DNA of 64,000 bases from Chryseobacterium herbae (GTDB taxonomy: Bacteria > Bacteroidota > Bacteroidia > Flavobacteriales > Weeksellaceae): assembly GCF_025154075.1 (NCBI RefSeq), contig NZ_JAOAMU010000002.1, positions 368,368-432,367 on the forward strand. The letters run 5' to 3'. Position 1 is the stretch's first letter, and each line of letters opens with the position of its first letter. The position numbers and the translations under genes were made by a program. Shown piece by piece: positions 1 through 64,000 of the stretch. The notes under the pieces were generated by a model. It had not been told where the DNA came from. It ran no database searches and saw nothing but the letters and a program-made list of their open reading frames with translations.

Positions 1-168
1 AAGCTGATCTACGCGATCGGGGCGGTCGTGGGGCTTATAGGCGGGGTCAAGGTATACAACAAGTTCAGCAGCGGCGATCCCGATACCTCAAAGACCGCAG
101 CCAGTTGGTTTGGGGCGTGTATCTTTTTGATTGTAGCGGCTACGATCCTTCGTTCATTCTTCCTTTAA
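1..168 (+). CDS. traE: TraE, conjugative transposon membrane protein (DUF4134), 3' end only
   Basis: The window opens inside this gene; the last 55 codons are present, ending in TAA at 166-168. The visible part has two hydrophobic segments separated by a short polar loop (YNKFSSGDPDTSKTAASW), the usual end of DUF4134/TraE proteins, which are small inner-membrane components of the Bacteroidetes conjugation apparatus. It is followed 11 bases later by traF, the standard order. The start and any signal peptide lie outside the window. Confidence 0.8.
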   Translation, partial: KLIYAIGAVVGLIGGVKVYNKFSSGDPDTSKTAASWFGACIFLIVAATILRSFFL

Positions 169-179
169 CCCTAAGCCTT

Positions 180-512
180 ATGAACAATTACAATATCAAT
201 AAAGGCATTGGGCGCAGTGTGGAGTTTAAGGGCCTAAAGGCGCAGTACCTCTTCATTTTCGTGGGCGGGCTGCTGGGCACTCTCGTTCTGGTGATGATTC
301 TCTATATGGCAGGGCTGAATTCATACCTCTGCCTATTCATAGGTGGTGGTGCGGCTTCGTTGATCGTATGGCAAACTTTTAAGCTCAACAAAAAATACGG
401 CGAGCATGGCCTCATGAAAGTGGGCGCTGTAAAAAGCCATCCTAAATACATCATCTGTCGCAAAAGAATCCATCGCTATCTGAAAACTACTCCTAAAACC
501 ACTGCCGTATGA
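180..512 (+). CDS. traF: TraF, conjugative transposon membrane protein (DUF4133)
   Basis: A 110-residue protein starting with MNNYNINKGIGR and carrying two adjacent transmembrane segments (about residues 24-43 and 47-64), then a basic cytoplasmic tail. This matches DUF4133/TraF, thought to be an inner-membrane part of the mating channel related to VirB3. The frame is open further upstream, but the start at 180 is chosen because the upstream extension would run back into traE and because the family begins with the NxYxINKGIGR pattern. The stop overlaps the traG start by four bases (ATGA), pointing to translational coupling. Confidence 0.85.
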   Translation: MNNYNINKGIGRSVEFKGLKAQYLFIFVGGLLGTLVLVMILYMAGLNSYLCLFIGGGAASLIVWQTFKLNKKYGEHGLMKVGAVKSHPKYIICRKRIHRYLKTTPKTTAV

Positions 513-3007
513 GAAACATAAGCAAAGCCAGTACGCTGGAAAGTAAGTTTCCACTTTTGGCAGTAGAGGAGAACTGCATCATTTCTAAGGAAGCCGATAT
601 TACCGCCTGCTTTAGGGTGCATCTTCCGGAACTATTCACTGTGGCTGCCCCTGAGTATGAAGCGATCCATTCAGCGTGGCATAAGGCCGTAAAAACATTG
701 CCTGACTATACCGTAATCCACAAGCAGGATTGGTATATCAAGGAAAACTATGCTCCCGACATCAATAAAGAAGGATTAAGTTTCCTGGCAAAATCCTACC
801 AGCAGCATTTCAATGAGCGTCCGTTTTTGAATCATTACTGCTATGTGTTCATTACCAAAACCTCGAAAGAAAGAATGCGGATGCAGAGCAACTTTTCATC
901 CCTCTGCAAAGGGGTACTCGTTCCCAAGGAGATCAGGGATAAGGAAGCGGTTTCGCGGTTTATGGAATCGGTCAGCCAGTTTGAAAGGATCGTTAATGAT
1001 TCTGGATTGGTCAAATTGGAGCGCCTGAGTGAAGAAGATATTATCGGATCAGAAGGTAAACAGGGATTACTGGAACAGTACTTTACCCTGTCAAGACAAG
1101 CGGGAACAGCCCTTCAAGATATTGCTCTGGGAGCCGAAGAAATGAGAATTGGCAACAACAGATTGTGCCTGCATACATTATCTGATACTGATGATCTGCC
1201 GGGCAGCGTTTCTACGGATCTCCGATATGAGAAGCTTTCTACGGACAGAAGCGACTGTCGTTTATCGTTTGCTGCACCGGTAGGTTTGCTGCTCAATTGC
1301 AATCATATCTACAATCAGTATCTATTTCTGGATAACAGTGAAGACAATCTGAAGAAATTTGAAAAGTCTGCCAGAAATATGCATTCCCTTGGAAGATACA
1401 GCCGAAGTAACCAGATCAATAAAGAATGGATAGAAAAGTATTTGAATGAAGCCCATTCCTTTGGTCTTTCCTCCATAAGAGCCCATTTTAATGTGATGGC
1501 ATGGTCTGATGATGCGCACGAGCTGAAGCAGCTGAAAAATGATACCGGCAGTGCCCTGGCACTCATGGAATGCAAACCCAGGCATAATACGACGGATGTG
1601 GGGACCCTATTTTGGGCTGGAATCCCAGGTAATGCAGGGGACTTTCCGAGTGAAGAGAGTTTTTATACGTTTATCGAACCGGCACTCTGTTTCTTCACAG
1701 AAGAAACCAATTATCAAAATTCACTCTCCCCATTCGGGATTAAAATGGCAGACCGATTGACCGGAAACCCTATTCATCTGGATATTTCAGATCTGCCCAT
1801 GAAAAAGGGCATCATTACCAATCGGAACAAATTTATTTTGGGTCCATCCGGAAGTGGAAAATCTTTTTTCACCAATCACATGGTTAGACAGTATTACGAG
1901 CAGGGTGCCCATGTATTGCTGGTAGATACCGGAAACTCTTATCAGGGGTTGTGCGAGCTGATCAAAGGAAAAACAAAAGGAGAGGATGGGGTTTACTTCA
2001 CGTATACTGAAGATAATCCGATAGCCTTTAATCCTTTCTATACCGACGATGGAGTATTCGACATTGAAAAAAGGGAAAGTATTAAAACCTTGATACTCAC
2101 CCTCTGGAAAAGGGATGATGAACCTCCGACCCGAGCTGAGGAAGTTGCCCTGTCTAATGCTGTAAGCGGGTACATTGAAAAAATCAAAAGACAAGATGAA
2201 TATCCGTCTTTTAATGGCTTCTATGAGTATGTAAAAGGGGGCTATCGCAAGATTCTGGAAGAAAAACAGGTTCGGGAGAAAGATTTTGATATTGCCAATT
2301 TCCTCAATGTTCTTGAACCTTATTACAAAGACGGTGAATATGATTATCTGCTCAACTCCGATAAACAGCTGGATCTGCTCAGTAAACGCTTTATTGTCTT
2401 CGAAATTGATGCCATAAAGGACCACAAAATTTTATTTCCGGTGGTTACCATCATCATTATGGAGGTTTTTATCAATAAAATGCGCAGGCTCAAAGGGATC
2501 CGAAAGCTCATACTCATTGAAGAAGCGTGGAAGGCGATAGCTAAAGAGGGTATGGCAGAATACTTACGCTATCTTTTCAAAACTGTTCGTAAATTTTTTG
2601 GTGAAGCCATCGTCGTGACCCAGGAGGTTGATGACATTATTAGATCACCGATTGTCAAGGAAAGTATCATCAATAATTCCGACTGTAAAATCCTGCTGGA
2701 CCAACGCAAGTACATGAATAAGTTCGATGATATCCAGGCTATGCTGGGATTGACCGATAAAGAAAAAGCACAGGTCCTTTCTATTAATATGAATAACGAT
2801 CCCTCACGATTTTATAAAGAAGTATGGATAGGACTGGGGGGAACCCACTCTGCCGTATACGCCACAGAGGTGTCCGCGCAAGAATATCTCGCCTACACAA
2901 CGGAAGAAACCGAAAAGCTCGAAGTGATGCAGCTCGCTCAGGAGCTCCATGGTAATGTGGAGCTGGCCATTAAAAGGATCGCTGCCGACAAAAAGGAAAA
3001 CCCATAA
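509..3007 (+). CDS. traG: TraG, VirB4-type conjugation ATPase
   Basis: At 832 residues this is the full length usual for the Bacteroidetes TraG/VirB4 ATPase that powers assembly of, and transport through, the conjugation channel at the inner membrane. A Walker A motif GPSGSGKS lies near residues 445-452. The Walker B region LILIEEAW is near 668-675, followed by the family's VVTQEVDDI stretch. The N-terminal half is the less conserved VirB4 domain. It starts inside the end of traF and is followed, after about 70 bases, by traI. Not to be confused with the VirD4-like coupling protein, which is not in the window. Confidence 0.93.
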   Translation: MRNISKASTLESKFPLLAVEENCIISKEADITACFRVHLPELFTVAAPEYEAIHSAWHKAVKTLPDYTVIHKQDWYIKENYAPDINKEGLSFLAKSYQQHFNERPFLNHYCYVFITKTSKERMRMQSNFSSLCKGVLVPKEIRDKEAVSRFMESVSQFERIVNDSGLVKLERLSEEDIIGSEGKQGLLEQYFTLSRQAGTALQDIALGAEEMRIGNNRLCLHTLSDTDDLPGSVSTDLRYEKLSTDRSDCRLSFAAPVGLLLNCNHIYNQYLFLDNSEDNLKKFEKSARNMHSLGRYSRSNQINKEWIEKYLNEAHSFGLSSIRAHFNVMAWSDDAHELKQLKNDTGSALALMECKPRHNTTDVGTLFWAGIPGNAGDFPSEESFYTFIEPALCFFTEETNYQNSLSPFGIKMADRLTGNPIHLDISDLPMKKGIITNRNKFILGPSGSGKSFFTNHMVRQYYEQGAHVLLVDTGNSYQGLCELIKGKTKGEDGVYFTYTEDNPIAFNPFYTDDGVFDIEKRESIKTLILTLWKRDDEPPTRAEEVALSNAVSGYIEKIKRQDEYPSFNGFYEYVKGGYRKILEEKQVREKDFDIANFLNVLEPYYKDGEYDYLLNSDKQLDLLSKRFIVFEIDAIKDHKILFPVVTIIIMEVFINKMRRLKGIRKLILIEEAWKAIAKEGMAEYLRYLFKTVRKFFGEAIVVTQEVDDIIRSPIVKESIINNSDCKILLDQRKYMNKFDDIQAMLGLTDKEKAQVLSINMNNDPSRFYKEVWIGLGGTHSAVYATEVSAQEYLAYTTEETEKLEVMQLAQELHGNVELAIKRIAADKKENP

Positions 3008-3076
3008 TACTTCGGGGAAACTCCTGAAAATTCACTGATTTAACAACGAATTCATAACCAATTAAAATCCAAAACA

Positions 3077-3706
3077 ATGAAAAAATTCATGGTATTGGTG
3101 AGTACAGCTTTATTACTGGCTTTCTCACCGACAAAAGCGCAATGGGTTGTTACTGACCCTACCAATCTGGCACAAGGTATTGTCAACTCTGCCCAGCAGA
3201 TCGTACAAACTTCCAGTACGGTGAGCAATACCCTAAAAAGCTTTCAGGAAGTAAAGAAAGTCTATGATCAGGGCAAGGAATATTACGACAAGCTCAAAGC
3301 TGTCAATAATCTGGTTAAAGACGCCCGGAAGGTGCAGCAAACCGTACTGATGGTAGGTGATATCTCAGAATTGTATGTGAACAGTTTTGGGAAAATGATG
3401 AATGATCCTAATTTTTCTGCTCAGGAACTGACGGCTATTGCCTTTGGGTACTCCAAGCTTCTCAGTGAAAGTGGAGACCTCTTGAAAGATCTCAAACAGA
3501 TCATCAATACTTCGACATTGTCCCTGAACGATAAGGAGCGCATGGAAATTATTGACAGGGTGTACAAAGAAGTCAGTGACTATCATAAACTCGTTCGCTA
3601 TTACACCAATAAAAATATTTCAGTAAGCTATCTGAGGGCTAAAAAGAAGAATGATGCGCAGCGTGTCCTTCAACTCTACGGAACGGCGAATCAGAAATAT
3701 TGGTAG
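3077..3706 (+). CDS. traI: TraI-type conjugative transposon protein (DUF4141)
   Basis: A 209-residue exported protein. It has a clear signal peptide (MKKFMVLVSTALLLAFSPTKAQ) followed by a helical region rich in Gln, Val and Lys. The WVVTDPTNLAQGIVNSAQQI pattern right after the cleavage site is typical of DUF4141 proteins, which occupy the TraI position in CTnDOT-like elements and resemble VirB5. The likely place of action is the periplasm or pilus base. The gene lies between traG and traJ, as expected. Confidence 0.87.
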   Translation: MKKFMVLVSTALLLAFSPTKAQWVVTDPTNLAQGIVNSAQQIVQTSSTVSNTLKSFQEVKKVYDQGKEYYDKLKAVNNLVKDARKVQQTVLMVGDISELYVNSFGKMMNDPNFSAQELTAIAFGYSKLLSESGDLLKDLKQIINTSTLSLNDKERMEIIDRVYKEVSDYHKLVRYYTNKNISVSYLRAKKKNDAQRVLQLYGTANQKYW

Positions 3707-3758
3707 ATCCCTTTATCCATCAACTCTTTAATAAATACATCCTTTAAACCTTATCATT

Positions 3759-4760
3759 ATGGACTTTAACAATCTTCATGAGATCCTGCGCTCGTTATAC
3801 GACGAGATGCTTCCACTGTCCGCCACTATGGCGGCAGTGGCCAAAGGCGTGGCCGGATTGGGCGCCTTGTTTTACGTCGCTCTGAAGGTGTGGCAGGCAT
3901 TAAGCCGCGCTGAGCCTATCGATATGTTTCCTCTGCTCAGACCCTTTGCCCTGGGGATCTGCATTATGTTTTTTCCTACCATCGTCCTTGGAACCATCAA
4001 TGGGGTATTGAGCCCTGTGGTTAAAGGAACCCACGGCATGCTCGAAAATCAGGTGCTTGATCTCAATAAATTACAGGCACAAAAAGACCAGCTGGAACGC
4101 GAAGCGATGCTTCGAAATCCTGAGCAGGCCTATCTGATCTCAGATGAGGAGTTTGATAAAAAACTCGACGAGCTGGGCTGGTCGCCTTCCGATCTGGGAA
4201 CGATGGCCGGAATGTATATGGAAAGGCAGAGTTATGAATTTGAGCAGACGATAAAAAACTGGCTGCGGGATCTCTTAGAAATTCTGTTTCAGGCGGCCGC
4301 ACTGGTGATTGACACCATCCGAACCTTCTTTCTGATCGTTCTGTCTATTCTGGGACCTATTGCTTTTGCTATATCGGTATGGGACGGTTTCCAATCCACG
4401 TTAACGCAGTGGATCTCGCGGTATGTCAGTGTTTACCTATGGCTTCCCGTTGCTGATATCTTCAGCGCTATGCTCGCTAAGCTGCAATCTTTGATGCTTG
4501 AAAAAGATATTCAAAGCTTATCGGATCCCAATTTCATTCCTGATGGATCAAGTACGATGTACACCATCTTTATGATCATCGGGATAGTGGGATATTTCAC
4601 CGTTCCAACCGTAACAGGTTGGGTGATTCAAGCCGGTGGCGCTGGTAATTTCATGCGTAATGTTACCCAAACCGCTCAAAAAGCAGGAAATATTGCCGGA
4701 GCGGGCGCTGGCGCTGCAGCTGGAAATATCGGGGGTCAGCTTTTGAAAAATAAATCATAA
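3759..4760 (+). CDS. traJ: TraJ, polytopic conjugation channel protein
   Basis: A 333-residue integral membrane protein with about five to six hydrophobic segments (roughly residues 20-45, 60-85, 170-190, 192-212, 222-240, 272-295). Its tail is rich in Gly and Ala. This organisation, the length and the position between traI and traK match Bacteroidetes TraJ, the VirB6-like inner-membrane part of the mating channel. A long soluble loop (about residues 95-160) lies between the second and third segments. Its base composition is like the neighbouring tra genes. Confidence 0.9.
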   Translation: MDFNNLHEILRSLYDEMLPLSATMAAVAKGVAGLGALFYVALKVWQALSRAEPIDMFPLLRPFALGICIMFFPTIVLGTINGVLSPVVKGTHGMLENQVLDLNKLQAQKDQLEREAMLRNPEQAYLISDEEFDKKLDELGWSPSDLGTMAGMYMERQSYEFEQTIKNWLRDLLEILFQAAALVIDTIRTFFLIVLSILGPIAFAISVWDGFQSTLTQWISRYVSVYLWLPVADIFSAMLAKLQSLMLEKDIQSLSDPNFIPDGSSTMYTIFMIIGIVGYFTVPTVTGWVIQAGGAGNFMRNVTQTAQKAGNIAGAGAGAAAGNIGGQLLKNKS

Positions 4761-4795
4761 CGATCTGAACTCATTAGGTCATAAATAGTAAAACA

Positions 4796-5419
4796 ATGGA
4801 ATTTAAAACCCTCAGAAATATTGAAAACAGTTTCAGGCAGATCAGGCTCTATGCGATCGTATTTGCCGTACTGTGTATCTCAGTGGTAGGCTATGCTATC
4901 TGGCAGTCTTACCAATTTGCAGAAGAGCAAAGACAAAAAATCTACGTGCTTGATAATGGCAAATCACTTATGCTGGCACTGTCTCAGGATGCTGCCATCA
5001 ACCGACCGGTAGAAGCCCGGGAACATGTTCGGCGTTTTCATGAGCTCTTCTTTACCCTGGCACCTGATAAGAATGCCATTGAAAGTAATATGAAAAGAGC
5101 GTTCAATCTTGCCGATAAAAGTGCCTTCAATTATTACAAAGACCTCTCGGAAAAAGGCTATTATAACCGGATTATCTCGGGCAATATCCAGCAGCGTATT
5201 GAAGTGGACAGTGTGCAGTGCAATTTTGATACCTATCCATATTCTGTTAAAACCTTTGCCCGGCAGTTTATTATCCGTTCCAGTAATCTGACAGAAAGGA
5301 GCCTGGTGACTTCCTGTTACCTCCTTAATTCTGTCCGCTCAGATACGAACCCACAGGGATTTAATATTGAAAAGTTCAGCGTGCTTGAGAATAAAGATCT
5401 GCAGGTTATAGACCGATAA
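4796..5419 (+). CDS. traK: TraK, VirB8-like conjugation protein
   Basis: A 207-residue protein with a short cytoplasmic N-terminus (MEFKTLRNIENSFRQIRLY), one transmembrane helix near residues 18-37, and a soluble periplasmic domain. This bitopic plan, the TLRNIENSFRQIR opening and the place between traJ and traL identify TraK, the VirB8-like scaffold of the Bacteroidetes conjugation machine. Length is normal for the family. Confidence 0.9.
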   Translation: MEFKTLRNIENSFRQIRLYAIVFAVLCISVVGYAIWQSYQFAEEQRQKIYVLDNGKSLMLALSQDAAINRPVEAREHVRRFHELFFTLAPDKNAIESNMKRAFNLADKSAFNYYKDLSEKGYYNRIISGNIQQRIEVDSVQCNFDTYPYSVKTFARQFIIRSSNLTERSLVTSCYLLNSVRSDTNPQGFNIEKFSVLENKDLQVIDR

Positions 5420-5431
5420 AAAACAAGTGCC

Positions 5432-5725
5432 ATGAAAAAGCTAAGAATATTTCTTCATACCTGTGAGACCAGGTTGGAGCAGCGCTGGCAGAAGCTCTCT
5501 GCCAGAAGGCAAAGGAAATTTGTGATCCTGTTTTTTGCGGGATACCTGCTGGTGACAGGATGTGTCGTCTTAAAGGTTTGGTACGATGCTAAAACCGAGG
5601 CTTTAAAGCCAAGACCAATCAGGGAGCAGATTCGCAATCCGATTCTGGAGGATAAAAATCCAGAATTAGAATTAAAAGATTCATCATCAACTCAACAAAA
5701 AAAAGAAGGTTATGAAAGAAAATGA
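5432..5725 (+). CDS. traL: TraL, small conjugation membrane protein (DUF3989)
   Basis: A 97-residue protein with a basic N-terminal part, a single hydrophobic helix at about residues 29-47, and a charged C-terminus. It fits DUF3989/TraL, a small inner-membrane component of unknown precise role. The last 14 bases overlap the start of traM, so the two are probably translated together. It was recognised mainly from size, topology and gene order. Confidence 0.78.
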   Translation: MKKLRIFLHTCETRLEQRWQKLSARRQRKFVILFFAGYLLVTGCVVLKVWYDAKTEALKPRPIREQIRNPILEDKNPELELKDSSSTQQKKEGYERK

Positions 5726-7052
5726 AAACAATAAAACAACCGTAAAGCTTACTGAGGTGGGCCAAAAAGCAGTCCCTGATGAAGAAACGCCTTCGTCAGA
5801 TAAAATGCAAAAACTCAAGAAACCGCTTATTTTCGTTTTAATGGGGTTTGTATTTATCGGATGTATGTATCTCATATTTGCACCCTCCTCAGATCCGAAA
5901 GAACAGAAACAGGCCGGACTTAATGAAGTCGTTCCACAGGCCACAGAGGCAGGAATGCAGGCTGATAAGGGAAAAGCGTATGAGTCTGATCTGCTGGAAC
6001 AGAAGGAACTCGAAAAAAAGCGGTCACTCAGCGCTTTATCGGACTATTGGAATACGGATAGTGCCGGGTCTGAGGCTAGGACTTCAACTTCAGGAAATCC
6101 TGTAATTCACAAAGGGAGCTCTTCTTCCAACAGCCAGCATGAAGCACTTAGCAGTTACCGGGGCATCCAAAGCACACTGGGGAATTTTTATGAGGACAGA
6201 GGGCAAAATTCTCAGCTTCAAAATGAGGTGCAGTCCCTAAAAGCTCAGTTAGCGCAAAAAGAAACAGCTCCTTCCAATCCTGTAGAAAATCAACTGGCAC
6301 TGATGGAGAAATCTTATCAGATGGCAGCCAAATATTTTCCGACAACCGGTAAAGCTTCTGGAACAGTGGAAAAGGCAGAGCAAAATAGAGGTAAAGGTGC
6401 AGGCGATACCACTAAGCAACCCAAACAAAAAGTTTCTTTTGCTGGTTTGTATCCAACGCATAAAAATATAGTGTCCTCATTGTACAGGGAACCTTCAGAT
6501 TCCGCCTTTCTTGCAGAGCTCGCCCAAGTAAAAAACAGAAACTTTTATACTGCGGGAACGCTCAATGAATCATCTCAGTCCGCTAATAGCATTCGGGCCT
6601 GTATTCATGAAACGCAGAGTGTAACGAGTGAGAATACGGTTCGTATCAGACTCTTAGATGGAGTCCGGCTTTCAAAGCTCGTCATCCCAAAAGGAACTGT
6701 ACTCACCGCTATTGCAAAGTTTCAGGGAATCAGGCTTCAGCTTTTGATACAATCTATAGAGTTTGAAGGAAATATCATTCCTGTAGAGATAGCAGCCTAT
6801 GACGCAGATGGACAGATGGGACTGGCGGTTCCGTATTCTCCTGAGAGAAGCGCCCTTACGGAGATGGCTGCCAATATGGGCAATACCGGAGGAACGAGCA
6901 TCTCTCTGAGTTCTTCTGCTGGGCAACAGATCACTTCGGATTTAAGTAAAAGCCTTGTGCAGGGTATTTCCGGGTACTTCTCAAAAAAGATACGAATGCC
7001 TATGATCACTCTTAAAGCCGGACATAAGGTCTTTCTGGTTGCCAAAAAATAA
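5712..7052 (+). CDS. traM: TraM, VirB10-like conjugation protein
   Basis: A 446-residue protein with a cytoplasmic N-terminus, one transmembrane helix near residues 38-56, a long low-complexity periplasmic linker rich in Ser, Gln and Lys (about 60-240), and a conserved C-terminal domain from about 260 to the end. That domain includes VRIRLLDGVRL and IPVEIAAYDADGQMGL. This is the architecture of Bacteroidetes TraM (VirB10-like), which spans the periplasm and links inner and outer membranes. The start overlaps traL. Confidence 0.92.
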   Translation: MKENENNKTTVKLTEVGQKAVPDEETPSSDKMQKLKKPLIFVLMGFVFIGCMYLIFAPSSDPKEQKQAGLNEVVPQATEAGMQADKGKAYESDLLEQKELEKKRSLSALSDYWNTDSAGSEARTSTSGNPVIHKGSSSSNSQHEALSSYRGIQSTLGNFYEDRGQNSQLQNEVQSLKAQLAQKETAPSNPVENQLALMEKSYQMAAKYFPTTGKASGTVEKAEQNRGKGAGDTTKQPKQKVSFAGLYPTHKNIVSSLYREPSDSAFLAELAQVKNRNFYTAGTLNESSQSANSIRACIHETQSVTSENTVRIRLLDGVRLSKLVIPKGTVLTAIAKFQGIRLQLLIQSIEFEGNIIPVEIAAYDADGQMGLAVPYSPERSALTEMAANMGNTGGTSISLSSSAGQQITSDLSKSLVQGISGYFSKKIRMPMITLKAGHKVFLVAKK

Positions 7053-7076
7053 TGTTTAATCCAAACCCTCAAAATT

Positions 7077-8000
7077 ATGAATCAACTCATTAAAAAACTG
7101 CTTGTGATAACGTTTCTAATAAGCTTTGCCTTACAACTCAGCGCCCAGAAACAGGATAGCCTACAACCGAGTGATACACTGAAAATAGAATCGAGGCTTA
7201 AGATAGGAAAAATAGAACCCTATTGGCTCACGGTAACCTATGATAAGACCACCCATATCATCTTCCCCTCTAAAATTAGATACGTAGATATGGGAAGTGA
7301 AAATCTGGCCGCTGGAAAAGCAGATGAAGCTGAAAATGTACTTCGTATCAAAGCAGCAGTGCGGAATTTTGAAGCCGAAACTAATTTTTCAGTGATTACT
7401 GAGGACGGACGTTTCTACAATTTTGATGTGCTCTACAGCTGTTGTCCCACTACTTTAAACTACGATGTACAAAAAATGCTGCAGACTCAGGAAAAGGAAA
7501 AAGTGAATAATGTGCTATTTGAGGATCTTGGTGGTACTCAGCCCTCTCTAACTGAGGCCGCTCTGAAAGCTATTTATACAAAGAATAAAAAGCTGATCAG
7601 GCATATTGGTTCGTACAGCTTCGGAATTCGTTTCCTGCTTAAAGGTATATATATTTATAATGGGAAATACTACTTCCATACGGAACTCAAAAACGGCACG
7701 AGTGTGCCTTTTCCTATTGATTTTATGACCTTCAAGATCGCAGATAAGAGAACTTCGAAACGAACGGCTATCCAGGAGAATGAGCTTGTTCCACTAAGAA
7801 CTTATCTGCCCTTAACCGATGTAAAAGACAACCGTACAGAACGTAATGTATTTCTACTGGATCAGTTTACCCTAGCGGATGATAAAATTCTGGTCATTGA
7901 AATATTCGAGAAAAACGGTGGTAGACATCAAAAACTGGAAGTTGAAAATATGGATCTGATCCATGCAAAACCGGTAACAGACCTGAAACTGATCTTTTAA
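7077..8000 (+). CDS. traN: TraN, outer-membrane-associated conjugation protein (DUF4138)
   Basis: A 307-residue exported protein with a signal peptide ending near LQLSAQ. The early VTYDKTTHIIFPSKIRYVDM segment is a hallmark of DUF4138/TraN, the VirB9-like partner that joins TraM at the outer membrane. A pair of Cys residues (CC) lies near position 122. It follows traM by 24 bases and precedes traO by 17 bases, the usual order. Confidence 0.9.
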   Translation: MNQLIKKLLVITFLISFALQLSAQKQDSLQPSDTLKIESRLKIGKIEPYWLTVTYDKTTHIIFPSKIRYVDMGSENLAAGKADEAENVLRIKAAVRNFEAETNFSVITEDGRFYNFDVLYSCCPTTLNYDVQKMLQTQEKEKVNNVLFEDLGGTQPSLTEAALKAIYTKNKKLIRHIGSYSFGIRFLLKGIYIYNGKYYFHTELKNGTSVPFPIDFMTFKIADKRTSKRTAIQENELVPLRTYLPLTDVKDNRTERNVFLLDQFTLADDKILVIEIFEKNGGRHQKLEVENMDLIHAKPVTDLKLIF

Positions 8001-8017
8001 CCCTTAAACTCATCGAA

Positions 8018-8581
8018 ATGAATAAATATATTATCACCAGCATAATGGTTATAGTTAGCACTACGGGCATCTATGCTCAAAGGATGCTTAAAGGACAGAA
8101 AGGTTTTGAAGCTACGATCGGACTGATCCCTAATAAAAAGTCATTACATGACGAATTTTACGTGCAGGCAGGAATGACCATCAATGGAAAAAAAGGAAGC
8201 TATCAGTTATGGGCTGTCGAATACTCCCATAAGAAACATGAGTTTGAAAATTATGTCATTCCAGTTGAAACTTATTCAATGGAAGGAGGATACAGTTTTG
8301 TGCTGCTCGGAGACTGGTCAAAGAATATTTCTTTGAATATGGGGGTTACAGCAGTTGCGGCTTATGAAGTGATTAATCGCGGTGAGCCTTTACTGCCTAA
8401 TGGTGCTGTCATCCGAAATAAAGATAGTTTTATCTATGGTGGTGGACTACGACTTTCTCTCGAAACCTATTTGGGTGATCATTTGGTAATGCTGGTGCAA
8501 GGCAGGGGCAAAGCTGTTTGGGGAACTTCTGTTGAAAATTTCAGGCCATCAGCAGGAGTAGGGCTCCGTTATATTTTCTAA
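8018..8581 (+). CDS. traO: TraO, conjugal transfer outer-membrane-type protein
   Basis: A 187-residue exported protein with a signal peptide (cleavage near IYAQ), alternating amphipathic strands and a terminal aromatic residue (GVGLRYIF). These features suggest a small beta-barrel in the outer membrane. The GQKGFEATIG opening and the position after traN match the TraO family. The precise role of TraO in mating is not known. A TraP primase gene, often found next, is missing here. Confidence 0.87.
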   Translation: MNKYIITSIMVIVSTTGIYAQRMLKGQKGFEATIGLIPNKKSLHDEFYVQAGMTINGKKGSYQLWAVEYSHKKHEFENYVIPVETYSMEGGYSFVLLGDWSKNISLNMGVTAVAAYEVINRGEPLLPNGAVIRNKDSFIYGGGLRLSLETYLGDHLVMLVQGRGKAVWGTSVENFRPSAGVGLRYIF

Positions 8582-8598
8582 TTTTTAAATCTTTATCT

Positions 8599-9054
8599 AT
8601 GAAATATTTTAATCAAAAAAGGATATCATTTGCAGGTGAATGGCGATGTATATTCACTTCATTGCCAATCCTGCTACTATTATTTTCACTCTCTTCCTGC
8701 GATAAGGAACTGGATGTAAAGACTGATTTTCCATTTGAATTGCAGGTAATGCCTGTTCCTAAGAGTATAGGCAAAGGGGAAACTATAACCATAAGATGCA
8801 GCTTAAAAACCCAGGGAAATTATAAGGGTACGGAGTATTTTATCCGGTATTTTCAGTTTGATGGAAAGGGAAAGCTACTCTTAGGGGATTACAAGGCTTT
8901 AAAGCCTAATAATTTATATACTCTGACTCAGCAGCAATTCAGACTGCATTATGTATCAGAATCCTCAGTAACGCAGGCTTTTGATATCTGGGTATCCAAT
9001 AATCATGGCCACGAACAGAAAATGAGCTTTCAGTTTAATGTGGCTGATAAATAA
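8599..9054 (+). CDS. traQ: TraQ-type lipoprotein (DUF3872)
   Basis: A 151-residue protein with a hydrophobic N-terminus ending in a lipobox (FSLSSC, Cys at about residue 34), so it is probably a lipoprotein. The body fits DUF3872/TraQ, with an immunoglobulin-like strand pattern including FPFELQVMPVPKSIGKGET and YFIRYFQFDGKG. It is the last gene of the tra run and is closed by a strong terminator 28 bases downstream, so the remaining backbone genes must lie elsewhere. Confidence 0.85.
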   Translation: MKYFNQKRISFAGEWRCIFTSLPILLLLFSLSSCDKELDVKTDFPFELQVMPVPKSIGKGETITIRCSLKTQGNYKGTEYFIRYFQFDGKGKLLLGDYKALKPNNLYTLTQQQFRLHYVSESSVTQAFDIWVSNNHGHEQKMSFQFNVADK

Positions 9055-9082
9055 CATCGATATAATATCATTTAAATAGTGG

Positions 9083-9114
9083 GGGTCTGTGCTGCAAAAG
9101 CGCAGACCCTTTTT
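9083..9114 (+). terminator. Rho-independent terminator after the tra operon
   Basis: A 10-bp stem (GGGTCTGTGC / GCGCAGACCC, one G-U pair) with a 7-base loop is followed directly by TTTTT. It lies 28 bases after traQ and separates the conjugation operon from the Rhs cargo. Confidence 0.85.
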
Positions 9115-9253
9115 AATGGAAATAATTCGGAAAGTTTCTTTTAAGCAGATCTTTTTTGGGAGACTTTGTTTAAGGTAATCCTTTCTGCACTAAGGATTAG
9201 AAAAATCTTTATAGCCTCAAAATAACACGACACTTTCTGTCGCAATGCTGATT

Positions 9254-9261
9254 TAAATTTG
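9254..9261 (+). promoter_or_regulatory. Candidate Bacteroidetes -7 box for the T9SS/Rhs operon
   Basis: TAAATTTG fits the Bacteroidetes TAnnTTTG element. It lies in the 346-base gap 9055-9400, which holds the traQ terminator, this box and otherwise only AT-rich sequence; I see no gene there. No convincing TTTG -33 partner is present at the ideal distance, so this is tentative. Confidence 0.35.
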
Positions 9262-9400
9262 CTTTAACAAAAAGTTAATTAGCAGTCAATTACGGAAATA
9301 TTATTTTTAACCGTAAAAGCAACAGACAAAATATGGGGAAAACCACAGTGTGGTGAAATAATATTTTGTTTAAGTTTAATGCTTAAAAAAATAAATACAA

Positions 9401-10978
9401 ATGCCTATGAAAAAAACTTACTTAAGTGCACTTATCGTGTGCACGATTTCTACAATCTATGGCCAAGAAACTCTCTGGCAGAAGGACATAAAGTCCAATA
9501 CTCAAAATTTCCTCAGTCAGGTAAATATGACTATTGATCAGCAGTATCTAATTAGCGGAAGCTCTATTCATCCTTCGACAGGCTCAGGAACCAGCCCTGG
9601 GACAAGCTTAGGTGGCCCAAACGGGAAGCAAAATAAGGGCTACGATTTCCATTTAATCAAATTGAACCAGCAGGGAGAACAAGTCTGGGAAAAATATTTC
9701 TCAGGACAGAACCACGATTACCTTTCAGCTTCGGTGACTACTCAGGATGGGGGAAGTCTTAATGCAGGAACTTCTTATTCTGGTAAAGGCTTAGATAAGA
9801 AAGATGATTCCAAAGGTGGATCAGACATTTGGCTGATCCGACTGAATGAATTTGGAGATGAATTGTGGCAGAGGACAATAGGATCGGCATCTGATGAAGA
9901 GGCAAGATCAGTCATTCAGAGTACAGATCTCGGATTTTTTGTAGCCGGAAATGTTCAAAACTCATCTAAAGGTTATGGCTCTAAAGATGTTCTGATTATT
10001 AAGCTGGATAAGAACGGAAAAGAATTGTCACAATCTATTTTAGGCGGAAAGGGACTCGATGAAGTAGAAAAAATGATCCCAACGCGTGACGGAGGTGTAT
10101 TGGTTGGGATATACTCAAGAAGTGGTATCGGAGGATTGAAGAAAACCGAAAATTTGGGAGAAGGAGATTATTGGATCATTAAGCTTGATAAAGCGGGAAA
10201 AGTTGAATGGGAAAAGAACTTTGGCGGAAAGGAAGATGATCATTTAAGAACACTGGCCTTAACCTCTTCCGGATATGTAATCGGTGGAGAATCCAGATCT
10301 GAGAGGTCAGGAAATAAAACTGTTGGAATTGAAGAAGGAACTGACCTTTGGTTGATCTCTCTTAATGAAAGAGGGGAAGAGATCTGGCAGAAATCTTTCA
10401 ATTTCGGGAACCGTGACATTCTGATGGGTATGAGCGTGCTTCATTCAGCAGATGACAAAACGTCAAAAGGAATTCTTCTAGGCGGCTATACGCAGGCAGA
10501 AGGACGTATTGAAACCGATGACGAAACTTTCTGGATGCTGTACTTAGATGGGGACGGAAATGAGCAGTGGAGAAAATACGTAAAAGGTGAAGCCAGAAAA
10601 CGTGAAGAAAGACTCTCTGATATTAAACTGAACAAAGATGGCAGTATTATCCTTGCAGGAACCAGCGCCGAAGAACTGGGAAAAGAAAACTGGAAGATTG
10701 TGAAATTGGGAGACAAGCAAATTGATCAGCTCATTGAAAAAAAGGACATCAAAATCTATCCAAACCCTGTTTCAGATTATGCTTATGTAGAAATTGGCTT
10801 TGAATTCAAAGAAGCGGATATTATTCTCTACGACATGGGAGGAAGACAGCTTCAGAGTTTGAAGACAAAGAATAAGGTGACTAAGATCAATACTCAGAAT
10901 TTAATCCAGGGGGCTTACCTGGTGACCATAAAGACGGATAACAATAAAACGGCGAATGCCAAACTCATAAAGAAATAA
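9401..10978 (+). CDS. T9SS type A sorting-domain protein with propeller-like repeats
   Basis: A 525-residue secreted protein. It has a signal peptide (MKKTYLSALIVCTISTIYGQ; the second ATG at 9407 is the more natural start) and about six repeats of the form WLIKLN..G...W...FGG..DD, with DGG and AGxS turns, suggesting a beta-propeller-like body. Its C-terminal domain opens with IKIYPNPVSDYAYVEI and ends LVTIKTDNNKTANAKLIKK, the type IX secretion sorting signal, so the protein is predicted to reach the cell surface or medium. It lies 8 bases upstream of the first Rhs gene and is probably co-transcribed with it. A structural or delivery role for the Rhs proteins is inference. Confidence 0.85.
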   Translation: MPMKKTYLSALIVCTISTIYGQETLWQKDIKSNTQNFLSQVNMTIDQQYLISGSSIHPSTGSGTSPGTSLGGPNGKQNKGYDFHLIKLNQQGEQVWEKYFSGQNHDYLSASVTTQDGGSLNAGTSYSGKGLDKKDDSKGGSDIWLIRLNEFGDELWQRTIGSASDEEARSVIQSTDLGFFVAGNVQNSSKGYGSKDVLIIKLDKNGKELSQSILGGKGLDEVEKMIPTRDGGVLVGIYSRSGIGGLKKTENLGEGDYWIIKLDKAGKVEWEKNFGGKEDDHLRTLALTSSGYVIGGESRSERSGNKTVGIEEGTDLWLISLNERGEEIWQKSFNFGNRDILMGMSVLHSADDKTSKGILLGGYTQAEGRIETDDETFWMLYLDGDGNEQWRKYVKGEARKREERLSDIKLNKDGSIILAGTSAEELGKENWKIVKLGDKQIDQLIEKKDIKIYPNPVSDYAYVEIGFEFKEADIILYDMGGRQLQSLKTKNKVTKINTQNLIQGAYLVTIKTDNNKTANAKLIKK

Positions 10979-10986
10979 AAAACCAA

Positions 10987-13900
10987 ATGAAAAGAATATT
11001 AATTCCGGCTGCACTACTGATTATAAGCAGTATTCAGGCACAGCAGCCCAATAGTAAAGCATCTTTACCCAATATAATCCCCCCATCACCGACCGCTTAT
11101 GCACTAGGAAATTACGGAAATGTACCTGTGGGACTTTTTACGGGATCTCCCAATATTTCTGTTCCTCTTCTTTCCTTTAAAACAGGAAATATAGACCTGC
11201 CCATTGCTCTTTCCTATTCTTCAAACGGGGTGAAAGTAGATGAAATTTCCACCAATGTAGGATTAGGATGGAATTTAAATTTTGGAGGTGTCATTACCCG
11301 TATGGTAAGAGACAGAGCTGACGAAGCATCAACTCATATTGCTCTACCTGAAACATTAGACGGAGCGTATACGAATCCGGTAAGTAACAATTTTCTATTT
11401 GCCATAGGAGATGCCTCTGATGCGCTGGATACAGAAGCAGATCAGTATTCCTTTAATTTCAACGGCTACTCAGGGAAATTTTTCTATGATCAGAATAACC
11501 AGCCTCATATTGTAGACCAGCAGGCGGTCAAAATTGAAAGAACAGGAAACAGCAATGGAGACGGTCAGGATTTTCTGTTGACCGTAGCCAACGGTGAAAA
11601 ATACTATTTTACAGAAAAGGAAACTACTATGTACAGAAGTGTTGGGAGTGGACATTCTACACCCTCTGGAGCAGTAACTGCGTGGTATTTGACCAAGATT
11701 GCACACCCAAGCGGAGATGAAGTGTATTTCAATTATGAGGCGAATGAAATTTCTCAGTATACGACATCTCAGTCACAGATCTTAAAGATGTCTGTAGGTT
11801 ATCCAGTGACGCAGCCTATGTGTCATGGATCAGGATATTCGCTGGCGCCTTCTGCGGGACCAATAGTTAGCAATACCATGCAAGTTTCAGGAAAAAGAAT
11901 CCTTTCGATCAGCAGTAATAATACTGTTGATGGTTCCCTTACCTTTGAATATGACACGGATCCTGCTTCTCTTGATATAGTTGGAAACAAAAAAGTAAAA
12001 ACCATCCGTCTGCTTGATAAAAACGGATCCGTCATTGAGAGCACCTCCCTTTCTTATCTTAATACGGCCAACAAAAGAAATTTTCTAAGCAATATTATAT
12101 TTAAAGACCCACAGAAAACATATGGTTTTGAGTATGATAACCCGACACAATTTCCTGAAAGACTTTCCATGGCTCAGGACCAGTGGGGATATTATAACGG
12201 AGGAGTGAGTAATAATTCTCTTATTCCTGCGAATATTTCTGATTATGGGCTGTCAAAATTTAACTATGGCGGAGCGAATAAAGATCCCAATCCCAGCTTT
12301 TCGAAGATTGGAATGCTCAAAAAGATTATTTATCCTACAAAGGGTTATACTGAGCTTGAATATGAAGGAAACACCTATTGGGGTGAAAAAACAATTATGC
12401 CGAGCCTTTATACTAAAGATCTTGATGTGGAGACCGATACTGGAACCAATAGCAGATCAGTTGAATACACAATAATATCACCGATTAATCAGGCCATCAG
12501 TGTTAGAGCTAATCTTTCCTCCAATTCACTACCTGAATGTGAAAGTTTTGCTAATTCAGGCCATTATTCCGGTTCAATACGGATTGGGCAGGGAACGATC
12601 TATCCTCTTACCCGTGATAGAATATCTCAGCAAATCTCCTTCAATGTAACAGCCGGACAAGCCTATACCGTTATAGCACGTGCCAATTTTATGTGCAGTG
12701 TTGTCAATACTTCAATCTCCTATTATCAATCGGCTCCACAGACTTTTTTCACCAATCTGGATACGGGAGGAGTAAGGGTAAAGTCCACAAAAGATGTTGA
12801 TCCTGTTTCAAATGTACCTGTTTACAAAAGGTATCATTACGCCCATAAAGATGATATTTCCAAATCTTCCGGTCTTAAGGGGAATAAAACATTCTATACA
12901 GAGATGGAAAAATGGGAAACAGCCTGTCACGATGATAACTCCGGAACTCCCACAAGTTGTGGCGGTATCATAGAAAATACTAATGTTGTTCTTTCTTCAA
13001 GCAGCCTGATGCCATTATATGATACCGGAACCATGAGCTGCCTTTATCCTTTTGTAACCATCAGTGAAGGAGGGGATAATTTTGAGAATGGCGGGGAAAT
13101 GAAAGAATTTACAGTCCGAAGAGATGATCCCGGATCCAATATATGGGGTCCCGGAGGAATAAACAGTGGTCCCTGGACCAACATGGGTTGGGATAATGGG
13201 ACAGAAATAAAATCATTTGTTCTTAGAAAAAATTCAGGTTCTTCTACTCTGGATATTATTCAGGAGAAGGAAAATATTTATGAAAAAAATGATTCGGCCA
13301 CTTTTGAGTTTAAGAATTTTTCAGGTAAAAAATTATTCGATCCGGCATGTGGAACTCCCCAGCACCACTATAATTGTACATCCGCTGACGTAGCCAAACC
13401 TAATAATAAATGTACTGGGCTAAATGCCGGAGTCCAAGTCAATCTTGCTCATTTAGATAATCTCAGTGTTAACGAATACAGAAGTGTTTCCTATTGGCAT
13501 TACTTGAAATCTCAAAAGGCCACAGATTATTTAGACGGAATTCCGGTAAAGACCGAAACCGAATATTTCTATAACAATCCGGCGCACTATCAGCTGAGCC
13601 GTCAGAAGTCAACCTCCTCGGATGGCAGAATTAATGAAATAGCATACAGCTATGCTCATGAAAAAGGGAACCAGCTGATGATCTCTAAGAATATGGTTGG
13701 AATTCCTTTGGAAACGGTAACAAGCCAGACGATAGGTACTGTTTCAAAGTTATTGTCAAAAACAGAAACTCTTTATCCTGTATCATTACCTGCTGTGGAA
13801 ACAGGAAATCTTATCCTGCCCCAGTCTGTTAGGCTTTATGATACTCCAAATAGTACGGTAAGCTCTGAAATAAAATATGACAAATATGATGCAAGCGGAA

Positions 13901-14304
13901 ATATCCTTCAGTACACAGAAAAGACAGGAACACCCGTAGCATTTGTTTGGGGATATGGCAGCACCCAGCCCATTGCCCAGATAGAAGGGATATCCTATGA
14001 CCAGCTGACTGGATTAGGGCTCATTTCTTCTATTGTAAGTGCTTCTGATCAAGATGCTTCCAATCCGGATTCAGAAACGGCCCTGATCACTGCTCTTGAT
14101 GCCTTTAGGACCCACTCCTCTCTGAAGGGCTATAAGATCACCACTTTTACCTATGATCTTTTGAAAGGAGTTACCAGTGTGACGCCTCCATCAGGAATAA
14201 GAGAAGTTTATACCTATGATGTATATGGAAGGCTGAAAGAGGTCAGAGAAAACGATAAAAACGGAAACATACTGAAGGAATATCAATACAACTTCAAACC
14301 ATAA
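10987..14304 (+). CDS. Large secreted Rhs/YD-repeat protein, first of pair
   Basis: A 1105-residue protein with a signal peptide ending near IQAQ. The N-terminal region (about residues 30-110) has the PxFTGSPNISVPLLSF and LPIALSYSSNGVKV strands common to Bacteroidetes Rhs/SpvB-like proteins. The end carries YD-type repeats (YTYDVYGRLKEVRENDKNG). It has no Rhs core or toxin tip and stops 11 bases before the second Rhs gene, so the two together look like one Rhs shell split over two genes. Translocation through Sec is expected from the signal peptide; the later route out of the cell is unknown. Confidence 0.82.
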   Translation: MKRILIPAALLIISSIQAQQPNSKASLPNIIPPSPTAYALGNYGNVPVGLFTGSPNISVPLLSFKTGNIDLPIALSYSSNGVKVDEISTNVGLGWNLNFGGVITRMVRDRADEASTHIALPETLDGAYTNPVSNNFLFAIGDASDALDTEADQYSFNFNGYSGKFFYDQNNQPHIVDQQAVKIERTGNSNGDGQDFLLTVANGEKYYFTEKETTMYRSVGSGHSTPSGAVTAWYLTKIAHPSGDEVYFNYEANEISQYTTSQSQILKMSVGYPVTQPMCHGSGYSLAPSAGPIVSNTMQVSGKRILSISSNNTVDGSLTFEYDTDPASLDIVGNKKVKTIRLLDKNGSVIESTSLSYLNTANKRNFLSNIIFKDPQKTYGFEYDNPTQFPERLSMAQDQWGYYNGGVSNNSLIPANISDYGLSKFNYGGANKDPNPSFSKIGMLKKIIYPTKGYTELEYEGNTYWGEKTIMPSLYTKDLDVETDTGTNSRSVEYTIISPINQAISVRANLSSNSLPECESFANSGHYSGSIRIGQGTIYPLTRDRISQQISFNVTAGQAYTVIARANFMCSVVNTSISYYQSAPQTFFTNLDTGGVRVKSTKDVDPVSNVPVYKRYHYAHKDDISKSSGLKGNKTFYTEMEKWETACHDDNSGTPTSCGGIIENTNVVLSSSSLMPLYDTGTMSCLYPFVTISEGGDNFENGGEMKEFTVRRDDPGSNIWGPGGINSGPWTNMGWDNGTEIKSFVLRKNSGSSTLDIIQEKENIYEKNDSATFEFKNFSGKKLFDPACGTPQHHYNCTSADVAKPNNKCTGLNAGVQVNLAHLDNLSVNEYRSVSYWHYLKSQKATDYLDGIPVKTETEYFYNNPAHYQLSRQKSTSSDGRINEIAYSYAHEKGNQLMISKNMVGIPLETVTSQTIGTVSKLLSKTETLYPVSLPAVETGNLILPQSVRLYDTPNSTVSSEIKYDKYDASGNILQYTEKTGTPVAFVWGYGSTQPIAQIEGISYDQLTGLGLISSIVSASDQDASNPDSETALITALDAFRTHSSLKGYKITTFTYDLLKGVTSVTPPSGIREVYTYDVYGRLKEVRENDKNGNILKEYQYNFKP

Positions 14305-14315
14305 AAAACACACCT

Positions 14316-17300
14316 ATGAAAAAATACATAATAACAAAAATACTACTGCTTTACAGCCTCTTTGCTGTATCAGAGCTATTATATGCCCAGACAACAGGGA
14401 CTGAAAATTATGTACAGTCCATAAGCTATCTGGACTCCACAAAAGTATCCGACCCATCTAAAAGGAGGACAGAAACCGTCCAGTATTTTGATGGATTGGG
14501 AAGAGCCAGACAGATGGTTAACGTCAAAGCAACACCGCTCGGAAAGGATCTTGTGACCCCTTTCACTTATGACGGACTCGGGAGACAGGCTCGGGAATAT
14601 TTTCCGGTTCCGCAGAATGGAACAACGGGCGGAGCCATTTATCCGCAAACTTCCGGGCAGCTTCCTTATCCGGTAGCTGATGCAGGGAACATCTATAACG
14701 GAGAAAAGATTTTCTCTGAGAAGCAGTTTGAAAACTCTCCTCTCAGCAGAGTTAAGCAAATGACCCAACCGGGAACGGCATGGAGTACAAAACCTCTTGG
14801 GTACACCGAGAGTGCCAATAAGCAGGAAGATTATGTAAAGAAGTACGAAACCGTTACTTTATGGCATGCTGCGAACAAGCTATATACTTCTACCATTTCT
14901 CAATCTTCCTTTTATACCCAAGGTCAGTTGTATAAAAATACAACCACCGATGAGGATGAAAACAAAACCATAGAATTTAAAAATTCACAAGGGCAGACTG
15001 TACTGGTACGAAAGGTTCTGAGTGATACAGAAAATGCTGACACCTATTATGTGTATAACGAGTACGACCAGCTTGCCTATATTATCCCACCATCAGCAGC
15101 AATTGTTGGTATGGATGATAAGGTACTGGATAATCTTTGCTACCAGTACAAATATGATAGCAGATACCGTCAGGTAGAAAGAAAGCTTCCCGGAAAAGGC
15201 TGGGAATATATGGTGTATGATAAGCAGGACAGATTGATCCTTACTCAGGATGCTGTTTTAAGAACAACGACCAATAATTTCGGTGCAAAAGGCTGGCTCT
15301 TTACAAAATATGATCAGTTTGACAGGATTGTTTATACAGGATTTTTTAGCAATTCGGGAACAAGAGTGACATTACAAACCGCGGTCAATAATATGAATGT
15401 TAATGCAGGCAATAATGAGACCAGGGCTGACACTTCTCCATTTACCTCTAATAACCTACCTGTATTTTACACCAAAAATGCATTTCCTACAGGAAGCATG
15501 GCTGCTCTTACCGTCAATTATTATGATTCCTATCCACCCGGTATGGTTGCGGAAATCCCTACTTCCATTCTGGGACAGAAAGTTTTACGACAGCCGGGAG
15601 ATGGGGTAATAAAAAATACCACTGGACTTGCTCTTTCATCATATCTGAAAAATATAGAAGATGTAGGATGGGCAATGAATTACAGCTGGTATGATACAAA
15701 GGGAAGAGTGATTGGAACCTATTCCATGAATTATCTGGCCGGGTATACCATCACAGAAACAGAGTACGACTTTGGCGGTGTTGTAAAGCAAAAAATTACC
15801 AAGCATAAAAGATCAAGAACTGATACGGAATTTCAGATTAAGGAAAGATTTGTTTATGATGGACAAAACAGGTTACTGAAACATTATCACCAAGTAAACA
15901 CTAATACAGAAGAACTTCTTGCCGATAATACCTACAATGAGATTGGGCAGCTGATCAATAAGAAAACCGGGAATACGTCGGGAACTCCATTGCAGTCTAT
16001 CGATTATGCCTACAATATCAGGGGGTGGGTTACCAAAGTTAATAATCCGGCTAATCTGGGCGGAAAACTCTTTGGGTATGAGCTTAAATATGAGAATCCG
16101 GTAGATGGCTCTGCAGCTCCTGCAAAATTTAACGGCAATATTTCTGAATTTGACTGGAGAACTGGCAGTAATGACTTTCTGAGAAGATATGCCTACCGAT
16201 ATGACAGATTAAACAGACTGAAAGATGCTTCCTATCGTGAGCCTACTGCCACTGCTCCTGTAAATGACGGATATAGTGAGAATCTTACCTATGATCTTAA
16301 CGGAAATATCCAGACCCTGAAAAGATACCAGCCTTTAGCTAATGTACCTATACTGATAGATGATCTGAAATATCAGGTATATGAAGGCAATAGGCTAAAA
16401 AAAGTAACAGATGACAACACCAATCCATCCGGCTATCCAACAGGCGGGAACACCATTGGCTATGATGTGAACGGGAATATGACCGATCATATTGACAAGG
16501 GTATAACTTCTATCTCGTATAATTTTTTAAATTTGCCTAAAGAGGTAAAGTTTGCTCAGGACAATAATAACCTTCAGTTTCTGTACAGGGCGGATGGTAT
16601 TAAGCTAAAGAAAGCATTCACCTATTTTTCGTTTAAAAGTGGTCTTATGGTCACCAATAATACTGACTACCTTGACGGGTTTCAGTATGAAAAGGAAGGC
16701 GGAGGACCTGTAGCTCTGCAATTTTTTCCTACAAGTGAAGGTTATTATGACTACCAGAAAAATAGGTATGTCTACAATTATGAAGACCATGTAGGAAACA
16801 TCAGGCTATCCTATTACCGGGGAGGCAATAATGAAGCAGTAATAGACAGGGAAACCAACTACTACCCTTTTGGGATGGAATATGAAGGATTTCAGGGTAC
16901 AAATACTCAGCTACCCAGCTACAGATATGGTTTTCAGGGACAGGAAAAGCAAACGGAAACAGGATGGAGTTCTTTTAAATGGAGAAACAGCATACCGGAA
17001 CTAGGAAGGTTCTTTAATATAGACCCGCTTTCTGAAAAGTATGCATACCAATCGCATTACAACTTCTCCGAGAACAGAGTTGTTGACGGTAGAGAGTTGG
17101 AAGGTTTAGAGTGGGTTTCTGCGTTTGCCATACCGATTGTACCTGCAACACCAGGCGCTGGAACAACGGCTGGAAGATCAGGAGTTTATGAAGCAGCAAA
17201 GAGTAATGCCATTAATAATTACAATGGGATTATAAGACTACTAGGGAATAATATTAAAATCCTTACAACTCTTTCAGGTACGGGATTAACAATTACAAAT

Positions 17301-17669
17301 CGGGTTCTCAATAGTGAAGGAGATAGTAAAGCTGAAAACAAAAAAAAGGAGAAAGAACAAACAGGCTCTTATACAAACAATCATAAAAGTGGTAAAAAAT
17401 ACCATGGAAAAGGAGGAGAGAAAAGAGCAGGAGAATCAGCTAAAGAAAAGGCTGCTAAACATGACGATCCACATGAAAGCACAGATTGGACACCTGCTGA
17501 AAATGATAGAGAAGCATTCAAACAAGAATCTGAACGAATGGAAACGGATGCCGATAAAGACAAAGGGACTCCGGGACATAAAAGTGAAAACAATTATAAT
17601 AAGAGAAGGTCTCCAGGAGATAAATACAGAGAAGAAGATGCAAAAAAGATTAATAATACTAATAAGTAA
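14316..17669 (+). CDS. Rhs protein with DUF6443, Rhs core and variable toxin tip
   Basis: A 1117-residue protein with a signal peptide (end near LLYAQ) and a DUF6443-like N-terminal region (VQYFDGLGRARQMV, TYDGLGRQAREYFPVP). A long run of YD repeats follows, then the Rhs-associated core (NYYPFGMEYEGF, RYGFQGQEKQ, LGRFFNIDPLSEKYAYQSHY) at about residues 850-930. The tip, after GLEWVSA (about residue 936 to the end), is unrelated to the shell. It contains SGKKYHGKGGEKRA near 1025-1038 and DWTPAENDREAFKQESERM, and is rich in Lys and Glu. The tip vaguely recalls a GIY-YIG-like nuclease with Tyr, Gly and Arg spacing, but I cannot assign it firmly. The LRR gene six bases downstream is in the immunity position. 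Confidence 0.85.
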   Translation: MKKYIITKILLLYSLFAVSELLYAQTTGTENYVQSISYLDSTKVSDPSKRRTETVQYFDGLGRARQMVNVKATPLGKDLVTPFTYDGLGRQAREYFPVPQNGTTGGAIYPQTSGQLPYPVADAGNIYNGEKIFSEKQFENSPLSRVKQMTQPGTAWSTKPLGYTESANKQEDYVKKYETVTLWHAANKLYTSTISQSSFYTQGQLYKNTTTDEDENKTIEFKNSQGQTVLVRKVLSDTENADTYYVYNEYDQLAYIIPPSAAIVGMDDKVLDNLCYQYKYDSRYRQVERKLPGKGWEYMVYDKQDRLILTQDAVLRTTTNNFGAKGWLFTKYDQFDRIVYTGFFSNSGTRVTLQTAVNNMNVNAGNNETRADTSPFTSNNLPVFYTKNAFPTGSMAALTVNYYDSYPPGMVAEIPTSILGQKVLRQPGDGVIKNTTGLALSSYLKNIEDVGWAMNYSWYDTKGRVIGTYSMNYLAGYTITETEYDFGGVVKQKITKHKRSRTDTEFQIKERFVYDGQNRLLKHYHQVNTNTEELLADNTYNEIGQLINKKTGNTSGTPLQSIDYAYNIRGWVTKVNNPANLGGKLFGYELKYENPVDGSAAPAKFNGNISEFDWRTGSNDFLRRYAYRYDRLNRLKDASYREPTATAPVNDGYSENLTYDLNGNIQTLKRYQPLANVPILIDDLKYQVYEGNRLKKVTDDNTNPSGYPTGGNTIGYDVNGNMTDHIDKGITSISYNFLNLPKEVKFAQDNNNLQFLYRADGIKLKKAFTYFSFKSGLMVTNNTDYLDGFQYEKEGGGPVALQFFPTSEGYYDYQKNRYVYNYEDHVGNIRLSYYRGGNNEAVIDRETNYYPFGMEYEGFQGTNTQLPSYRYGFQGQEKQTETGWSSFKWRNSIPELGRFFNIDPLSEKYAYQSHYNFSENRVVDGRELEGLEWVSAFAIPIVPATPGAGTTAGRSGVYEAAKSNAINNYNGIIRLLGNNIKILTTLSGTGLTITNRVLNSEGDSKAENKKKEKEQTGSYTNNHKSGKKYHGKGGEKRAGESAKEKAAKHDDPHESTDWTPAENDREAFKQESERMETDADKDKGTPGHKSENNYNKRRSPGDKYREEDAKKINNTNK
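16752..17124 (+). repeat. Rhs core copy 1 (recombination homology with 18719-19093)
   Basis: This segment of the intact Rhs gene encodes DYQKNRYVYNYEDHVG through GLEWVSA. It recurs almost unchanged about 2 kb downstream in the orphan tip; I count five substitutions in 120 aligned residues from RYVYNYEDH to EWVSA. Such duplicated core sequence allows tip switching by homologous recombination. Confidence 0.85.
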
Positions 17670-17675
17670 CTAATT

Positions 17676-18518
17676 ATGATTAAAAATGGATATGCTATCG
17701 CAAAAGATGGCAGGACCTTAGCAATAGGAAGAGGCGAGCGAAGTCTATCAGAAGAGATAGAATATATTAAAACGAATAAAGTTCTATCAATTTCTATTAA
17801 TTCAGATACAATTAAAGACTTGTCTTTCTTGGAAGATATAAATTTTATTGAAGAAATTTATTTGAATCAATTTGATATTGATTATTCTGGGTTATATTAT
17901 TTGAAAAATTTGAAAGAAATAACGATAAATATTCATAATCCTAAACCAAGACCCAATATTGATTATTCCCGATTTGAGAAATTAGAATATCTTTCGTTAG
18001 ATTGGTATGATGAGGCTTTAGCCCTATCTTCTAACTTGAAATTGAAAACTCTATATATTTGGAAATTTAAACCAAAAAACAAATCTTTTTCATTGGTAAG
18101 TTTACCCGATTCTCTTGAAAAAATACACATTACAGAATCTAATATTCAAAATTTTGAAGGATTGAAATTGCCAAACTTAAAAAGTTTTGAAGGGTACTAT
18201 TGCAGTCAACTAAATTCTTTAGAGGGATTGAAAAATACATGTGAAAAATTAGAAATTCTAATATTGGATTACTGTAGAAAGTTGACTCAATACGAAGATT
18301 TGAAGTATTCAGTAAATTTAAAAAAACTAATTTTAGGTGACTGTGGAGATATTCAAGATTTAAATTGGTTAGTATCACTTAAAAAACTTAAGCATTTTTC
18401 TTTTTACAATACCAGATTAGTTGACGGAAATGTTAATCCTTGCTTTGATATTAAATATGTTAGTTTTAAAAATAGCAAACATTACAATCATAAAATTGAA
18501 GAGTTTAAGAGTAAATAA
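17676..18518 (+). CDS. Leucine-rich-repeat protein, probable immunity partner of the Rhs tip
   Basis: A 280-residue cytoplasmic protein with no signal peptide. From about residue 60 it has irregular leucine-rich repeats (LEYLSLDWYD, LKTLYIWKFK, LKSFEGYYCSQL, LEILILDYCRKL, LKKLILGDCGDI). It starts six bases after the Rhs tip gene and is followed by a terminator, so it is the last gene of the toxin operon. LRR proteins are known as immunity proteins beside polymorphic toxins; the role here is inferred from position. It is much richer in A+T than the Rhs shell, as usual for tip/immunity pairs. Confidence 0.7.
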   Translation: MIKNGYAIAKDGRTLAIGRGERSLSEEIEYIKTNKVLSISINSDTIKDLSFLEDINFIEEIYLNQFDIDYSGLYYLKNLKEITINIHNPKPRPNIDYSRFEKLEYLSLDWYDEALALSSNLKLKTLYIWKFKPKNKSFSLVSLPDSLEKIHITESNIQNFEGLKLPNLKSFEGYYCSQLNSLEGLKNTCEKLEILILDYCRKLTQYEDLKYSVNLKKLILGDCGDIQDLNWLVSLKKLKHFSFYNTRLVDGNVNPCFDIKYVSFKNSKHYNHKIEEFKSK

Positions 18519-18609
18519 GGCAATGGTAATGTTCCAAAGTTAGTGATAGACCAATTTCAATATTTAATTTATTGAAAATCAATATGTATTAAATTTTAAA
18601 ATTAAAATA

Positions 18610-18640
18610 GCAAGGGTAGGTTATCCTACTCTTGCTTATT
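18610..18640 (+). terminator. Terminator after the Rhs/LRR operon
   Basis: An 11-bp inverted repeat (GCAAGGGTAGG / CCTACTCTTGC, one G-U pair) with loop TTAT is followed by TTATT. It lies about 90 bases after the LRR gene and before the orphan Rhs tip, so the orphan tip is not on the same main transcript. Confidence 0.75.
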
Positions 18641-18718
18641 TAAGCCGTTAAAAATGGTCTTAAATAATTGAAGATCATTCCTTATGTATCAAAGTTAGGG
18701 ATGTTTGATTTTTAAATT

Positions 18719-19093
18719 GATTATCAGAAGAAAAGATATGTCTACAATTATGAAGACCATGTAGGAAACATCAGGCTAGCCTATTACCGTGGAAGCAACA
18801 ATGAAGCTGTAATAGACAAGGAAACCAACTACTATCCTTTTGGGATGGAGTATGAAGGGTTCCAGGGTACAAATACCCAACTACCAACCTACAGATATGG
18901 CTTTCAGGGGCAGGAAAAGCAGACAGAAACCGGATGGAGTTCTTTTAAATGGCGAAACAGCATACCAGAGCTGGGAAGGTTTTTTAACGTAGATCCTCTA
19001 AGTGAAAAATATGCTTACCAGTCACACTATAACTTCTCAGAAAACAGAGTTGTTGATGGAAGAGAACTAGAAGGTCTGGAGTGGGTTTCAGCA
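18719..19093 (+). repeat. Rhs core copy 2, start of an orphan tip cassette
   Basis: The similarity to 16752-17124 starts abruptly at DYQKKRYVYNYEDHVG. An in-frame stop (TAA, 18713-18715) lies just upstream and no Rhs shell precedes it. This is a displaced copy of the core that brings a different C-terminal tip. Confidence 0.85.
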
Positions 19094-19600
19094 CTTATCA
19101 GGGCTGTCCCTTTACTGGAAAATTCTTCTGTAAAGCCAAGTCCAATCGTTGAAACAGTCACTAAAACTACCGAGACAACTGGTAAAGTAACAAATGAACA
19201 TCACTTAATACCAAGGCAACATAAAAATCATGAAATTGTAAGACAAGCAAGAGAAGAAGGTTATAAATTTGAAGGTAAAGAAAATAAATTAACTGTTGAG
19301 AAATTTAATAAGACTACAGGTGAGGGAAGACACGCAAATCATCCTAAACTTAATGAACAAGTAAAACAATTGTTAGATAAAATACCCAAATCTGAAGCGT
19401 TGAATGGGGTAAGAAACTTAAGGGATAAGGCAAAAGATGCTATTAATAATAATCCTGATACGAAATTAAATGATTTAAAATTAAAAACGGCTCCTCCTGT
19501 TGAAACAGATAATCTTAGGGTTACTCCAGCTCCAGCCCCTAAAATCATGCCTGTTCCAAAACCAAAAGATCCATGTAATGGAATACCTGGTTGTGCATAA
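18845..19600 (+). CDS. Orphan Rhs tip with HNH/AHH-type nuclease end, 5' truncated
   Basis: The frame is open from 18716, but the first ATG is at 18845, inside the Rhs core, so the shell and signal peptide are missing and the product may not be made or exported. After the conserved GLEWVSA the tip differs fully from that of the intact gene. It contains EHHLIPRQHKNHE (about residues 118-130) and, further on, GRHANHPKLNEQVKQLLD, a pattern of the HNH/Endo VII superfamily (AHH-like) toxins, which cut nucleic acid. The end is Pro-rich with two Cys (CNGIPGC). It is a classic displaced tip, kept as a store for recombination with the intact Rhs gene. Confidence 0.75.
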   Translation: MEYEGFQGTNTQLPTYRYGFQGQEKQTETGWSSFKWRNSIPELGRFFNVDPLSEKYAYQSHYNFSENRVVDGRELEGLEWVSALIRAVPLLENSSVKPSPIVETVTKTTETTGKVTNEHHLIPRQHKNHEIVRQAREEGYKFEGKENKLTVEKFNKTTGEGRHANHPKLNEQVKQLLDKIPKSEALNGVRNLRDKAKDAINNNPDTKLNDLKLKTAPPVETDNLRVTPAPAPKIMPVPKPKDPCNGIPGCA

Positions 19601-19626
19601 TAAAAATAAAAAAATATATCTAGAAA

Positions 19627-20403
19627 ATGAATAATAGTGCTAACATCGAGGTCGATAAAATTTATCAGTATAACCTATATAAAGCGAAAAATACTTTATG
19701 GTATTTTAATGATTTTATTAAAAATGAATCTTCAGAGTATAATTCTGTGAAATTTAAAAATGAGAAAGATGTTTTTGTATGGTTGGAGAATGTTAAAATT
19801 GAGAATAAGTATTACTTAGGAAAACTCGCTGAAAATGGAAATTTAAAAAAGGTTCTGGTAGAAGATGTGATAGATTGGATGATTATTAAAGAGGGACGAT
19901 TGCTTGGGGGCTATACTATTCGCCATTATAGAGATACTCTTGATGAAGAAGCAAAACTAAATTTTGATATAGATTTTGGAGTTAAGATAGATGATGGAAA
20001 TGACTTTTTCATGCCTGATTCATCAACTCCAGAGGGAGCAATTATTAAAATCGAAAATTTTTATTCTGACGAAAATCTAGATGGAGTATTGTCCTGTAAA
20101 AGCTTTATAACGGAAGCCGAAAATTTGTTGAAAGAAAGAGAATTGAATAACACCGAGGAAATAAAATCTGAATTGGCTGAAGTTTTAAAATTATCCTTAA
20201 TTGAAGATTTAAAGTTAAACGGATTTCCTTCTTTTAGAGATATAGAGAGAAATTTTACACTTATAGAGAAAAAGCAAAATCAGCAGCTTATTGAGGAAAA
20301 AATAATCTATGAAAATGGAACTGTTACATTCAACAATCTATGGGTGGGATATATAAATGGAGAATGGAAAGTATTGAATCTTATTGAAGATCCAAATGAA
20401 TAG
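19627..20403 (+). CDS. DUF2314-domain protein, probable immunity to the orphan tip
   Basis: A 258-residue soluble protein. Residues about 50-105 carry the DUF2314 pattern: VFVWLENVKIENKYYLGKLA, then VEDVIDWMIIKEGRLLGGYT. The rest is acidic and helical. It starts 26 bases after the orphan nuclease tip, so it is the natural candidate for the matching immunity gene. DUF2314 proteins are common next to polymorphic toxins, but their mechanism is not known. A terminator follows at 20433. Confidence 0.65.
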   Translation: MNNSANIEVDKIYQYNLYKAKNTLWYFNDFIKNESSEYNSVKFKNEKDVFVWLENVKIENKYYLGKLAENGNLKKVLVEDVIDWMIIKEGRLLGGYTIRHYRDTLDEEAKLNFDIDFGVKIDDGNDFFMPDSSTPEGAIIKIENFYSDENLDGVLSCKSFITEAENLLKERELNNTEEIKSELAEVLKLSLIEDLKLNGFPSFRDIERNFTLIEKKQNQQLIEEKIIYENGTVTFNNLWVGYINGEWKVLNLIEDPNE

Positions 20404-20432
20404 TTAATATATCAAATTTGTTGGGAATAATT

Positions 20433-20463
20433 TAGGGTATTGAATTTCAATACCCTAGTTTTT
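20433..20463 (+). terminator. Terminator after the DUF2314 gene
   Basis: A perfect 11-bp inverted repeat (TAGGGTATTGA / TCAATACCCTA) with loop ATT is followed by GTTTTT. Confidence 0.8.
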
Positions 20464-20480
20464 AAAATCGGAATAAAACG

Positions 20481-20576
20481 ATGAAAGTAAATGAAATAGT
20501 ACAGCAAATTAGTGAGGGAATTTTAGAAAGTTTCAAAAACAGGATTTATATATATAAAAACACAAAGGAAGTTTAG
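20481..20576 (+). pseudogene. Short gene-start fragment (MKVNEI type), copy 1
   Basis: A 31-codon frame begins MKVNEIVQQISEGILESF and then loses similarity to anything nearby. Its first 35 or so bases recur at 21063 with few changes. It looks like the 5' end of an immunity gene left behind by recombination rather than a complete gene, although a real small peptide cannot be excluded. Confidence 0.45.
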
Positions 20577-20601
20577 TGTTAATTTTAAAAAATAAAATAT
20601 T

Positions 20602-21039
20602 ATGTCATACGATAAAATAGAATGGCACTCAGAAGGAGAAGACTTTCCTAAAGATGCCAAACCTGAAGATGGAGGTACACATATAGGTATGTTTTTAACT
20701 TGGATTATTCAAAATAATTTAATTGGGAAACTTTATAAAGAAATATCGCAGGAATCAATAAATAAGGTTAAGAGACAAGAAATGACAGGTAGAGACTTTT
20801 TAATTGAGGAATGTGATAGCAAATTCTATGATGAAGTCTTAAATGATGAAGGAAATGAATTTGTAGATTATTATTACGAAGATGACGGGGACGAAAATTA
20901 CTTTGGTGATTATGCAAGAGTCTTTAGTGAATATGATAATGTATATGAAGTAGAAAATTCATCGAAAAATTACGATAAAATAAAACCAGTCATTGAAATG
21001 CGCTATCAAGAGTGGAAAAATAATAACCGTAAATCGTAA
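20602..21039 (+). CDS. Small acidic immunity-type protein (DUF7832-like)
   Basis: A 145-residue very acidic cytoplasmic protein. It begins YDKIEWHSEGEDFPKD and has GGTHIGMFLTWIIQNNL near residues 29-45 and TGRDFLIEECDSKFYDEVLN near 65-84. This pattern, as I recall it, belongs to the DUF7832 group found in toxin-immunity arrays. It stands alone, with no toxin gene beside it, between the two copies of the MKVNEI fragment. Function is inferred from context. Confidence 0.5.
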   Translation: MSYDKIEWHSEGEDFPKDAKPEDGGTHIGMFLTWIIQNNLIGKLYKEISQESINKVKRQEMTGRDFLIEECDSKFYDEVLNDEGNEFVDYYYEDDGDENYFGDYARVFSEYDNVYEVENSSKNYDKIKPVIEMRYQEWKNNNRKS

Positions 21040-21062
21040 ATTAGTAGTCTTGTGCTAAGATG

Positions 21063-21113
21063 ATGAAAGTGAATGAAATAGCACAGCAAATAAGTGATGA
21101 CGTTTATGGGTAG
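21063..21113 (+). pseudogene. Short gene-start fragment (MKVNEI type), copy 2
   Basis: ATG AAA GTG AAT GAA opens a 16-codon frame (MKVNEIAQQISDDVYG), closely matching the fragment at 20481 but stopping sooner. The next gene begins inside it at 21106 in another frame. Together the pair marks a recombination or duplication scar on both sides of 20602-21039. Confidence 0.45.
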
Positions 21114-21759
21114 GAAATTTTATTCATTTACAATATTAACAGTTTTAGTTTTTTTTGGAACTATGTGTACAAGAAACAAAAGTCGGCAAGAAAAATTTTG
21201 GGAGTGGTTTTCAAAAAATGAAAAACATATTTATGAGAATGTTGAAAGTGAAAAGTTACAAAAGCAAATTTTTAATGATATAAGCAGTCAATTAGCAAAG
21301 ATTGATCAGAATCTAGTTTTTGAATTTAGTCCTATCCGTAAAAATAATATCAGAGAGTTTTCAATCTCAGCAGACGGAATAAAAGAATCCTTTCCAAGTG
21401 TAGAAAATCTAATAAAATCAAGCCCAAAATTGACTAATTGGAAATTCTCCGCTTTTAGACAAAGAGTACCTAATGATAATTATGAAATTCAATATAAAGA
21501 ATACAACATAGGCTATGATGATATTTTTTATAGGTATTCTACTTCAAATAATGAATTTGGCATTGAATTAAACATCAAAAATTATGATGGTAGTGCGGGA
21601 ATGCAAGATGCAATTTATGTCCTGCTTGATGGACTCTTGGGAGAATATGATGTAGTAATGAATATTAATTGGATTGATTGGAAAAAACTAGATGAAAATG
21701 AAAGTAATAAACTTCATAATCTTATAGAATTGAGAGCATTGATTGATTCACGGAAGTAG
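21106..21759 (+). CDS. Predicted lipoprotein in the immunity array, unknown family
   Basis: About 217 residues. It begins MGRKFYSFTILTVLVFFGTMC, with a lipobox-like end (Cys at 21), so it is probably anchored in the envelope. GTG (21094) and ATG (21097) lie slightly upstream in frame; 21106 is chosen because it gives a clean lipoprotein signal. The body has alternating aromatic strands (FEFSPIRKNNIREFSISADG, YNIGYDDIFYRYSTSNNEFG). I do not recognise the family. An envelope location would suit immunity to a toxin acting outside the cytoplasm, but this is speculation. Confidence 0.6.
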   Translation: MGRKFYSFTILTVLVFFGTMCTRNKSRQEKFWEWFSKNEKHIYENVESEKLQKQIFNDISSQLAKIDQNLVFEFSPIRKNNIREFSISADGIKESFPSVENLIKSSPKLTNWKFSAFRQRVPNDNYEIQYKEYNIGYDDIFYRYSTSNNEFGIELNIKNYDGSAGMQDAIYVLLDGLLGEYDVVMNINWIDWKKLDENESNKLHNLIELRALIDSRK

Positions 21760-21800
21760 GTAATGGGAAAAGAGAGTATCCTCACGGAAAAAAAATTAAT

Positions 21801-22304
21801 ATGGAAATAATAGAAAAATGTAACCAAACACTTGGAGAACTATATAAATTTCCCCCTGAAATCTTACACTTAGGCGAAAATATCGTAGACACTCGTTTAG
21901 AAGATTTAGAGAAAGAAATAGGATATAAACTTCCTGAGGACTTTAAATACATTATGAAAAAACATAATGGAATTACACTTGTAGGGACTCAGGTTTATGG
22001 ATTATCAGCTGAGCTAAAAGAAGGTTCTCTGGATAAAATCTATGTATTCGAACATTCTGAGGTAGAAAATCCAATGCCTAAAAACTTTCTCCCTTTTTCT
22101 CCCGATGGGCGAGGAAATCATTATTGTTTGGATTTATCGAAACTAGAGGCTAATGTATGTCCTGTTATGTTTTGGCAGTGGGATTTTGAATATGATAATT
22201 TAGAAGATGTAGAAGTCTCTAATGATAATTTTTCTGAATGGGTAAATGAAGTTATGATAGAATGGACTCTACAAATCTATAATTTCGATGGTACAGAGAA
22301 ATAG
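21801..22304 (+). CDS. SMI1/KNR4 (SUKH) family immunity-type protein
   Basis: A 167-residue soluble protein with the SUKH pattern: LEDLEKEIGYKLPEDFKYIM near residues 32-51, KKHNGI, FLPFSPDGRGNHYCLDLSK around 95-113, and a later FWQWDFEYDNLEDV. SMI1/KNR4 proteins are among the most widespread immunity proteins against nuclease-type polymorphic toxins. No toxin gene accompanies it, so it may protect against tips held by competitors or lost from this locus. Confidence 0.8.
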   Translation: MEIIEKCNQTLGELYKFPPEILHLGENIVDTRLEDLEKEIGYKLPEDFKYIMKKHNGITLVGTQVYGLSAELKEGSLDKIYVFEHSEVENPMPKNFLPFSPDGRGNHYCLDLSKLEANVCPVMFWQWDFEYDNLEDVEVSNDNFSEWVNEVMIEWTLQIYNFDGTEK

Positions 22305-22335
22305 GGATATTCCACATGTGTCAAAATAATAATAA

Positions 22336-22722
22336 ATGGAAGGAACGAACTGGAAGATTGAGAACATTTTAAAAATGTCAGAAGACGAAAGATATAATTA
22401 TTTCGTTAGAAAAGTTGCAGATTTTGAACAAATCTGGGGCTTGAGTGATAATGGCTGGGCTCTGCTTGGTGATGATATTGGGAACCAAATTCTCCCATTG
22501 TGGCCGGAAAAAGAATTTGCTGAACTCTGTGCTGTTGACCAATGGAAAGAGCATAAAGCAGAACCCATAGAATTAGATAATTTTATAGAAAAATGGGTTC
22601 CAGGTATGACAAAAGACAAAATATTGATCAATATTTTTCTTACACCCAAAGCAAAAGGAACTGTAATTTCTCCTGCTGATTTATATTCAGATTTACAAGA
22701 TGAACTGGAACAATATGAATAG
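22336..22722 (+). CDS. DUF2750 protein, copy 1
   Basis: A 128-residue protein with the DUF2750 pattern: RYNYFVRKVADFEQIWGL near residues 18-35, GWALLGDD, LPLWPEKEFAELCAVDQW around 55-72, and PIELDNFIEKWVPGM. The end, SPADLYSDLQDELEQYE, matches the family's last helix. It overlaps the next gene by eight bases, and that gene is its paralogue, so this is a tandem duplication. DUF2750 proteins occur in immunity arrays; their target is unknown. Confidence 0.75.
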   Translation: MEGTNWKIENILKMSEDERYNYFVRKVADFEQIWGLSDNGWALLGDDIGNQILPLWPEKEFAELCAVDQWKEHKAEPIELDNFIEKWVPGMTKDKILINIFLTPKAKGTVISPADLYSDLQDELEQYE

Positions 22723-23098
22723 TAAAGAAATTGAAAATGTCATAAAATTAGAACCACATGAGAGATACAAGTATTTCATTAAAAAGGTTGCTGATTGGGA
22801 GATCTTTTTTACAATGGTTGATAAAGAAGGAAATTATGTAACTTCAGAATTAGACAGTCAGAAACTATTTCCCTTATGGAGTGCTAAGGAGCTTGCTGAA
22901 CTATGTAAAACAAGTGGTTGGGAAGAGTTTACAATTAAGCAGATAGATCTTGATGTTTTAGAAAATGAAATTATCGATTATATCGCTGATTCAGGTTGCC
23001 TAATTAATGTCTTTCCGGTTTATGATCGAACGGGCTTTGTTGTGAACTTGCAAGAGTTCACTAGAGATTTAAGTGAAGAGTTGAAAAACTATTCATAG
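22715..23098 (+). CDS. DUF2750 protein, copy 2
   Basis: About 127 residues, similar throughout to the preceding gene (RYKYFIKKVADWEIFF, LFPLWSAKELAELCKTSGW, INVFPVYDRTGFVVNLQEF). The start at 22715 aligns best with copy 1; an in-frame ATG at 22700 would add five residues. The two copies have clearly diverged, suggesting different toxin specificity. A further decayed C-terminal remnant of the same family may lie at 23788. Confidence 0.75.
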   Translation: MNSKEIENVIKLEPHERYKYFIKKVADWEIFFTMVDKEGNYVTSELDSQKLFPLWSAKELAELCKTSGWEEFTIKQIDLDVLENEIIDYIADSGCLINVFPVYDRTGFVVNLQEFTRDLSEELKNYS

Positions 23099-23161
23099 AA
23101 AAAGAGACTATATTCCAAATTTGACCCTTATTCTAGTTTATATTCAGTAAAATTAAATTTT

Positions 23162-23752
23162 ATGTCTGGACAAGCTTCTGAAGAAAATAAAAAACTTTTA
23201 AATTATATAATAAATACTGTTGGTATTAAAAAAATTATTGACCGTTATTATGACGAAGATAAAAAGAATTTTATCGATGTCTTCACATGTGATGATCCTC
23301 TTTACCCAAGAATAAAAATTTGTGGTACTATAGGCGTGTCTGATTACCCCAATAAAATTGAAATGAATGACAATAGCTTTAAAGACATCTCAATAGAGCT
23401 TGTAATTGCCGGATATACAGAGTTCAGCATGTTGGCTAGTATTCTCTCCACATCAGGGTTTTATATTACTAATAAGGGTTGGGAATGTCAACCAGGTTCA
23501 GTGTTTATGAGAATAGTTGAAATGTACTGTGAAACTTCTGATATGAAACATATTATGTTTGTATCACCCTTTTTATGGGATAAATTAGGACCATTGCAAC
23601 TTGAAACGAAAACTGTACATTGGCTTTTGTGCATTCCAATTTCTGATAAAGAACTCGATTACAAAATGGAAAATGGCGCATCAGCATTAGAAGGCATATT
23701 TCAGGAAAAAGATATTGATATATTTGATATTAACAGAAAATCGGCTATCTAA
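23162..23752 (+). CDS. Suppressor-of-fused (SUFU) domain immunity-type protein
   Basis: A 196-residue soluble protein. It shows the SUFU-like layout: an early IDVFTCDDPLYPRIKICGTI and DISIELVIAGYTEFSMLASI, then PGSVFMRIVEMYC and HIMFVSPFLWDKL, and finally HWLLCIPISDKELDY. Bacterial SUFU proteins are known immunity proteins beside polymorphic toxins. There is no adjacent toxin gene. Confidence 0.7.
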   Translation: MSGQASEENKKLLNYIINTVGIKKIIDRYYDEDKKNFIDVFTCDDPLYPRIKICGTIGVSDYPNKIEMNDNSFKDISIELVIAGYTEFSMLASILSTSGFYITNKGWECQPGSVFMRIVEMYCETSDMKHIMFVSPFLWDKLGPLQLETKTVHWLLCIPISDKELDYKMENGASALEGIFQEKDIDIFDINRKSAI

Positions 23753-23787
23753 TAACTAAATTCTCATAACAAAATCATTGAGCAATA

Positions 23788-23844
23788 ATTGATCTTGAAG
23801 AGTTTAATAGAGATTTTGATGAAAGATTAGATAAGATTGAATAA
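23788..23844 (+). pseudogene. Decayed C-terminal remnant, DUF2750-like
   Basis: The frame IDLEEFNRDFDERLDKIE followed by TAA resembles the end of DUF2750 copy 2 (VNLQEFTRDLSEELKNYS). There is no start or upstream domain. It is probably what is left of another immunity gene. Confidence 0.4.
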
Positions 23845-23865
23845 ATCGATTATTTAAATAATTTT

Positions 23866-23900
23866 AAGCCATTTCGATTAAACTATAAAACGGCTTTTTA
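23866..23900 (+). terminator. Weak terminator
   Basis: AAGCC..TTT pairs with AAA..GGCTT (one mismatch) around a loop of about 12 bases and is followed by TTTTA. It separates the SUFU gene and the remnant from the next gene. Confidence 0.45.
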
Positions 23901-23923
23901 TATATAATTAGGCACAATTAATA

Positions 23924-24556
23924 ATGATAAATTATAAAGAAATTATTATATGTTCGGATAATAAATCTATTTACACTAAAGGCTTATATTCTTATATAAC
24001 TAAAGAGATTAGAGTTGCCATCGGTAATAATCAACCAGAAAACTATATAGAGGTTATTAAATACATTATAGATTATATTGTAGATAGTAACCCTATTATT
24101 TCTGAAAACCAAAATATTGGCTATTATTCATGGCTTTTACAATTTAGGCTAGATGAAGATAAACACTATGATCTTTATGAAGCAAATTCTGATGGCAGCG
24201 GCTTTAATAAAGGTTGCGATACAGCCATTTCAGTTGTTAGGAAACAAGGCGAATTATGTTGGCAACAAAATCTTATTCCTCTTTTTCCAAACTTCAATCA
24301 GTCAGTTGTTATATCGGGTGGCGTCTATGAAGGAAAAGATATCGAAGGAATTAGATATGATTCACCTGAGGACGAAAGTGGTTGGTATCTTATCACAAAT
24401 GATTATAATGACGATATCAAGTCGTTAAAAATGGTACATTTTTATCATGTCGCTTTTGCTCGTCCTGATATTTTGAAATATTTAGCTATACCTTTCAGAT
24501 ACAGATTCCTAATGAAAGAAGGAAATGTGGAAGTGTCTCAGGATAATGATTCGTGA
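23924..24556 (+). CDS. Immunity-type protein, Imm33/DUF2185-like
   Basis: A 210-residue soluble protein. The C-terminal half has VVISGGVYEGKDIEGIRYDS and EDESGWYLITNDYNDD, resembling the Imm33/DUF2185 pattern in which a VxEGKpV segment precedes a DSGW box. The N-terminal half (about residues 1-95) is unassigned. It sits in the middle of the immunity array with a terminator upstream. The family call is tentative. Confidence 0.5.
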   Translation: MINYKEIIICSDNKSIYTKGLYSYITKEIRVAIGNNQPENYIEVIKYIIDYIVDSNPIISENQNIGYYSWLLQFRLDEDKHYDLYEANSDGSGFNKGCDTAISVVRKQGELCWQQNLIPLFPNFNQSVVISGGVYEGKDIEGIRYDSPEDESGWYLITNDYNDDIKSLKMVHFYHVAFARPDILKYLAIPFRYRFLMKEGNVEVSQDNDS

Positions 24557-24611
24557 TTAGAAAATGATAAAAACAATTTAAATTATTAATTATAATATTG
24601 ATGTTTTTAAT

Positions 24612-24956
24612 ATGACACCAGAACAACTAGTAGCAATTCTCAAAAGAGATGTTATTGACGGAAACATAGAATTGTATAAAAACTTATTGAATACAACAAA
24701 TGAAGCTCAAAATCCAATATGGAAAAGCATCTTACTGATGTATATTGAGCTATCAAAGGAAGACAAAGAAGTTTTTTTAAATTTTTTACGGATTGTTGAA
24801 ATTAATACCTTATCACATGTATTGGGGATATTAGATGGAAGTACCTATGTCGATGAAATAAATGACGAATTTATCCTAACTACAGAAAGTAGTAACGAAA
24901 AAATTAACGAAGATTTGCAAGATTTATTTTTAGAATTAATTGAAGAAAATAAATAA
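24612..24956 (+). CDS. Small acidic hypothetical protein in the immunity array
   Basis: A 114-residue acidic, mostly helical protein with no signal peptide (MTPEQLVAILKRDV, then KEVFLNFLRIVEINTLSHVL). I do not recognise the family. The size, charge and neighbours suggest another immunity gene. A perfect inverted repeat follows at 24985, probably its terminator. Confidence 0.5.
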   Translation: MTPEQLVAILKRDVIDGNIELYKNLLNTTNEAQNPIWKSILLMYIELSKEDKEVFLNFLRIVEINTLSHVLGILDGSTYVDEINDEFILTTESSNEKINEDLQDLFLELIEENK

Positions 24957-24984
24957 TATTTTTTCAAGTGTACTTATGATAAAA

Positions 24985-25009
24985 TAGGATATTGAAAATC
25001 AATATCCTA
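24985..25009 (+). terminator. Hairpin, probable terminator
   Basis: A perfect 11-bp inverted repeat (TAGGATATTGA / TCAATATCCTA) with loop AAA. The sequence after it is AT-rich but has no T run. Its GATATTGA core resembles the stem of the terminator at 20433 (GGTATTGA). Confidence 0.5.
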
Positions 25010-25024
25010 TTAATAAATAGAAAC

Positions 25025-25345
25025 ATGAAATTAACAGATTTAGTCGGAGAAATCGAGCAAGGAAAAACCGCACAGTATCTATTAAATAATGCAATTGATA
25101 TTGAATATGATTTAATTGAGATTTATGCCAAAGAAAAATTGAATCTTAATTCTGAAATCGAGTTTTTAAATGCTGATGAAATTCCAAATGATATTTTGAT
25201 TAATATAAAAGGGATCGAGTATGAAAATATTTGTCCTTTAAATATGTTAGAAGATATGGTCAATGATTTTATGATTCAGAATCCTCAAATAGATACATTT
25301 GAATTAACAAATCAGATATTAAATTATCTACAAAATGATGCATAA
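25025..25345 (+). CDS. Small acidic hypothetical protein in the immunity array
   Basis: A 106-residue acidic protein starting MKLTDLVGEIEQGKTAQYLL. The frame is open back to a TTG at 24992, but that would lie inside the hairpin at 24985-25009, so the ATG at 25025 is chosen. I do not recognise the family. The last bases overlap the start of the broken gene at 25335. Confidence 0.5.
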   Translation: MKLTDLVGEIEQGKTAQYLLNNAIDIEYDLIEIYAKEKLNLNSEIEFLNADEIPNDILINIKGIEYENICPLNMLEDMVNDFMIQNPQIDTFELTNQILNYLQNDA

Positions 25346-25537
25346 AATTTGTAATGAAATTCAGTATTATAAAAGTACAGATGCTATTGTTGTTATTTTA
25401 TACCTGAAGTAGTAAGCGGACTAGGGTGCAAAACTGAAATGGATAATTATTTATTTCCTCCATTACTAAAAAATCAAAATTATGAATTTGATGGCTGCTT
25501 AGGAGATGATGAATTGAACACCGGAAACTCTATTTAA
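25335..25537 (+). pseudogene. Frameshifted small gene
   Basis: ATG ATG CAT AAA opens MMHKICNEIQYYKSTDAIVV and runs into a stop at 25410-25412. From about 25403 another frame continues with PEVVSGLGCKTEMDN, LFPPLLKNQNYEFDG and CLGDDELNTGNSI, to a stop at 25535. The two halves join naturally around ILY/PEVV, so a single indel seems to have broken an 60-70 residue gene. Confidence 0.5.
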
Positions 25538-25613
25538 AACGGTCTGAAAAACGGAAAGAACATGATAAATTTTAATCGATTAGAATTAAGTAACTTTTAA
25601 AAAAACAATTAGA

Positions 25614-26372
25614 ATGAGCTATAATGAATTCAGTCAGGAGAAGCTGGATAAACTAATTCAAATTCAGGATTTATTCAAAAAGAAGTTTGATATCGATGCC
25701 TATGAAAATTGGTTTTATGATAGTGAATCCGAACTTTTAAGATTATACAACTCGGACGAAGATGAAATATATTTCAAATATATCCCTGTAGGAAGCTACT
25801 CGCGAGAAAAGAAAACATGGATGTGGAGCTGGTTTAATAAAAGCTCGATTGAAAAGAGTAAAGAAAAAGTGTTAATCATTAAAGAATTTGGTGCAAAAAA
25901 CCATTACGAAAAATTACAGGAAGGAACTTTCCCCAGCGATGAATTCGATGCTTGGGAATTTACATCAATCTGTCTGGATTTCTTAAATGGAATAGGTGCA
26001 TATAAAGTTGATTCTAATGGTTTGGATAAATTCATGGTTATTATGGCTGTCGAAGATATCGATTCCAAGACTGTTCAACAGTTTAAACAAAAAAAGGTGG
26101 AATGTGCTGAGCATGGACCTTCACGACCTGCATTTGTCTGCCAGCATCTGGATTGCAGCACTGTCAGAGGTTTTCATGAAGCCTTTGACACCTCCAAAGG
26201 AATGGAGCTAGAAGAAGATGACGACTTCCAGGCGTGGTGTGATGAGTGTGAAAAAGTAAGATCTGAGCATGGTGGGTGGAATGAAGAATCTGAGCGCTTT
26301 GCACAAATTAAATTAGTTTGTGAGAACTGCTATTTTGAATTAAAGGAATTTAATCAAATTTCTAATAATTAA
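25614..26372 (+). CDS. DUF6882-like protein with a C-terminal Cys-rich zinc-binding-type domain
   Basis: A 252-residue soluble protein in two parts. Residues about 5-130 fit the DUF6882 pattern (DAYENWFYDSESELLRLYNS, then VGSYSREKKTWMWSWFNKSS and GIGAYKVDSNG). From about 160 the chain carries Cys and His in zinc-ribbon-like spacing: CAEHG, FVCQHLDC, WCDECEKV and CENCYFEL. DUF6882 is frequent in immunity arrays; the added Cys-rich domain may be a separate small family fused to it. It is the last gene of the array and is followed by a short terminator. Confidence 0.65.
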   Translation: MSYNEFSQEKLDKLIQIQDLFKKKFDIDAYENWFYDSESELLRLYNSDEDEIYFKYIPVGSYSREKKTWMWSWFNKSSIEKSKEKVLIIKEFGAKNHYEKLQEGTFPSDEFDAWEFTSICLDFLNGIGAYKVDSNGLDKFMVIMAVEDIDSKTVQQFKQKKVECAEHGPSRPAFVCQHLDCSTVRGFHEAFDTSKGMELEEDDDFQAWCDECEKVRSEHGGWNEESERFAQIKLVCENCYFELKEFNQISNN

Positions 26373-26394
26373 ATATTACTTCATCCGAGTTATA

Positions 26395-26415
26395 GCTGTT
26401 TTTACAGCATTTTTT
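26395..26415 (+). terminator. Short terminator at the end of the immunity array
   Basis: GCTGT / ACAGC stem with loop TTTT, then ATTTTTT. The stem is short but the T run is good. Confidence 0.5.
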
Positions 26416-26556
26416 ACCAAAGACTCAAATTTTATTTTTTATTAAGAGCTGATAAAATATTTCTCTTTAATGAGATTTATTTTGATATTCTGAATGTAAA
26501 AGTGTACATTACCTTTTAATGGTTTAGTTTTTCTCTCAGACTAAAATAACGCGCTC

Positions 26557-27339
26557 ATGAATACCTTCTTACTGTCTTTGATTGACAAAAGAATTGAAGG
26601 GGCGATGATCAGGTTTTCACAACTTCCGATAAGATCATCTTTACTAAGTTCTACCCACCATGAACTCCTGGAGAAACTAACCAAAAAGGTTATAGATACT
26701 TATATTAGTTTTTTTCAGAGTGTCGATATGGCTCCTAAAGAATATTATTATGGTGAGAGTACCCTAATAAAAATATTTAATCTTTCGGATCTTAATCGGA
26801 AAAAGCTTAAAAATTTTGAAAAAAAACTCATTAACCTTGTTACAGACCCTATAAGCCCCTCAGTGATCCCTGTTTATTTGCCTCTGCATAAATCTGCGCA
26901 GATATTTCTGTACACAGGAATAGGTATTTTGGACAGCCCCTGTCACTGCGTTATTTTTTTTCTTTATGAACTTTCCATTCCGAGATCTTTAATAGGCTAT
27001 AGTCTTAGTACCCTACACTACCTGGAAACAGCCCTCGATCAAGTTAGTAATGATGAATTCTCGAAATCTAAGCCCTTAAGAAAACTGGCTGCCGATTATG
27101 GTAAGAATTACAATCAGTTTCAAAAGGATTGTAAGGATTACTTTGGTGATACCTTCCATCAGTTTCATAATAAAATGAAAATGCTTAATGTACTGGACGA
27201 TATCCTGTTTACCGGATATAGTTTTAAGGAGATTGCTTATCGAAATGATTTTTCAAACTATAACAGTATGTATTTTCTATTCAGCAGAAAATATGGATTT
27301 CCGATACATTCCATTCCCCGATTATTGACTGAAATCTAG
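26557..27339 (+). CDS. AraC-family transcriptional regulator
   Basis: A 260-residue protein. Its last 90 residues form the AraC-type double helix-turn-helix: LRKLAADYGKNYNQFQKDCK, then GYSFKEIAYRNDFSNYNSMY and FSRKYGFPIH. The N-terminal part (about 1-165) is not a recognisable cupin and may sense an unknown signal; it has the hydrophobic stretch IFLYTGIGILDSPCHCVIFF. The gene sits directly upstream of a 21-bp tandem repeat array and the MauE/DUF6520 pair, which are the likely targets. Confidence 0.8.
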   Translation: MNTFLLSLIDKRIEGAMIRFSQLPIRSSLLSSTHHELLEKLTKKVIDTYISFFQSVDMAPKEYYYGESTLIKIFNLSDLNRKKLKNFEKKLINLVTDPISPSVIPVYLPLHKSAQIFLYTGIGILDSPCHCVIFFLYELSIPRSLIGYSLSTLHYLETALDQVSNDEFSKSKPLRKLAADYGKNYNQFQKDCKDYFGDTFHQFHNKMKMLNVLDDILFTGYSFKEIAYRNDFSNYNSMYFLFSRKYGFPIHSIPRLLTEI

Positions 27340-27366
27340 AAAAATATTCTCACTTGAAATCTTCTG

Positions 27367-27440
27367 TACTATTTTCAATGTGCCGGGTACTTTCTTCAAT
27401 GTTTTTTATACTTTTTCGCATGTTTTAAGTACTATTTGAT
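27367..27440 (+). promoter_or_regulatory. Phased 21-bp direct-repeat array, probable operator
   Basis: TACT recurs at 27367, 27388, 27409 and 27430, exactly 21 bases apart, each time followed by a T-rich box and then in three units by CAATGT or GCATGT. The units start TACTATTTTCAATGT, TACTTTCTTCAATGT, TACTTTTTCGCATGT and TACTATTTGAT. Two helical turns per unit means all copies face the same side of the DNA, as expected for an operator or activator site. The array ends about 58 bases before the MauE-like gene. An array with a similar box lies at 52631-52769. Confidence 0.7.
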
Positions 27441-27497
27441 ATTTAATTCTATTTTTTAATAGGGAGCTTTACTTCTGTAAACCAAACAATTAACCCT

Positions 27498-29000
27498 ATG
27501 AAAAAGAGCTTCTATATATTCCCTGATATTATTGCGTACTTTTTCGTATTGCTATTCTGCTATGCGGCCTCAAGTAAAGTGTTTGATTTTGAGAATTTTC
27601 AGGTACAGCTGGCGCAGTCTCCACTACTAAGTGCCTATGCAGGGGCAATTTCTTATGCTGTTATTATAGTAGAACTGATCATTGTATTATTACTCTGTAT
27701 TAAAAGCACCAGACTAACAGGTCTTTATCTTTCACTAGGTATCATGATCAGCTTTACGGTATATATTTATCTCATTTTAAATTACAGCGATTTTGTGCCG
27801 TGTTCCTGCGGTGGAATTTTGGAGAAGCTAGGCTGGACTGAGCATATGATCTTTAATATAGTCTGTGTTTTGATGGCTTTTAGCGCTGTTTGTATTGTAG
27901 AACGACAAGAAAAAAGGAAGCTAAGCAGAACAATGGTCAGTACTGGAGGAGTAATCCTTGCTTCTGCGGCAATGGTTATCGTTTTATTTTTATCCTCGGA
28001 GAATATCATTAAAAAGGAAAATAACTTTACCCGGCGCTTTTTGCTTCACCCGGTCATTGAGGATAAAGTTTTAGATCTGGGAATCAATTCCTATTACTTT
28101 GCGGGAGTGGATGATGGTAAGATCTATCTTGGAAATAGTACGGCACCATTACTACTGACATCGGTTGATACATCATTGACGGCAAATTCTTCAATGAAAA
28201 TAAGCCTTGACAAATCAGATCATAAATTCAGAAACCTACAGGTTCAGGTCTGCGACTCTTTCTACTTTCTGTATGACGGGAGTGTTCCAGTAATCTACAG
28301 AGGTGTTTTGGGAGATTCACTGACGCGAACCATCAGCTACCGGGATGCTTATTTTACTCAATTGGTGGTTCTGGATTCTTCAAGATTTGCCATCAGAACG
28401 CAAAGCCGCCAAAATCGGCAATACACGCTGGCTAGTCTAAACCTTAGCACAAATCCAAAACTGAAACTGCGCCCTTCTATTCTTGAGAAGCAAATAGATG
28501 GGGTGTTCGATTCGGATGGAACGTTGATTGGAAGTAGGGGAAAGGGATCTCTCATTTATACCTATTCGTACCGAAATCAATTTGTAGTGATGGATCAAGA
28601 TCTGAGTGTACTCAGGAGGTTAAACACGATCGATACGACAAGCCGGGCTAAGATAGAAACCCGGCAGCTTTCAGACGGTAATCATAAAATGACAGCTCCG
28701 CCACTTGTAGTCAACAAGATAATGACAGGTAATGGCCAGTTACTGTTCATTCAGTCTAATTTAATGGGAAAACATGAATCATCCAAGGCGTGGAAGAATG
28801 CGGCTGTGGTTGATATATACCATACTGACAGGCAGGAATATGTAGGAAGCTTTTACATACAGAATCGAAAAGAAAATACAATATCACAGATGCTGGCAAC
28901 TGACAAATACCTATATGTGTTGATCGGAAACGAGCTCATCAGGTACCAATTCAGAACAGCGTTACAAGATCCTAAACCAGGGGAAGCCGAAAACCTTTAA
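27498..29000 (+). CDS. MauE/DoxX-like redox membrane protein with a large C-terminal domain
   Basis: A 500-residue protein. The first 145 residues hold four transmembrane helices with the MauE signature SDFVPCSCGGILEKLGW (Cys at about 102 and 104), typical of MauE/DoxX-like proteins linked to periplasmic thiol redox. One more helix lies at about 150-166. The rest (about 175-500) is soluble and rich in beta strands (IYLGNSTAPLLLTSVD, GVFDSDGTLIGS, KYLYVLIGNELIRY), probably a periplasmic propeller-like domain. The DUF6520 peptide gene starts 36 bases downstream, in what looks like an operon. A role in disulfide handling of that peptide is inference. Confidence 0.75.
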   Translation: MKKSFYIFPDIIAYFFVLLFCYAASSKVFDFENFQVQLAQSPLLSAYAGAISYAVIIVELIIVLLLCIKSTRLTGLYLSLGIMISFTVYIYLILNYSDFVPCSCGGILEKLGWTEHMIFNIVCVLMAFSAVCIVERQEKRKLSRTMVSTGGVILASAAMVIVLFLSSENIIKKENNFTRRFLLHPVIEDKVLDLGINSYYFAGVDDGKIYLGNSTAPLLLTSVDTSLTANSSMKISLDKSDHKFRNLQVQVCDSFYFLYDGSVPVIYRGVLGDSLTRTISYRDAYFTQLVVLDSSRFAIRTQSRQNRQYTLASLNLSTNPKLKLRPSILEKQIDGVFDSDGTLIGSRGKGSLIYTYSYRNQFVVMDQDLSVLRRLNTIDTTSRAKIETRQLSDGNHKMTAPPLVVNKIMTGNGQLLFIQSNLMGKHESSKAWKNAAVVDIYHTDRQEYVGSFYIQNRKENTISQMLATDKYLYVLIGNELIRYQFRTALQDPKPGEAENL

Positions 29001-29035
29001 AAGAGTAGGCACAAATCAATCCTAAATTTTTTATT

Positions 29036-29293
29036 ATGAAAAAGTTTATTTTTCCTGTTGCCGTTATTCTAATGGGTGCAGGAGCTGCTTTTGCGACAAA
29101 AGTAACCACAAGTAACCGTGCTTTTGTAACTGCGTACCGTATTGATGCAGTATCAGGACAATGTATCGATGCCAAACAAGAGTGTAGTACACAAACTGGG
29201 GAAACCTGTTTCTGGTCAGCGGACAATGTTACTCCGTTACATGAACTATCTGGAACCATGTGTGGAGAAGAGTTGTTTAAACCTATCAATTAA
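29036..29293 (+). CDS. DUF6520 secreted Cys-rich peptide, locus A
   Basis: An 85-residue precursor with a signal peptide (MKKFIFPVAVILMGAGAAFA) and a short mature part of about 65 residues with four Cys (GQCIDAKQEC, TCFW, MCGEELF). The pattern fits DUF6520, small exported proteins frequent in Bacteroidota and of unknown function. Four Cys next to a MauE-like gene suggests that the mature peptide is disulfide-bonded. It ends at a strong terminator shared with the convergent peptidase gene. Confidence 0.75.
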   Translation: MKKFIFPVAVILMGAGAAFATKVTTSNRAFVTAYRIDAVSGQCIDAKQECSTQTGETCFWSADNVTPLHELSGTMCGEELFKPIN

Positions 29294-29297
29294 CACC

Positions 29298-29335
29298 AAG
29301 CTAGGCTGTCCGAATAGGACAGCCTAGCTTTTATT
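29298..29335. terminator. Bidirectional terminator between DUF6520 and the S9 peptidase
   Basis: A perfect 14-bp inverted repeat (AAGCTAGGCTGTCC / GGACAGCCTAGCTT) with loop GAATA, followed by TTATT on the plus strand and positioned at the 3' ends of two convergent genes. The 3' arm ends one base before the peptidase stop codon. Confidence 0.85.
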
Positions 29336-31817
29336 GATTATTAATCCAAGGGACGTTTTTTTTGTCTTTTAAAAAATAATCCCACCATTCCAGTACTTTT
29401 TGGTGCAGATCTTTTTTCTCTTCTGAACCCGCTCCAAGAGCATGTCTACCATTAGGGTAGAATAGGGCTACAACTTTTTTATTATGCCTTCGGAGCCCCA
29501 TGAAAAACTCCATCGTCTGATCCCAGGGAACGTTTTCATCCTGTTGTCCGGTCCAAAGCAGGATAGGGGCATTCACCTTTTCCATATTAAAGATGGGATT
29601 GTTACTGAAATACAATTCCTTATTTTCAAGAAAGGATATGTTCATCCTATACTGCCCGGTCTCGTATTGCCAGAAATAAGGGCCGGGAAAATGGTAGTTA
29701 TAAGAAAAATAAGAACGAATAATGTCGCTGAGCCCTGCTCCGGATATATAAGCTGCAAATCGATCGGAATGGGTGGCAATGAAATTTGTTTCATACCCTC
29801 CAAAGGAATGGCCAATCAGTCCCACTTTATGCATATCAATGCCAGGATTAGTACTGACTGCATCCAAGGCTTTATGTACGCAATCCAATGCTGATAATCC
29901 CGGGCCTAAGTCTCCCACAACGGTATCGGGTAAAAGGACAAAATACCCCTTTTCCAATAGAGTTCTTATATCCAGCTCATCTCTATTGTGATAGCCGGGT
30001 GTAATATATTGGTTTGACATCCTATTTTGAATCTGATAGATATGCACGATCATAGGATACTTTTTTGCTGGGTTAAAGTTCACCGGATAATATAAGAGTC
30101 CTTTCAGGGCTAGGCCATCCTTAGTGGTGTAGTGGATGATATCCTGCTTTAGAGTCTTACTACTTTTATCAGTCTCACTTGCAGCAGGGATTAATATTCT
30201 CTTTTGCTCGCCATCCCCAATGAAGGATAGGGTTGGAGGTTTATTGAAATTCTCTTCCAATACGTAAAAATGGGTTAATTCATCATCATAGGTGAAATTT
30301 CTAACATAATTTTCTGTTGATGATACAGTTTCTTTTTGCTTGCCCCGTTTCCAGGTAAGATAGGAGGTGGTGGTACTCGGTTGATCCAAGGCCTGTATTA
30401 GAAGAGGCCGGTTGAGATCAATGGTCTGGAGTGAAAAATTCCATTTTTCGGATATCTTTAAGATTTTTCGATTGATAATCTTAGTTTGTTTTCCTGTTGC
30501 TATTTTAAGCGCGGTCAATTTTTTTGTTTTGATTTCGTAGCGCCAGAGATCGTTGGAACTTTCAAAGAAAATGTAGCGGCCATCCATTGTAAACACAGGG
30601 TTTTGAAGGTTGGGCTGGGAAATGACACTTTTTGTCATGGGTTCTAATTCAAAAAGTGACCATCTTTTTCCATCCTCACTTCCTAAGAGGTATTTTCCGT
30701 TATAGGAACAGAAAATTTCAGATGAACCGTAAGTGATACCCTTGAGATCGTCCAATCTTCGGTAGCTGTTTGACTGTACATCATAGATTTGTACATCCTT
30801 TAACTGGGGTTCATAGTTCAGATAATCATGACCTTTTGTGGGATGAAAAGCTAAGAAATAGCGATCACTATTGATGGCTGAGATCACCGGATATGTGTCG
30901 GTGGGAAGCTCCTGTATCTTGTTGTTATTGGACTGCCATAGCCAGTACCTATTTTTTGTGACCCCTGTTTTTTTTGTTTTTAGATTTTCATCATTTCCAT
31001 ACCAGATGTCTACCAGCTTATTTTGAGGTTTTTCGGGGCTGTGGAGGCTAATAAATAAAGCCTTTCCTTCTTGAATTTCCGTAAACCTGTAATAATCATT
31101 TTTTTCGGTAGAGACGGTAGGAAGTGAATCTGTTTTTCCGCTCAGGGTATTGATCAATACGATCAGACTTTTATTTGACTCCTTTTCAATCTCCTGTACT
31201 ATAATATATTTTCCTGAAAGGGACAATTCTACTTTTTTTATCGTATTGAGGGTTGTTCTGAGCACTTTTGATTCATTTCCCAAAAGATCAAGGATTTCAT
31301 AATGATCGGCATTCTGCTTGAATACGTATAGTTTTTTCTTATTATCTGTGACAGGAAATTCCTGTACTCCTGTGATATACTGTAATCTTTCGTTGTCAGT
31401 GTTGTAGACGCTCAGATTAGTCTCTTTGTCCAATATGGCGTATTTACCCGTTACAGTAAGTGGGTAGGCTATTTTTACCTGATTATAATTTTTCTTTTCT
31501 CCGGTTTTTAGATTCTGGAACTTTGCTTTTCCTTGTCCAAAAACAAGGAGTCCATCACCTTTTATAAAGGTTGCTTCTCCGCCCAGGGCTATTGTGCCTA
31601 TGGGAACATCGGGTTTTTGGGTATCTACTACGAGAAGCGTATCTTGGGTAAGATCATAGCGCTTTCTTACCGCTACCCACCTTCCGTCGTCGGAAGATAT
31701 GGGATTGACCAATCGTGAGAATCCTGAGATCCAGCTTTGCAGGGTATCTTTTGTACTTTGCGCGGAATACCAACTACTGCTAAATAGCAGTAACAATAAC
31801 CAAATTATTCTTTTCAT
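29331..31817 (-). CDS. S9 family (prolyl oligopeptidase-like) secreted peptidase
   Basis: About 828 residues. The start at 31817 (MKRIIWLLLLLFSSSWYSAQ) is chosen because it begins a proper signal peptide; an upstream in-frame ATG at 31886 would lie inside the susD gene. The N-terminal two thirds are propeller-like; the C-terminal alpha/beta-hydrolase domain has the nucleophile GHSFGGYE (Ser at about 671), an Asp in WTGQQDENVPW and a His in YPNGRHALG. It cuts small peptides, probably in the periplasm. The gene overlaps nothing and lies two bases after susD in the SusCD operon, so it may process what SusCD imports or the nearby DUF6520 peptide. Confidence 0.88.
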   Translation of the reverse strand: MKRIIWLLLLLFSSSWYSAQSTKDTLQSWISGFSRLVNPISSDDGRWVAVRKRYDLTQDTLLVVDTQKPDVPIGTIALGGEATFIKGDGLLVFGQGKAKFQNLKTGEKKNYNQVKIAYPLTVTGKYAILDKETNLSVYNTDNERLQYITGVQEFPVTDNKKKLYVFKQNADHYEILDLLGNESKVLRTTLNTIKKVELSLSGKYIIVQEIEKESNKSLIVLINTLSGKTDSLPTVSTEKNDYYRFTEIQEGKALFISLHSPEKPQNKLVDIWYGNDENLKTKKTGVTKNRYWLWQSNNNKIQELPTDTYPVISAINSDRYFLAFHPTKGHDYLNYEPQLKDVQIYDVQSNSYRRLDDLKGITYGSSEIFCSYNGKYLLGSEDGKRWSLFELEPMTKSVISQPNLQNPVFTMDGRYIFFESSNDLWRYEIKTKKLTALKIATGKQTKIINRKILKISEKWNFSLQTIDLNRPLLIQALDQPSTTTSYLTWKRGKQKETVSSTENYVRNFTYDDELTHFYVLEENFNKPPTLSFIGDGEQKRILIPAASETDKSSKTLKQDIIHYTTKDGLALKGLLYYPVNFNPAKKYPMIVHIYQIQNRMSNQYITPGYHNRDELDIRTLLEKGYFVLLPDTVVGDLGPGLSALDCVHKALDAVSTNPGIDMHKVGLIGHSFGGYETNFIATHSDRFAAYISGAGLSDIIRSYFSYNYHFPGPYFWQYETGQYRMNISFLENKELYFSNNPIFNMEKVNAPILLWTGQQDENVPWDQTMEFFMGLRRHNKKVVALFYPNGRHALGAGSEEKKDLHQKVLEWWDYFLKDKKNVPWINNQ

Positions 31818-31819
31818 GA

Positions 31820-33193
31820 TTAGTATCCGGTATTTTGTGGGTTTAAATTTGAGTTGAGTAAGAGTTCCTGCTGTGGCACCGGCCATAGATCATGATAAGA
31901 TTTCCAGTTCGGCTTTATCGTAATCAGGCTATTCAGGCGGTTTGTACGTTTCAGGTCCAGAAAACGGTGTCCCATTTCGGTAAAGAATTCCTTTCTGTTT
32001 TCCAGTAGTATTTCATCCAGTAATGCAGATTGTGTGGTTGGACCAGTAAAAGCACCGAGACCTGCTCTTTGTCTTGTGGCATTGATATAAGGTAGTGCCT
32101 GCGGTAATTTATTTTGCTGTACCATCGTTTCAGCAAGCAGGAGGTAGACTTCTTCCAAACGAAATACAATAGAATATTCAGTGGTATTTTGGGTTCGGTT
32201 TTTATATTTATCAGCGCGATACCATGTGTTTCCATTAAAAGTTACCGTGGCCATCCAGTTCTGTTTTCTCAGGTCTCCATTTGAAAAAGAGTCAATCAGT
32301 TCTTGGGACAATGCATAATTGGTTGGAGCTGCACCGGTAAAATAATAGTTCATAGCTTCCTTGGTTGGATCTCCAGCGTTTTTGGGTTTCAACTGCCATA
32401 AAATATGGGTTCCTGATTTTTGAAATACCTTGGTGGTATTATTTTCAAACTGATAAAGGGGGCTTTGTACAATATTTTTTAAAAGGAACTCAGCATCATT
32501 CCATCGGTGTTGCAGCATGTATATTTTAGCCAGCATCAGCTGCGCTGTCTTTTTATTGGGATAGATCCGCTCTGTATTGCGGTATTCATCGGTTAACAAA
32601 TTGGTTACCTGACTAAGACCGTTTTCCAGTTGGGTCAATACCTCGGAAGAGGATGTTTTGGATAAGGATTGGTTAAGCTTATAATCGGTGGTAATAGGAT
32701 AGGGGATATCCCCGAAGGATTGCTGCAGGTAGAAAAATACAATTGATCTCATAAGAAGGGCTTCACCCGTGATCCGCCTTTTTTCAGTTGCAGGTAATGC
32801 CGATGAATTTTCTACACCTTCTAGTATAGCATTGGCTATATAAATGTTTTGGTAAGCACCAGACCAATATGAATAAATAGTAGGATTGGCTCCAATCTGC
32901 TGATTCCGATAAATATCAAGCACGCCATTAACAGAAGTGGTAGCATAGCAATCCAGATCATCGGTATACATTCCAAAAAGTTTACCAGCTTCGTCTCCTG
33001 CAATTGGCGAATTATCTCGCATCCCGGCATACAACCCGGCAAGGGCGGCATTAGCCGTCTGCACGTCTTCAAATACTTGGCCCGTCGTGATTTGGTTATT
33101 GGGAATTTCAACTTCTACCAGCTTTTCACATGAGATGGTAACTTTTAGCAAGAAAAGTATGATAATTATAAATACAATTTTAAATGTTTTCAT
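31820..33193 (-). CDS. SusD/RagB-family outer-membrane lipoprotein, locus A
   Basis: A 457-residue protein with a lipoprotein signal (Cys at about 22, in VTISC) followed by the SusD pattern. Visible family features are GEALLMRSIVFFYLQQSFGD, KKTAQLMLAKIYMLQHRWNDA, FRLEEVYLLLAETMVQQNKL, and the C-terminal LWPVPQQELLLNSNLNPQNTGY-type ending. SusD proteins cap the SusC porter and bind substrate at the cell surface. It lies 11 bases after susC and two bases before the peptidase gene. The substrate is unknown; no glycoside hydrolase is present, so a peptide substrate is more likely. Confidence 0.9.
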   Translation of the reverse strand: MKTFKIVFIIIILFLLKVTISCEKLVEVEIPNNQITTGQVFEDVQTANAALAGLYAGMRDNSPIAGDEAGKLFGMYTDDLDCYATTSVNGVLDIYRNQQIGANPTIYSYWSGAYQNIYIANAILEGVENSSALPATEKRRITGEALLMRSIVFFYLQQSFGDIPYPITTDYKLNQSLSKTSSSEVLTQLENGLSQVTNLLTDEYRNTERIYPNKKTAQLMLAKIYMLQHRWNDAEFLLKNIVQSPLYQFENNTTKVFQKSGTHILWQLKPKNAGDPTKEAMNYYFTGAAPTNYALSQELIDSFSNGDLRKQNWMATVTFNGNTWYRADKYKNRTQNTTEYSIVFRLEEVYLLLAETMVQQNKLPQALPYINATRQRAGLGAFTGPTTQSALLDEILLENRKEFFTEMGHRFLDLKRTNRLNSLITIKPNWKSYHDLWPVPQQELLLNSNLNPQNTGY

Positions 33194-33204
33194 GAGTAAT
33201 AATT

Positions 33205-36200
33205 TTAAAGATTAAACTGAGCGCCAAAAGAATAAGTTCTTAAAGGAGGTAGAAAGCCCATAAACGTAAATTCAGGATCGATTCCAAAATACCGGGTCCA
33301 GGTAACAAGGTTCTGGCCCTGAAAAAAGATCTTTACGTCCCTAATAACAGAATTCTTCAAAGGAATTCGATATCCTAGCTGTAGGTTTTTGATGCGTATG
33401 AAAGACGCATCCGACGCAGAAGCAGTGCTGTTTTGCAGTAGATTATGAGCGGTATTGCCTCCAGGTTTGTAGGGCATATATACGCCTGCCGGATTCTCAA
33501 CTGACCATACATTGAGAACTTCTAACGGCTGATTGGTCATACCGCCCGGTACAGGCATAATGCTGTTATAATTGCGGTTTCTCTGTTTGACAAATTGAAA
33601 AAGGATGGATAGATCCCAGTTTTTGTAACGAAGGGTGTTGTTCCAGCCCCCGAAATATTGTACGCCTATTTTTTCGATGACTTTGTTATCATCGGGGGAC
33701 GATATTTTTCCATCCCCATTAAAATCGGTAAACTGATAAAGTCCCGTCTGTGGATTAATTCCTTCCAATTGGTAGACTTTTATAATTGAGGTTGGTTGTC
33801 CTATGACATACTGATTGGCATAGGTAGATCCTTCTAGTCCGGGGAACGCCAGTAATTTATTTTTTGGAAAACTGATATTGATTCCTGTTTCCCATTGAAT
33901 ATTACTTGATTTTAAAGGACGTGCATTAAGCTCGAGTTCAAATCCAGTGTTTTCAACAGTCGCTGCCAGATTAGCCAATACCGAAGGAAAACCTGCTATG
34001 GAAGGTAGCTGAATTCCTACCAACTGGTTAGAAGAACGGTTTTTGTACCAAGCTGTGGTGAGGTTGAGTCGATTTTTAAAAAATCCCAGTTCCAGAGCTG
34101 TTTCCAGTTTCGTGGTCTTTTCCCAACTGTAATCCGGATTGTATAAACGGGAAGGCAGTAGACCGGTCACGGCATTGTATGTGGATGGAGAAACGGTATA
34201 AGTATCCAAATACTGATAATCCCCAATTTGATCACTTCCGGCAGAGCCATAACTGCCCCGGAGTTTCCCAAAGCTTAGCCATTGGCTATCTTTCAAAATA
34301 TTTTCCTTTGAAAAAAGCCACGCAGCACCGACTGCTCCAAAATTGGCAAACCTTTTACTGGGTCCAAAACGGCTGCTTCCATCTCTTCTTCCTGTAATGT
34401 TCAGGATATATTTGTTTTTGAACTGATAATTGAGTCTTCCAAATACGGCTGCATAGCGGTACTCTGTGCGGATCTGATCGGAGATCGTTTTGGTCTGTGC
34501 AGCGCCTATATTTTCTATAAACACATTGCTCTCAAAGCCGACGCCTGTCATCGTGCCCTGGTTGTTCACTTCCCGTTGAAATGTCCCTCCAAAAAGCACA
34601 TCAAATTCATGATTGCCATTTTTGTAAATCCAGTTAACCTGTGGTTCTACAATAAAAGAAAAACGATCCTGTTTATTTTTTGAGGCTCTGGAAGTTGCGC
34701 TCGATTGTCCCAATGCAAATGATGGGTTATACATAGTATGAGGCTGAAGCGCCACTTCATCAAAGATTTGGTAATTGATCCCTGAGTTTAATTTAATTTT
34801 AATGCGGGGAAACAGCTCGTACTCTGTATTGATGTTGGTCATGAACTGCTTGCTTTCATTGGAATAGGTGCTGTTGTAGGCTGCCACGGGATTGGCAAAG
34901 GTATTGTTCTCCCAGTTCAGGTTTCCGTCCTGATGATAAAGATCGGGCGCATTGGGAGAGAGCCAGTAGGCTTGCCTTGTGATGTCAGATCTCAGTACAT
35001 TATTTTTCTGAATGGAAAAGAGATTGGAGAGATTGAGCTGGAATTTCTTATCTAATGAGCGGTGAGAAATGTTACTGGTGATATTGTTACTGATATACTT
35101 AAAACCTTCCCCAAAGGCGGTGGTCTGCTCGCTATGTCCTAAGCTCAATAGAAAAGTAGTGGTCTGGCTACCTCCGCTGAGTGAAAGCTGAGAATTGGAA
35201 GAAGTAGCTGTATTTCCAATAAGATCTTTGTTCCAATCTGTATAACGATTCTGATCCCATGTGCCGTTGATATCGTAAGCAGTAGCGGGATAATTCGTGA
35301 TCCCATCGTTAGCAAATGCCTGTCTGCGCATATGGAGATATTGCTCTGTACTCAACATTTTCATCTTCGATGCCACCTGACTGAATCCATAGGTAGTGGT
35401 GAAATTGAGCCCAAGCTTTCCTGATTTACCTTTTTTGGTGGTGATCAGGACCACTCCGTTAGCTCCCCTTGATCCATAAATGGCGGTAGCATCGGCATCT
35501 TTGAGTATTTCTAAATTTTCAATATCATTTGGATTGATGCTGTTTAACGGATTAATACTGGCTCCCGGTAATACGACTCCCGAATAGGGAGATGTCATTT
35601 CACCTCCCATTGGTACGCCGTCAATAATGTAAAGAGGGGTATTACCACCTGTTCTCAAACTGTTTTTTCCTCTGATCTGAATATCAAACCCACCTCCCGG
35701 AACGCCAGAGTTCTGAGTGATATTGACCCCCGACATACGTCCCTGTATAGTGGACAGCACATTGGTTACAGGCTGGTTTTCGATGTCTTTGGCTGTTACT
35801 TTTGAAATGCTTCCTGTACGCTCTTTATCCTTTACCGCATAATAACCTGCATTGATGACAATCTCCTTGATTTGATTGGGGCTAATGGTATCTTTTGGAC
35901 TTTGAATTTCTGCTTTTGCAAGAGTTTTATCTTGCATGGTAGCTTCTGTGCTGTCCGTTTTGGAAATGCTTATCGGTGGGCTTTTTGGTTTTATCTCCTT
36001 AATAATAACCGAATTGAATTTAATCAGCACTTCAAAAGGCAGGTCTTTAAGGATTTTCTTCATACAGTTTAGTACACTTTCATTGGTGCACTTTACGCCC
36101 TGTATGGTATGTTTCTTCAGCTCTTCTTCGGAATAGACATATTCCAGCTGATTGGTGGTTAGAAAATCATTCACTGCCTGTGCAGCCGATATTTTCCCTC

Positions 36201-36300
36201 TCTGAAAATTTACTCTTTTATCGGCAATGTGCTGCTGCGCATATAGAGCCGACAAATTGAGAAAAAGCAGTATTGCTACATAGCAAACAACATTTTTCAT
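33205..36300 (-). CDS. SusC/RagA TonB-dependent porter with STN domain, locus A
   Basis: A 1031-residue outer-membrane porter with a signal peptide, then an STN-like domain (about residues 40-100: NDFLTTNQLEYVYSEEELKK, LPFEVLIKFNSVIIKE), a plug (GRMSGVNITQNSG, IQIRGKNSLRTGGNTPLYII, DADATAIYGSRGANGVVLIT) and a large barrel ending in an aromatic-rich strand. The STN domain signals to FecR in the inner membrane. Unlike most SusC proteins, I see no carboxypeptidase-D-like repeat between STN and plug; a short Ser/Thr/Lys-rich linker replaces it. Clearly paralogous to the porter at 45988. Confidence 0.9.
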   Translation of the reverse strand: MKNVVCYVAILLFLNLSALYAQQHIADKRVNFQRGKISAAQAVNDFLTTNQLEYVYSEEELKKHTIQGVKCTNESVLNCMKKILKDLPFEVLIKFNSVIIKEIKPKSPPISISKTDSTEATMQDKTLAKAEIQSPKDTISPNQIKEIVINAGYYAVKDKERTGSISKVTAKDIENQPVTNVLSTIQGRMSGVNITQNSGVPGGGFDIQIRGKNSLRTGGNTPLYIIDGVPMGGEMTSPYSGVVLPGASINPLNSINPNDIENLEILKDADATAIYGSRGANGVVLITTKKGKSGKLGLNFTTTYGFSQVASKMKMLSTEQYLHMRRQAFANDGITNYPATAYDINGTWDQNRYTDWNKDLIGNTATSSNSQLSLSGGSQTTTFLLSLGHSEQTTAFGEGFKYISNNITSNISHRSLDKKFQLNLSNLFSIQKNNVLRSDITRQAYWLSPNAPDLYHQDGNLNWENNTFANPVAAYNSTYSNESKQFMTNINTEYELFPRIKIKLNSGINYQIFDEVALQPHTMYNPSFALGQSSATSRASKNKQDRFSFIVEPQVNWIYKNGNHEFDVLFGGTFQREVNNQGTMTGVGFESNVFIENIGAAQTKTISDQIRTEYRYAAVFGRLNYQFKNKYILNITGRRDGSSRFGPSKRFANFGAVGAAWLFSKENILKDSQWLSFGKLRGSYGSAGSDQIGDYQYLDTYTVSPSTYNAVTGLLPSRLYNPDYSWEKTTKLETALELGFFKNRLNLTTAWYKNRSSNQLVGIQLPSIAGFPSVLANLAATVENTGFELELNARPLKSSNIQWETGINISFPKNKLLAFPGLEGSTYANQYVIGQPTSIIKVYQLEGINPQTGLYQFTDFNGDGKISSPDDNKVIEKIGVQYFGGWNNTLRYKNWDLSILFQFVKQRNRNYNSIMPVPGGMTNQPLEVLNVWSVENPAGVYMPYKPGGNTAHNLLQNSTASASDASFIRIKNLQLGYRIPLKNSVIRDVKIFFQGQNLVTWTRYFGIDPEFTFMGFLPPLRTYSFGAQFNL

Positions 36301-36353
36301 ATTTTTGTAGTGTTAAATTAGTAACGCGACGAATAATTGTTATTAGTTTTCCT

Positions 36354-36377
36354 GACCGACAGTTCCCGCTGTCGGTC
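36354..36377 (-). terminator. Hairpin between fecR and susC, locus A
   Basis: A perfect 9-bp stem (GACCGACAG / CTGTCGGTC) with a 6-base loop, between the anti-sigma and porter genes. On the minus strand no T run follows, so it may act as a partial attenuator or RNA-processing site. A GGCAA/TTGCC hairpin lies nearby at 36418-36431. Locus B has a hairpin at the same place (45856). Confidence 0.5.
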
Positions 36378-36436
36378 TTTTATTGAGTGGAGATCACGTA
36401 TCAGAGATCAGGTGCATGGCAAGGAATTGCCATATT

Positions 36437-37291
36437 CTATTTTTCCAGTCTGTATGTTGTATCATAAATGTTGAGCTTTAGATCTAGATGTGCGGATATA
36501 GTACCAAGAATAGCTGCCGGTGAGACATTTACATTATCAAGAGAAATTTTACGATCAGCGTATTGTGCAGGATATTCAACTTTAACATGATAGGTCTTTT
36601 CAACGACCTCAATGGCATTCTTTATACTACATTCACTGAAAGATAGCCTGATCATAGAATCATGGGCTTTGTATGGATCCATGGTGACTGTATGTTCTTT
36701 TAGTGGTGTAATGGCGGCTACATCCGGTTTACCGTAATTGTTAAAAGTCTTATTAGGGGTAAGAAAATATTCCTCTTTGGTATTTGCTTTCTTTATGGCC
36801 ACTTGGCCGTCAAACAGATCCACTTTAAAAGTGCTGCCATCCTGCATCACTTTAAAGACAGTGCCCAGTACTTTAGTTTCGTAATTCAGACCGTGAACAA
36901 TAAAGGGATGCTCTTTTGATTTTGCCACCTCAAACAGGGCATCACCCTGGAGCTGTACTTCTCTGGTATCACTCGGAAAGGATTTTTCGACCGTCAATCT
37001 GGCTCCCTTAAAAAGGGTTACCATGGTGCCGTCAGAGAGTTTGATCGACGAATTTGATTGCTCGGCAAGGTAGATGTCAGGTTTAAAAAAGGTGTGGTAG
37101 CCGACAAGGCTTCCGATCATTAGGATGACAGCAGCTGAGGCAGCGATGCTGTATTTAAAGATTTTTTTTCGTCTTTTTTCTCTCTCGTGAATTCTTATTC
37201 TGGAAATCACATTTTCCCATGCCTGATCAACTTCTTTCGATGTAGGGGGGACAAGATTTTCAATTGGGTTATGATTGTCATTTTCGTTCAT
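36437..37291 (-). CDS. FecR-family anti-sigma factor, locus A
   Basis: A 284-residue bitopic protein with a cytoplasmic N-terminus, a transmembrane helix at about residues 46-66, and a periplasmic FecR domain (IKLSDGTMVTLFKGARLTVE, VQLQGDALFEVAKSKEHPFI, LGTVFKV). It ends in a DUF4974-type C-terminal domain (LSFSECSIKNAIEVVEKTYH). It should hold or activate the sigma factor at 37383 in response to the STN domain of the porter. Confidence 0.88.
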   Translation of the reverse strand: MNENDNHNPIENLVPPTSKEVDQAWENVISRIRIHEREKRRKKIFKYSIAASAAVILMIGSLVGYHTFFKPDIYLAEQSNSSIKLSDGTMVTLFKGARLTVEKSFPSDTREVQLQGDALFEVAKSKEHPFIVHGLNYETKVLGTVFKVMQDGSTFKVDLFDGQVAIKKANTKEEYFLTPNKTFNNYGKPDVAAITPLKEHTVTMDPYKAHDSMIRLSFSECSIKNAIEVVEKTYHVKVEYPAQYADRKISLDNVNVSPAAILGTISAHLDLKLNIYDTTYRLEK

Positions 37292-37382
37292 AATACAAGG
37301 GTCTATATTATGTAATAGGACGAAAAGGAAAAAAAGGACCAGTATTTTAATAAACTTTAACGAATTAAAGCTAATTTTAACT

Positions 37383-37913
37383 TTATTTAAGATTTTTGTA
37401 GTGGTTTTTGAGGAACATCATGGCCTCAGCAATATGTCGTTTAACTGTACTTTTGGGAATGTCCAATAACACAGCAATTTGCTGCTGGGTAACCCCTTCT
37501 AATTTATTCATCTTAAATATTTTCCTGCGAAGAGGGGGGATGATGAGCTCAATACTTTTTTCAAGTTCAACAAGGCGGTTTTCTTTTTTCAGCTTGAATA
37601 TTAATTGTTCGTCAGAATCGTCAGCATAGTCTGTTTCGGTTGTAGAGGAGCTGAGAGGCTGCTTTTCGACACCTTTCAGAAATTTGGAAATCTCCTGATT
37701 GCAAGAGTTGAAAATAATAGCTTCAGGATTTTGCAGCATAAGGTCTTTTCGGTATTTCCACAAATGAACGAACACATTTTGTGCTATATCTCTTACATTC
37801 TCTTTTCCGCTGACTCTGCGTGCTGTATGCAGGTAGACACGATAATAGTAGCTATAAAATAAATCTTTATACCTGTCTTCTTCAATGCTTATATGTCGTG
37901 AGAAAAATTTCAC
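37383..37913 (-). CDS. ECF sigma factor, locus A
   Basis: A 176-residue sigma-70 family ECF factor. Region 2 spans about residues 15-75 (DLFYSYYYRVYLHTARRVSG, NVRDIAQNVFVHLWKYRKDL) and region 4 about 110-170 (LPPL-like PPLRRKIFKMNKLEGVTQQQ, IAVLLDIPKSTVKRHIAEAM). It heads the locus A operon and is expected to direct RNA polymerase to the SusCD promoter once released by FecR. A Bacteroidetes -7 box lies just upstream. Confidence 0.88.
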   Translation of the reverse strand: MKFFSRHISIEEDRYKDLFYSYYYRVYLHTARRVSGKENVRDIAQNVFVHLWKYRKDLMLQNPEAIIFNSCNQEISKFLKGVEKQPLSSSTTETDYADDSDEQLIFKLKKENRLVELEKSIELIIPPLRRKIFKMNKLEGVTQQQIAVLLDIPKSTVKRHIAEAMMFLKNHYKNLK

Positions 37914-37932
37914 GGTTTAGTTTTTGAGAGAA

Positions 37933-37940
37933 CAAATTTA
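37933..37940 (-). promoter_or_regulatory. -7 promoter box for the locus A sigma gene
   Basis: On the minus strand TAAATTTG matches TAnnTTTG, with a TTT-containing -33 region about 18 bases upstream. Transcription would start about 13 bases before the sigma gene's ATG. Confidence 0.5.
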
Positions 37941-37982
37941 TATTTTTTTTATCATACGAAATCAGCCACGGGCCTGTGAGCT

Positions 37983-38747
37983 TTAGCGTACTAAGTATTT
38001 TTCCAGTCGGTTAATGTCTTGTTTAAGGGATAGGAACATTCCTTTAACGTCATTATTGGCAAAATCTAAAAGGTCATAATCTCTCAGGATGCTGCATTCA
38101 TATTCCCAGGCTTCGAGCATTTCATGGAGTGGGATGTCATAGGGTTCAAAAAAAGTGTTATCCGACTGAACCCGGATTGAATGGTCCTCAATGCCTGCCA
38201 GCCTTTTATAGACAAATCCGCTACGGGTCACCAGGAGATAGGTTTTGCCAACCTTCATATCCTGTATCTTTTCCACGTATTTCCCAACTATATAGGTCCC
38301 ATCTTTAAAGGGAGGCATTGAATCGCCCTCTGCCGGAAAAGCCCTGTATTTTCCGTTCCTTAGAAAGGGCAATGAAATATGCTGGAGGCTTTCAATGTAC
38401 TGCGGATCATTGTACCCATTCAAATATCCCATAGAGGCCTTATTGGGAATAATCTCTATGGCATTTTCACCTGTATGATCCACCAGAACAGGCAGCAAGA
38501 TCCTGTTATCAGGGAGCTGTAACAATTCATCCAGTGGAAATCTCCTTAAATCAACTGATACCAACAGATCGATGCTCACATGGAAATACCTTGAGATCTT
38601 GAGTAGGAGCTCCAGAGGCGGTTCCGACTCGTTCTCCTCATACTTTGCATAACGCCCTCTGGTAATGATAAGATCGTCCGCAATCTTTTGTTGTGAAGAT
38701 TTTAATTGTGCCCTCAGATACCGCAGATTTTCAGATAAAATTGACAT
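37983..38747 (-). CDS. XRE/S24 LexA-like repressor
   Basis: A 254-residue protein with an N-terminal helix-turn-helix (NLRYLRAQLKSSQQKIADDL, about residues 7-60) and a C-terminal S24 peptidase-like domain. In the latter, EGDSMPPFKDG (Ser near 142) and FVYKRL (Lys near 181) look like the catalytic pair of LexA/UmuD-type self-cleaving proteins. It is divergent from dinB, and two related 17-bp palindromes lie in the shared promoter gap, one of them touching its own start codon. It is therefore predicted to repress itself and the dinB-dnaE operon until DNA damage triggers self-cleavage. Confidence 0.85.
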   Translation of the reverse strand: MSILSENLRYLRAQLKSSQQKIADDLIITRGRYAKYEENESEPPLELLLKISRYFHVSIDLLVSVDLRRFPLDELLQLPDNRILLPVLVDHTGENAIEIIPNKASMGYLNGYNDPQYIESLQHISLPFLRNGKYRAFPAEGDSMPPFKDGTYIVGKYVEKIQDMKVGKTYLLVTRSGFVYKRLAGIEDHSIRVQSDNTFFEPYDIPLHEMLEAWEYECSILRDYDLLDFANNDVKGMFLSLKQDINRLEKYLVR

Positions 38748-38764
38748 TGCTATAATTTATAGCA
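38748..38764. promoter_or_regulatory. Palindromic operator 1 for the S24 repressor
   Basis: TGCTATAATTTATAGCA is a perfect 8-bp inverted repeat around one central base, lying directly before the repressor ATG and downstream of its -7 box. Binding would block its own transcription. Confidence 0.75.
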
Positions 38765-38765
38765 T

Positions 38766-38773
38766 CAAAGTTA
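38766..38773 (-). promoter_or_regulatory. -7 promoter box for the S24 repressor gene
   Basis: On the minus strand TAACTTTG matches TAnnTTTG and lies between the two palindromes; a TTG-type -33 candidate lies about 22 bases upstream, beyond operator 2. Confidence 0.6.
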
Positions 38774-38781
38774 AAACAAAA

Positions 38782-38798
38782 TACTAAATATATTAGCA
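38782..38798. promoter_or_regulatory. Palindromic operator 2 for the S24 repressor
   Basis: TACTAAATATATTAGCA shares length and outer bases (TnCTA...TAGCA) with operator 1 but is imperfect. The centres are 34 bases apart, about three helical turns. It lies between the -33 and -7 regions of the repressor promoter and close to the expected dinB promoter. Confidence 0.6.
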
Positions 38799-38823
38799 AT
38801 TTTGTGAAATAAAATAGGATCAG

Positions 38824-39966
38824 ATGGAAAGAGCGATTGTGCATATGGACTTGGATACATTTTTTGTTTCGTGTGAACGGAAAAATAATTCAGCACTCAA
38901 TGGGAGGCCAATCATCATTGGCGGGGGTGATCGTGGAGTAGTGGCATCGTGTTCTTACGAAAGCCGCTATTTCGGAGTGCGTTCTGCGATGCCCATCAAA
39001 ATGGCGTTAAAACTTTGTCCCGAAGCTAAAGTAATCCGCGGGGATATGGATTTCTATTCTAAAATGTCTCATGAGGTCACAGAGATTATCGAAGAAAAAG
39101 TGCCCCTGATGGAAAAAGCGAGTATTGATGAGTTTTACCTTGATCTTTCGGGAATGGACCGCTTTTTTGGCTGCTATCAATGGACTCAGGAGCTGGCCTC
39201 CAGAGTCATGAAAAATACAGGCTTACCCATTAGCTTTGCCCTTTCAAATAATAAAACGGTTTCTAAAATTGGCACGGGAGAGGCTAAACCTATTGGGCAT
39301 ATGGAGATAAAAGAGTCTATGATCAGACCGTTCCTCAATCCGCTGTCCATCAAAAAAATACCCATGGTGGGTGATGTTACTTTTCAGCTGCTTTCCAGAG
39401 TAGGGATCAGAACGATTCACACGCTTTCTGAAATGCCTCCTGAAATGCTTCAGAATCTTCTAGGAAAGAATGGACAGGAACTTTGGAAAAAGGCCAACGG
39501 TATTGATAATACACCTGTGGTGCCCTTTACGGAAAGAAAGTCCATTTCATCTGAACACACTTTTGAAATAGACTCCATTGATATCGCGGGAATAAAAACA
39601 TTGATCACCGGAATGGCGGAGCAGCTGGCTCATCAGTTAAGACAGGAAAAGTGGCTAACATCAACCATTGTGGTAAAGATCCGATACTCCAATTTTGATA
39701 CTGAGACTAAGCAATGCCGTGTGAGCTATACCTCTGCCGATCATACCATCAGCAGATGCGCATTAGAGCTTTTCGATAAGATCTACACCCGAAGAATGAG
39801 AATCCGTCTGGTCGGCTTAAAACTCACGGGCTTGGTTCATGGAGAATATCAAATGAATCTCTTTGAAGATACCCAGGAGATGATCAGCCTCTACCAGGCG
39901 ATGGATCATATTAAAATCCGTTTTGGAAAACAGGCGGTCAGACGTGCCTCCGGGTTTGATTTTTAA
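38824..39966 (+). CDS. dinB: Y-family DNA polymerase IV (DinB)
   Basis: A 380-residue error-prone translesion polymerase. Catalytic motifs are VHMDLDTFFVSCE (Asp9) near the start and ASIDEFYLDLSGMD (Asp102, Glu103). The fingers have SYESRYFGVRSAMP, and the little-finger domain spans about residues 245-350. The C-terminal MNLFEDT stretch may be a clamp-binding motif. It is co-directional with the dnaE gene 22 bases downstream and divergent from the S24 repressor. Length is normal. The pairing suggests that the two polymerases act together in damage-induced mutagenesis. Confidence 0.93.
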   Translation: MERAIVHMDLDTFFVSCERKNNSALNGRPIIIGGGDRGVVASCSYESRYFGVRSAMPIKMALKLCPEAKVIRGDMDFYSKMSHEVTEIIEEKVPLMEKASIDEFYLDLSGMDRFFGCYQWTQELASRVMKNTGLPISFALSNNKTVSKIGTGEAKPIGHMEIKESMIRPFLNPLSIKKIPMVGDVTFQLLSRVGIRTIHTLSEMPPEMLQNLLGKNGQELWKKANGIDNTPVVPFTERKSISSEHTFEIDSIDIAGIKTLITGMAEQLAHQLRQEKWLTSTIVVKIRYSNFDTETKQCRVSYTSADHTISRCALELFDKIYTRRMRIRLVGLKLTGLVHGEYQMNLFEDTQEMISLYQAMDHIKIRFGKQAVRRASGFDF

Positions 39967-39988
39967 CAATAATTAAAAATAAACGAAT

Positions 39989-42900
39989 ATGTATCTCAAC
40001 TGCCATACCTATCACAGTCTGCGCTATGGAACACTTTCTATAGAAGAGCTGGTACAATCCGCTTCGGTTTTGGGTATTGAAACTTTATGCCTTACCGATA
40101 TTAATGCAGTAACAGCGATCTATGAGTTTTTTAAGTTGTGTAAAGATGCAGGGATAAAGCCTGTTGTTGGCATGGAAATCAGGCAAAACGATGAGCTTCT
40201 GTATATTGCGCTCGCTAAAGATGCAAGTGGTATAGCAGAGATCAACCAAATGTTGACTGCTTTTAACTGTGAAAATATCCCATTGCCTAAAGTAAATCCG
40301 GCCTTTGAAAAGGTGATCACCATTTACCCGGTTGAAAATATTCCTGAAAATTTTTCAGAAAATGATTATATCGGGATCAGACCTACGCAGCTCAACCTTT
40401 TATTTCGGAAAGAATGGAAAAAACTCATTCCTAAAATGGTGATACTCCAACCCATTACTTTTATCACGAAGAGGGACTATAATCTGCATCGTATATTAAG
40501 AGCTATTGAGAACAATACGCTGATTTCAAAATTAGAAACTCACCAATACTGCCAGCCAGATGAAGTACTAAAGCCACCTGTTGAATTGCTGGAATTATAC
40601 CGGAATTATCCCCTGATCATTGAGAATACGCAGAGAGTTTTGGAGCAGTGCGGGTTTGATTTTGAATTTTCTACCCCAAGAAACAAAAAGCATTATACCG
40701 GTAGTAAGGAAACGGATCTGGAACTTTTGACCGAACTAGCTTATAAAGGATTGCAGGAAAAATATGATCCTGATGACCAGACAGCCAGAAAAAGGGTAGA
40801 AAAGGAATTGAAAGTGATTGATGAACTGAATTTCAGTGGTTATTTCCTCATTACCTGGGATATTGTTCAGTATAGCAATAGCATGGGTTTTATGCATATA
40901 GGAAGAGGAAGTGGTGCCAATAGTATTATTAGTTATTGTTTAGGGATCACCAATATCTGCCCTATTGAACTGGATCTTTATTTTGAGAGGTTTCTGAATC
41001 TAAATCGTAAAACACCGCCTGATTTTGATATTGACTGGAGCTGGCAGGACCGTGATACGATTCTCACCTATATTTTTAATAAATATGGCAAAGATCACGT
41101 TGCATTTTGCGGAACCAATGTGGAATTTAAGTACAAATCTATCTTTAGAGAGGTGGGAAAGGTATTTGGTTTACCCAAGGAAGAACTGGATGTTTTGGCT
41201 TCGCAGTCTGCCGCTATGCACGAGAGTAACTCTGTAGTGCAGCAGGTTCAGAAATACGGGAAAATGATGGAGAAATTCCCTAACCAAAGGAGTATGCACG
41301 CCTGTGGAATACTCATCTCTGAAGAGCCTATTACGAATTATTCAGCATTAGAGATGCCACCAAAGGGTTTTCCTATTGTTCAGTTTGATATGCATACGGC
41401 AGAAGAGATTGGCCTTGAAAAATTTGATATCCTTTCTCAGAGAGGTATTGGAACGATCAATGATGCCGTGAATCTCATCAGGGAAAATAAGGGAATTGAT
41501 GTGAATATACGTGACAACCGTCTATCTAAAGATGAGGGGAGGTGCAATGAATTTTTAAGCCGTGGGAAAACGATTGGTTGCTTTTATATCGAGAGTCCTG
41601 CCATGCGTGGGCTGCTGCGTCGGTTGAAATGTGACAATTATAAGGTATTGGTGGCAGCATCATCTATCATCAGACCCGGTGTTGCGCAAAGCGGAATGAT
41701 GAAGGAATATATTTTTAGACATAATAACCCCGATCAGTTTGAATATTTTCACCCTGTGTTCCAGCAGCAGCTTGGAGAAACCTATGGAATTATGGTCTAT
41801 CAGGAAGATGTGATAAAAATTGCCCTTTATTTCGGGGGGCTTCATGCCACCGATGGGGATGTGCTGCGACGTGCCATGAGTGGAAAAGGTCGCTCACTCT
41901 CCGCTTTGCAGAAGGTTAAAGATCATTTTTTTTCGTCCTGTGCAAAGCTGGGTCATCCTGAAAATTTGACCACCGAGGTGTATCGCCAGATTGAATCTTT
42001 TGCAGGGTATTCATTCTGTAAGGCACACTCTGCTTCTTATGCTGTGGAGAGTTATCAGAGTCTTTACCTGAAGGTTTACTATCCGGTAGAATTTATGGTG
42101 GCTGCCATTAATAATGGAGGTGGATTTTACCGAACTGAGGTATATGTTCATGAAGCAAAGATGTCGGGAGCGGACATTCTGACGCCCTGTGTCAACAAGA
42201 GCGAATATCACACAATGGTATATGGAACTGAAGTATACCTGGGATTTATGCATGTGCAGTCACTGGAACAAAGAACGGTTGAGCTTCTGGTGGATGAGCG
42301 AAAAAGAAATGGTGATTTTAAATCCCTGGAGGATTTTATCAGACGAGTTCCCATTGGAATTGCGGGGCTCCAGATTCTTATTTTTATCGGGGCTTTCCGC
42401 TTTACGGGCTTTCCAAAAAATGAACTGCTCTTAAAAGCCAGAATGCTGCTGGGTGATTTTAAACCGGAACAGAGATTTCAGGCTTTGTTTGATGAGCCTG
42501 TAAAACAGTACAGTCTTCCTGTATTGAAAAGAGATGTATTTGAAGATGCCTTTGATGAAATTGAACTGTTGGGTTTTCCTGTTTCTTGCAGTCCGTTTGA
42601 GCTGCTGAAAACCAAATACCGCGGAGATATTATGGCTAAGGATTTATTAAAGTTCAACAAAAAACAGGTCAGAATGCTGGCTTATCTTATCTCACGTAAG
42701 CATGTTCCTACCAAAAGAGGCACCATGTTCTTCGGTACGTGGATCGATGTGGAGGGTGAATATTTTGATACGGCTCATTTTTCGGATTCTTTAGAACTCT
42801 ATCCCTTTCAGGGGGGCGGATGTTACCTTTTACTTGGGATAGTAGCGGTAGATTTTCACTTTCCAACTGTGACCATCACTAAAATGGCCAAGATGCCTTT

Positions 42901-43042
42901 TATTCCAGATCCCAGATATGCGTATGATGAAGAGAAACGTTATGAAGCTCATCAGCGGATAAAAGAAGATGTGAGTATGACCCAGAGGAAGCCATATCCC
43001 CAGGAACATGAAATTGGGCTTCCAAGAAGAATGTTGAAATAA
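39989..43042 (+). CDS. dnaE: DnaE-type DNA polymerase III alpha subunit (mutagenesis-associated)
   Basis: A 1017-residue C-family polymerase. The N-terminal PHP domain starts LNCHTYHSLRYGTLSIEELV. The palm has GRGSGANSIISYCLGIT and PDFDIDWSWQDRD (Asp345, 347 and 349 region), and the fingers have YQEDVIKIALYFGG and DGDVLRRAMSGKGR. A helix-hairpin-helix region and a C-terminal OB-like domain (about 900-990) follow. It is shorter than the replicative enzyme (about 1160), as is usual for DnaE2/ImuC-type copies carried with dinB-like genes. The start MYLNCHTYHS leaves only 22 bases after dinB, so one operon under the S24 repressor is likely. Confidence 0.9.
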   Translation: MYLNCHTYHSLRYGTLSIEELVQSASVLGIETLCLTDINAVTAIYEFFKLCKDAGIKPVVGMEIRQNDELLYIALAKDASGIAEINQMLTAFNCENIPLPKVNPAFEKVITIYPVENIPENFSENDYIGIRPTQLNLLFRKEWKKLIPKMVILQPITFITKRDYNLHRILRAIENNTLISKLETHQYCQPDEVLKPPVELLELYRNYPLIIENTQRVLEQCGFDFEFSTPRNKKHYTGSKETDLELLTELAYKGLQEKYDPDDQTARKRVEKELKVIDELNFSGYFLITWDIVQYSNSMGFMHIGRGSGANSIISYCLGITNICPIELDLYFERFLNLNRKTPPDFDIDWSWQDRDTILTYIFNKYGKDHVAFCGTNVEFKYKSIFREVGKVFGLPKEELDVLASQSAAMHESNSVVQQVQKYGKMMEKFPNQRSMHACGILISEEPITNYSALEMPPKGFPIVQFDMHTAEEIGLEKFDILSQRGIGTINDAVNLIRENKGIDVNIRDNRLSKDEGRCNEFLSRGKTIGCFYIESPAMRGLLRRLKCDNYKVLVAASSIIRPGVAQSGMMKEYIFRHNNPDQFEYFHPVFQQQLGETYGIMVYQEDVIKIALYFGGLHATDGDVLRRAMSGKGRSLSALQKVKDHFFSSCAKLGHPENLTTEVYRQIESFAGYSFCKAHSASYAVESYQSLYLKVYYPVEFMVAAINNGGGFYRTEVYVHEAKMSGADILTPCVNKSEYHTMVYGTEVYLGFMHVQSLEQRTVELLVDERKRNGDFKSLEDFIRRVPIGIAGLQILIFIGAFRFTGFPKNELLLKARMLLGDFKPEQRFQALFDEPVKQYSLPVLKRDVFEDAFDEIELLGFPVSCSPFELLKTKYRGDIMAKDLLKFNKKQVRMLAYLISRKHVPTKRGTMFFGTWIDVEGEYFDTAHFSDSLELYPFQGGGCYLLLGIVAVDFHFPTVTITKMAKMPFIPDPRYAYDEEKRYEAHQRIKEDVSMTQRKPYPQEHEIGLPRRMLK

Positions 43043-43192
43043 TAGGGGGTGGTTTCGAAAAAAAATGCAGTAAAAACCAGTATGACCACCCAGCTGCGCT
43101 ACTTAAGAAATCATTTGTTTTTTTCTGAAGGGATTGACGGAGGTCTATGGGACAGTCCTGATATATTTCCGGACAAACAAAGAAATAAAGGT

Positions 43193-43245
43193 AATCCTAT
43201 AATATCTCTCTTTAGTGAGATATATTATAGGATTTAAATTTTTTG
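43193..43245 (+). terminator. Terminator after dinB-dnaE
   Basis: A long hairpin (AATCCTATAATATCTC / GAGATATATTATAGGATT, two-base bulge) is followed by TAAATTTTTT. It lies in the 325-base gap 43043-43367, which otherwise holds only a weak small frame and AT-rich sequence. Confidence 0.8.
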
Positions 43246-43367
43246 TACTACTTTTACATAATGCTAGTTTTCAGTAGTTTGTATTGGTGTTATATGCTAA
43301 GCCATTTTCCAAAAATCATACACTTGAAATTCTCATATTTTACATATACTTCTTAATATCGATCTCC

Positions 43368-43772
43368 ATGACCAGTCACAGATTTGCGGCTTTTGCTATT
43401 TTAGTTTCAGTTTTTTTCAGTTGTAAGAACAAAGAGCCCTTTGTTCCGGACCATGAAATTGGAACAGGAATCATTATAGGTATGGAAAACTGTAAAAATG
43501 ATCCTTCCAAAAACGCCTGGTTAATTAGTTTCACGGGACCTAATGCCTTTAACAGGACTTATGGTGATGCCATTGTCTATGAAGGCGCTAACTTTACTCA
43601 TGTTGTGAAAGCTTTTTCTCTGCCGGATTCCGCTAAGGTTCCAGGTAAGAAATATTCATTGGAGTTTTATCCTGAAGAAAGAGTGCCAGGTGTGGCCTGT
43701 GATGCTTCAGATCCCATTAGTTTTAATCTTACAAAAATAAGAATAAGAAATCTGGTGAGGAGCGCAAATTAG
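43368..43772 (+). CDS. Small predicted lipoprotein, unknown function
   Basis: About 134 residues. The start MTSHRFAAFAILVSVFFSC is chosen over an upstream in-frame start (43284) because it gives a clean lipoprotein signal with Cys at 19. The mature part contains GTGIIIGMENCKNDPSKNAW and LEFYPEERVPGVACDASDP, with two further Cys. I do not recognise the family. It lies between the mutagenesis operon and the sigma gene of locus B, and could be an accessory of either or neither. Confidence 0.6.
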   Translation: MTSHRFAAFAILVSVFFSCKNKEPFVPDHEIGTGIIIGMENCKNDPSKNAWLISFTGPNAFNRTYGDAIVYEGANFTHVVKAFSLPDSAKVPGKKYSLEFYPEERVPGVACDASDPISFNLTKIRIRNLVRSAN

Positions 43773-43870
43773 CCTGTCAATTGTGGAAGATTTTTTTTTC
43801 AATATTTGAATCAACAATTTCTGAATGCATAAACATTTCTATAACTTTAACTTTACATCAGCTTAATCTA

Positions 43871-44467
43871 ATGAACTCCCAACCTTCCATCAACGAAAAG
43901 GATCTGCTGCTCAGGCTTCGAGATGGGGATGAGTATGCTTTTGAAAGTCTTTACCGTACCTATAGCAGACGTATTTTAATAGGGGTTGTCAGATTTGTAA
44001 AGGATGAAGATCAGGCGCAGGAGATCTTACAGGATGTTTTTATCAGGATATGGAATCACCGAAAAAATATAGATCCCGATAAGTCTTTTCAGTCCTATCT
44101 TTTTTCTATTGCTAATAATCTAGTCCGGGATTTTTTCCGAAAAGCAGCTCATGACCGAAAGTTGCAGGCTTCGCTTATTGCAAGAGGCACAGAGCTATAC
44201 GATCACATTGAGACCGCCTTATACCATAAGGAAACTACGGCTATCCTTCACTCGGCTATAGAAACTCTTCCCTTGCAGCGTAAAACCATTTTTACCTTAT
44301 GCAGGCTGGAAGGTAAAAGCTACGATGAAGTAGCTTCTATTATGGGCATTACAGTTTCAACCGTGGGGAATCAGCTGGTCAAAGCCACTCGCAGTGTAAA
44401 GAGGTATTTTTATGCTTCGCAGAATTACATTGCCTTCATCACAGCTTGGCTGATTGGAACCATTTAA
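43871..44467 (+). CDS. ECF sigma factor, locus B
   Basis: A 198-residue ECF sigma factor starting MNSQPSINEKDLLLRLRDGD; an in-frame ATG at 43781 would add 30 unlikely residues. Region 2 is at about 20-85 (EDQAQEILQDVFIRIWNHRK) and region 4 at about 120-175 (ETLPLQRKTIFTLCRLEGKS, YDEVASIMGITVSTVGNQLV). It has a short hydrophobic tail (YIAFITAWLIGTI). Two overlapping TAACTTTA boxes lie just upstream as possible promoter elements. It heads the locus B operon, mirroring 37383. Confidence 0.88.
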   Translation: MNSQPSINEKDLLLRLRDGDEYAFESLYRTYSRRILIGVVRFVKDEDQAQEILQDVFIRIWNHRKNIDPDKSFQSYLFSIANNLVRDFFRKAAHDRKLQASLIARGTELYDHIETALYHKETTAILHSAIETLPLQRKTIFTLCRLEGKSYDEVASIMGITVSTVGNQLVKATRSVKRYFYASQNYIAFITAWLIGTI

Positions 44468-44494
44468 AAATTATTTATCAATCCGATAGTAGGA

Positions 44495-45760
44495 TTGTTC
44501 TTGTCAAACGTACTACCAATAAAGAACGTTTTGGAAAATCAAGAGCAGTTGCAGGATTTACTGGAAAAATATCGGAATCATCGATGTTCGCCTCAAGAGG
44601 TGAAACAGCTTCTTGGGTATTTTCAAAAAGACAGTATCGAGCAGGACCAGCTCATGGAATTGGTACTGGATCATCTGAAAGCATTACCTGCTGTTGAGCA
44701 GCTCGGTAACATAAGTCTGAGCAGCAGACTTGATCAGGCATTTCTTAATATCAGGGAGGAAATCGATAAATCCCAGACAAAATCCAGATCCACCAGGCTA
44801 CTATGGAAGAAAATACTGGCTGCCGCTACCGTAACCATTATCGTTGGGGTCTCGTCCCTATATTACATCAACAAAACCAAATCAAGCACTGATCACAGCT
44901 TGCAGGCCCATGATATTCTTCCAGGTGGTCATAAGGCAAGACTGACATTGGCAGATGGCAAAACCATTGAGTTAGATAATACGCAGTCAGGAATTGTCAT
45001 TGGTGAAAACAGCATTTCTTATAACGATGGAACAGCAATTTCAGCTAAAAAAAATAATGAAACGATATCCATCAGTACGCCTAAAGGGGGTGAATATAAA
45101 GTCGTCTTATCTGACGGCTCCAAAGTTTGGCTTAACGCCGCTACCACTTTACAGTATTCTGCCAACTTGAGAGCGCGAGGAAAGCGGAGGGTAATGCTGG
45201 TAGATGGCGAAGCCTACTTTGAAGTAGCGAAAGACAAAAACCGTCCTTTTGTTGTACTCACCAAAACACAGGAGGTCGAAGTACTCGGCACTCACTTTAA
45301 TGTAAGCAGCTATGCTGATCAGAGGCGTACTGTGACTACCCTTGAAGAAGGTTCGGTAAAGGTTTCATCAATATCGGATGGAACCAAAAATAACAAAGAT
45401 TTAGCTTTAAAAGCTCCCCATTTGCGGAATGAGGTGGTCTTAAAACCCGGTCAGCAGTCTCTTTCTTCTGATGGAAAACTTAGAGTTCAAGAGGCCGATA
45501 TGCAGAGTGCCCTGGCATGGAAAGAAGGAATGATCTATTTCAGGGATGCACCGATTCAGGAGGTATTAAGACAGATCAGCCTATGGTACAACATTGAGAT
45601 AGAATATGAAGGTGTACCTACCAAAGAGGTCTTTAATGGCGGAGTGAAACGTACGTCAGATCTTTCGGCAGTATTGCGCATCCTTGAATTGAGCAACGTT
45701 CATTGCAGGGTACAAAAAAAGAATAACAAAAAGATCCTGACCATCCTGCAGAAAAAATAA
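44495..45760 (+). CDS. FecR-family anti-sigma factor, locus B
   Basis: Up to 421 residues, probably starting at a TTG (44495 or 44501), since the next ATG is far inside. There is a cytoplasmic N-terminal region, a transmembrane helix at about 108-126 (KKILAAATVTIIVGVSSLYY), and the FecR domain (YKVVLSDGSKVWLNAATTLQ, VMLVDGEAYFEVAKDKNRPF, EVEVLGTHFNVSSY). The C-terminal DUF4974 domain includes MIYFRDAPIQEVLRQISLWY. It is larger than its locus A counterpart (284). It should control the sigma factor 28 bases upstream. Confidence 0.88.
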   Translation: MFLSNVLPIKNVLENQEQLQDLLEKYRNHRCSPQEVKQLLGYFQKDSIEQDQLMELVLDHLKALPAVEQLGNISLSSRLDQAFLNIREEIDKSQTKSRSTRLLWKKILAAATVTIIVGVSSLYYINKTKSSTDHSLQAHDILPGGHKARLTLADGKTIELDNTQSGIVIGENSISYNDGTAISAKKNNETISISTPKGGEYKVVLSDGSKVWLNAATTLQYSANLRARGKRRVMLVDGEAYFEVAKDKNRPFVVLTKTQEVEVLGTHFNVSSYADQRRTVTTLEEGSVKVSSISDGTKNNKDLALKAPHLRNEVVLKPGQQSLSSDGKLRVQEADMQSALAWKEGMIYFRDAPIQEVLRQISLWYNIEIEYEGVPTKEVFNGGVKRTSDLSAVLRILELSNVHCRVQKKNNKKILTILQKK

Positions 45761-45855
45761 AAGTCCAATGTATCACCTATAAACCACAGAGCCTATGAAG
45801 TAATCGTTTTTTCTTAATTTTTAGATTTAGTTAATCAAACCCACACTATAAAAAA

Positions 45856-45882
45856 CCGGAGCATTGTTCGAGGATGCTCCGG
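45856..45882 (+). terminator. Hairpin between fecR and susC, locus B
   Basis: A perfect 9-bp stem (CCGGAGCAT / ATGCTCCGG) with a 9-base loop and no following T run. It sits in the same place as the hairpin at 36354 in locus A, so partial termination or RNA processing between regulators and porter is possible. Confidence 0.5.
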
Positions 45883-45987
45883 GGATTGTGGGCTTTGTGA
45901 ACGATCAGTATGAACCAATTTATCAACTTATTGCAGGAGGACCTTCAAAACTAAATTTCCATTGCAATACCAAACCTATCCAAACTT

Positions 45988-48900
45988 ATGAATTTTCTAT
46001 CAAAACTAGGCTATCTCTGGCGGGGTAGTCCTTCTTTCTATACCAGAAACAGATGGCTTAACAGCTTTCTGAAAAAAATACCCCTCAGTTTCCATTTAGC
46101 GGTATTGATGCTCTTTACCTTCTTCGTTGCTGCTATTGGTGTAAAAGCTCAAAATATAAGCATCGATGCCAAAGCTGTCCTTATGCATCGGGTGTTCAAA
46201 CAGATCGAAAAGCAAACCGACTATCTATTTTGGTATAAGGGAAAGCTGCAAGATAAAAATGTGCCCATTACTGTGAGTTTTAGCAATATGCCAGTAAAAG
46301 CCGCCTTAGATAAGCTTTTTGAGCAGCTACCTTTTACCTATGAAATTGTAGATAAAACCATTGTGGTCACAGAAAAACCAGCTGTTAAAAACAACTCTAA
46401 ATACAGAGAGAAACAGAGAACGAGGCCCATGTCCGGAACTGTTAGCGACGAAAATGGCAGACCGCTCTCTGGCGCTACGGTTGCAGTAAAAGGAACTAAC
46501 CAAACTACAGCCACCAATAGTGAGGGAAATTATATCCTCCAAAATGTCGCTGATGATGCGGTTCTGAGCGTTACTTATATCGGTTATATAACGCAGGAAG
46601 TCAGCATAGAAAATGCTGAAAAGATTTTCCTAAGTAAATCAGAATCTAAGCTGGATGAAGTCCAGATCATCGCCTATGGTACCACCACCAAACGCTTGAA
46701 TACAGGATCTGTGGGAAGCATTTCCAGTGCTGATATAGCCAAACAGCCTGTCAGTAACCCACTAGGGGCGCTTTCAGGCCGTATACCCGGTCTTGTGGTG
46801 AGCCAGTCTACGGGTGTGCCTGGCTCCTCATTCAATATTCAAATTCGTGGCAGAAACTCTATGGCACAAGGTTCTGAGCCTTTGATTCTTATTGATGGAA
46901 TTCCTTTTTCATCGGGTAATCAGGGTATTTCTTCTTTGCCTTCAGCGTTAACAAATGGTGTAACAGGAACCTCACTAAGTCCTTTTAACAGCATTAACCC
47001 CAGTGATATTGAAAGCATTGAGATTTTAAAGGACGCTGATGCCACGGCGATTTACGGATCGCGTGGTGCCAATGGGGTGGTGCTGATTACTACGCGAAAA
47101 GGGAAGGCAGGTAAAATACAGATAACAGCCAATATCAATCAGGGATTTACAGAGGTCGGAAAAACAATGAAATTGATGAACACACCACAGTACCTTGAAA
47201 TGCGCAGGGAGGCTTTTGTGAATTCTAATATATCACCAACGATCGCTGATGCTCCCGATCTGATGGCATGGGACCAAAACCGTTATACGGATTACAAAAA
47301 AGAACTGATTGGCGGAAACGGAAAACTGACCAATGCGCAGCTTTCAGTCTCTGGTGGTTCCTCAGAAATACAATATCTGGTAAGTGGATCATTTTACCGC
47401 GAAACCTCGGTTTTCCCTAGTGCAATGCCTAATACCAGAGGAAGTGTAAATATGAATCTTAACCACAGCTCGAAAGACGATCTTTTTACCATGAACCTTT
47501 CAGGGAGCTTTACGGCAGGGGAGAATAAAACTGCAGGAACTGATTTAACCTACTATACTTTTTTAAGTCCCAATACGCCTGATTTTTTTACCCCTGATCG
47601 GAAATTGAAATGGATAGAGAATGGGGCATCCTATGAAAATCCTTACCGTTACCTTTTTGAAACATACAAAGCCACAACAACAAATCTGGTCAGTAGCTTA
47701 AACACTTCCTATAAAATCATTCCCGGTTTGACCGTGAAAATGGCTATGGGATATAATAGGATGGGGGGAAAAGAGATAAAGCTCATGCCCATGAGTTCTT
47801 TATCTCCTGACCAGACTCAGCTCAGCTCTTCACAGTTCGCTTGGAATGAGTACAGCAGCTGGAACATTGAGCCGCAATTGCAATACGTAGGAACTTTGGG
47901 ACTGGGAAAGCTTGACGTTTTAACGGGTGCTACTTTTCATCAAAAGGATAATTCAGGAAATTATATTTCCGTCAGTGGATTTACCACTGATGCTCTGATG
48001 GAGTCTATTGGAGCTGCAAGCACGATCAATGCTGCTTCTAATTCTAAAAGTCAGTATCGGTATCAGGCTGTATTTGCACGAATCAACTATAATATAGGTA
48101 ATAAATATATTATCAACCTGACCGCGAGACGTGACGGGTCGAGCCGCTTTGGGGCTGGGAAGCAATTTGCGAATTTCGGAGCAGTAGGAGGGGCATGGAT
48201 TTTCACTGAGGAAAAGTGGCTAAAGGATCAATTTTCCTCCCTAAGCTTTGGTAAACTGAGGGGAAGCTATGGTATTACGGGGAATGATCAGATTGGAGAT
48301 TATCAGTTTCTGGACAGCTGGCAGTCCGGTTCACAGACCTACCAGGGAATAGGAACTCTCCGTCCTTCAGCGCTGGCAAACCCCAATTATAGCTGGGAAG
48401 AGAATAAAAAACTGGAAGCTGCTGTAGATCTTGGTTTTTTAAATGACAGATTCCTTTTTTCTGCGAATTATTACCGCAATAGAAGTTCCAATCAACTGGT
48501 CGCTTACCGACTGCCTTATCTGACAGGATTTGCATCGATCATCAGGAATTTTCCTGCGGTGGTTCAGAATGAAGGCTGGGAGCTTTCCTTCAGTGCAGAT
48601 GTGATAAGCAGAAGCTCTTTGAGCTGGACACTTGCTGTCAATGCAAGCCTTCCTAAAAATAAATTACTGGAATTTCCCGGAATTGAAACCTCCAGCTATG
48701 CTTCACTTTATAAAGTGGGTAGATCTCTTAATAGCCTTTACAATTATCATTATGAAGGTATAGACCGCGAAACAGGACTGTACCGATTGACAGATGTGGA
48801 TGGAAACGGAAGCTACAGTGCTGGTGATTTAATGATTAATGGATCACTTGATGCGAAAATTTATGGTGGGGTCAATAATACATTTCGGTATAAGGGAATC

Positions 48901-49332
48901 GAATTGAGTGTGTTTTTTGACTATCGGAAACAGAGCGGAAAAAACTTCCTGTATTCTCTTTACAACCTTGCCCGTATTCCAGGTATGATGCTGAACCAGC
49001 CGATTGTTCTTGCGGATCGATGGCAGAATTCGGGGAGCGATGCTCAATATGAAAAGTATAGCGCATTAGCAGGAGCAGCCGTAGCTAATATCGGATATTC
49101 TGACCGGGTATACAGCGATGCTTCATTTGTGCGATTACGGAATGTCTCTTTGAGCTATTCCCTTCCAAAAGATCTGATATCCAAACTTTCTTTTGGATCT
49201 GCAAGGGTGTATTTTCAGGGGCAGAATCTTTTCACTTGGAGTAAGGTTAAAGGTTTTGATCCGGAAACGCAGAATCTTTATTCACTACCCCCATTAAAAG
49301 TTTATACAATTGGTTTACAGCTTAATCTATAA
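45988..49332 (+). CDS. SusC/RagA TonB-dependent porter with STN domain, locus B
   Basis: A 1114-residue outer-membrane porter. A long N-terminal signal region (cleavage near GVKAQ, about residue 55) is followed by an STN domain (about 57-130: AVLMHRVFKQIEKQTDYLFW), then a carboxypeptidase-D-like repeat (GTVSDENGRPLSGATVAVKG), a plug (IQIRGRNSMAQGSEPLILID, DADATAIYGSRGANGVVLIT) and a barrel. The plug and barrel align well with the locus A porter (for example MKLMNTPQYLEMRREAF against MKMLSTEQYLHMRRQAF). It takes up an unknown substrate with SusD. Confidence 0.92.
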   Translation: MNFLSKLGYLWRGSPSFYTRNRWLNSFLKKIPLSFHLAVLMLFTFFVAAIGVKAQNISIDAKAVLMHRVFKQIEKQTDYLFWYKGKLQDKNVPITVSFSNMPVKAALDKLFEQLPFTYEIVDKTIVVTEKPAVKNNSKYREKQRTRPMSGTVSDENGRPLSGATVAVKGTNQTTATNSEGNYILQNVADDAVLSVTYIGYITQEVSIENAEKIFLSKSESKLDEVQIIAYGTTTKRLNTGSVGSISSADIAKQPVSNPLGALSGRIPGLVVSQSTGVPGSSFNIQIRGRNSMAQGSEPLILIDGIPFSSGNQGISSLPSALTNGVTGTSLSPFNSINPSDIESIEILKDADATAIYGSRGANGVVLITTRKGKAGKIQITANINQGFTEVGKTMKLMNTPQYLEMRREAFVNSNISPTIADAPDLMAWDQNRYTDYKKELIGGNGKLTNAQLSVSGGSSEIQYLVSGSFYRETSVFPSAMPNTRGSVNMNLNHSSKDDLFTMNLSGSFTAGENKTAGTDLTYYTFLSPNTPDFFTPDRKLKWIENGASYENPYRYLFETYKATTTNLVSSLNTSYKIIPGLTVKMAMGYNRMGGKEIKLMPMSSLSPDQTQLSSSQFAWNEYSSWNIEPQLQYVGTLGLGKLDVLTGATFHQKDNSGNYISVSGFTTDALMESIGAASTINAASNSKSQYRYQAVFARINYNIGNKYIINLTARRDGSSRFGAGKQFANFGAVGGAWIFTEEKWLKDQFSSLSFGKLRGSYGITGNDQIGDYQFLDSWQSGSQTYQGIGTLRPSALANPNYSWEENKKLEAAVDLGFLNDRFLFSANYYRNRSSNQLVAYRLPYLTGFASIIRNFPAVVQNEGWELSFSADVISRSSLSWTLAVNASLPKNKLLEFPGIETSSYASLYKVGRSLNSLYNYHYEGIDRETGLYRLTDVDGNGSYSAGDLMINGSLDAKIYGGVNNTFRYKGIELSVFFDYRKQSGKNFLYSLYNLARIPGMMLNQPIVLADRWQNSGSDAQYEKYSALAGAAVANIGYSDRVYSDASFVRLRNVSLSYSLPKDLISKLSFGSARVYFQGQNLFTWSKVKGFDPETQNLYSLPPLKVYTIGLQLNL

Positions 49333-49337
49333 TAAAG

Positions 49338-50708
49338 ATGAGATCATTATATTTTTTAGTCCTGTTTGCATTTTTTTGCTCGTGTAAAAAATTTGTAGAG
49401 ATTGATGCGCCGATTACTAAGATCAGTGCATTTACGGTATTCCAGGATGATGCTACGGCGACATCTGCCATATTGGGGATGTACGCCCGTTTGGTGGTCA
49501 GCAGTCCTGCCTTTTCGAATGGCGCTGCTACCATCTATCTGAGCACTGCTTCCGATGAGCTTGTGTACAGTGGAACTAATGCTGATATGTCTGGATTTTA
49601 TACCAATACCCTAAATAGTGGAAATTCTATTGTATACCGAGATTTCTGGCGTTATCCTTATGAAACCATTTATCAGGCCAATGCCTGTATTGAAGGCTTA
49701 GAGAAATCCACAGGAGTTACCCCAAGTCTAAAGATGCAGCTTTTAGGAGAAGCCTATTTTATACGGGCATTTTGTTATTACTATCTTGTGAATCTCTTTG
49801 GCGATGTACCGCTTATAAAGACGACTGACTTTGAGATCAATGCAAAAGCTTTGAGAAGTAGAAGCTTAGAGATTACTAATTCAATGATTGACGATTTGCA
49901 GCAGGCAAGAGATAGATTATCCAAATCTTATCCTTCTGCCGGAAGATTGCGTGTCAATTTTTATACAGCCACCGTACTGCTTAACCGAATCTACCTCCAA
50001 CAACAAAACTGGGAACTTGTTGAGAAGACGGCAAACGAAATTTTAAGTTCCAATCAATATTCCCTTGAAACGGATCTTTCGAAAACATTTCTGATGACAA
50101 GCACTGAGGCTTTTTGGGAGTTGGCGTTTCCCGATGCAAGTACTTTCAATACCATTGAGGGGAGTCGCTTTATTCCACTGGCAACGGCAAATGTGGTGCC
50201 TGCTTTTAACCTCACCAGTAGCCTTTTCAATTCTTTTGAATCGGGAGACCTAAGAAAGACCCATTGGATCGGATCAAAGTCAGTAAGTGGGACCACTTAT
50301 TATTATCCGTATAAGTACAAAGTACGGGGAGCTGCTGTAAAGACGGAGCATTGTATTGTTTTCAGACTTCCGGAGATCTATTTTAATAGGGCAGAAGCGC
50401 GCGTTTATTTAAATAATTTATCGGGGGCATTAAGTGATTTGAATACCATAAGGCAGCGTGCTAATCCGTCGTGGACTTCTTTCAGCAGTTCAGAACCTGT
50501 CGTGATTCAAGCTGCTATTCAGAAAGAAAGACGCATAGAATATTTTGCAGAATGGGGACATCGCTGGTTTGATCTTAAGAGAACAGGCCACCTTAATGAT
50601 ATTCTGATGCCTTTGAAAACAACATGGAAAGCAACAGCCAATGTATTTCCGATTCCTTCTGCTGAAATTCTAACCAATCAAAACTTAACTCAAAATCCTG
50701 GATACTAA
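49338..50708 (+). CDS. SusD/RagB-family outer-membrane lipoprotein, locus B
   Basis: A 456-residue protein with a short lipoprotein signal (MRSLYFLVLFAFFCSC; lipidated Cys at 14 or 16). SusD features include LLGEAYFIRAFCYYYLVNLF, TATVLLNRIYLQQQNWELVE, FRLPEIYFNRAEARVYLNNL and the FPIPSAEILTNQNLTQNPGY ending, matching the locus A paralogue. It follows susC by five bases and precedes the TlpA-like gene by one base, a tight operon. Confidence 0.92.
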   Translation: MRSLYFLVLFAFFCSCKKFVEIDAPITKISAFTVFQDDATATSAILGMYARLVVSSPAFSNGAATIYLSTASDELVYSGTNADMSGFYTNTLNSGNSIVYRDFWRYPYETIYQANACIEGLEKSTGVTPSLKMQLLGEAYFIRAFCYYYLVNLFGDVPLIKTTDFEINAKALRSRSLEITNSMIDDLQQARDRLSKSYPSAGRLRVNFYTATVLLNRIYLQQQNWELVEKTANEILSSNQYSLETDLSKTFLMTSTEAFWELAFPDASTFNTIEGSRFIPLATANVVPAFNLTSSLFNSFESGDLRKTHWIGSKSVSGTTYYYPYKYKVRGAAVKTEHCIVFRLPEIYFNRAEARVYLNNLSGALSDLNTIRQRANPSWTSFSSSEPVVIQAAIQKERRIEYFAEWGHRWFDLKRTGHLNDILMPLKTTWKATANVFPIPSAEILTNQNLTQNPGY

Positions 50709-50709
50709 A

Positions 50710-52008
50710 ATGAAAAATAGAATCAAAACATTGAGTATACTATGCCTAATGGCATGCTTACTTCTCATAAATCCTGTTTATTCTCAGGAAATTAAACCGC
50801 TGACCGTTGGTGACACCATGCCCGATGTGATATTAAAATCGGTCCTAAATTATAGTAAAAGAAGTGCGCAGCTTTCTGATTTTGCAGGTAAAGCCATGAT
50901 ACTTGATTTCTGGTTTATCAGATGTGGTTCCTGCAGAGCAGCGATGCCGCACCTGGACAGTTTACAGAAAGCTTTTAAAAATGATCTTCAGCTGCTTCTC
51001 GTCACCTGGGAAGATAAAAAGAAGGTAGAAGAATTTTTCACCACGGATTTGGATGCCAAACACCTGAAATTTGTTAATGTTGTTAATGACAGTTTACTGC
51101 GAAAAATTTTTCCAGCAAGAGGGTTTCCACATCAGGTGTGGATTGATAAAAATAATAGAATAACTGCTATTACTGATGGAACCAATACTTCTGTTGAAAA
51201 TATTCAAAAACTAATTAGTGCAAAGAAGATCGACCTTCCTGTTAAAGTGGACGAGATGGATTCCAAACTTCATCAGGGAACAGATCCGTTAATGACCTAT
51301 CGGTACGGCACCACCAAAGATAAAATACTCAAATACTCCTATCTCAGTAAAAGGAGATTAGAATTTCGGGGTGGGAGCAGCTTGGAGGTAGATACTTTGA
51401 ATCAAATAGCTCGTGCCAGTTTTACCAATATAGATTTTTTACAGCTTTACGACAATGCCTATACTTCAAGTTTAGGATCTGGTGACCTGCACAGGCCCAG
51501 TAGACTAATAAGAAAAGACACCAGCTCTGTTAAAACTGAGGCAGATTATAAAACCTTTACCAATGTTTTCTGCTATGATTTGATGTACAAAGATACCACA
51601 ACACGGGGCTTTGGAAAATATATGATCAGGGATCTCGATGAATACTTTGGTCTCAAAAGTCGTCTGGAAACAAAAAAAATAAAATGCCTGGTCATCAAAG
51701 AAAAAGGAGTAGGGAAAGGATATCGCCAACCCTTGAATGGAAATGACAAAAGATTTTTGGATTGCAAAATGATTGTTGGTAAAAAAAATAAGGCAAACAA
51801 AGCTTGGCAAGGTTTCGTATTGGAAGAACTTAACCGCAACAGCTACATGCCTATCATAATTGATCTGGATATTAATCAGCCTATATCCTTTGAATTTACC
51901 TGGACACCAAATGATATAAAAGCGATGTCTAAGGAATTGGAGAAATTCGGACTTGAAATGGTTGTTGAGAAAAGACCGAGAAAAGTCATCATTCTTGAAA
52001 ATAACTAG
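50710..52008 (+). CDS. TlpA-like periplasmic thioredoxin protein with a long C-terminal extension
   Basis: A 432-residue exported protein with a signal peptide ending near VYSQ. A thioredoxin/TlpA domain (about 30-175) follows, with MILDFWFIRCGSCRAAMPHL (CGSC, Cys72 and Cys75) and FPHQVWIDKNNRITAITDGT carrying the cis-Pro region. The remaining 250 residues resemble no domain I know but recur, in my experience, in TlpA proteins of SusCD operons. It is the last gene of the locus B operon, in the position held by the S9 peptidase in locus A. Likely a thiol-disulfide oxidoreductase; the nearby Cys-containing DUF6520 peptide is a possible substrate. Confidence 0.85.
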   Translation: MKNRIKTLSILCLMACLLLINPVYSQEIKPLTVGDTMPDVILKSVLNYSKRSAQLSDFAGKAMILDFWFIRCGSCRAAMPHLDSLQKAFKNDLQLLLVTWEDKKKVEEFFTTDLDAKHLKFVNVVNDSLLRKIFPARGFPHQVWIDKNNRITAITDGTNTSVENIQKLISAKKIDLPVKVDEMDSKLHQGTDPLMTYRYGTTKDKILKYSYLSKRRLEFRGGSSLEVDTLNQIARASFTNIDFLQLYDNAYTSSLGSGDLHRPSRLIRKDTSSVKTEADYKTFTNVFCYDLMYKDTTTRGFGKYMIRDLDEYFGLKSRLETKKIKCLVIKEKGVGKGYRQPLNGNDKRFLDCKMIVGKKNKANKAWQGFVLEELNRNSYMPIIIDLDINQPISFEFTWTPNDIKAMSKELEKFGLEMVVEKRPRKVIILENN

Positions 52009-52011
52009 ATA

Positions 52012-52036
52012 AAGGGCTGGTCATTGACCAGCCCTT
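52012..52036. terminator. Bidirectional terminator between the TlpA and DUF6520 genes
   Basis: A perfect 11-bp inverted repeat (AAGGGCTGGTC / GACCAGCCCTT) with loop ATT, at the 3' ends of convergent genes, followed by CGTTATTATT on the plus strand and AT-rich sequence on the minus strand. It mirrors the terminator at 29298. Confidence 0.8.
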
Positions 52037-52041
52037 CGTTA

Positions 52042-52332
52042 TTATTGTTTTCTAGCCTGATCGACCTGAGCTCCTACCGGAACCTCGTTACCTGGAGTAC
52101 CGGAAATTGCAGAATAAGCTCGTGCGCAGGGTTGCAGACCTTCAGGTCCACAATGGTCATCCTGTATATTTGCTTTTGTATCCTGACCGAGATAATTATT
52201 ACTTCCTACTTCGAACCAATAATACACAGTGGCTTCTGTTTTTGTTTCTGTTTTAGCAGGGCTGAATGCAAATGCTGCTAGGGTACCGCCAGCAATAAGG
52301 ATTGCTGCAACGGCTGTTTTTAATTTGTTCAT
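52042..52332 (-). CDS. DUF6520 secreted Cys-containing peptide, locus B
   Basis: A 96-residue precursor starting MNKLKTAVAAILIAGGTLAA; an in-frame ATG at 52374 would spoil the signal peptide. The mature part (from about FSPAKTETKT) is about 70 residues with two Cys (DDHCGPEGLQPCARAYS) and a Tyr/Trp-rich VYYWFEVG. It fits the DUF6520 type and mirrors the four-Cys peptide at 29036. It is convergent with the TlpA gene and lies downstream of the LytTR regulator and its repeat array. Confidence 0.7.
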   Translation of the reverse strand: MNKLKTAVAAILIAGGTLAAFAFSPAKTETKTEATVYYWFEVGSNNYLGQDTKANIQDDHCGPEGLQPCARAYSAISGTPGNEVPVGAQVDQARKQ

Positions 52333-52415
52333 GATTTTTATTATTAGTGGTTTAATATTGGGCAATAACCTCATGGGTTAATGCTTAAGTCATTGCCGTG
52401 AATAGAGGCAAAAGG

Positions 52416-52439
52416 CATAGGCAAGGGTAACTGCCTATG
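52416..52439 (-). other. Hairpin between the LytTR array and the DUF6520 gene
   Basis: A perfect 8-bp inverted repeat (CATAGGCA / TGCCTATG) with an 8-base loop; on the minus strand it is followed by CCTTTTGCC. It could be a terminator or leader structure ahead of the peptide gene. The 443-base gap 52333-52775 holds this hairpin, a possible 47-residue frame and the repeat array. Confidence 0.4.
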
Positions 52440-52483
52440 TGTTACTTTTACGATCTGAAAAGGGTTAAATTAATGTACCGTAA

Positions 52484-52627
52484 TTACTCCCTGAAGGATT
52501 CATTGCTTCGGCATGATTGGCTATCTGCCGTTACCTCTTTAAGTTTTTTTACTACTGTGGTGATACTACTGTTTAGTTGCCGAGTAACTTTATGGTAAAT
52601 GTATTGAGGTTCAGGTGTATAAAACAA
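52484..52627 (-). CDS. Possible 47-residue small protein (TTG start)
   Basis: A frame beginning TTG gives YTPEPQYIYHKVTRQLNSSI, then TTVVKKLKEVTADSQSC and a stop. The middle looks like an amphipathic helix and composition is protein-like, but there is no ATG and no family is recognised. It lies between the repeat array and the DUF6520 gene on the same strand, so it could be a small operon member or just chance. Confidence 0.25.
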   Translation of the reverse strand: MFYTPEPQYIYHKVTRQLNSSITTVVKKLKEVTADSQSCRSNESFRE

Positions 52628-52630
52628 TAG

Positions 52631-52769
52631 GAGTTGCGAAATGGGGTGCGAAAAAACATCGGAAAAGCCATGTAATTCCCTTTAATAGGAGATATTGTTT
52701 TTTCGCGCCGGGTGCGTAATGTACATCTCAAGGGTGCGAAACATACAAAAAAGGATGTGAAATAACATG
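52631..52769 (-). promoter_or_regulatory. Phased direct-repeat array, probable LytTR-type operator
   Basis: On the plus strand TGCG or TGTG cores recur at 52713, 52735 and 52756, 22 and 21 bases apart, within GGGTGCGTAAT, GGGTGCGAAAC and GGATGTGAAAT. Two more copies (TTGCGAAAT, GGTGCGAAAA) lie at 52635 and 52647, 12 apart. Read on the minus strand, the box is TTTCGCACC. Direct repeats with about 21-bp period are what LytTR regulators bind, and the LytTR gene ends six bases away. The box resembles TTTTCGCATG in the locus A array. Confidence 0.65.
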
Positions 52770-52775
52770 AAATTT

Positions 52776-53639
52776 CTATGGATTGCTACCCAATTTCTTC
52801 TTGATTTTGGAAATATGCTCTTTTGTAACGACAAATTGATTCATACCCTGCTGTTCCAGAAGATTTTTAAATTTATCTTTAAATACAAGTTCGAGTGTGT
52901 GCCTCTTCTCACCTTCCGTGAATTCTCTGACAGCTGTAAGGTTGAGAATTACCGAGCGGTTGATGGGTAAGAAATCAGTGTCTTTGAACTGCTCTATCAG
53001 AGATCCCAGCGTTTCATCCATCGGATATTCTTCTCCATAAAATGTGATGAGACGAACATACTTTCCCTGACGGCAGAAATAAAAGATATCCTCAGCAGCA
53101 TTGAACCTTAAAAAGCGTCCGTTGTGGTCAACAGTGAGTAGGGTTGGTGCTGACTTTTTATCATTGAGATGCTGAATATCTTGATCATGTTGTAGTACAC
53201 TTACTTTGGGTTCTGTTAATAATAGATAATGAATAAGATAATAAAGATTCATCAGAGTGATGAAGAAAAAAATAACGGGAAAATCTATAAGTAAAAAGCC
53301 ATTGTCTATAATATTCTGCCCGATTGCATGAAAATAGATTGAAATAAGCAGCAGATCTGCTGAGGCCGGTAGTATAATACCCAGTAAAAACTGTAATAGG
53401 GAACGTTTGACAGGCTCGGATCTCCAGGAAGATCTTTTATCCAGCCATGTTGTAACTGCATGAACAGCGTACACCAGCAATAGTGATATACTAAAGCTGA
53501 CGCTTAGTGCAACGTAAAAGCCTGGAGAGGTGAAAGCCTCTACCAAATTAATAGGCCGCCCGTGAAAGAGGATGTAAAACGAGGCTACAAATGCACAGAT
53601 AATGCGTAGCTTTTTGTTATTGTAAGCTATGGTTTCCAT
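52776..53639 (-). CDS. LytTR-family membrane-bound transcriptional regulator
   Basis: A 287-residue protein with four predicted transmembrane helices in the first 145 residues and a C-terminal LytTR DNA-binding domain (about 180-285). Visible elements are VDHNGRFLRFNAAEDIFYFC, YVRLITFYGEEYPMDETLGS and DFLPINRSVILNLTAVREFT. There is no response-regulator receiver domain, so it may sense a membrane or periplasmic signal directly. It takes the regulator position of locus B, as the AraC protein does in locus A. Confidence 0.88.
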   Translation of the reverse strand: METIAYNNKKLRIICAFVASFYILFHGRPINLVEAFTSPGFYVALSVSFSISLLLVYAVHAVTTWLDKRSSWRSEPVKRSLLQFLLGIILPASADLLLISIYFHAIGQNIIDNGFLLIDFPVIFFFITLMNLYYLIHYLLLTEPKVSVLQHDQDIQHLNDKKSAPTLLTVDHNGRFLRFNAAEDIFYFCRQGKYVRLITFYGEEYPMDETLGSLIEQFKDTDFLPINRSVILNLTAVREFTEGEKRHTLELVFKDKFKNLLEQQGMNQFVVTKEHISKIKKKLGSNP

Positions 53640-53714
53640 GATAAATTAGTTTTTATATTACACGATTAAGTGAAATATCTTGCAAGCACTAATATACAAA
53701 AACTATTTTTTCTT

Positions 53715-53722
53715 TAACTTTG
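53715..53722 (+). promoter_or_regulatory. -7 promoter box for the gene at 53768
   Basis: TAACTTTG matches the TAnnTTTG element, about 45 bases before the start codon. No clear -33 box was seen. The same 128-base gap must also hold the LytTR promoter. Confidence 0.4.
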
Positions 53723-53767
53723 GGTTAACATTCAGATTTTCAGCTAATAACCTTAAAAAATCATATT

Positions 53768-54148
53768 ATGCAGTTATTCCCATTTTCAGGGGTGGGCGTT
53801 GAGGATATGCTCTCACAATTGTATGCTCTCCCTGATGCCGCTTTATTTATAGAAGCAGAAACCATCAAATTAGGCTTTAAACAGTGGATAAACGACCATT
53901 TCGTGCTCACGGAAAACCAGATACGTTTTCTTACATCAATGAGTCATGATGTTTCCAGATCTTACGCGGAGCAGTGTTCTTTCTGCTTTTTACATCGGTT
54001 GGATATCAAGCTTATTTCGCCTGTGCCGCCACAAGTTCCCGGCTATGCAAAATGGATTGCCTCCGGAAGTACTATTTCGGTTAAAACAGATGGAACTGGC
54101 GAAAGTGCTATTTCCGGAACCCTGACTTTTACTGTCAGCTACCAGTAG
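53768..54148 (+). CDS. Hypothetical protein, 126 residues
   Basis: It starts MQLFPFSGVGVEDMLSQLYA and has a helical middle (GFKQWINDHFVLTENQIRFL) and a strand-rich end (STISVKTDGTGESAISGTLT, FTVSYQ). Two Cys lie close together (EQCSFCFL). There is no signal peptide. I do not recognise it. It is divergent from the LytTR gene and is the last cargo gene before the PRTRC block; a link with locus B is possible but unproven. Confidence 0.55.
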   Translation: MQLFPFSGVGVEDMLSQLYALPDAALFIEAETIKLGFKQWINDHFVLTENQIRFLTSMSHDVSRSYAEQCSFCFLHRLDIKLISPVPPQVPGYAKWIASGSTISVKTDGTGESAISGTLTFTVSYQ

Positions 54149-54312
54149 GAGGGCGGATCAAGATTTGATACAATGATAAGCTGTTTGGTTTCCCGACAGC
54201 TTTTGGGACGAAAAAATAGAGTAAAACCATTGTAATCAGGCGGCATTCTTTTGCTTCTTTTTCTTTTGCCGCTTTTATCGGGAAAGAAAAGAAGTCATTG
54301 CAAAAAAATACC

Positions 54313-54487
54313 TGGGATATACGGAATATCCCACGCCAAAAACCCGCAACGGTATTTGGTAATTTTCCGGAAGTAGGATGGCGGGATGGGAAGGAAATAT
54401 TGGCTAATTTTGTTGCACCGCTTTTCCGCGCACAAAGATTTTCCCAATTGGAAGGGAATTTCTTTGTGCCGCCCGATATTTTCGGGC
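54313..54487. other. Cluster of three inverted repeats at the 3' end of the PRTRC operon
   Basis: Within the gene-free stretch 54149-54494 there are three hairpins: TGGGATAT / ATATCCCA (54313-54333), a long arm GCACAAAGATTTTCCC / GGGAATTTCTTTGTGC with two mismatches (54430-54469), and GCCCGA / TCGGGC (54471-54487). The last two follow the thiF stop on the minus strand, so termination is one reading; an element boundary, oriT-like or recombination site is another. A plus-strand frame at 54298-54603 overlaps thiF and is not called. Confidence 0.5.
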
Positions 54488-54494
54488 TTCAATT

Positions 54495-55301
54495 TTATAC
54501 TTTTATGGGTTGGGAGCGAAAATCCTTCAGATTCAGAAAAAAGCCTCTGTTCTCGGTTAACCCGTTGCGGAATAAACTCCACAATAGAGAAGAACCCATT
54601 TGAACGAGTGTAGCATTGATAAATAAATCCTGTTTTTGGAGTGCCTCTGCCAGTGAACAGCTTGGCGTGTGATCCTCGGTTTCAGACGCTCTGAGGAGTT
54701 CGCCAAACTCCTCGGTAACAGAAGGCATATTAGCAACTGTTTCATATTTCTCGGAATCAGGCTGTCGGATCTTCTGAGCGGTGGATAATATCACCTGTCC
54801 TGTATGTTGGCTGTTGCCAAAATCCAACCAATATTTGGGCTTATTATGGTAGAACCTGCCATTGTTTAATTCACTAAGCATTCCGGCAATCTCAAAACGT
54901 GATTTTACATTGTCTACACACGATATGAATATTGTGGCTGATGCATTTTCGGGCAGTTGCCCCAAAGGTGTTTTTTCAAATTTGGCGGTCTCAGCTTTCC
55001 AGTTTGTACCCGAAAATCGGTTAACTCGGTTAATTAAAGCAACTGATTTGTAAAGCCCTGTTTCACAGTCTGCAAAACGTTGTCTTCCTAAATTAGCCTG
55101 TGTTATGATATCGTCATCCCATAACCGAACAAATAGTCCTGCGTGTCCCAATTCATTGAGGGAATGATTCATTTCCATTAAGGCGGTCAAGACCTTTGAT
55201 CCTGTACCACCAGCTCCAATAAGATTAATTTCAATCGGGTTGGTGGGGTTAATAAGATAATTGTCCGTAAAATGGACTCTCTTTTTTTCTGTGGTTTTCA
55301 T
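54495..55301 (-). CDS. PRTRC system ThiF-family protein
   Basis: A 268-residue protein with the nucleotide-binding loop INLIGAGGTGSKVLTALMEM (Gly29-Ser35), then RLWDDDIITQANLGRQRFAD, the E1/ThiF pattern in which Asp, Asn and Arg-Gln contact ATP. FISCVDNVKSRFEI follows. This matches the ThiF protein of the PRTRC (ParB-related, ThiF-related cassette) set seen on plasmids and conjugative elements; its substrate is unknown. It overlaps PRTRC-B by four bases and is the last gene of the operon. Confidence 0.88.
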   Translation of the reverse strand: MKTTEKKRVHFTDNYLINPTNPIEINLIGAGGTGSKVLTALMEMNHSLNELGHAGLFVRLWDDDIITQANLGRQRFADCETGLYKSVALINRVNRFSGTNWKAETAKFEKTPLGQLPENASATIFISCVDNVKSRFEIAGMLSELNNGRFYHNKPKYWLDFGNSQHTGQVILSTAQKIRQPDSEKYETVANMPSVTEEFGELLRASETEDHTPSCSLAEALQKQDLFINATLVQMGSSLLWSLFRNGLTENRGFFLNLKDFRSQPIKV

Positions 55302-56020
55302 CGTAACAAATCTTTTAAGGTTCTGCTTGATTTAATGAGTACATCTTTTGGAAAGGTTTCACCCGTTTGGATGAGCTTTTTCCAGAGACTGACACAATTT
55401 CCTTTGATGGGATTGTGCTGCTCCATCAGGTGGCTGAAATAGGAATTAAAAAAATAATCTTCCCAAGCGGTTGTAAATTCTTCGAGTGAAGCGGTTTTCT
55501 TAATCCTTACATCAACCGTTCCCATGCATACTGCACCATCCTCATATACATTGAAATAGGGGGCATGGTAGAGCATCGTTTTTGCTGTGGGCCTTCTGTC
55601 AGATATAAGGGCATACACAAAAAGTTTGTTTCGGTTAGCCACCCATAGCATAGGGGGAGCGCAGGCTCTACCGCTTGGAATTTCCAGTTTTTCAGAAAAA
55701 AACATTTCTCTGTTCATGGCTTTGGTAAACCAGATCACGACACCGTTATGTATGGGGTCAATTTGTAGAATTTTAGTATTCATAATTCCCTGTGATTTCA
55801 GAAAGGACTGTTTTTCCTCAGTTATTTTTAAAGATTTTGCCAATTGATTAGCTTCTCTTACTGTTAAAGGGTGAGCATTAATAAGATTGCCACTTTTGTC
55901 CATGTCAAAATTTTCGACATAAGGATCGGCATTAGGCCCTTTTGTTTCATAAAAAATAAGGGCTGATTTCGGATAATAAAGCGGTCCAAAATGATCTGTC
56001 AGGTCGATTTGATTATTCAT
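55298..56020 (-). CDS. PRTRC system protein B
   Basis: A 240-residue protein with GPLYYPKSALIFYETKG at the start, then VVIWFTKAMNREMFFSEKLE, PSGRACAPPMLWVANRNKLF and a later YHAPYFNVYEDGAVCMGTVD. These fit PRTRC protein B, which is always next to the ThiF gene. It overlaps both neighbours (4 and 8 bases), so the operon is tightly coupled. Biochemical role unknown. Confidence 0.87.
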   Translation of the reverse strand: MNNQIDLTDHFGPLYYPKSALIFYETKGPNADPYVENFDMDKSGNLINAHPLTVREANQLAKSLKITEEKQSFLKSQGIMNTKILQIDPIHNGVVIWFTKAMNREMFFSEKLEIPSGRACAPPMLWVANRNKLFVYALISDRRPTAKTMLYHAPYFNVYEDGAVCMGTVDVRIKKTASLEEFTTAWEDYFFNSYFSHLMEQHNPIKGNCVSLWKKLIQTGETFPKDVLIKSSRTLKDLLR

Positions 56021-57191
56021 GGCTTTGAAATGTATAGGTGTTGAGTAAATAAATTAGATCATCAAGTAATGTAAACAGGCGGTTTTCAAAATCAAGGCTG
56101 TTGCCCACTAATGGTTTTCCATCAAAACATTTTTTTATAGTGGGTTCCTCTATGTCTCCATATTCCGCAAACTCGTTGTTGACACATTCGATAAGACTGT
56201 CTGAAAGCCACCCTTTGCTATTGGAATAAAAAGAAATGTACTTTTCAATGGTAAGGATATTGTCATTCTCGTAATCTTCATGCTCCCACTCGGAGGCTTT
56301 GGCATTTCTGAAAAACTTTTCTTCGGGATACCTTATGTACAGCTCATAGGCTTTTGCAGCCACCTTAAAACACTCACTTTCAAAACCGTCTTTGCTTTTA
56401 AATTGGTGCAGACGGTGTTTAAATACTTCCAGATTTTTTCGGTTGAATAATTTCTGTTCCATCCTCTCACCAATCCATTCTGCCTGTCTAATTTCATCGC
56501 TATAAATCTTTGTGTCTTCTGTATCTTCATCCTGCTGCATCCAATCGGTAAGCATTTCATATTGCCAGTAGAGATAACTGTCTTCCTGCCTGTAATAAGG
56601 AATATCAGCAATATGATACAGATAACAGCACACCGATAATAGCAACTGAGCAGATTTCTTTTTGCTCTTGTCCTTTAGCATTAGAAAAAGGGGAGTAACC
56701 GGAATATAGTACAAGGTAGACTTGGTATTGTATCGTTCTTCACTGATAAGAAAGGCTTTTGTGCCTTGCTGTACCAATCGGACAGAATCCCAATGAATGA
56801 CTTTGTTTTTAAGTTTCTCTTGAATATCAGAAATTGAAAGGGCGATATTATAGGGGTGTTCAAAATCCTGTACCTGTATTGGTTCAATCTGATAATGTTT
56901 GGCCAGTTGGGAAAGAGACTTATAAAAATCTCTTTCCATTTTTCCCCGTTCCTGACGAGCCTGTACGGATTGCCCTGTTTTCAGTCTTGGGAGAAAGGTG
57001 GTTTTTAGAAAACCATTGGCAATTGGCTCAGGGGAACTGATTTGCGTTTGTCTTTTTGGACTTCTCCAGCATCCTTTGGCCGTTTCATCCATTGGGTGAA
57101 CTCTGTTAGCTGCCGATGCAGTTGCCTTTGCTGTTTTTCTTCGGGAACTTGCAGTGGTCCCGATAGGATATGTTGTTGCATAATTCATCAT
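56013..57191 (-). CDS. Large PRTRC-cluster protein, possibly the PRTRC F equivalent
   Basis: A 392-residue protein. The first 80 residues are basic and low in complexity (TTASSRRKTAKATASAANRV); the rest is acidic and helical, with many aromatic residues (YYIPVTPLFLMLKDKSKKKS, WQYEMLTDWMQQDEDTEDTK). It sits between PRTRC C and B, where the F protein is found in other PRTRC sets of similar size, but I cannot match its sequence to F. No catalytic motif is evident. Confidence 0.6.
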   Translation of the reverse strand: MMNYATTYPIGTTASSRRKTAKATASAANRVHPMDETAKGCWRSPKRQTQISSPEPIANGFLKTTFLPRLKTGQSVQARQERGKMERDFYKSLSQLAKHYQIEPIQVQDFEHPYNIALSISDIQEKLKNKVIHWDSVRLVQQGTKAFLISEERYNTKSTLYYIPVTPLFLMLKDKSKKKSAQLLLSVCCYLYHIADIPYYRQEDSYLYWQYEMLTDWMQQDEDTEDTKIYSDEIRQAEWIGERMEQKLFNRKNLEVFKHRLHQFKSKDGFESECFKVAAKAYELYIRYPEEKFFRNAKASEWEHEDYENDNILTIEKYISFYSNSKGWLSDSLIECVNNEFAEYGDIEEPTIKKCFDGKPLVGNSLDFENRLFTLLDDLIYLLNTYTFQSHE

Positions 57192-57208
57192 TTTATCATT
57201 TAAAAAAT

Positions 57209-57427
57209 TTAACCTTTAGTACCCATTACGCTTTCAAAATGATACTCTACCGTATCATCTTTGATTTTCGGGGCTGATATTTTGGCTGTTGTTAATAGGG
57301 GATAGGTATTGGTATAAAAATTCAATACCGCTTCTGCGCTCCATTTCGGTTCGGGGTCGGTGAGTTTTATTTCCTGACCTTGATCCTTGAACAGAAATAC
57401 TCTTTCTAATTGGGTTGCTAATAACAT
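57209..57427 (-). CDS. PRTRC system protein C
   Basis: A 72-residue protein with the PRTRC-C pattern: LERVFLFKDQGQEIKLTDPE near the start, FYTNTYPLLTTAKISAPKI in the middle and ending in SVMGTKG. It is short, soluble and of unknown function. It lies 17 bases before the 392-residue gene and 30 bases after PRTRC E. Confidence 0.87.
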   Translation of the reverse strand: MLLATQLERVFLFKDQGQEIKLTDPEPKWSAEAVLNFYTNTYPLLTTAKISAPKIKDDTVEYHFESVMGTKG

Positions 57428-57457
57428 AATATTTGATTTTGGGTTTATATAATAGGG

Positions 57458-57979
57458 TTACTCACTGAAAAGGCTAGGGGCAAAGTGATGCTCATAAACG
57501 GATTGTTTTTTGCGGAGCTGTTCTGCATATTCAGGAAATTCGGATGCTTTTGGCAGTGCCGTCCATGCTTCTTTGAATTTGCCTTCTTTTTCGAGTTCGT
57601 CTGCTTTTTGCAGGGCATCATTATATTTTTTGTCTTTGGCTTCTTTTTCCTTTTTCTCGCGGTCGGCTTTTTCTTTTTCCATTGCTGAGTTCTTTTTGGA
57701 TTCTTCCAGTTGCTTCATAAAGGCTTCCATATGTACCATCAGGCCCGAAGCGGACTGCAAAGGCGCAGTAATATTTTCAAAAAATCCGTTGTCGAGTTCC
57801 TCGGCTGTTCCCCGAAGGGTTAAAGGGGGAATAAGATTTTTAGCGTTATCACCACAGGTAGTATTTTGGAGCAGCACGGATACAATTACCTGATTTTCTA
57901 TGCCCTGTCTGATGGTGATTTGCAGATCACCTGTAATATTGATTTGGGTGAGTTGATTGAAAAAGTTAGTCGTTTCCAT
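57458..57979 (-). CDS. PRTRC system protein E
   Basis: A 173-residue protein: an N-terminal strand-rich domain (NITGDLQITIRQGIENQVIV, PPLTLRGTAEELDNGFFENI) followed by a long charged coiled coil of Glu and Lys (about 105-150). This is the layout of PRTRC protein E. It overlaps the preceding gene by 14 bases. Confidence 0.85.
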   Translation of the reverse strand: METTNFFNQLTQINITGDLQITIRQGIENQVIVSVLLQNTTCGDNAKNLIPPLTLRGTAEELDNGFFENITAPLQSASGLMVHMEAFMKQLEESKKNSAMEKEKADREKKEKEAKDKKYNDALQKADELEKEGKFKEAWTALPKASEFPEYAEQLRKKQSVYEHHFAPSLFSE

Positions 57980-58343
57980 AATTGAGTTCTATTTTTTTGG
58001 TGATCATTTGTTTAATGCTTTCTTCATCATGCCCTATGGTGCGTAGGCGCGACTCATAGTTGGCCATATTCTCTGCATATTCCTGTTTTCCTTCTTCTCC
58101 ACGCAGGATAAGCAGATGGGTATTCCAATCGGGAAAAGCATTTCTTATGAGCTTGGTGAGCTTTTCGGCATATTCTCTTTCGGATTTTTGGACGGCTTTG
58201 GGAAAACCGATCTCTGCATATTTTTCAAGCAAGCCCCAATAATGCCTTGATGTGCATTTATCGGCTTTTCGGTGCGCTTTTATGTAATTATTAAATAGAT
58301 AGTCCGCAAATGCGTTGTTGTCATGAGTGCTGTCGTTTTTCAT
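57966..58343 (-). CDS. Small hypothetical protein of the PRTRC operon
   Basis: A 125-residue, mostly helical, charged protein (NAFADYLFNNYIKAHRKADK, GFPKAVQKSEREYAEKLTKL). I do not recognise it. It overlaps PRTRC E by 14 bases, so it belongs to the same operon. Confidence 0.65.
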   Translation of the reverse strand: MKNDSTHDNNAFADYLFNNYIKAHRKADKCTSRHYWGLLEKYAEIGFPKAVQKSEREYAEKLTKLIRNAFPDWNTHLLILRGEEGKQEYAENMANYESRLRTIGHDEESIKQMITKKIELNYGND

Positions 58344-58354
58344 GTTGTAAGATT

Positions 58355-58579
58355 TTAGGGTTTAAGTTTAGTTTTGAGTAGTACTCTATTTCTTTTTCGG
58401 TTATAATTGACTGTATACCCGTTGGTATGGATAATACGCTCCAATAGATCTCTGGCATAACTGAGGGCGGAAGCATCTTTTTCTGTGATGGTTAAGAAAT
58501 GAAGTTTTTCAAAATTCTTTACCATTCGGGCGATGATGCATAACGCCTTATATTCCGTTGTATCCGTTACATTCTTCAT
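58355..58579 (-). CDS. Small hypothetical protein of the PRTRC operon
   Basis: A 74-residue basic protein (MKNVTDTTEYKALCIIARMV ... NYNRKRNRVLLKTKLKP). It overlaps the preceding small gene by four bases and lies 11 bases before the next, consistent with a coupled operon. No family is recognised. Confidence 0.6.
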   Translation of the reverse strand: MKNVTDTTEYKALCIIARMVKNFEKLHFLTITEKDASALSYARDLLERIIHTNGYTVNYNRKRNRVLLKTKLKP

Positions 58580-58767
58580 GATGCCAGTTTTGATTTAAGT
58601 TTTAATAATTTCCCGTGGAAGTCCGTCCAATAAGCATGTAACCTTCTGTCTAAGTCTGCGAAACGTTTATCTTCATGTTGGTAGCTTTTACATTGTTTTG
58701 CGATCCTGATGGCTTTATTAAGGTCGGTTACTTCAATGCTACGACCGTTTAGATCAATGATTTTCAT
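58576..58767 (-). CDS. Small hypothetical protein of the PRTRC operon
   Basis: A 63-residue basic protein starting MKIIDLNGRSIEVTDLNKAI. An ATG at 58800 is in frame but would overlap the neighbour, so 58767 is preferred. The sequence looks like a small soluble alpha/beta protein of the ICE backbone; no family recognised. Confidence 0.6.
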   Translation of the reverse strand: MKIIDLNGRSIEVTDLNKAIRIAKQCKSYQHEDKRFADLDRRLHAYWTDFHGKLLKLKSKLAS

Positions 58768-58777
58768 GCTTTTGGTT

Positions 58778-59197
58778 TTAAGGATTCGGGTTATTTTCAC
58801 TGCTTTTGCGGGCTATCACTTTTTCAATCAGGCCCTTTGCTCTGGTGTTGGTTCTGTCTACATATTTTTGGGCTTCTTTCTTGGTTTTAAAGCTTCCCCC
58901 CTTGACTATCCATGTTACCCTTGTTTTATAGACAAACTGAGGGATATTGAAGGCGTTGTAGGTGGTTCCTAAAATTTCTTCCTCGCGCTTTACTTTTACG
59001 ACTTTAAGGTATTCTATGGTTGCTCCGGCCTCATCGTAATGGGTGGAGAGTAGCAGATTTCCGTTGGTGTCGATAATTTGGAATTTGACATAGTCCTTGT
59101 CATTGATAATAATGTTGAATAGATCATCGATAATAAAATGTTCATTCAGTGTAACCCTTTCCTCGTATTTTCTGTATTTAATGACCCCGATTTTCAT
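58778..59197 (-). CDS. Hypothetical protein of the PRTRC operon
   Basis: A 139-residue basic protein starting MKIGVIKYRKYEERVTLNEH (an upstream in-frame ATG at 59230 is less likely). The C-terminal part has GGSFKTKKEAQKYVDRTNTR, a basic helix that could touch nucleic acid. It overlaps the preceding gene by 20 bases. Function unknown. Confidence 0.6.
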   Translation of the reverse strand: MKIGVIKYRKYEERVTLNEHFIIDDLFNIIINDKDYVKFQIIDTNGNLLLSTHYDEAGATIEYLKVVKVKREEEILGTTYNAFNIPQFVYKTRVTWIVKGGSFKTKKEAQKYVDRTNTRAKGLIEKVIARKSSENNPNP

Positions 59198-59675
59198 ATT
59201 TTCTGTTGGTGTAGCGTTCAAAATTTTCAATATCTAAATGCTCAATAAGCTTTTTAATGGAGAAATGGGCTGTCCAAAATTCTTCACCTGTATACTTTCC
59301 GGAAGCTTTATAGTAGGCTGTTCCGTCTGCATTGATCACAAGCTCGTGACAGTCCAGAGAGTTTTCAGGTGAGGACATTGCTTCAGCTTCCTCCGCATCA
59401 GTGGTGACAAATACCCATGTGCTGTCTTTCAGTAATTCCGCAGAATGAGGCGTTATTATGTCATCGTCCTTATAAAATTCAACCCCTGTGTCATAATAAC
59501 TCATTGAAATAAAAAGTGGATCTTCTGTAAACGGCTCAATTAAGTTGAGCCGTTTTTGGAGTTCATTTTTCCAATCCTCGGAAATGGGGATAATGGCAAA
59601 ATCGCAGGTATCCCACTCACTGTTGGTTTTTGCTTTTAACAAAATATGCTCTGTTGGTTGATTTGATAATATCAT
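59178..59675 (-). CDS. Acidic hypothetical protein of the PRTRC operon
   Basis: A 165-residue acidic protein (SNSEWDTCDFAIIPISEDWK-like start, then FISMSYYDTGVEFYKDDDII and a helical end HFSIKKLIEHLDIENFERYT). No signal peptide or membrane segment. Unrecognised; its high acidity could suit a DNA mimic, but that is a guess. Confidence 0.6.
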   Translation of the reverse strand: MILSNQPTEHILLKAKTNSEWDTCDFAIIPISEDWKNELQKRLNLIEPFTEDPLFISMSYYDTGVEFYKDDDIITPHSAELLKDSTWVFVTTDAEEAEAMSSPENSLDCHELVINADGTAYYKASGKYTGEEFWTAHFSIKKLIEHLDIENFERYTNRKYENRGH

Positions 59676-59709
59676 GATGATAGATTTAAATGGTTATGGC
59701 TGCTGTTAA

Positions 59710-60144
59710 CTAGCCCTCTGTTAAATTGTGGCCTTGGCCTGTGTTTTTGGGAACATTGGCAATGAATTTCTCGCTCCCAAAAAGCAGATGTATGGCAAGT
59801 TTTAACCTGTGATTGCAGTCCTTTGTCAGTGAATATTCAATAAGGCAGTTGATGGTAAACAGCGCATCATACCCGTCAAATAACTGGTCTCTGAATAGGT
59901 TGTGATTTTTGGGGAATCTGTTTCCGTATTTTTTTACGGCTTTTTCAACATTGCGTACGAGATCGAACCACAGATTAGCTGTAACTAGCGTTCCTGTCCA
60001 CTGGCTTTTAATGAGTTCTTCATTATTTAGGAAACGCAGTGTTTCCTGCTCTATTAAAAGGGTGATATTGGGTATCTCCTGTGGAAATAGACTAGCCAAA
60101 AGTTTTCCCTTATCTACGTTAAACATTTGTTCTATAGTTTTCAT
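59710..60144 (-). CDS. Hypothetical helical protein of the PRTRC operon
   Basis: A 144-residue soluble protein (MKTIEQMFNVDKGKLLASLF ... KLAIHLLFGSEKFIANVPKN) with a mainly helical pattern. I do not recognise it. It lies in the same strand series as its neighbours with short gaps of 34 and 7 bases. Confidence 0.6.
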   Translation of the reverse strand: MKTIEQMFNVDKGKLLASLFPQEIPNITLLIEQETLRFLNNEELIKSQWTGTLVTANLWFDLVRNVEKAVKKYGNRFPKNHNLFRDQLFDGYDALFTINCLIEYSLTKDCNHRLKLAIHLLFGSEKFIANVPKNTGQGHNLTEG

Positions 60145-60151
60145 ATCGTTG

Positions 60152-60334
60152 TTAATTGGTGTTATACTGACTTTTTGCTGTTAATTTTTCTATTTTGATA
60201 ATGGCACTTTCAGGGCATCCTTCCGATACCATGATTTGCTTTTTTGCTCCCTGCTCGCCACTGAGCGAGATTACTGTCAGGCTCATCTTGCCCTTATCGT
60301 GGGTAAGGGTTGCTGTATAAATTTCTATGGTCAT
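60152..60334 (-). CDS. Small hypothetical protein of the PRTRC operon
   Basis: A 60-residue protein (MTIEIYTATLTHDKGKMSLT ... SAIIKIEKLTAKSQYNTN) with a strand-rich pattern. Accepted as a gene because it fills the operon neatly, with a 7-base gap downstream and 54 upstream, and has normal composition. Confidence 0.5.
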   Translation of the reverse strand: MTIEIYTATLTHDKGKMSLTVISLSGEQGAKKQIMVSEGCPESAIIKIEKLTAKSQYNTN

Positions 60335-60388
60335 TTGAAGTAAGTTTTTAAAGGCAACCCCCTTGTCAGGGTAGTTGCCTGTGGATGA

Positions 60389-61462
60389 TTAATTGAGATT
60401 GAAAATTTCTGCGCCCTCTGTGGCAAATGCTGTGCATAGTTCAAATGCTTTCTGTGATTTGAGTTGCGCAGTACCACCCATGACGATGGATTGCAATTTT
60501 GCCTCATCATCTTTATAGGTGCGTACATTCTGATAGTAGCCTGTCACCGCATTATAGGCTCCGAACAAGGTCCCTTTGGTGGTGTCCATTTGCTGCGTAT
60601 CGCTGATCATAGCGTAGGCAAAAGCATCTTCTACAGTATTTTTAAATACGGTTGAAATTTCGTCCTCATTGCCTTTTTGCAGATGTTGCAGGGTTTCTTT
60701 GTTTGGGCATAGAGCTAACTGGATGAGTTTTTTAACTTCTTGGTCATTGACCTTAAATTTTGCCCATTGGTTAAAGATTCCTTCCAGTTCTGTGCTGAAC
60801 TTATTGGCGAGTCCCATTACTTTGTGGGCATCATCAAGACGTTGTTTGGCTCCCGATGTGTGGCGGATGCGCACCACATTACTCATATTGCGGAGTGAGG
60901 CGTTAAGGGTGTTTTGGCAGACTATGCGGATAGGGGTAAAGGCAGCGGTAATACTTCCGCTGCCATCATGCGAGGTGGTCAGGAAGATATATTTCTCCGT
61001 TACATCATCCCCGCTACCTACACGAATATAGTCGGGTAGTTTGGCGGTGATAAAAATACGCTCTCCATTGCCTAAAGCTCCTGCGGTCTCGTACAGAATA
61101 CCATCACCACCACCTACAATGGAATCAAAGAATGAAAAGGCTTCGCGGTTTTGTACGATTTGGTAGTCTTTGCCCACGACACCGAGTACGGCATTGTTAT
61201 CGTTTCGGATATTGGCGAAATAGTCAGGAACGTGCAGTTCACTGTCCGCAATCTCAATGCCCTGTGAGGTTTCGATAATGCCTGAACCTTTGGTGTAGAG
61301 TGGGGTTTTGATAACCTCGTAATCTAATCCTGCATGTTCGATGGCCTCGGCACTTGTTGGGTAGTCTTGTACGATCTGCCCCAGATTATGCCATGCTTTT
61401 TCCTGTACGCTGAAAAATGAATATTTTCCTGTTCTGTTGTTGAAATTTAAGTTATGTGCCAT
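60389..61462 (-). CDS. DUF932 protein
   Basis: A 357-residue protein with the DUF932 pattern: WHNLGQIVQDYPTSAEAIEH near residues 25-44, LGVVGKDYQIVQNREAFSFF around 93-112, and ITAAFTPIRIVCQNTLNASL around 175-194. DUF932 proteins are common on plasmids, phages and conjugative elements and are often encoded beside SSB; the role is unknown. It lies 67 bases downstream of ssb. Confidence 0.88.
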   Translation of the reverse strand: MAHNLNFNNRTGKYSFFSVQEKAWHNLGQIVQDYPTSAEAIEHAGLDYEVIKTPLYTKGSGIIETSQGIEIADSELHVPDYFANIRNDNNAVLGVVGKDYQIVQNREAFSFFDSIVGGGDGILYETAGALGNGERIFITAKLPDYIRVGSGDDVTEKYIFLTTSHDGSGSITAAFTPIRIVCQNTLNASLRNMSNVVRIRHTSGAKQRLDDAHKVMGLANKFSTELEGIFNQWAKFKVNDQEVKKLIQLALCPNKETLQHLQKGNEDEISTVFKNTVEDAFAYAMISDTQQMDTTKGTLFGAYNAVTGYYQNVRTYKDDEAKLQSIVMGGTAQLKSQKAFELCTAFATEGAEIFNLN

Positions 61463-61529
61463 GATATTAGATGTTTAGTGTTAAAAATTTGATGAATTGA
61501 ATTTGATTGAAATGATTAAATGACTGCTG

Positions 61530-61946
61530 TTAAAATGGGAGGTCGTCGTCTGCTCCCATCTTGGTAAACTCGTTGTCCTGTGGGGTAGTGGGGTATTCTG
61601 AAGCTTGTGAGGTTTCAGGGTTTTCGGAGTTTTTACCGCTACCACTTCCATGCAGTTTAATTTGGGAGGTATGGAAGTTGAGCCCTGCGTGAGCCTGTCC
61701 ATCACTACCTTGCCACGCTCTTGCGTATACGCGTCCTGATAGCTCTACGAGTGTGCCCTTGGTGAGTTTTGTGGCAACAGCGGGGCTTATCCAGTAGGCG
61801 CAATCGAAATAGGTGGTTTGCTTTACGCGCTCGCCCTGTTTGTTTTTGTAGCTGTCGTTGGTGGCTACTGAGAAGTTTACCACTTGTTTGTCCTGTAACA
61901 CTGTACGTACCTGCGCGTCGCGTGTTAGTCTTCCGATAATGTTCAT
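61530..61946 (-). CDS. ssb: Single-stranded DNA-binding protein
   Basis: A 138-residue SSB. The start MNIIGRLTRDAQVRTV is chosen over an ATG eight codons upstream because the family begins there. The OB-fold (about 1-105) has NFSVATNDSYKNK, AYWISPAVATKLTKGTLVEL and GRVYARAWQGSDGQAHAGLN, followed by a disordered linker and the acidic tip DDDLPF that recruits partner proteins. It coats single-stranded DNA, for example during transfer. It is the first gene of the minus-strand backbone block. Confidence 0.92.
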   Translation of the reverse strand: MNIIGRLTRDAQVRTVLQDKQVVNFSVATNDSYKNKQGERVKQTTYFDCAYWISPAVATKLTKGTLVELSGRVYARAWQGSDGQAHAGLNFHTSQIKLHGSGSGKNSENPETSQASEYPTTPQDNEFTKMGADDDLPF

Positions 61947-62057
61947 AATCTTTGTTTTGATGTTATACAATCCTGTTAGCTCTGCTCTTTTTTCCCTTTC
62001 TTTCTTCCTTCAAAAAATTTTTCCAAAAGAAAAAACGGAAAAAAAGAAAGCCACAAA

Positions 62058-62181
62058 AAGGTATGGGCAGGGCGTAAAACCAAAAGGAAACGGAATAATT
62101 GGAAGGGTACCCTTTAGGGGAGGAAACCGTTTATGCCGTAGTCTTTTGGTAGCCTGGTGCGGCTGGTGCCCATAATACCTT
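62058..62181. other. Nested inverted-repeat structure upstream of ssb
   Basis: Three pairs of arms enclose a perfect 12-bp palindrome: AAGGTATGGGCA (62058-62069) with TGCCCATAATACCTT (62167-62181, three extra bases); ACCAAAAG (62079-62086) with CTTTTGGT (62143-62150); AAACGG (62088-62093) with CCGTTT (62127-62132); and centrally AAGGGTACCCTT (62103-62114). The centres nearly coincide, so the region could fold into one long branched hairpin in DNA or RNA. It could be a leader RNA of the ssb operon, an oriT or origin, or an att-related site. Confidence 0.6.
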
Positions 62182-62745
62182 AGCTGCCTTTTTATCCGTT
62201 TCGTCTTGGAAAATATCCCAACCCAATCACTACTGTGCTTGTATAATGATCTGCCAGGTAGCAGATATCACGAAGACTGTGATAATGAATGATTAGGGAA
62301 ATAAGGAAATGGAAGACAATAGGAATGTTCATCAGGAAATGGACTATGGATGAGAGAAGGCACTAATCGTTATTTTTTTGTATATTTCTAAGCAATAACC
62401 TGAAAATGAAATGTCTCTTAATGGAAAATCTATCTTCTGCAGGTGAAATTAGAAGAACATTGTTAAGCGTAGACTTTCCACATTACGATTTTCCTGGCTG
62501 ATACCAATTTATTGGAAGTACTTTGGAGAAAAGGTAATAGTTTATCTGACCTGCAATGAACCGGTGATAAATAGATGTGTTTCTTTGGATTTGCAAGCAA
62601 ATTTCAGAAGAAACGGCTCATATTAAAAGAAAATAGCTAAACGCAACAACATATGCGATCTTGAAGCTGGTGTTCTCTATAAGGCTATTGGTTATATTCA
62701 AACCATATCTTCCAATACAGTTGGCAAAAGAAATATTTTAAACAT
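62182..62745. other. Gene-free stretch before the membrane protein gene
   Basis: No convincing gene is visible in these 564 bases. A short plus-strand frame at 62406-62501 (MKCLLMENLSSAGEIRRTLL and a few more codons) looks like a gene remnant at most. The sequence between 62230 and 62745 lacks strong hairpins and is A+T-rich near the next gene. Confidence 0.4.
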
Positions 62746-63534
62746 ATGAATACAAGAATTACAAAAGATCAAATCACGAAATGGCTGAATCACCTGGAGG
62801 AAACGTACCAATCGCCTGAAGACAAACCGTTTATTAAGATTGCCGAGTTGGTTGTTATTCTGCCAGCTTTAGGATTCTTTTATATATGGGAGTTCTTTAA
62901 TAGATGCAACATGCCCTATTACATATATTTTGAACTTAAAGATTCTCTTGCTGTTTTGTATGAGAACCTCATGCCTATTATATACATCTGTACCGTCCTA
63001 TCCCTAATGCTGACAATTATGGTACCTATCATACTATACGGAAAGACTAAGCGGAGAGAAAATGACGAAACGCTTAACGGAAAAATAGCACCTAGCGAAA
63101 AGAAAGAAAAACAGATTTCAAGATTCACGGTATACGTAACGGTAATCGCTGTGCTGATAGGATTGACGGTCCTATTGCGAGCGTACCATTTTGACTTACT
63201 AATAATTCTTATTTTTTTGGTATTAGGTAGTGTTGCTAGCTACGTATATCTATTTGAGAGTAGAAATCTCGGATTCGGATTAGCCATATTGTTTGCATTT
63301 CTCTATGCCGAAGTGAGAGCAACTCTGGATGCGAAACATAGGATGAATCTTAAACCCACCATGGATATCGTGTTAAAGAGCTATTCGGATCAGCCTATCA
63401 TGAGAGAGGGTGAAAAGGATAGATATATTTTGTATAAAACTTCCAATTATTATTTTATCAAAGATCTACGCAAAAAAAGGATTGAGGTGTATTCGATTTC
63501 AACAGGTGAAATGAACAGCTTTAGGAGTAAATGA
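62746..63534 (+). CDS. Polytopic membrane protein, unknown function
   Basis: A 262-residue protein with about five hydrophobic segments (roughly 28-46, 76-97, 127-145, 148-167, 173-190), a charged loop at about 100-125 and a soluble C-terminus (KDRYILYKTSNYYFIKDLRK). The start MNTRITKDQITKWLNHLEET gives a soluble helix before the first segment. I do not recognise the family. It is on the plus strand, divergent from the ssb block, with no clear partner. Confidence 0.6.
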   Translation: MNTRITKDQITKWLNHLEETYQSPEDKPFIKIAELVVILPALGFFYIWEFFNRCNMPYYIYFELKDSLAVLYENLMPIIYICTVLSLMLTIMVPIILYGKTKRRENDETLNGKIAPSEKKEKQISRFTVYVTVIAVLIGLTVLLRAYHFDLLIILIFLVLGSVASYVYLFESRNLGFGLAILFAFLYAEVRATLDAKHRMNLKPTMDIVLKSYSDQPIMREGEKDRYILYKTSNYYFIKDLRKKRIEVYSISTGEMNSFRSK

Positions 63535-63759
63535 TAATTTTTGTAGCCTATTAAAGGCTATACTGCCGATATTAATTTGGCGTTATAGTGCATCATCAGC
63601 AAAAAAAATACGCAACTACTTCTTTGTTTTTAAAAAACAGAACTTTTTACGGTTTGAGTTTGTTCTAGGACAGCAGAAATTATAATCATTGTGTTGAATA
63701 CTATGCAACGGTGTGATTTTTGTAATCTACAAAACCATAACTATCTTAATTCTAATATC

Positions 63760-63951
63760 ATGGCAGATAACAAATCAAAAAAAGGTCAGCAGGATCGTAG
63801 TAAAGTTAGTGGAACTGAAAACTATGAAATCCAGTATTTCAAGGACAAAATGGGCGTGACATCACAGGCGGTCACCGGAGCCATACGTGCAACGGGAAGT
63901 AATGATCGAAAAACGCTGGAAACATACCTCAAGAAACGCCACAGTAAGTAA
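63760..63951 (+). CDS. DUF3606 small protein
   Basis: A 63-residue basic protein starting MADNKSKKGQQDRSKVSGTE; upstream in-frame ATGs (63691) would add residues that do not fit the family. It shows the DUF3606 pattern: DRSKVSGTENYEIQYFKDKM, then GVTSQAVTGAIRATGSNDRK and LETYLKKRHSK. These small proteins are common in Bacteroidota and Proteobacteria and have no known function. The 225-base gap before it holds AT-rich sequence only. Confidence 0.75.
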   Translation: MADNKSKKGQQDRSKVSGTENYEIQYFKDKMGVTSQAVTGAIRATGSNDRKTLETYLKKRHSK

Positions 63952-64000
63952 ATTTATTCCTGCCAACTAACTGCATTCTTCTCCGGATGCAGGGAAGATT

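Follow-up and report, generated by a model that had tools for sequence, protein, structure and literature searches.

In one published account, isopeptidase-encoding lasso peptide clusters bring together a regulator, a precursor, an isopeptidase, a TonB transporter, and a sigma/anti-sigma pair (PMC9266682). Homologues of MauE and MauD, proteins of methylamine dehydrogenase maturation, are reported from candidate RiPP clusters of Streptomyces, whose predicted precursors have at least eight cysteines in that report (PMC7794033), and the cargo described for a Riemerella element includes two putative TonB-dependent receptor genes (PMC6491836). We analyzed a 64,000-nucleotide stretch of the Chryseobacterium herbae genome (the window; GCF_025154075.1, contig NZ_JAOAMU010000002.1, positions 368,368 to 432,367), in which an open reading frame and Pfam check placed two mirror-image modules, locus A (26557–37913) and locus B (43871–53639). 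The Pfam scan covered 20 window proteins between 26.5 and 54.1 kb. The gene set looks like a system that makes, exports, and recaptures a peptide, so far undescribed; the literature searched yielded no description of a peptide/SusCD cargo module.

Like the isopeptidase (astexin-type) lasso clusters, the module has a regulator, a ribosomal peptide, a hydrolase of the prolyl-oligopeptidase kind, a TonB-dependent transporter, and sigma/anti-sigma genes (PMC9266682), and in locus A the receptor and its signaling genes (SusC, FecR, sigma) lie near the hydrolase, as they do in those clusters. However, although the best NCBIfam match of the locus A hydrolase is the lasso isopeptidase family NF033523 (AtxE2 family), its score is 68.5 bits against a cut-off of 400. 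The module encodes a signal-peptide-bearing, four-cysteine peptide instead of a lasso precursor and SusCD instead of a lone receptor, adds MauE, and rides conjugative elements; no lasso leader peptidase or cyclase domain was found among the 20 window proteins scanned. By analogy, the module appears to resemble isopeptidase-type lasso clusters in its working, yet it is not a member. With the MauE/MauD systems it shares a MauE gene adjoining a small cysteine-containing product and, in locus B, a TlpA-like partner (PMC7794033), but the MauE of locus A is fused to a predicted propeller, receptor, hydrolase, and signaling genes are added, and the host belongs to Bacteroidota. True SusC and SusD, with sigma/FecR control in one class, are common to the module and to SusCD polysaccharide utilization loci and RagAB; the module differs in pairing SusCD with a convergent peptide and MauE operon on conjugative elements, and none of the 20 proteins scanned is a carbohydrate-active enzyme. 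The resemblance to CTnDOT/ERL-type integrative conjugative elements lies in the transfer genes of the window and in RteC, which is found near most modules.

Locus A begins on the plus strand with an AraC-type regulator (26557–27339; HTH_18, 36.5 bits), whose position is the same across the AraC/FecR class of modules. The first-pass annotation had reported a 21-bp array after this gene, and the array is real: about five copies of a ∼21-bp motif form a chain before MauE (27360–27470; TRF 27387–27437). Chains of at least three copies occur in 14 of 29 related promoters and are absent from the remaining 15; each chain was equaled in at most 3 of 100 shuffles, with a motif written by eye from the same promoters. 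The MauE gene (27498–29000, plus strand; Pfam MauE 99.4 bits, cut-off 27) joins a membrane domain to a predicted beta-propeller in one protein. Its AlphaFold2 model (pLDDT 86.9) has long helices up to residue 174 and strands at residues 186–485, the best PDB matches are propellers as judged by title, and PCSCGG, W, H, and N are invariant in the MauE alignment. The DUF6520 peptide (29036–29293, plus strand; PF20130, 34.3 bits, cut-off 25.4) has a signal-peptide-like N-terminus and a mature part of ∼65 residues with four cysteines. A terminator-like hairpin called on both strands (29298–29330; 14-bp stem, z −7.2) separates this operon from a convergent one on the minus strand, which encodes an exported S9-family hydrolase (29331–31886; Peptidase_S9, 91.4 bits) with Ser694, Asp783, and His815 conserved in the family alignment, SusD (31820–33193; SusD-like_3 80.1 bits, SusD_RagB 67.5 bits), SusC with an STN-like N-terminus (33205–36300; TIGR04056 639 bits, cut-off 368), a FecR anti-sigma factor (36437–37291; 49.8 bits), and an ECF-type sigma factor (37383–37913; Sigma70_r4_2 41.8 bits, with region 2 under its cut-off). 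Pfam recognized plug and barrel in SusC_A and did not detect STN.

Locus B runs in the opposite orientation. Its plus strand encodes an ECF sigma factor (43871–44467; regions 2 and 4 above cut-off), a FecR anti-sigma factor (44495–45760; FecR 77.7 bits, FecR_C 51.4 bits), SusC with STN (45988–49332; TIGR04056 741 bits, cut-off 368), SusD (49338–50708; SusD_RagB 85.7 bits), and a TlpA-like thiol-disulfide protein with CGSC as its CxxC (50710–52008; AhpC-TSA 34.8 bits, Redoxin 34.2 bits), whose PDB sequence relatives are thioredoxin-fold proteins, TlpA and ResA among them. The STN score of SusC_B is 31.2 bits on the first 140 residues (cut-off 28.4) and 27.3 bits on the whole protein. The terminator-like hairpin before the convergent genes (52012–52036; 11-bp stem, z −6.3 for the folded stretch) was called on the plus strand only. 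On the minus strand follow a DUF6520-like peptide with two cysteines (52042–52374; an inner ATG at 52332 would give 96 amino acids), three GGGTGCGNAA copies spaced by 66 and 22 bp before the peptide gene (52640–52745), a weaker array than that of locus A, and a LytTR regulator (52776–53639; 44.5 bits) with a hydrophobic N-terminal half seen in translation. The peptide had been labeled DUF6520, but it gives no Pfam match of its own to PF20130 (cut-off 25.4) at E 0.1; its homologue in another locus, L077 (phmmer 1e-11), scores 26.4 bits for DUF6520, above the cut-off. Neither locus B nor L077 has a MauE gene.

The reading frames, strands, and coordinates of the first-pass annotation were correct on re-check, as were all its gene identities in locus A (the sigma factor by region 4) and, the small peptide aside, those in locus B. 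The mirror-image layout that it described holds, with the correction that locus B lacks MauE and the two regulators come from different families. It had staked the module idea on the two loci being each other's relatives. SusC_A and SusC_B are paralogues (41% identity over 907 columns) and mutual closest relatives in the genome, SusC_B being the top match of SusC_A at 731 bits with the runner-up at 224; SusD_A and SusD_B are 33% identical. The XRE-S24/PolY/DnaE mutagenesis cassette, said to be flanked by the modules, is a neighbor and no module part: PolY turned up in 3 of 60, 2 of 36, and 1 of 80 regions around a module and in 3 of 40 random ones.

The module is real, occurs widely, and recurs on conjugative elements in other Bacteroidota. 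We compared 60 DUF6520 regions from the same genus and 36 from elsewhere in the phylum sample with 40 random regions. The genus regions contained MauE in 58, SusC in 58, SusD in 58, and S9 in 56 cases, compared with 0, 4, 3, and 3 of the random regions, and SusC was present in 32 of the 36 other phylum regions; co-occurrence of DUF6520 with SusCD, as predicted, exceeds chance. The module was missing around the DUF6520 matches L070 (genus) and L131, L140, and L153 (phylum). One scan confirmed at least 584 relatives of the locus A MauE protein, and the best 80 of these anchor loci with S9 (77), SusD (75), SusC (74), and DUF6520 (73). Wherever all five genes were called (111 modules), the order is without exception MauE, peptide, and then convergent S9, SusD, and SusC; a median of 32 bp separates the MauE and peptide genes, and a median of 31 bp the stops of peptide and S9.

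The modules of loci A and B are cargo of conjugative elements, which the first-pass annotation overlooked, as it did the recurrence of two-module arrangements. Transfer genes lie at 0.5–9 kb of the window, with TraG, J, K, M, and N above NCBIfam cut-offs and TraQ recognized as well. RteC or TraQ lies no more than 70 kb from 62 of 67 long MauE copies, and RteC stands 3.2–6.4 kb from 45 of the long copies. RteC is present in 49 of 53 genomes with the module vs. 6 of 25 without (p = 1.5e-9, kinship uncorrected). In one class, the regulator directly follows traQ on the same strand (e.g., L208, L220, L226, and L228), and for 16 of 30 short-MauE copies a type-A module lies on the same contig, no more than 60 kb away. 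Nevertheless, 20 of the 54 TraQ loci lack a module at distances up to 70 kb, so the module is not required for transfer, and it contains no tra or excision regulator.

Several features recur in the encoded proteins. Among 132 unique relatives of the type-A peptide, gathered by profile search without a cysteine filter, 130 have four cysteines, two have two, and none has an odd number; all four are invariant in 66 aligned peptides. In two close relatives (L049 and L050), C1 and C4 are gone together, which fits C1–C4 and C2–C3 pairing. Peptides beside short MauE genes have two cysteines in 9 of 11 cases (under a search filter of at least two), and the other two have four, one of them belonging to a split type-A module (L082). 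The STN-like SusC N-terminus, as a family seeded from SusC_A itself, accompanies FecR in all 29 modules that have it and occurs in 0 of the 93 that do not, and a type-A SusC relative (L038) scores 27.2 bits for Pfam STN (cut-off 28.4). Of the parts of FecA/FecR-type surface signaling (an STN domain on the receptor, FecR, and sigma), locus B has FecR and sigma, with STN above cut-off on the N-terminal fragment, and locus A has FecR and sigma with no Pfam STN. Related sequences underlie both the even cysteine count and the STN–FecR link, which may go back to a small number of events. In 112 S9 sequences, the catalytic Ser, Asp, and His are found in 111, 111, and 110, with gaps as the remainder, unlike the variable N-terminal part.

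Mature peptide and S9 diverge fastest across modules (27 and 29% identity), compared with 45% for MauE and 56% for SusC. Where histories disagree, the fast-evolving peptide tracks the convergent S9 and SusC genes over the MauE of its own operon, as judged from sequence neighbors: when S9 and MauE named different nearest neighbors, the peptide was nearer the S9 neighbor 41:13 (9 ties of 63), and for SusC against MauE, the ratio was 37:14 (3 ties of 54). After related loci were collapsed to 47 clusters, S9, SusC, and SusD still led MauE by 22:3, 19:2, and 20:6. Fast genes trace recent history better than slow ones, a caveat answered in part by a column-matched control, in which S9, SusD, and SusC at 250 columns beat MauE's 494 in all 40 resamplings for each gene; with 120 columns, the lead narrowed, and MauE was equal or better in 0 (S9), 4 (SusD), and 5 (SusC) of 40. 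The S9 propeller was no better a tracker than the catalytic part (22:23), which speaks against lock and key in its simple form. Within MauE, the propeller beat the membrane part 57:17 (309 vs. 140 columns), suggesting that MauE may also see the peptide, and was itself beaten by S9 40:14. The peptide tracking, the even cysteine count, and the STN-like/FecR link lend support to the proposal of the first-pass annotation that the set handles a small peptide.

We give about an even chance to an element-borne peptide cycle. The local regulator would turn on the MauE–peptide operon, and the DUF6520 peptide would be exported by its signal sequence. MauE may then help to pair the cysteines into two disulfides in A and a single one in B, after which the folded peptide would leave the cell by some route; no outer-membrane exporter was recognized inside the module. 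The convergently encoded SusCD would bind and reimport it. Where FecR and sigma are present, as in both window modules, the SusC N-terminal domain would report binding to FecR, and sigma would lift receptor expression. In the periplasm, the S9 hydrolase (type A) or the TlpA-like reductase (type B) would open and destroy the peptide. The peptide might serve as a signal from carrier to carrier, or it might ferry a metal or nutrient and be recaptured. Gene set and order, element linkage, cysteine pattern, STN–FecR link, intact S9 triad, and peptide tracking are read from the sequences; the peptide as both ligand and substrate, the role of MauE, export, and purpose are the parts of the cycle that we infer. 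The absence of MauE from locus B and L077 counts against the cycle, as do the DUF6520 matches without a module.

SusCD systems are known importers. The cargo could instead serve nutrient uptake, with SusCD importing oligopeptides or metal complexes from the environment for processing by S9 or TlpA, and DUF6520 acting only as a periplasmic helper of the receptor (folding factor, plug, or metallochaperone). RagAB has been implicated in protein uptake (PMC11817032), dipeptidyl and acylpeptide hydrolases are among the PDB relatives of S9, and the lack of a recognized outer-membrane exporter in the module fits as well. Yet a helper need not diversify at the pace of S9 or track S9 and SusCD over its operon partner, although a subunit touching SusCD could, and the peptide is encoded in one operon with MauE, outside that of SusCD; we regard this reading as doubtful but a real possibility. 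Chance likeness of two unrelated cargo loci, for which the different regulators and third enzymes and the lack of a Pfam match for the B peptide might speak, is refuted here by the MauE counts (58 of 60 vs. 0 of 40), the fixed gene order, and the SusC paralogy.

The element linkage bears on another alternative, in which the peptide tells neighbors of the element and either adjusts transfer or keeps similar elements out. The RteC and TraQ associations, the regulator after traQ, and the paired short-MauE and type-A modules favor it, but such linkage is expected for ordinary cargo too, the module is absent from many TraQ loci and contains no tra or excision regulator, and near-identical peptides (L031 and L032) share one genome (G003); we consider it unlikely. 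An antibacterial peptide harming competitors through their SusCD, with the carrier recapturing and destroying it, would suit a small, fast-diverging, probably disulfide-bonded secreted product of mobile elements, and S9 or TlpA could serve as the immunity part. This seems highly improbable: the 20 window proteins scanned include no dedicated exporter or immunity domain, and the lasso peptides of the analogous clusters, astexin-1 excepted, are described in the account cited without antimicrobial activity (PMC9266682). A bolder reading would make the modules peptide-pheromone systems of Bacteroidota conjugative elements, each element broadcasting its own disulfide-locked peptide, reading it back through a matched SusCD receptor coupled to FecR and sigma, and clearing it by means of a hydrolase or reductase that is likewise matched; co-diversified peptide and receptor would provide own-element recognition, tuning transfer or excluding rivals, and an element with two modules would have two separate channels. 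We offer this as speculation that is rather unlikely to hold.

DUF6520, a named domain of unknown function, gains a testable context, a mobile module with a variable secreted peptide and an apparently matched receptor, and many natural peptide/SusCD/protease triplets are on offer for specificity studies. If the peptide is the ligand, this would be a SusCD system that takes up again what its own cell has made, and element-carrying cells would have a private channel for communication or scavenging.

The module, an operon of MauE and a DUF6520 peptide that faces a convergent S9 peptidase (type A) or TlpA-like (type B), SusD and SusC operon with or without FecR and sigma genes, was sought beyond locus A (26557-37913) and locus B (43871-53639), the two mirror-image copies in the window. 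DUF6520 was found in 45 of 78 genomes of the same genus and in none of 14 control genomes; in the phylum-wide sample it was found in 32 of 395 genomes, representing 15 of 170 genera. We compared 60 regions surrounding genus matches and 36 surrounding phylum matches (each up to 20 kb) with 40 random regions; the random regions came from contigs of genus matches, and as genus genomes only were used, this control applies to the genus set. The six lowest-scoring genus matches and two weak partial phylum matches were left out. MauE homologues occurred in 58/60 genus, 33/36 phylum, and 0/40 random regions, SusD in 58/60, 33/36, and 3/40, and S9 in 56/60, 22/36, and 3/40. The first-pass annotation had proposed a search for co-occurrence of DUF6520 with SusCD, and that association was borne out, with SusC in 58/60 and 32/36 regions versus 4/40 random ones. 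A chance neighborhood was rejected on these counts. Among 80 named loci from an alignment of MauE-propeller (the type-A MauE fused to a predicted β-propeller), S9 was present at 77, SusD at 75, SusC at 74, and DUF6520 at 73; these were the best 80 of at least 584 relatives and hence those nearest to the query, and the sets of 60, 36, and 80 partly overlap.

Gene order was constant. After 157 modules were collapsed by MauE sequence to 135, all five genes were called in 111, and the convergent order was identical in 111/111. The 24 modules with at least one uncalled gene were left out of this count: nine missed the peptide only, which was recovered in 9/9 (an upstream start codon had given an overlong ORF), and the other 15 missed at least one gene of the SusCD side, for example where a contig or the stretch itself ended, an ORF was split, or an insertion or loss had occurred. 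Genes were called with a simple longest-ORF script, which small genes may escape. The mutagenesis cassette between loci A and B was rejected as a module part, being rare near modules and not commoner there than in random regions. XRE-S24, Y-family polymerase, and DnaE-type genes (window 37983-43042; region L080:2179-3432) adjoin modules in a few elements and also occur in random regions; regions with such polymerase-type neighbors are L044, L048, L127, L135, and L242. A solitary DUF6520 gene, with neither MauE nor SusCD, lies within an RHS-like gene cluster (L070:9827-10093). Neither DUF6520 nor NVEALA was named in any paper of the open-access literature searched (print outside open access may differ), and searches of that literature by gene-set combinations found no description of the module among the papers listed.

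Type A combines a propeller-fused MauE with a four-cysteine peptide and S9; type B combines a stand-alone MauE (about 148 aa) with a mostly two-cysteine peptide and a TlpA-like protein. The latter was present in 12 of 13 type-B loci tabulated, and S9 in none; the thirteenth, L148, ends at a contig end. The CxxC motif is kept by 18 of 22 TlpA-like homologues, a count not confined to type-B loci. Nine of 11 peptides beside a stand-alone (short) MauE, in a set filtered at two or more cysteines, have two; one of the two four-cysteine peptides belongs to a split type-A module (L082), and the L119 peptide, outside the filtered set, has two cysteines. Paired modules recur: 16 of 30 short MauE genes share their contig with a type-A module no more than 60 kb away. 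One genome, G058, follows the plan of the window; it combines PRTRC-like genes (judged by eye) with a type-B module, the XRE-S24/PolY end of a polymerase cassette, and a type-A module, as read from two stretches (L071 and L044) with about 6 kb between them not covered. Unlike locus B, its type-B module includes a MauE gene; the peptide differs as well, and a transposase-like gene (scoring below Pfam cut-offs) has been inserted. At L071:10251-11549 (below Pfam cut-offs) and L080:8182-9726 (by eye; the region read retains no SusCD), transposase-like genes separate the peptide gene from the site where its convergent partner would be expected. In a genome outside the order, separate MauE and propeller-like genes flank the peptide gene (L145:8692-10714) of a module that also has FecR, SusC, SusD, and TlpA, a layout that may hint at the origin of the type-A fusion. 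Residues 186-485 of the MauE-propeller model match the structure of a Bacteroides vulgatus DUF4221 protein (3s9j); going by this model-based match, the module may be linked to propeller loci in gut Bacteroides.

The window (39% GC) looks by its genes like part of a CTnDOT-type conjugative element. TraG, TraJ, TraK, TraM, and TraN lie at 0.5-8 kb, each above its NCBIfam cut-off, and TraQ at 8.6-9.1 kb; locus B is followed by a PRTRC ThiF gene that passes its cut-off and by a PRTRC B-like gene that falls slightly short of its own (128.3 bits against 131.45). Between TraQ and locus A (9401-26372), a long run of RHS-like large proteins (by eye) precedes a series of small ORFs, an arrangement that resembles polymorphic-toxin and immunity cargo; large proteins of this sort also lie near modules in L044, L048, and L077. 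The parts first annotated in the two loci are present, except that the locus B peptide is DUF6520 only via a homologue and that locus B lacks MauE. Of the terminators proposed there, strong hairpins stand in both convergent gaps, terminator-like on both strands in locus A and on one strand in locus B.

Linkage to such elements extends across the genus. The 78 genomes contain 67 long MauE-propeller matches (one, in G038, a split gene). RteC lies within 20 kb of 45 of them, at distances of 3.2-6.4 kb, and RteC or TraQ within 70 kb of 62. With kinship ignored, RteC occurred in 49/53 module-bearing versus 6/25 module-free genomes (p = 1.5e-9) and TraQ in 33/53 versus 5/25 (p = 6e-4). Weak or fragment rows were left out (5/59 TraQ, the 15 lowest RteC, and 3 MauE fragments); counting two genomes with only left-out RteC rows, the RteC figures become 50/53 and 7/25. 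A module lay within 70 kb of 34 of 54 TraQ loci and of none of the other 20. TraQ proteins divide by score: a module within 70 kb was absent for 14 of the 15 above 186 bits and present for 33 of the remaining 39, so the cargo seems tied to one element family. In one module class, the regulator immediately follows traQ. MauE-propeller was unmatched in 72,556 plasmid records (E 1e-20). For a Riemerella element, the published description lists TonB-dependent receptors among the cargo (PMC6491836). Named hosts among the matches listed include Chryseobacterium, Pedobacter, Sphingobacterium, Chitinophaga, Empedobacter, Flavobacterium, Myroides, Sunxiuqinia, and Draconibacterium. Among these matches, the window MauE is 69% identical to a Pedobacter protein and 66% to a Sphingobacteriaceae one, and mostly 49-65% to the Chryseobacterium proteins listed (two at 77 and 83%); being closer to the former than to most of the latter, it points to horizontal spread of the module.

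A profile search gave 132 unique type-A peptides, of which 130 have four cysteines past residue 20, two have two (retaining only the second and third), and none has an odd number; earlier peptide listings had been filtered at two or more cysteines, and this count was redone without that filter. Apart from these cysteines the mature peptide is variable (27-33% identity), as is S9 (29-35%), with MauE at 45-53% and SusC at 56-61%. An AlphaFold2 model of the peptide predicted four strands (mean pLDDT 71.5, pTM 0.50; pLDDT 78-85 at residues 31-80); two of the five models scored below 50. Among PDB structures the modeled fold had no relative (best E 0.67; every Z below 2), and no credible hit came from searching PDB sequences with a peptide profile.

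The peptide gene is about equidistant from its neighbors (medians of 32 bp to MauE and 31 bp to S9). Because linked genes share a tree, plain partial Mantel correlations were replaced by a discordant-neighbor test with controls, restricted to loci for which MauE and S9 (or SusC, or SusD) point to different closest relatives. The peptide was nearer the S9 than the MauE relative at 41 versus 13 of 63 loci (9 ties), nearer the SusC relative at 37 versus 14 of 54, and nearer the SusD relative at 35 versus 18 of 57. With a 1% margin, the ratios over MauE were 34:7 for S9, 25:1 for SusC, and 25:4 for SusD; with one vote for each of 47 clusters, they were 22:3, 19:2, and 20:6. The direction was unchanged in 40/40 resamplings each with S9, SusD, or SusC trimmed to 250 columns. 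Tracking by the S9 propeller alone was unsupported (22:23 versus the catalytic half), which counts against the simplest matching picture. The MauE propeller, with more columns, tracked the peptide better than the MauE membrane part did (57:17), and S9 did so better than the MauE propeller (40:14). The match of peptide identity is thus chiefly with the convergent operon, and it may extend to the MauE propeller.

Regulation falls into several kinds. Among the 135 modules, 28 have AraC with FecR, 67 TPR-AraC without FecR, 16 AraC without FecR, and 24 no detected regulator, one of these carrying FecR. SusC had an STN-like N terminus in 29/29 FecR modules versus 0/93 others. By Pfam, STN was over the cut-off in the locus B SusC, just under it in one type-A relative, and weak in others, and two FecR-less SusCs tried have CarboxypepD_reg in its place. 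Repeat arrays occur in 14/29 promoters of the FecR class. In the FecR-less class, two small ORFs lie upstream of MauE (L035:7921-8341; many TPR-AraC modules), one of 77 aa and lipoprotein-like, the other conserved and of ∼55 aa; the two tested had no Pfam match.

The gene list runs parallel to that of isopeptidase lasso clusters, which are described as having a near-constant architecture of regulator, precursor, isopeptidase, TonB transporter, and sigma/anti-sigma (PMC9266682). However, the module S9 scores well short of the family cut-off and the window proteins scanned showed no lasso synthesis domains; the module is therefore not a lasso-cluster member. We read the module as a cycle that makes, exports, recaptures, and destroys a peptide. 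Regulators would act on the MauE-peptide operon by binding its promoter repeat arrays. The even cysteine number suggests paired disulfides, which MauE may help to form, a role taken from speculation reported in PMC7794033. The peptide would be exported beyond the periplasm and, as the peptide/receptor matching suggests, bound by SusCD. The SusC STN domain would signal to FecR, a direction modeled on FecA-type systems, in which the receptor STN signals to FecR; the STN-FecR link itself is observed. S9, its catalytic triad intact, would open the peptide in type A, and the TlpA-like protein, through its CxxC, in type B. Judged from sequence, the module is real, widespread, and mobile, and its peptide evolves in step with the receptor operon.
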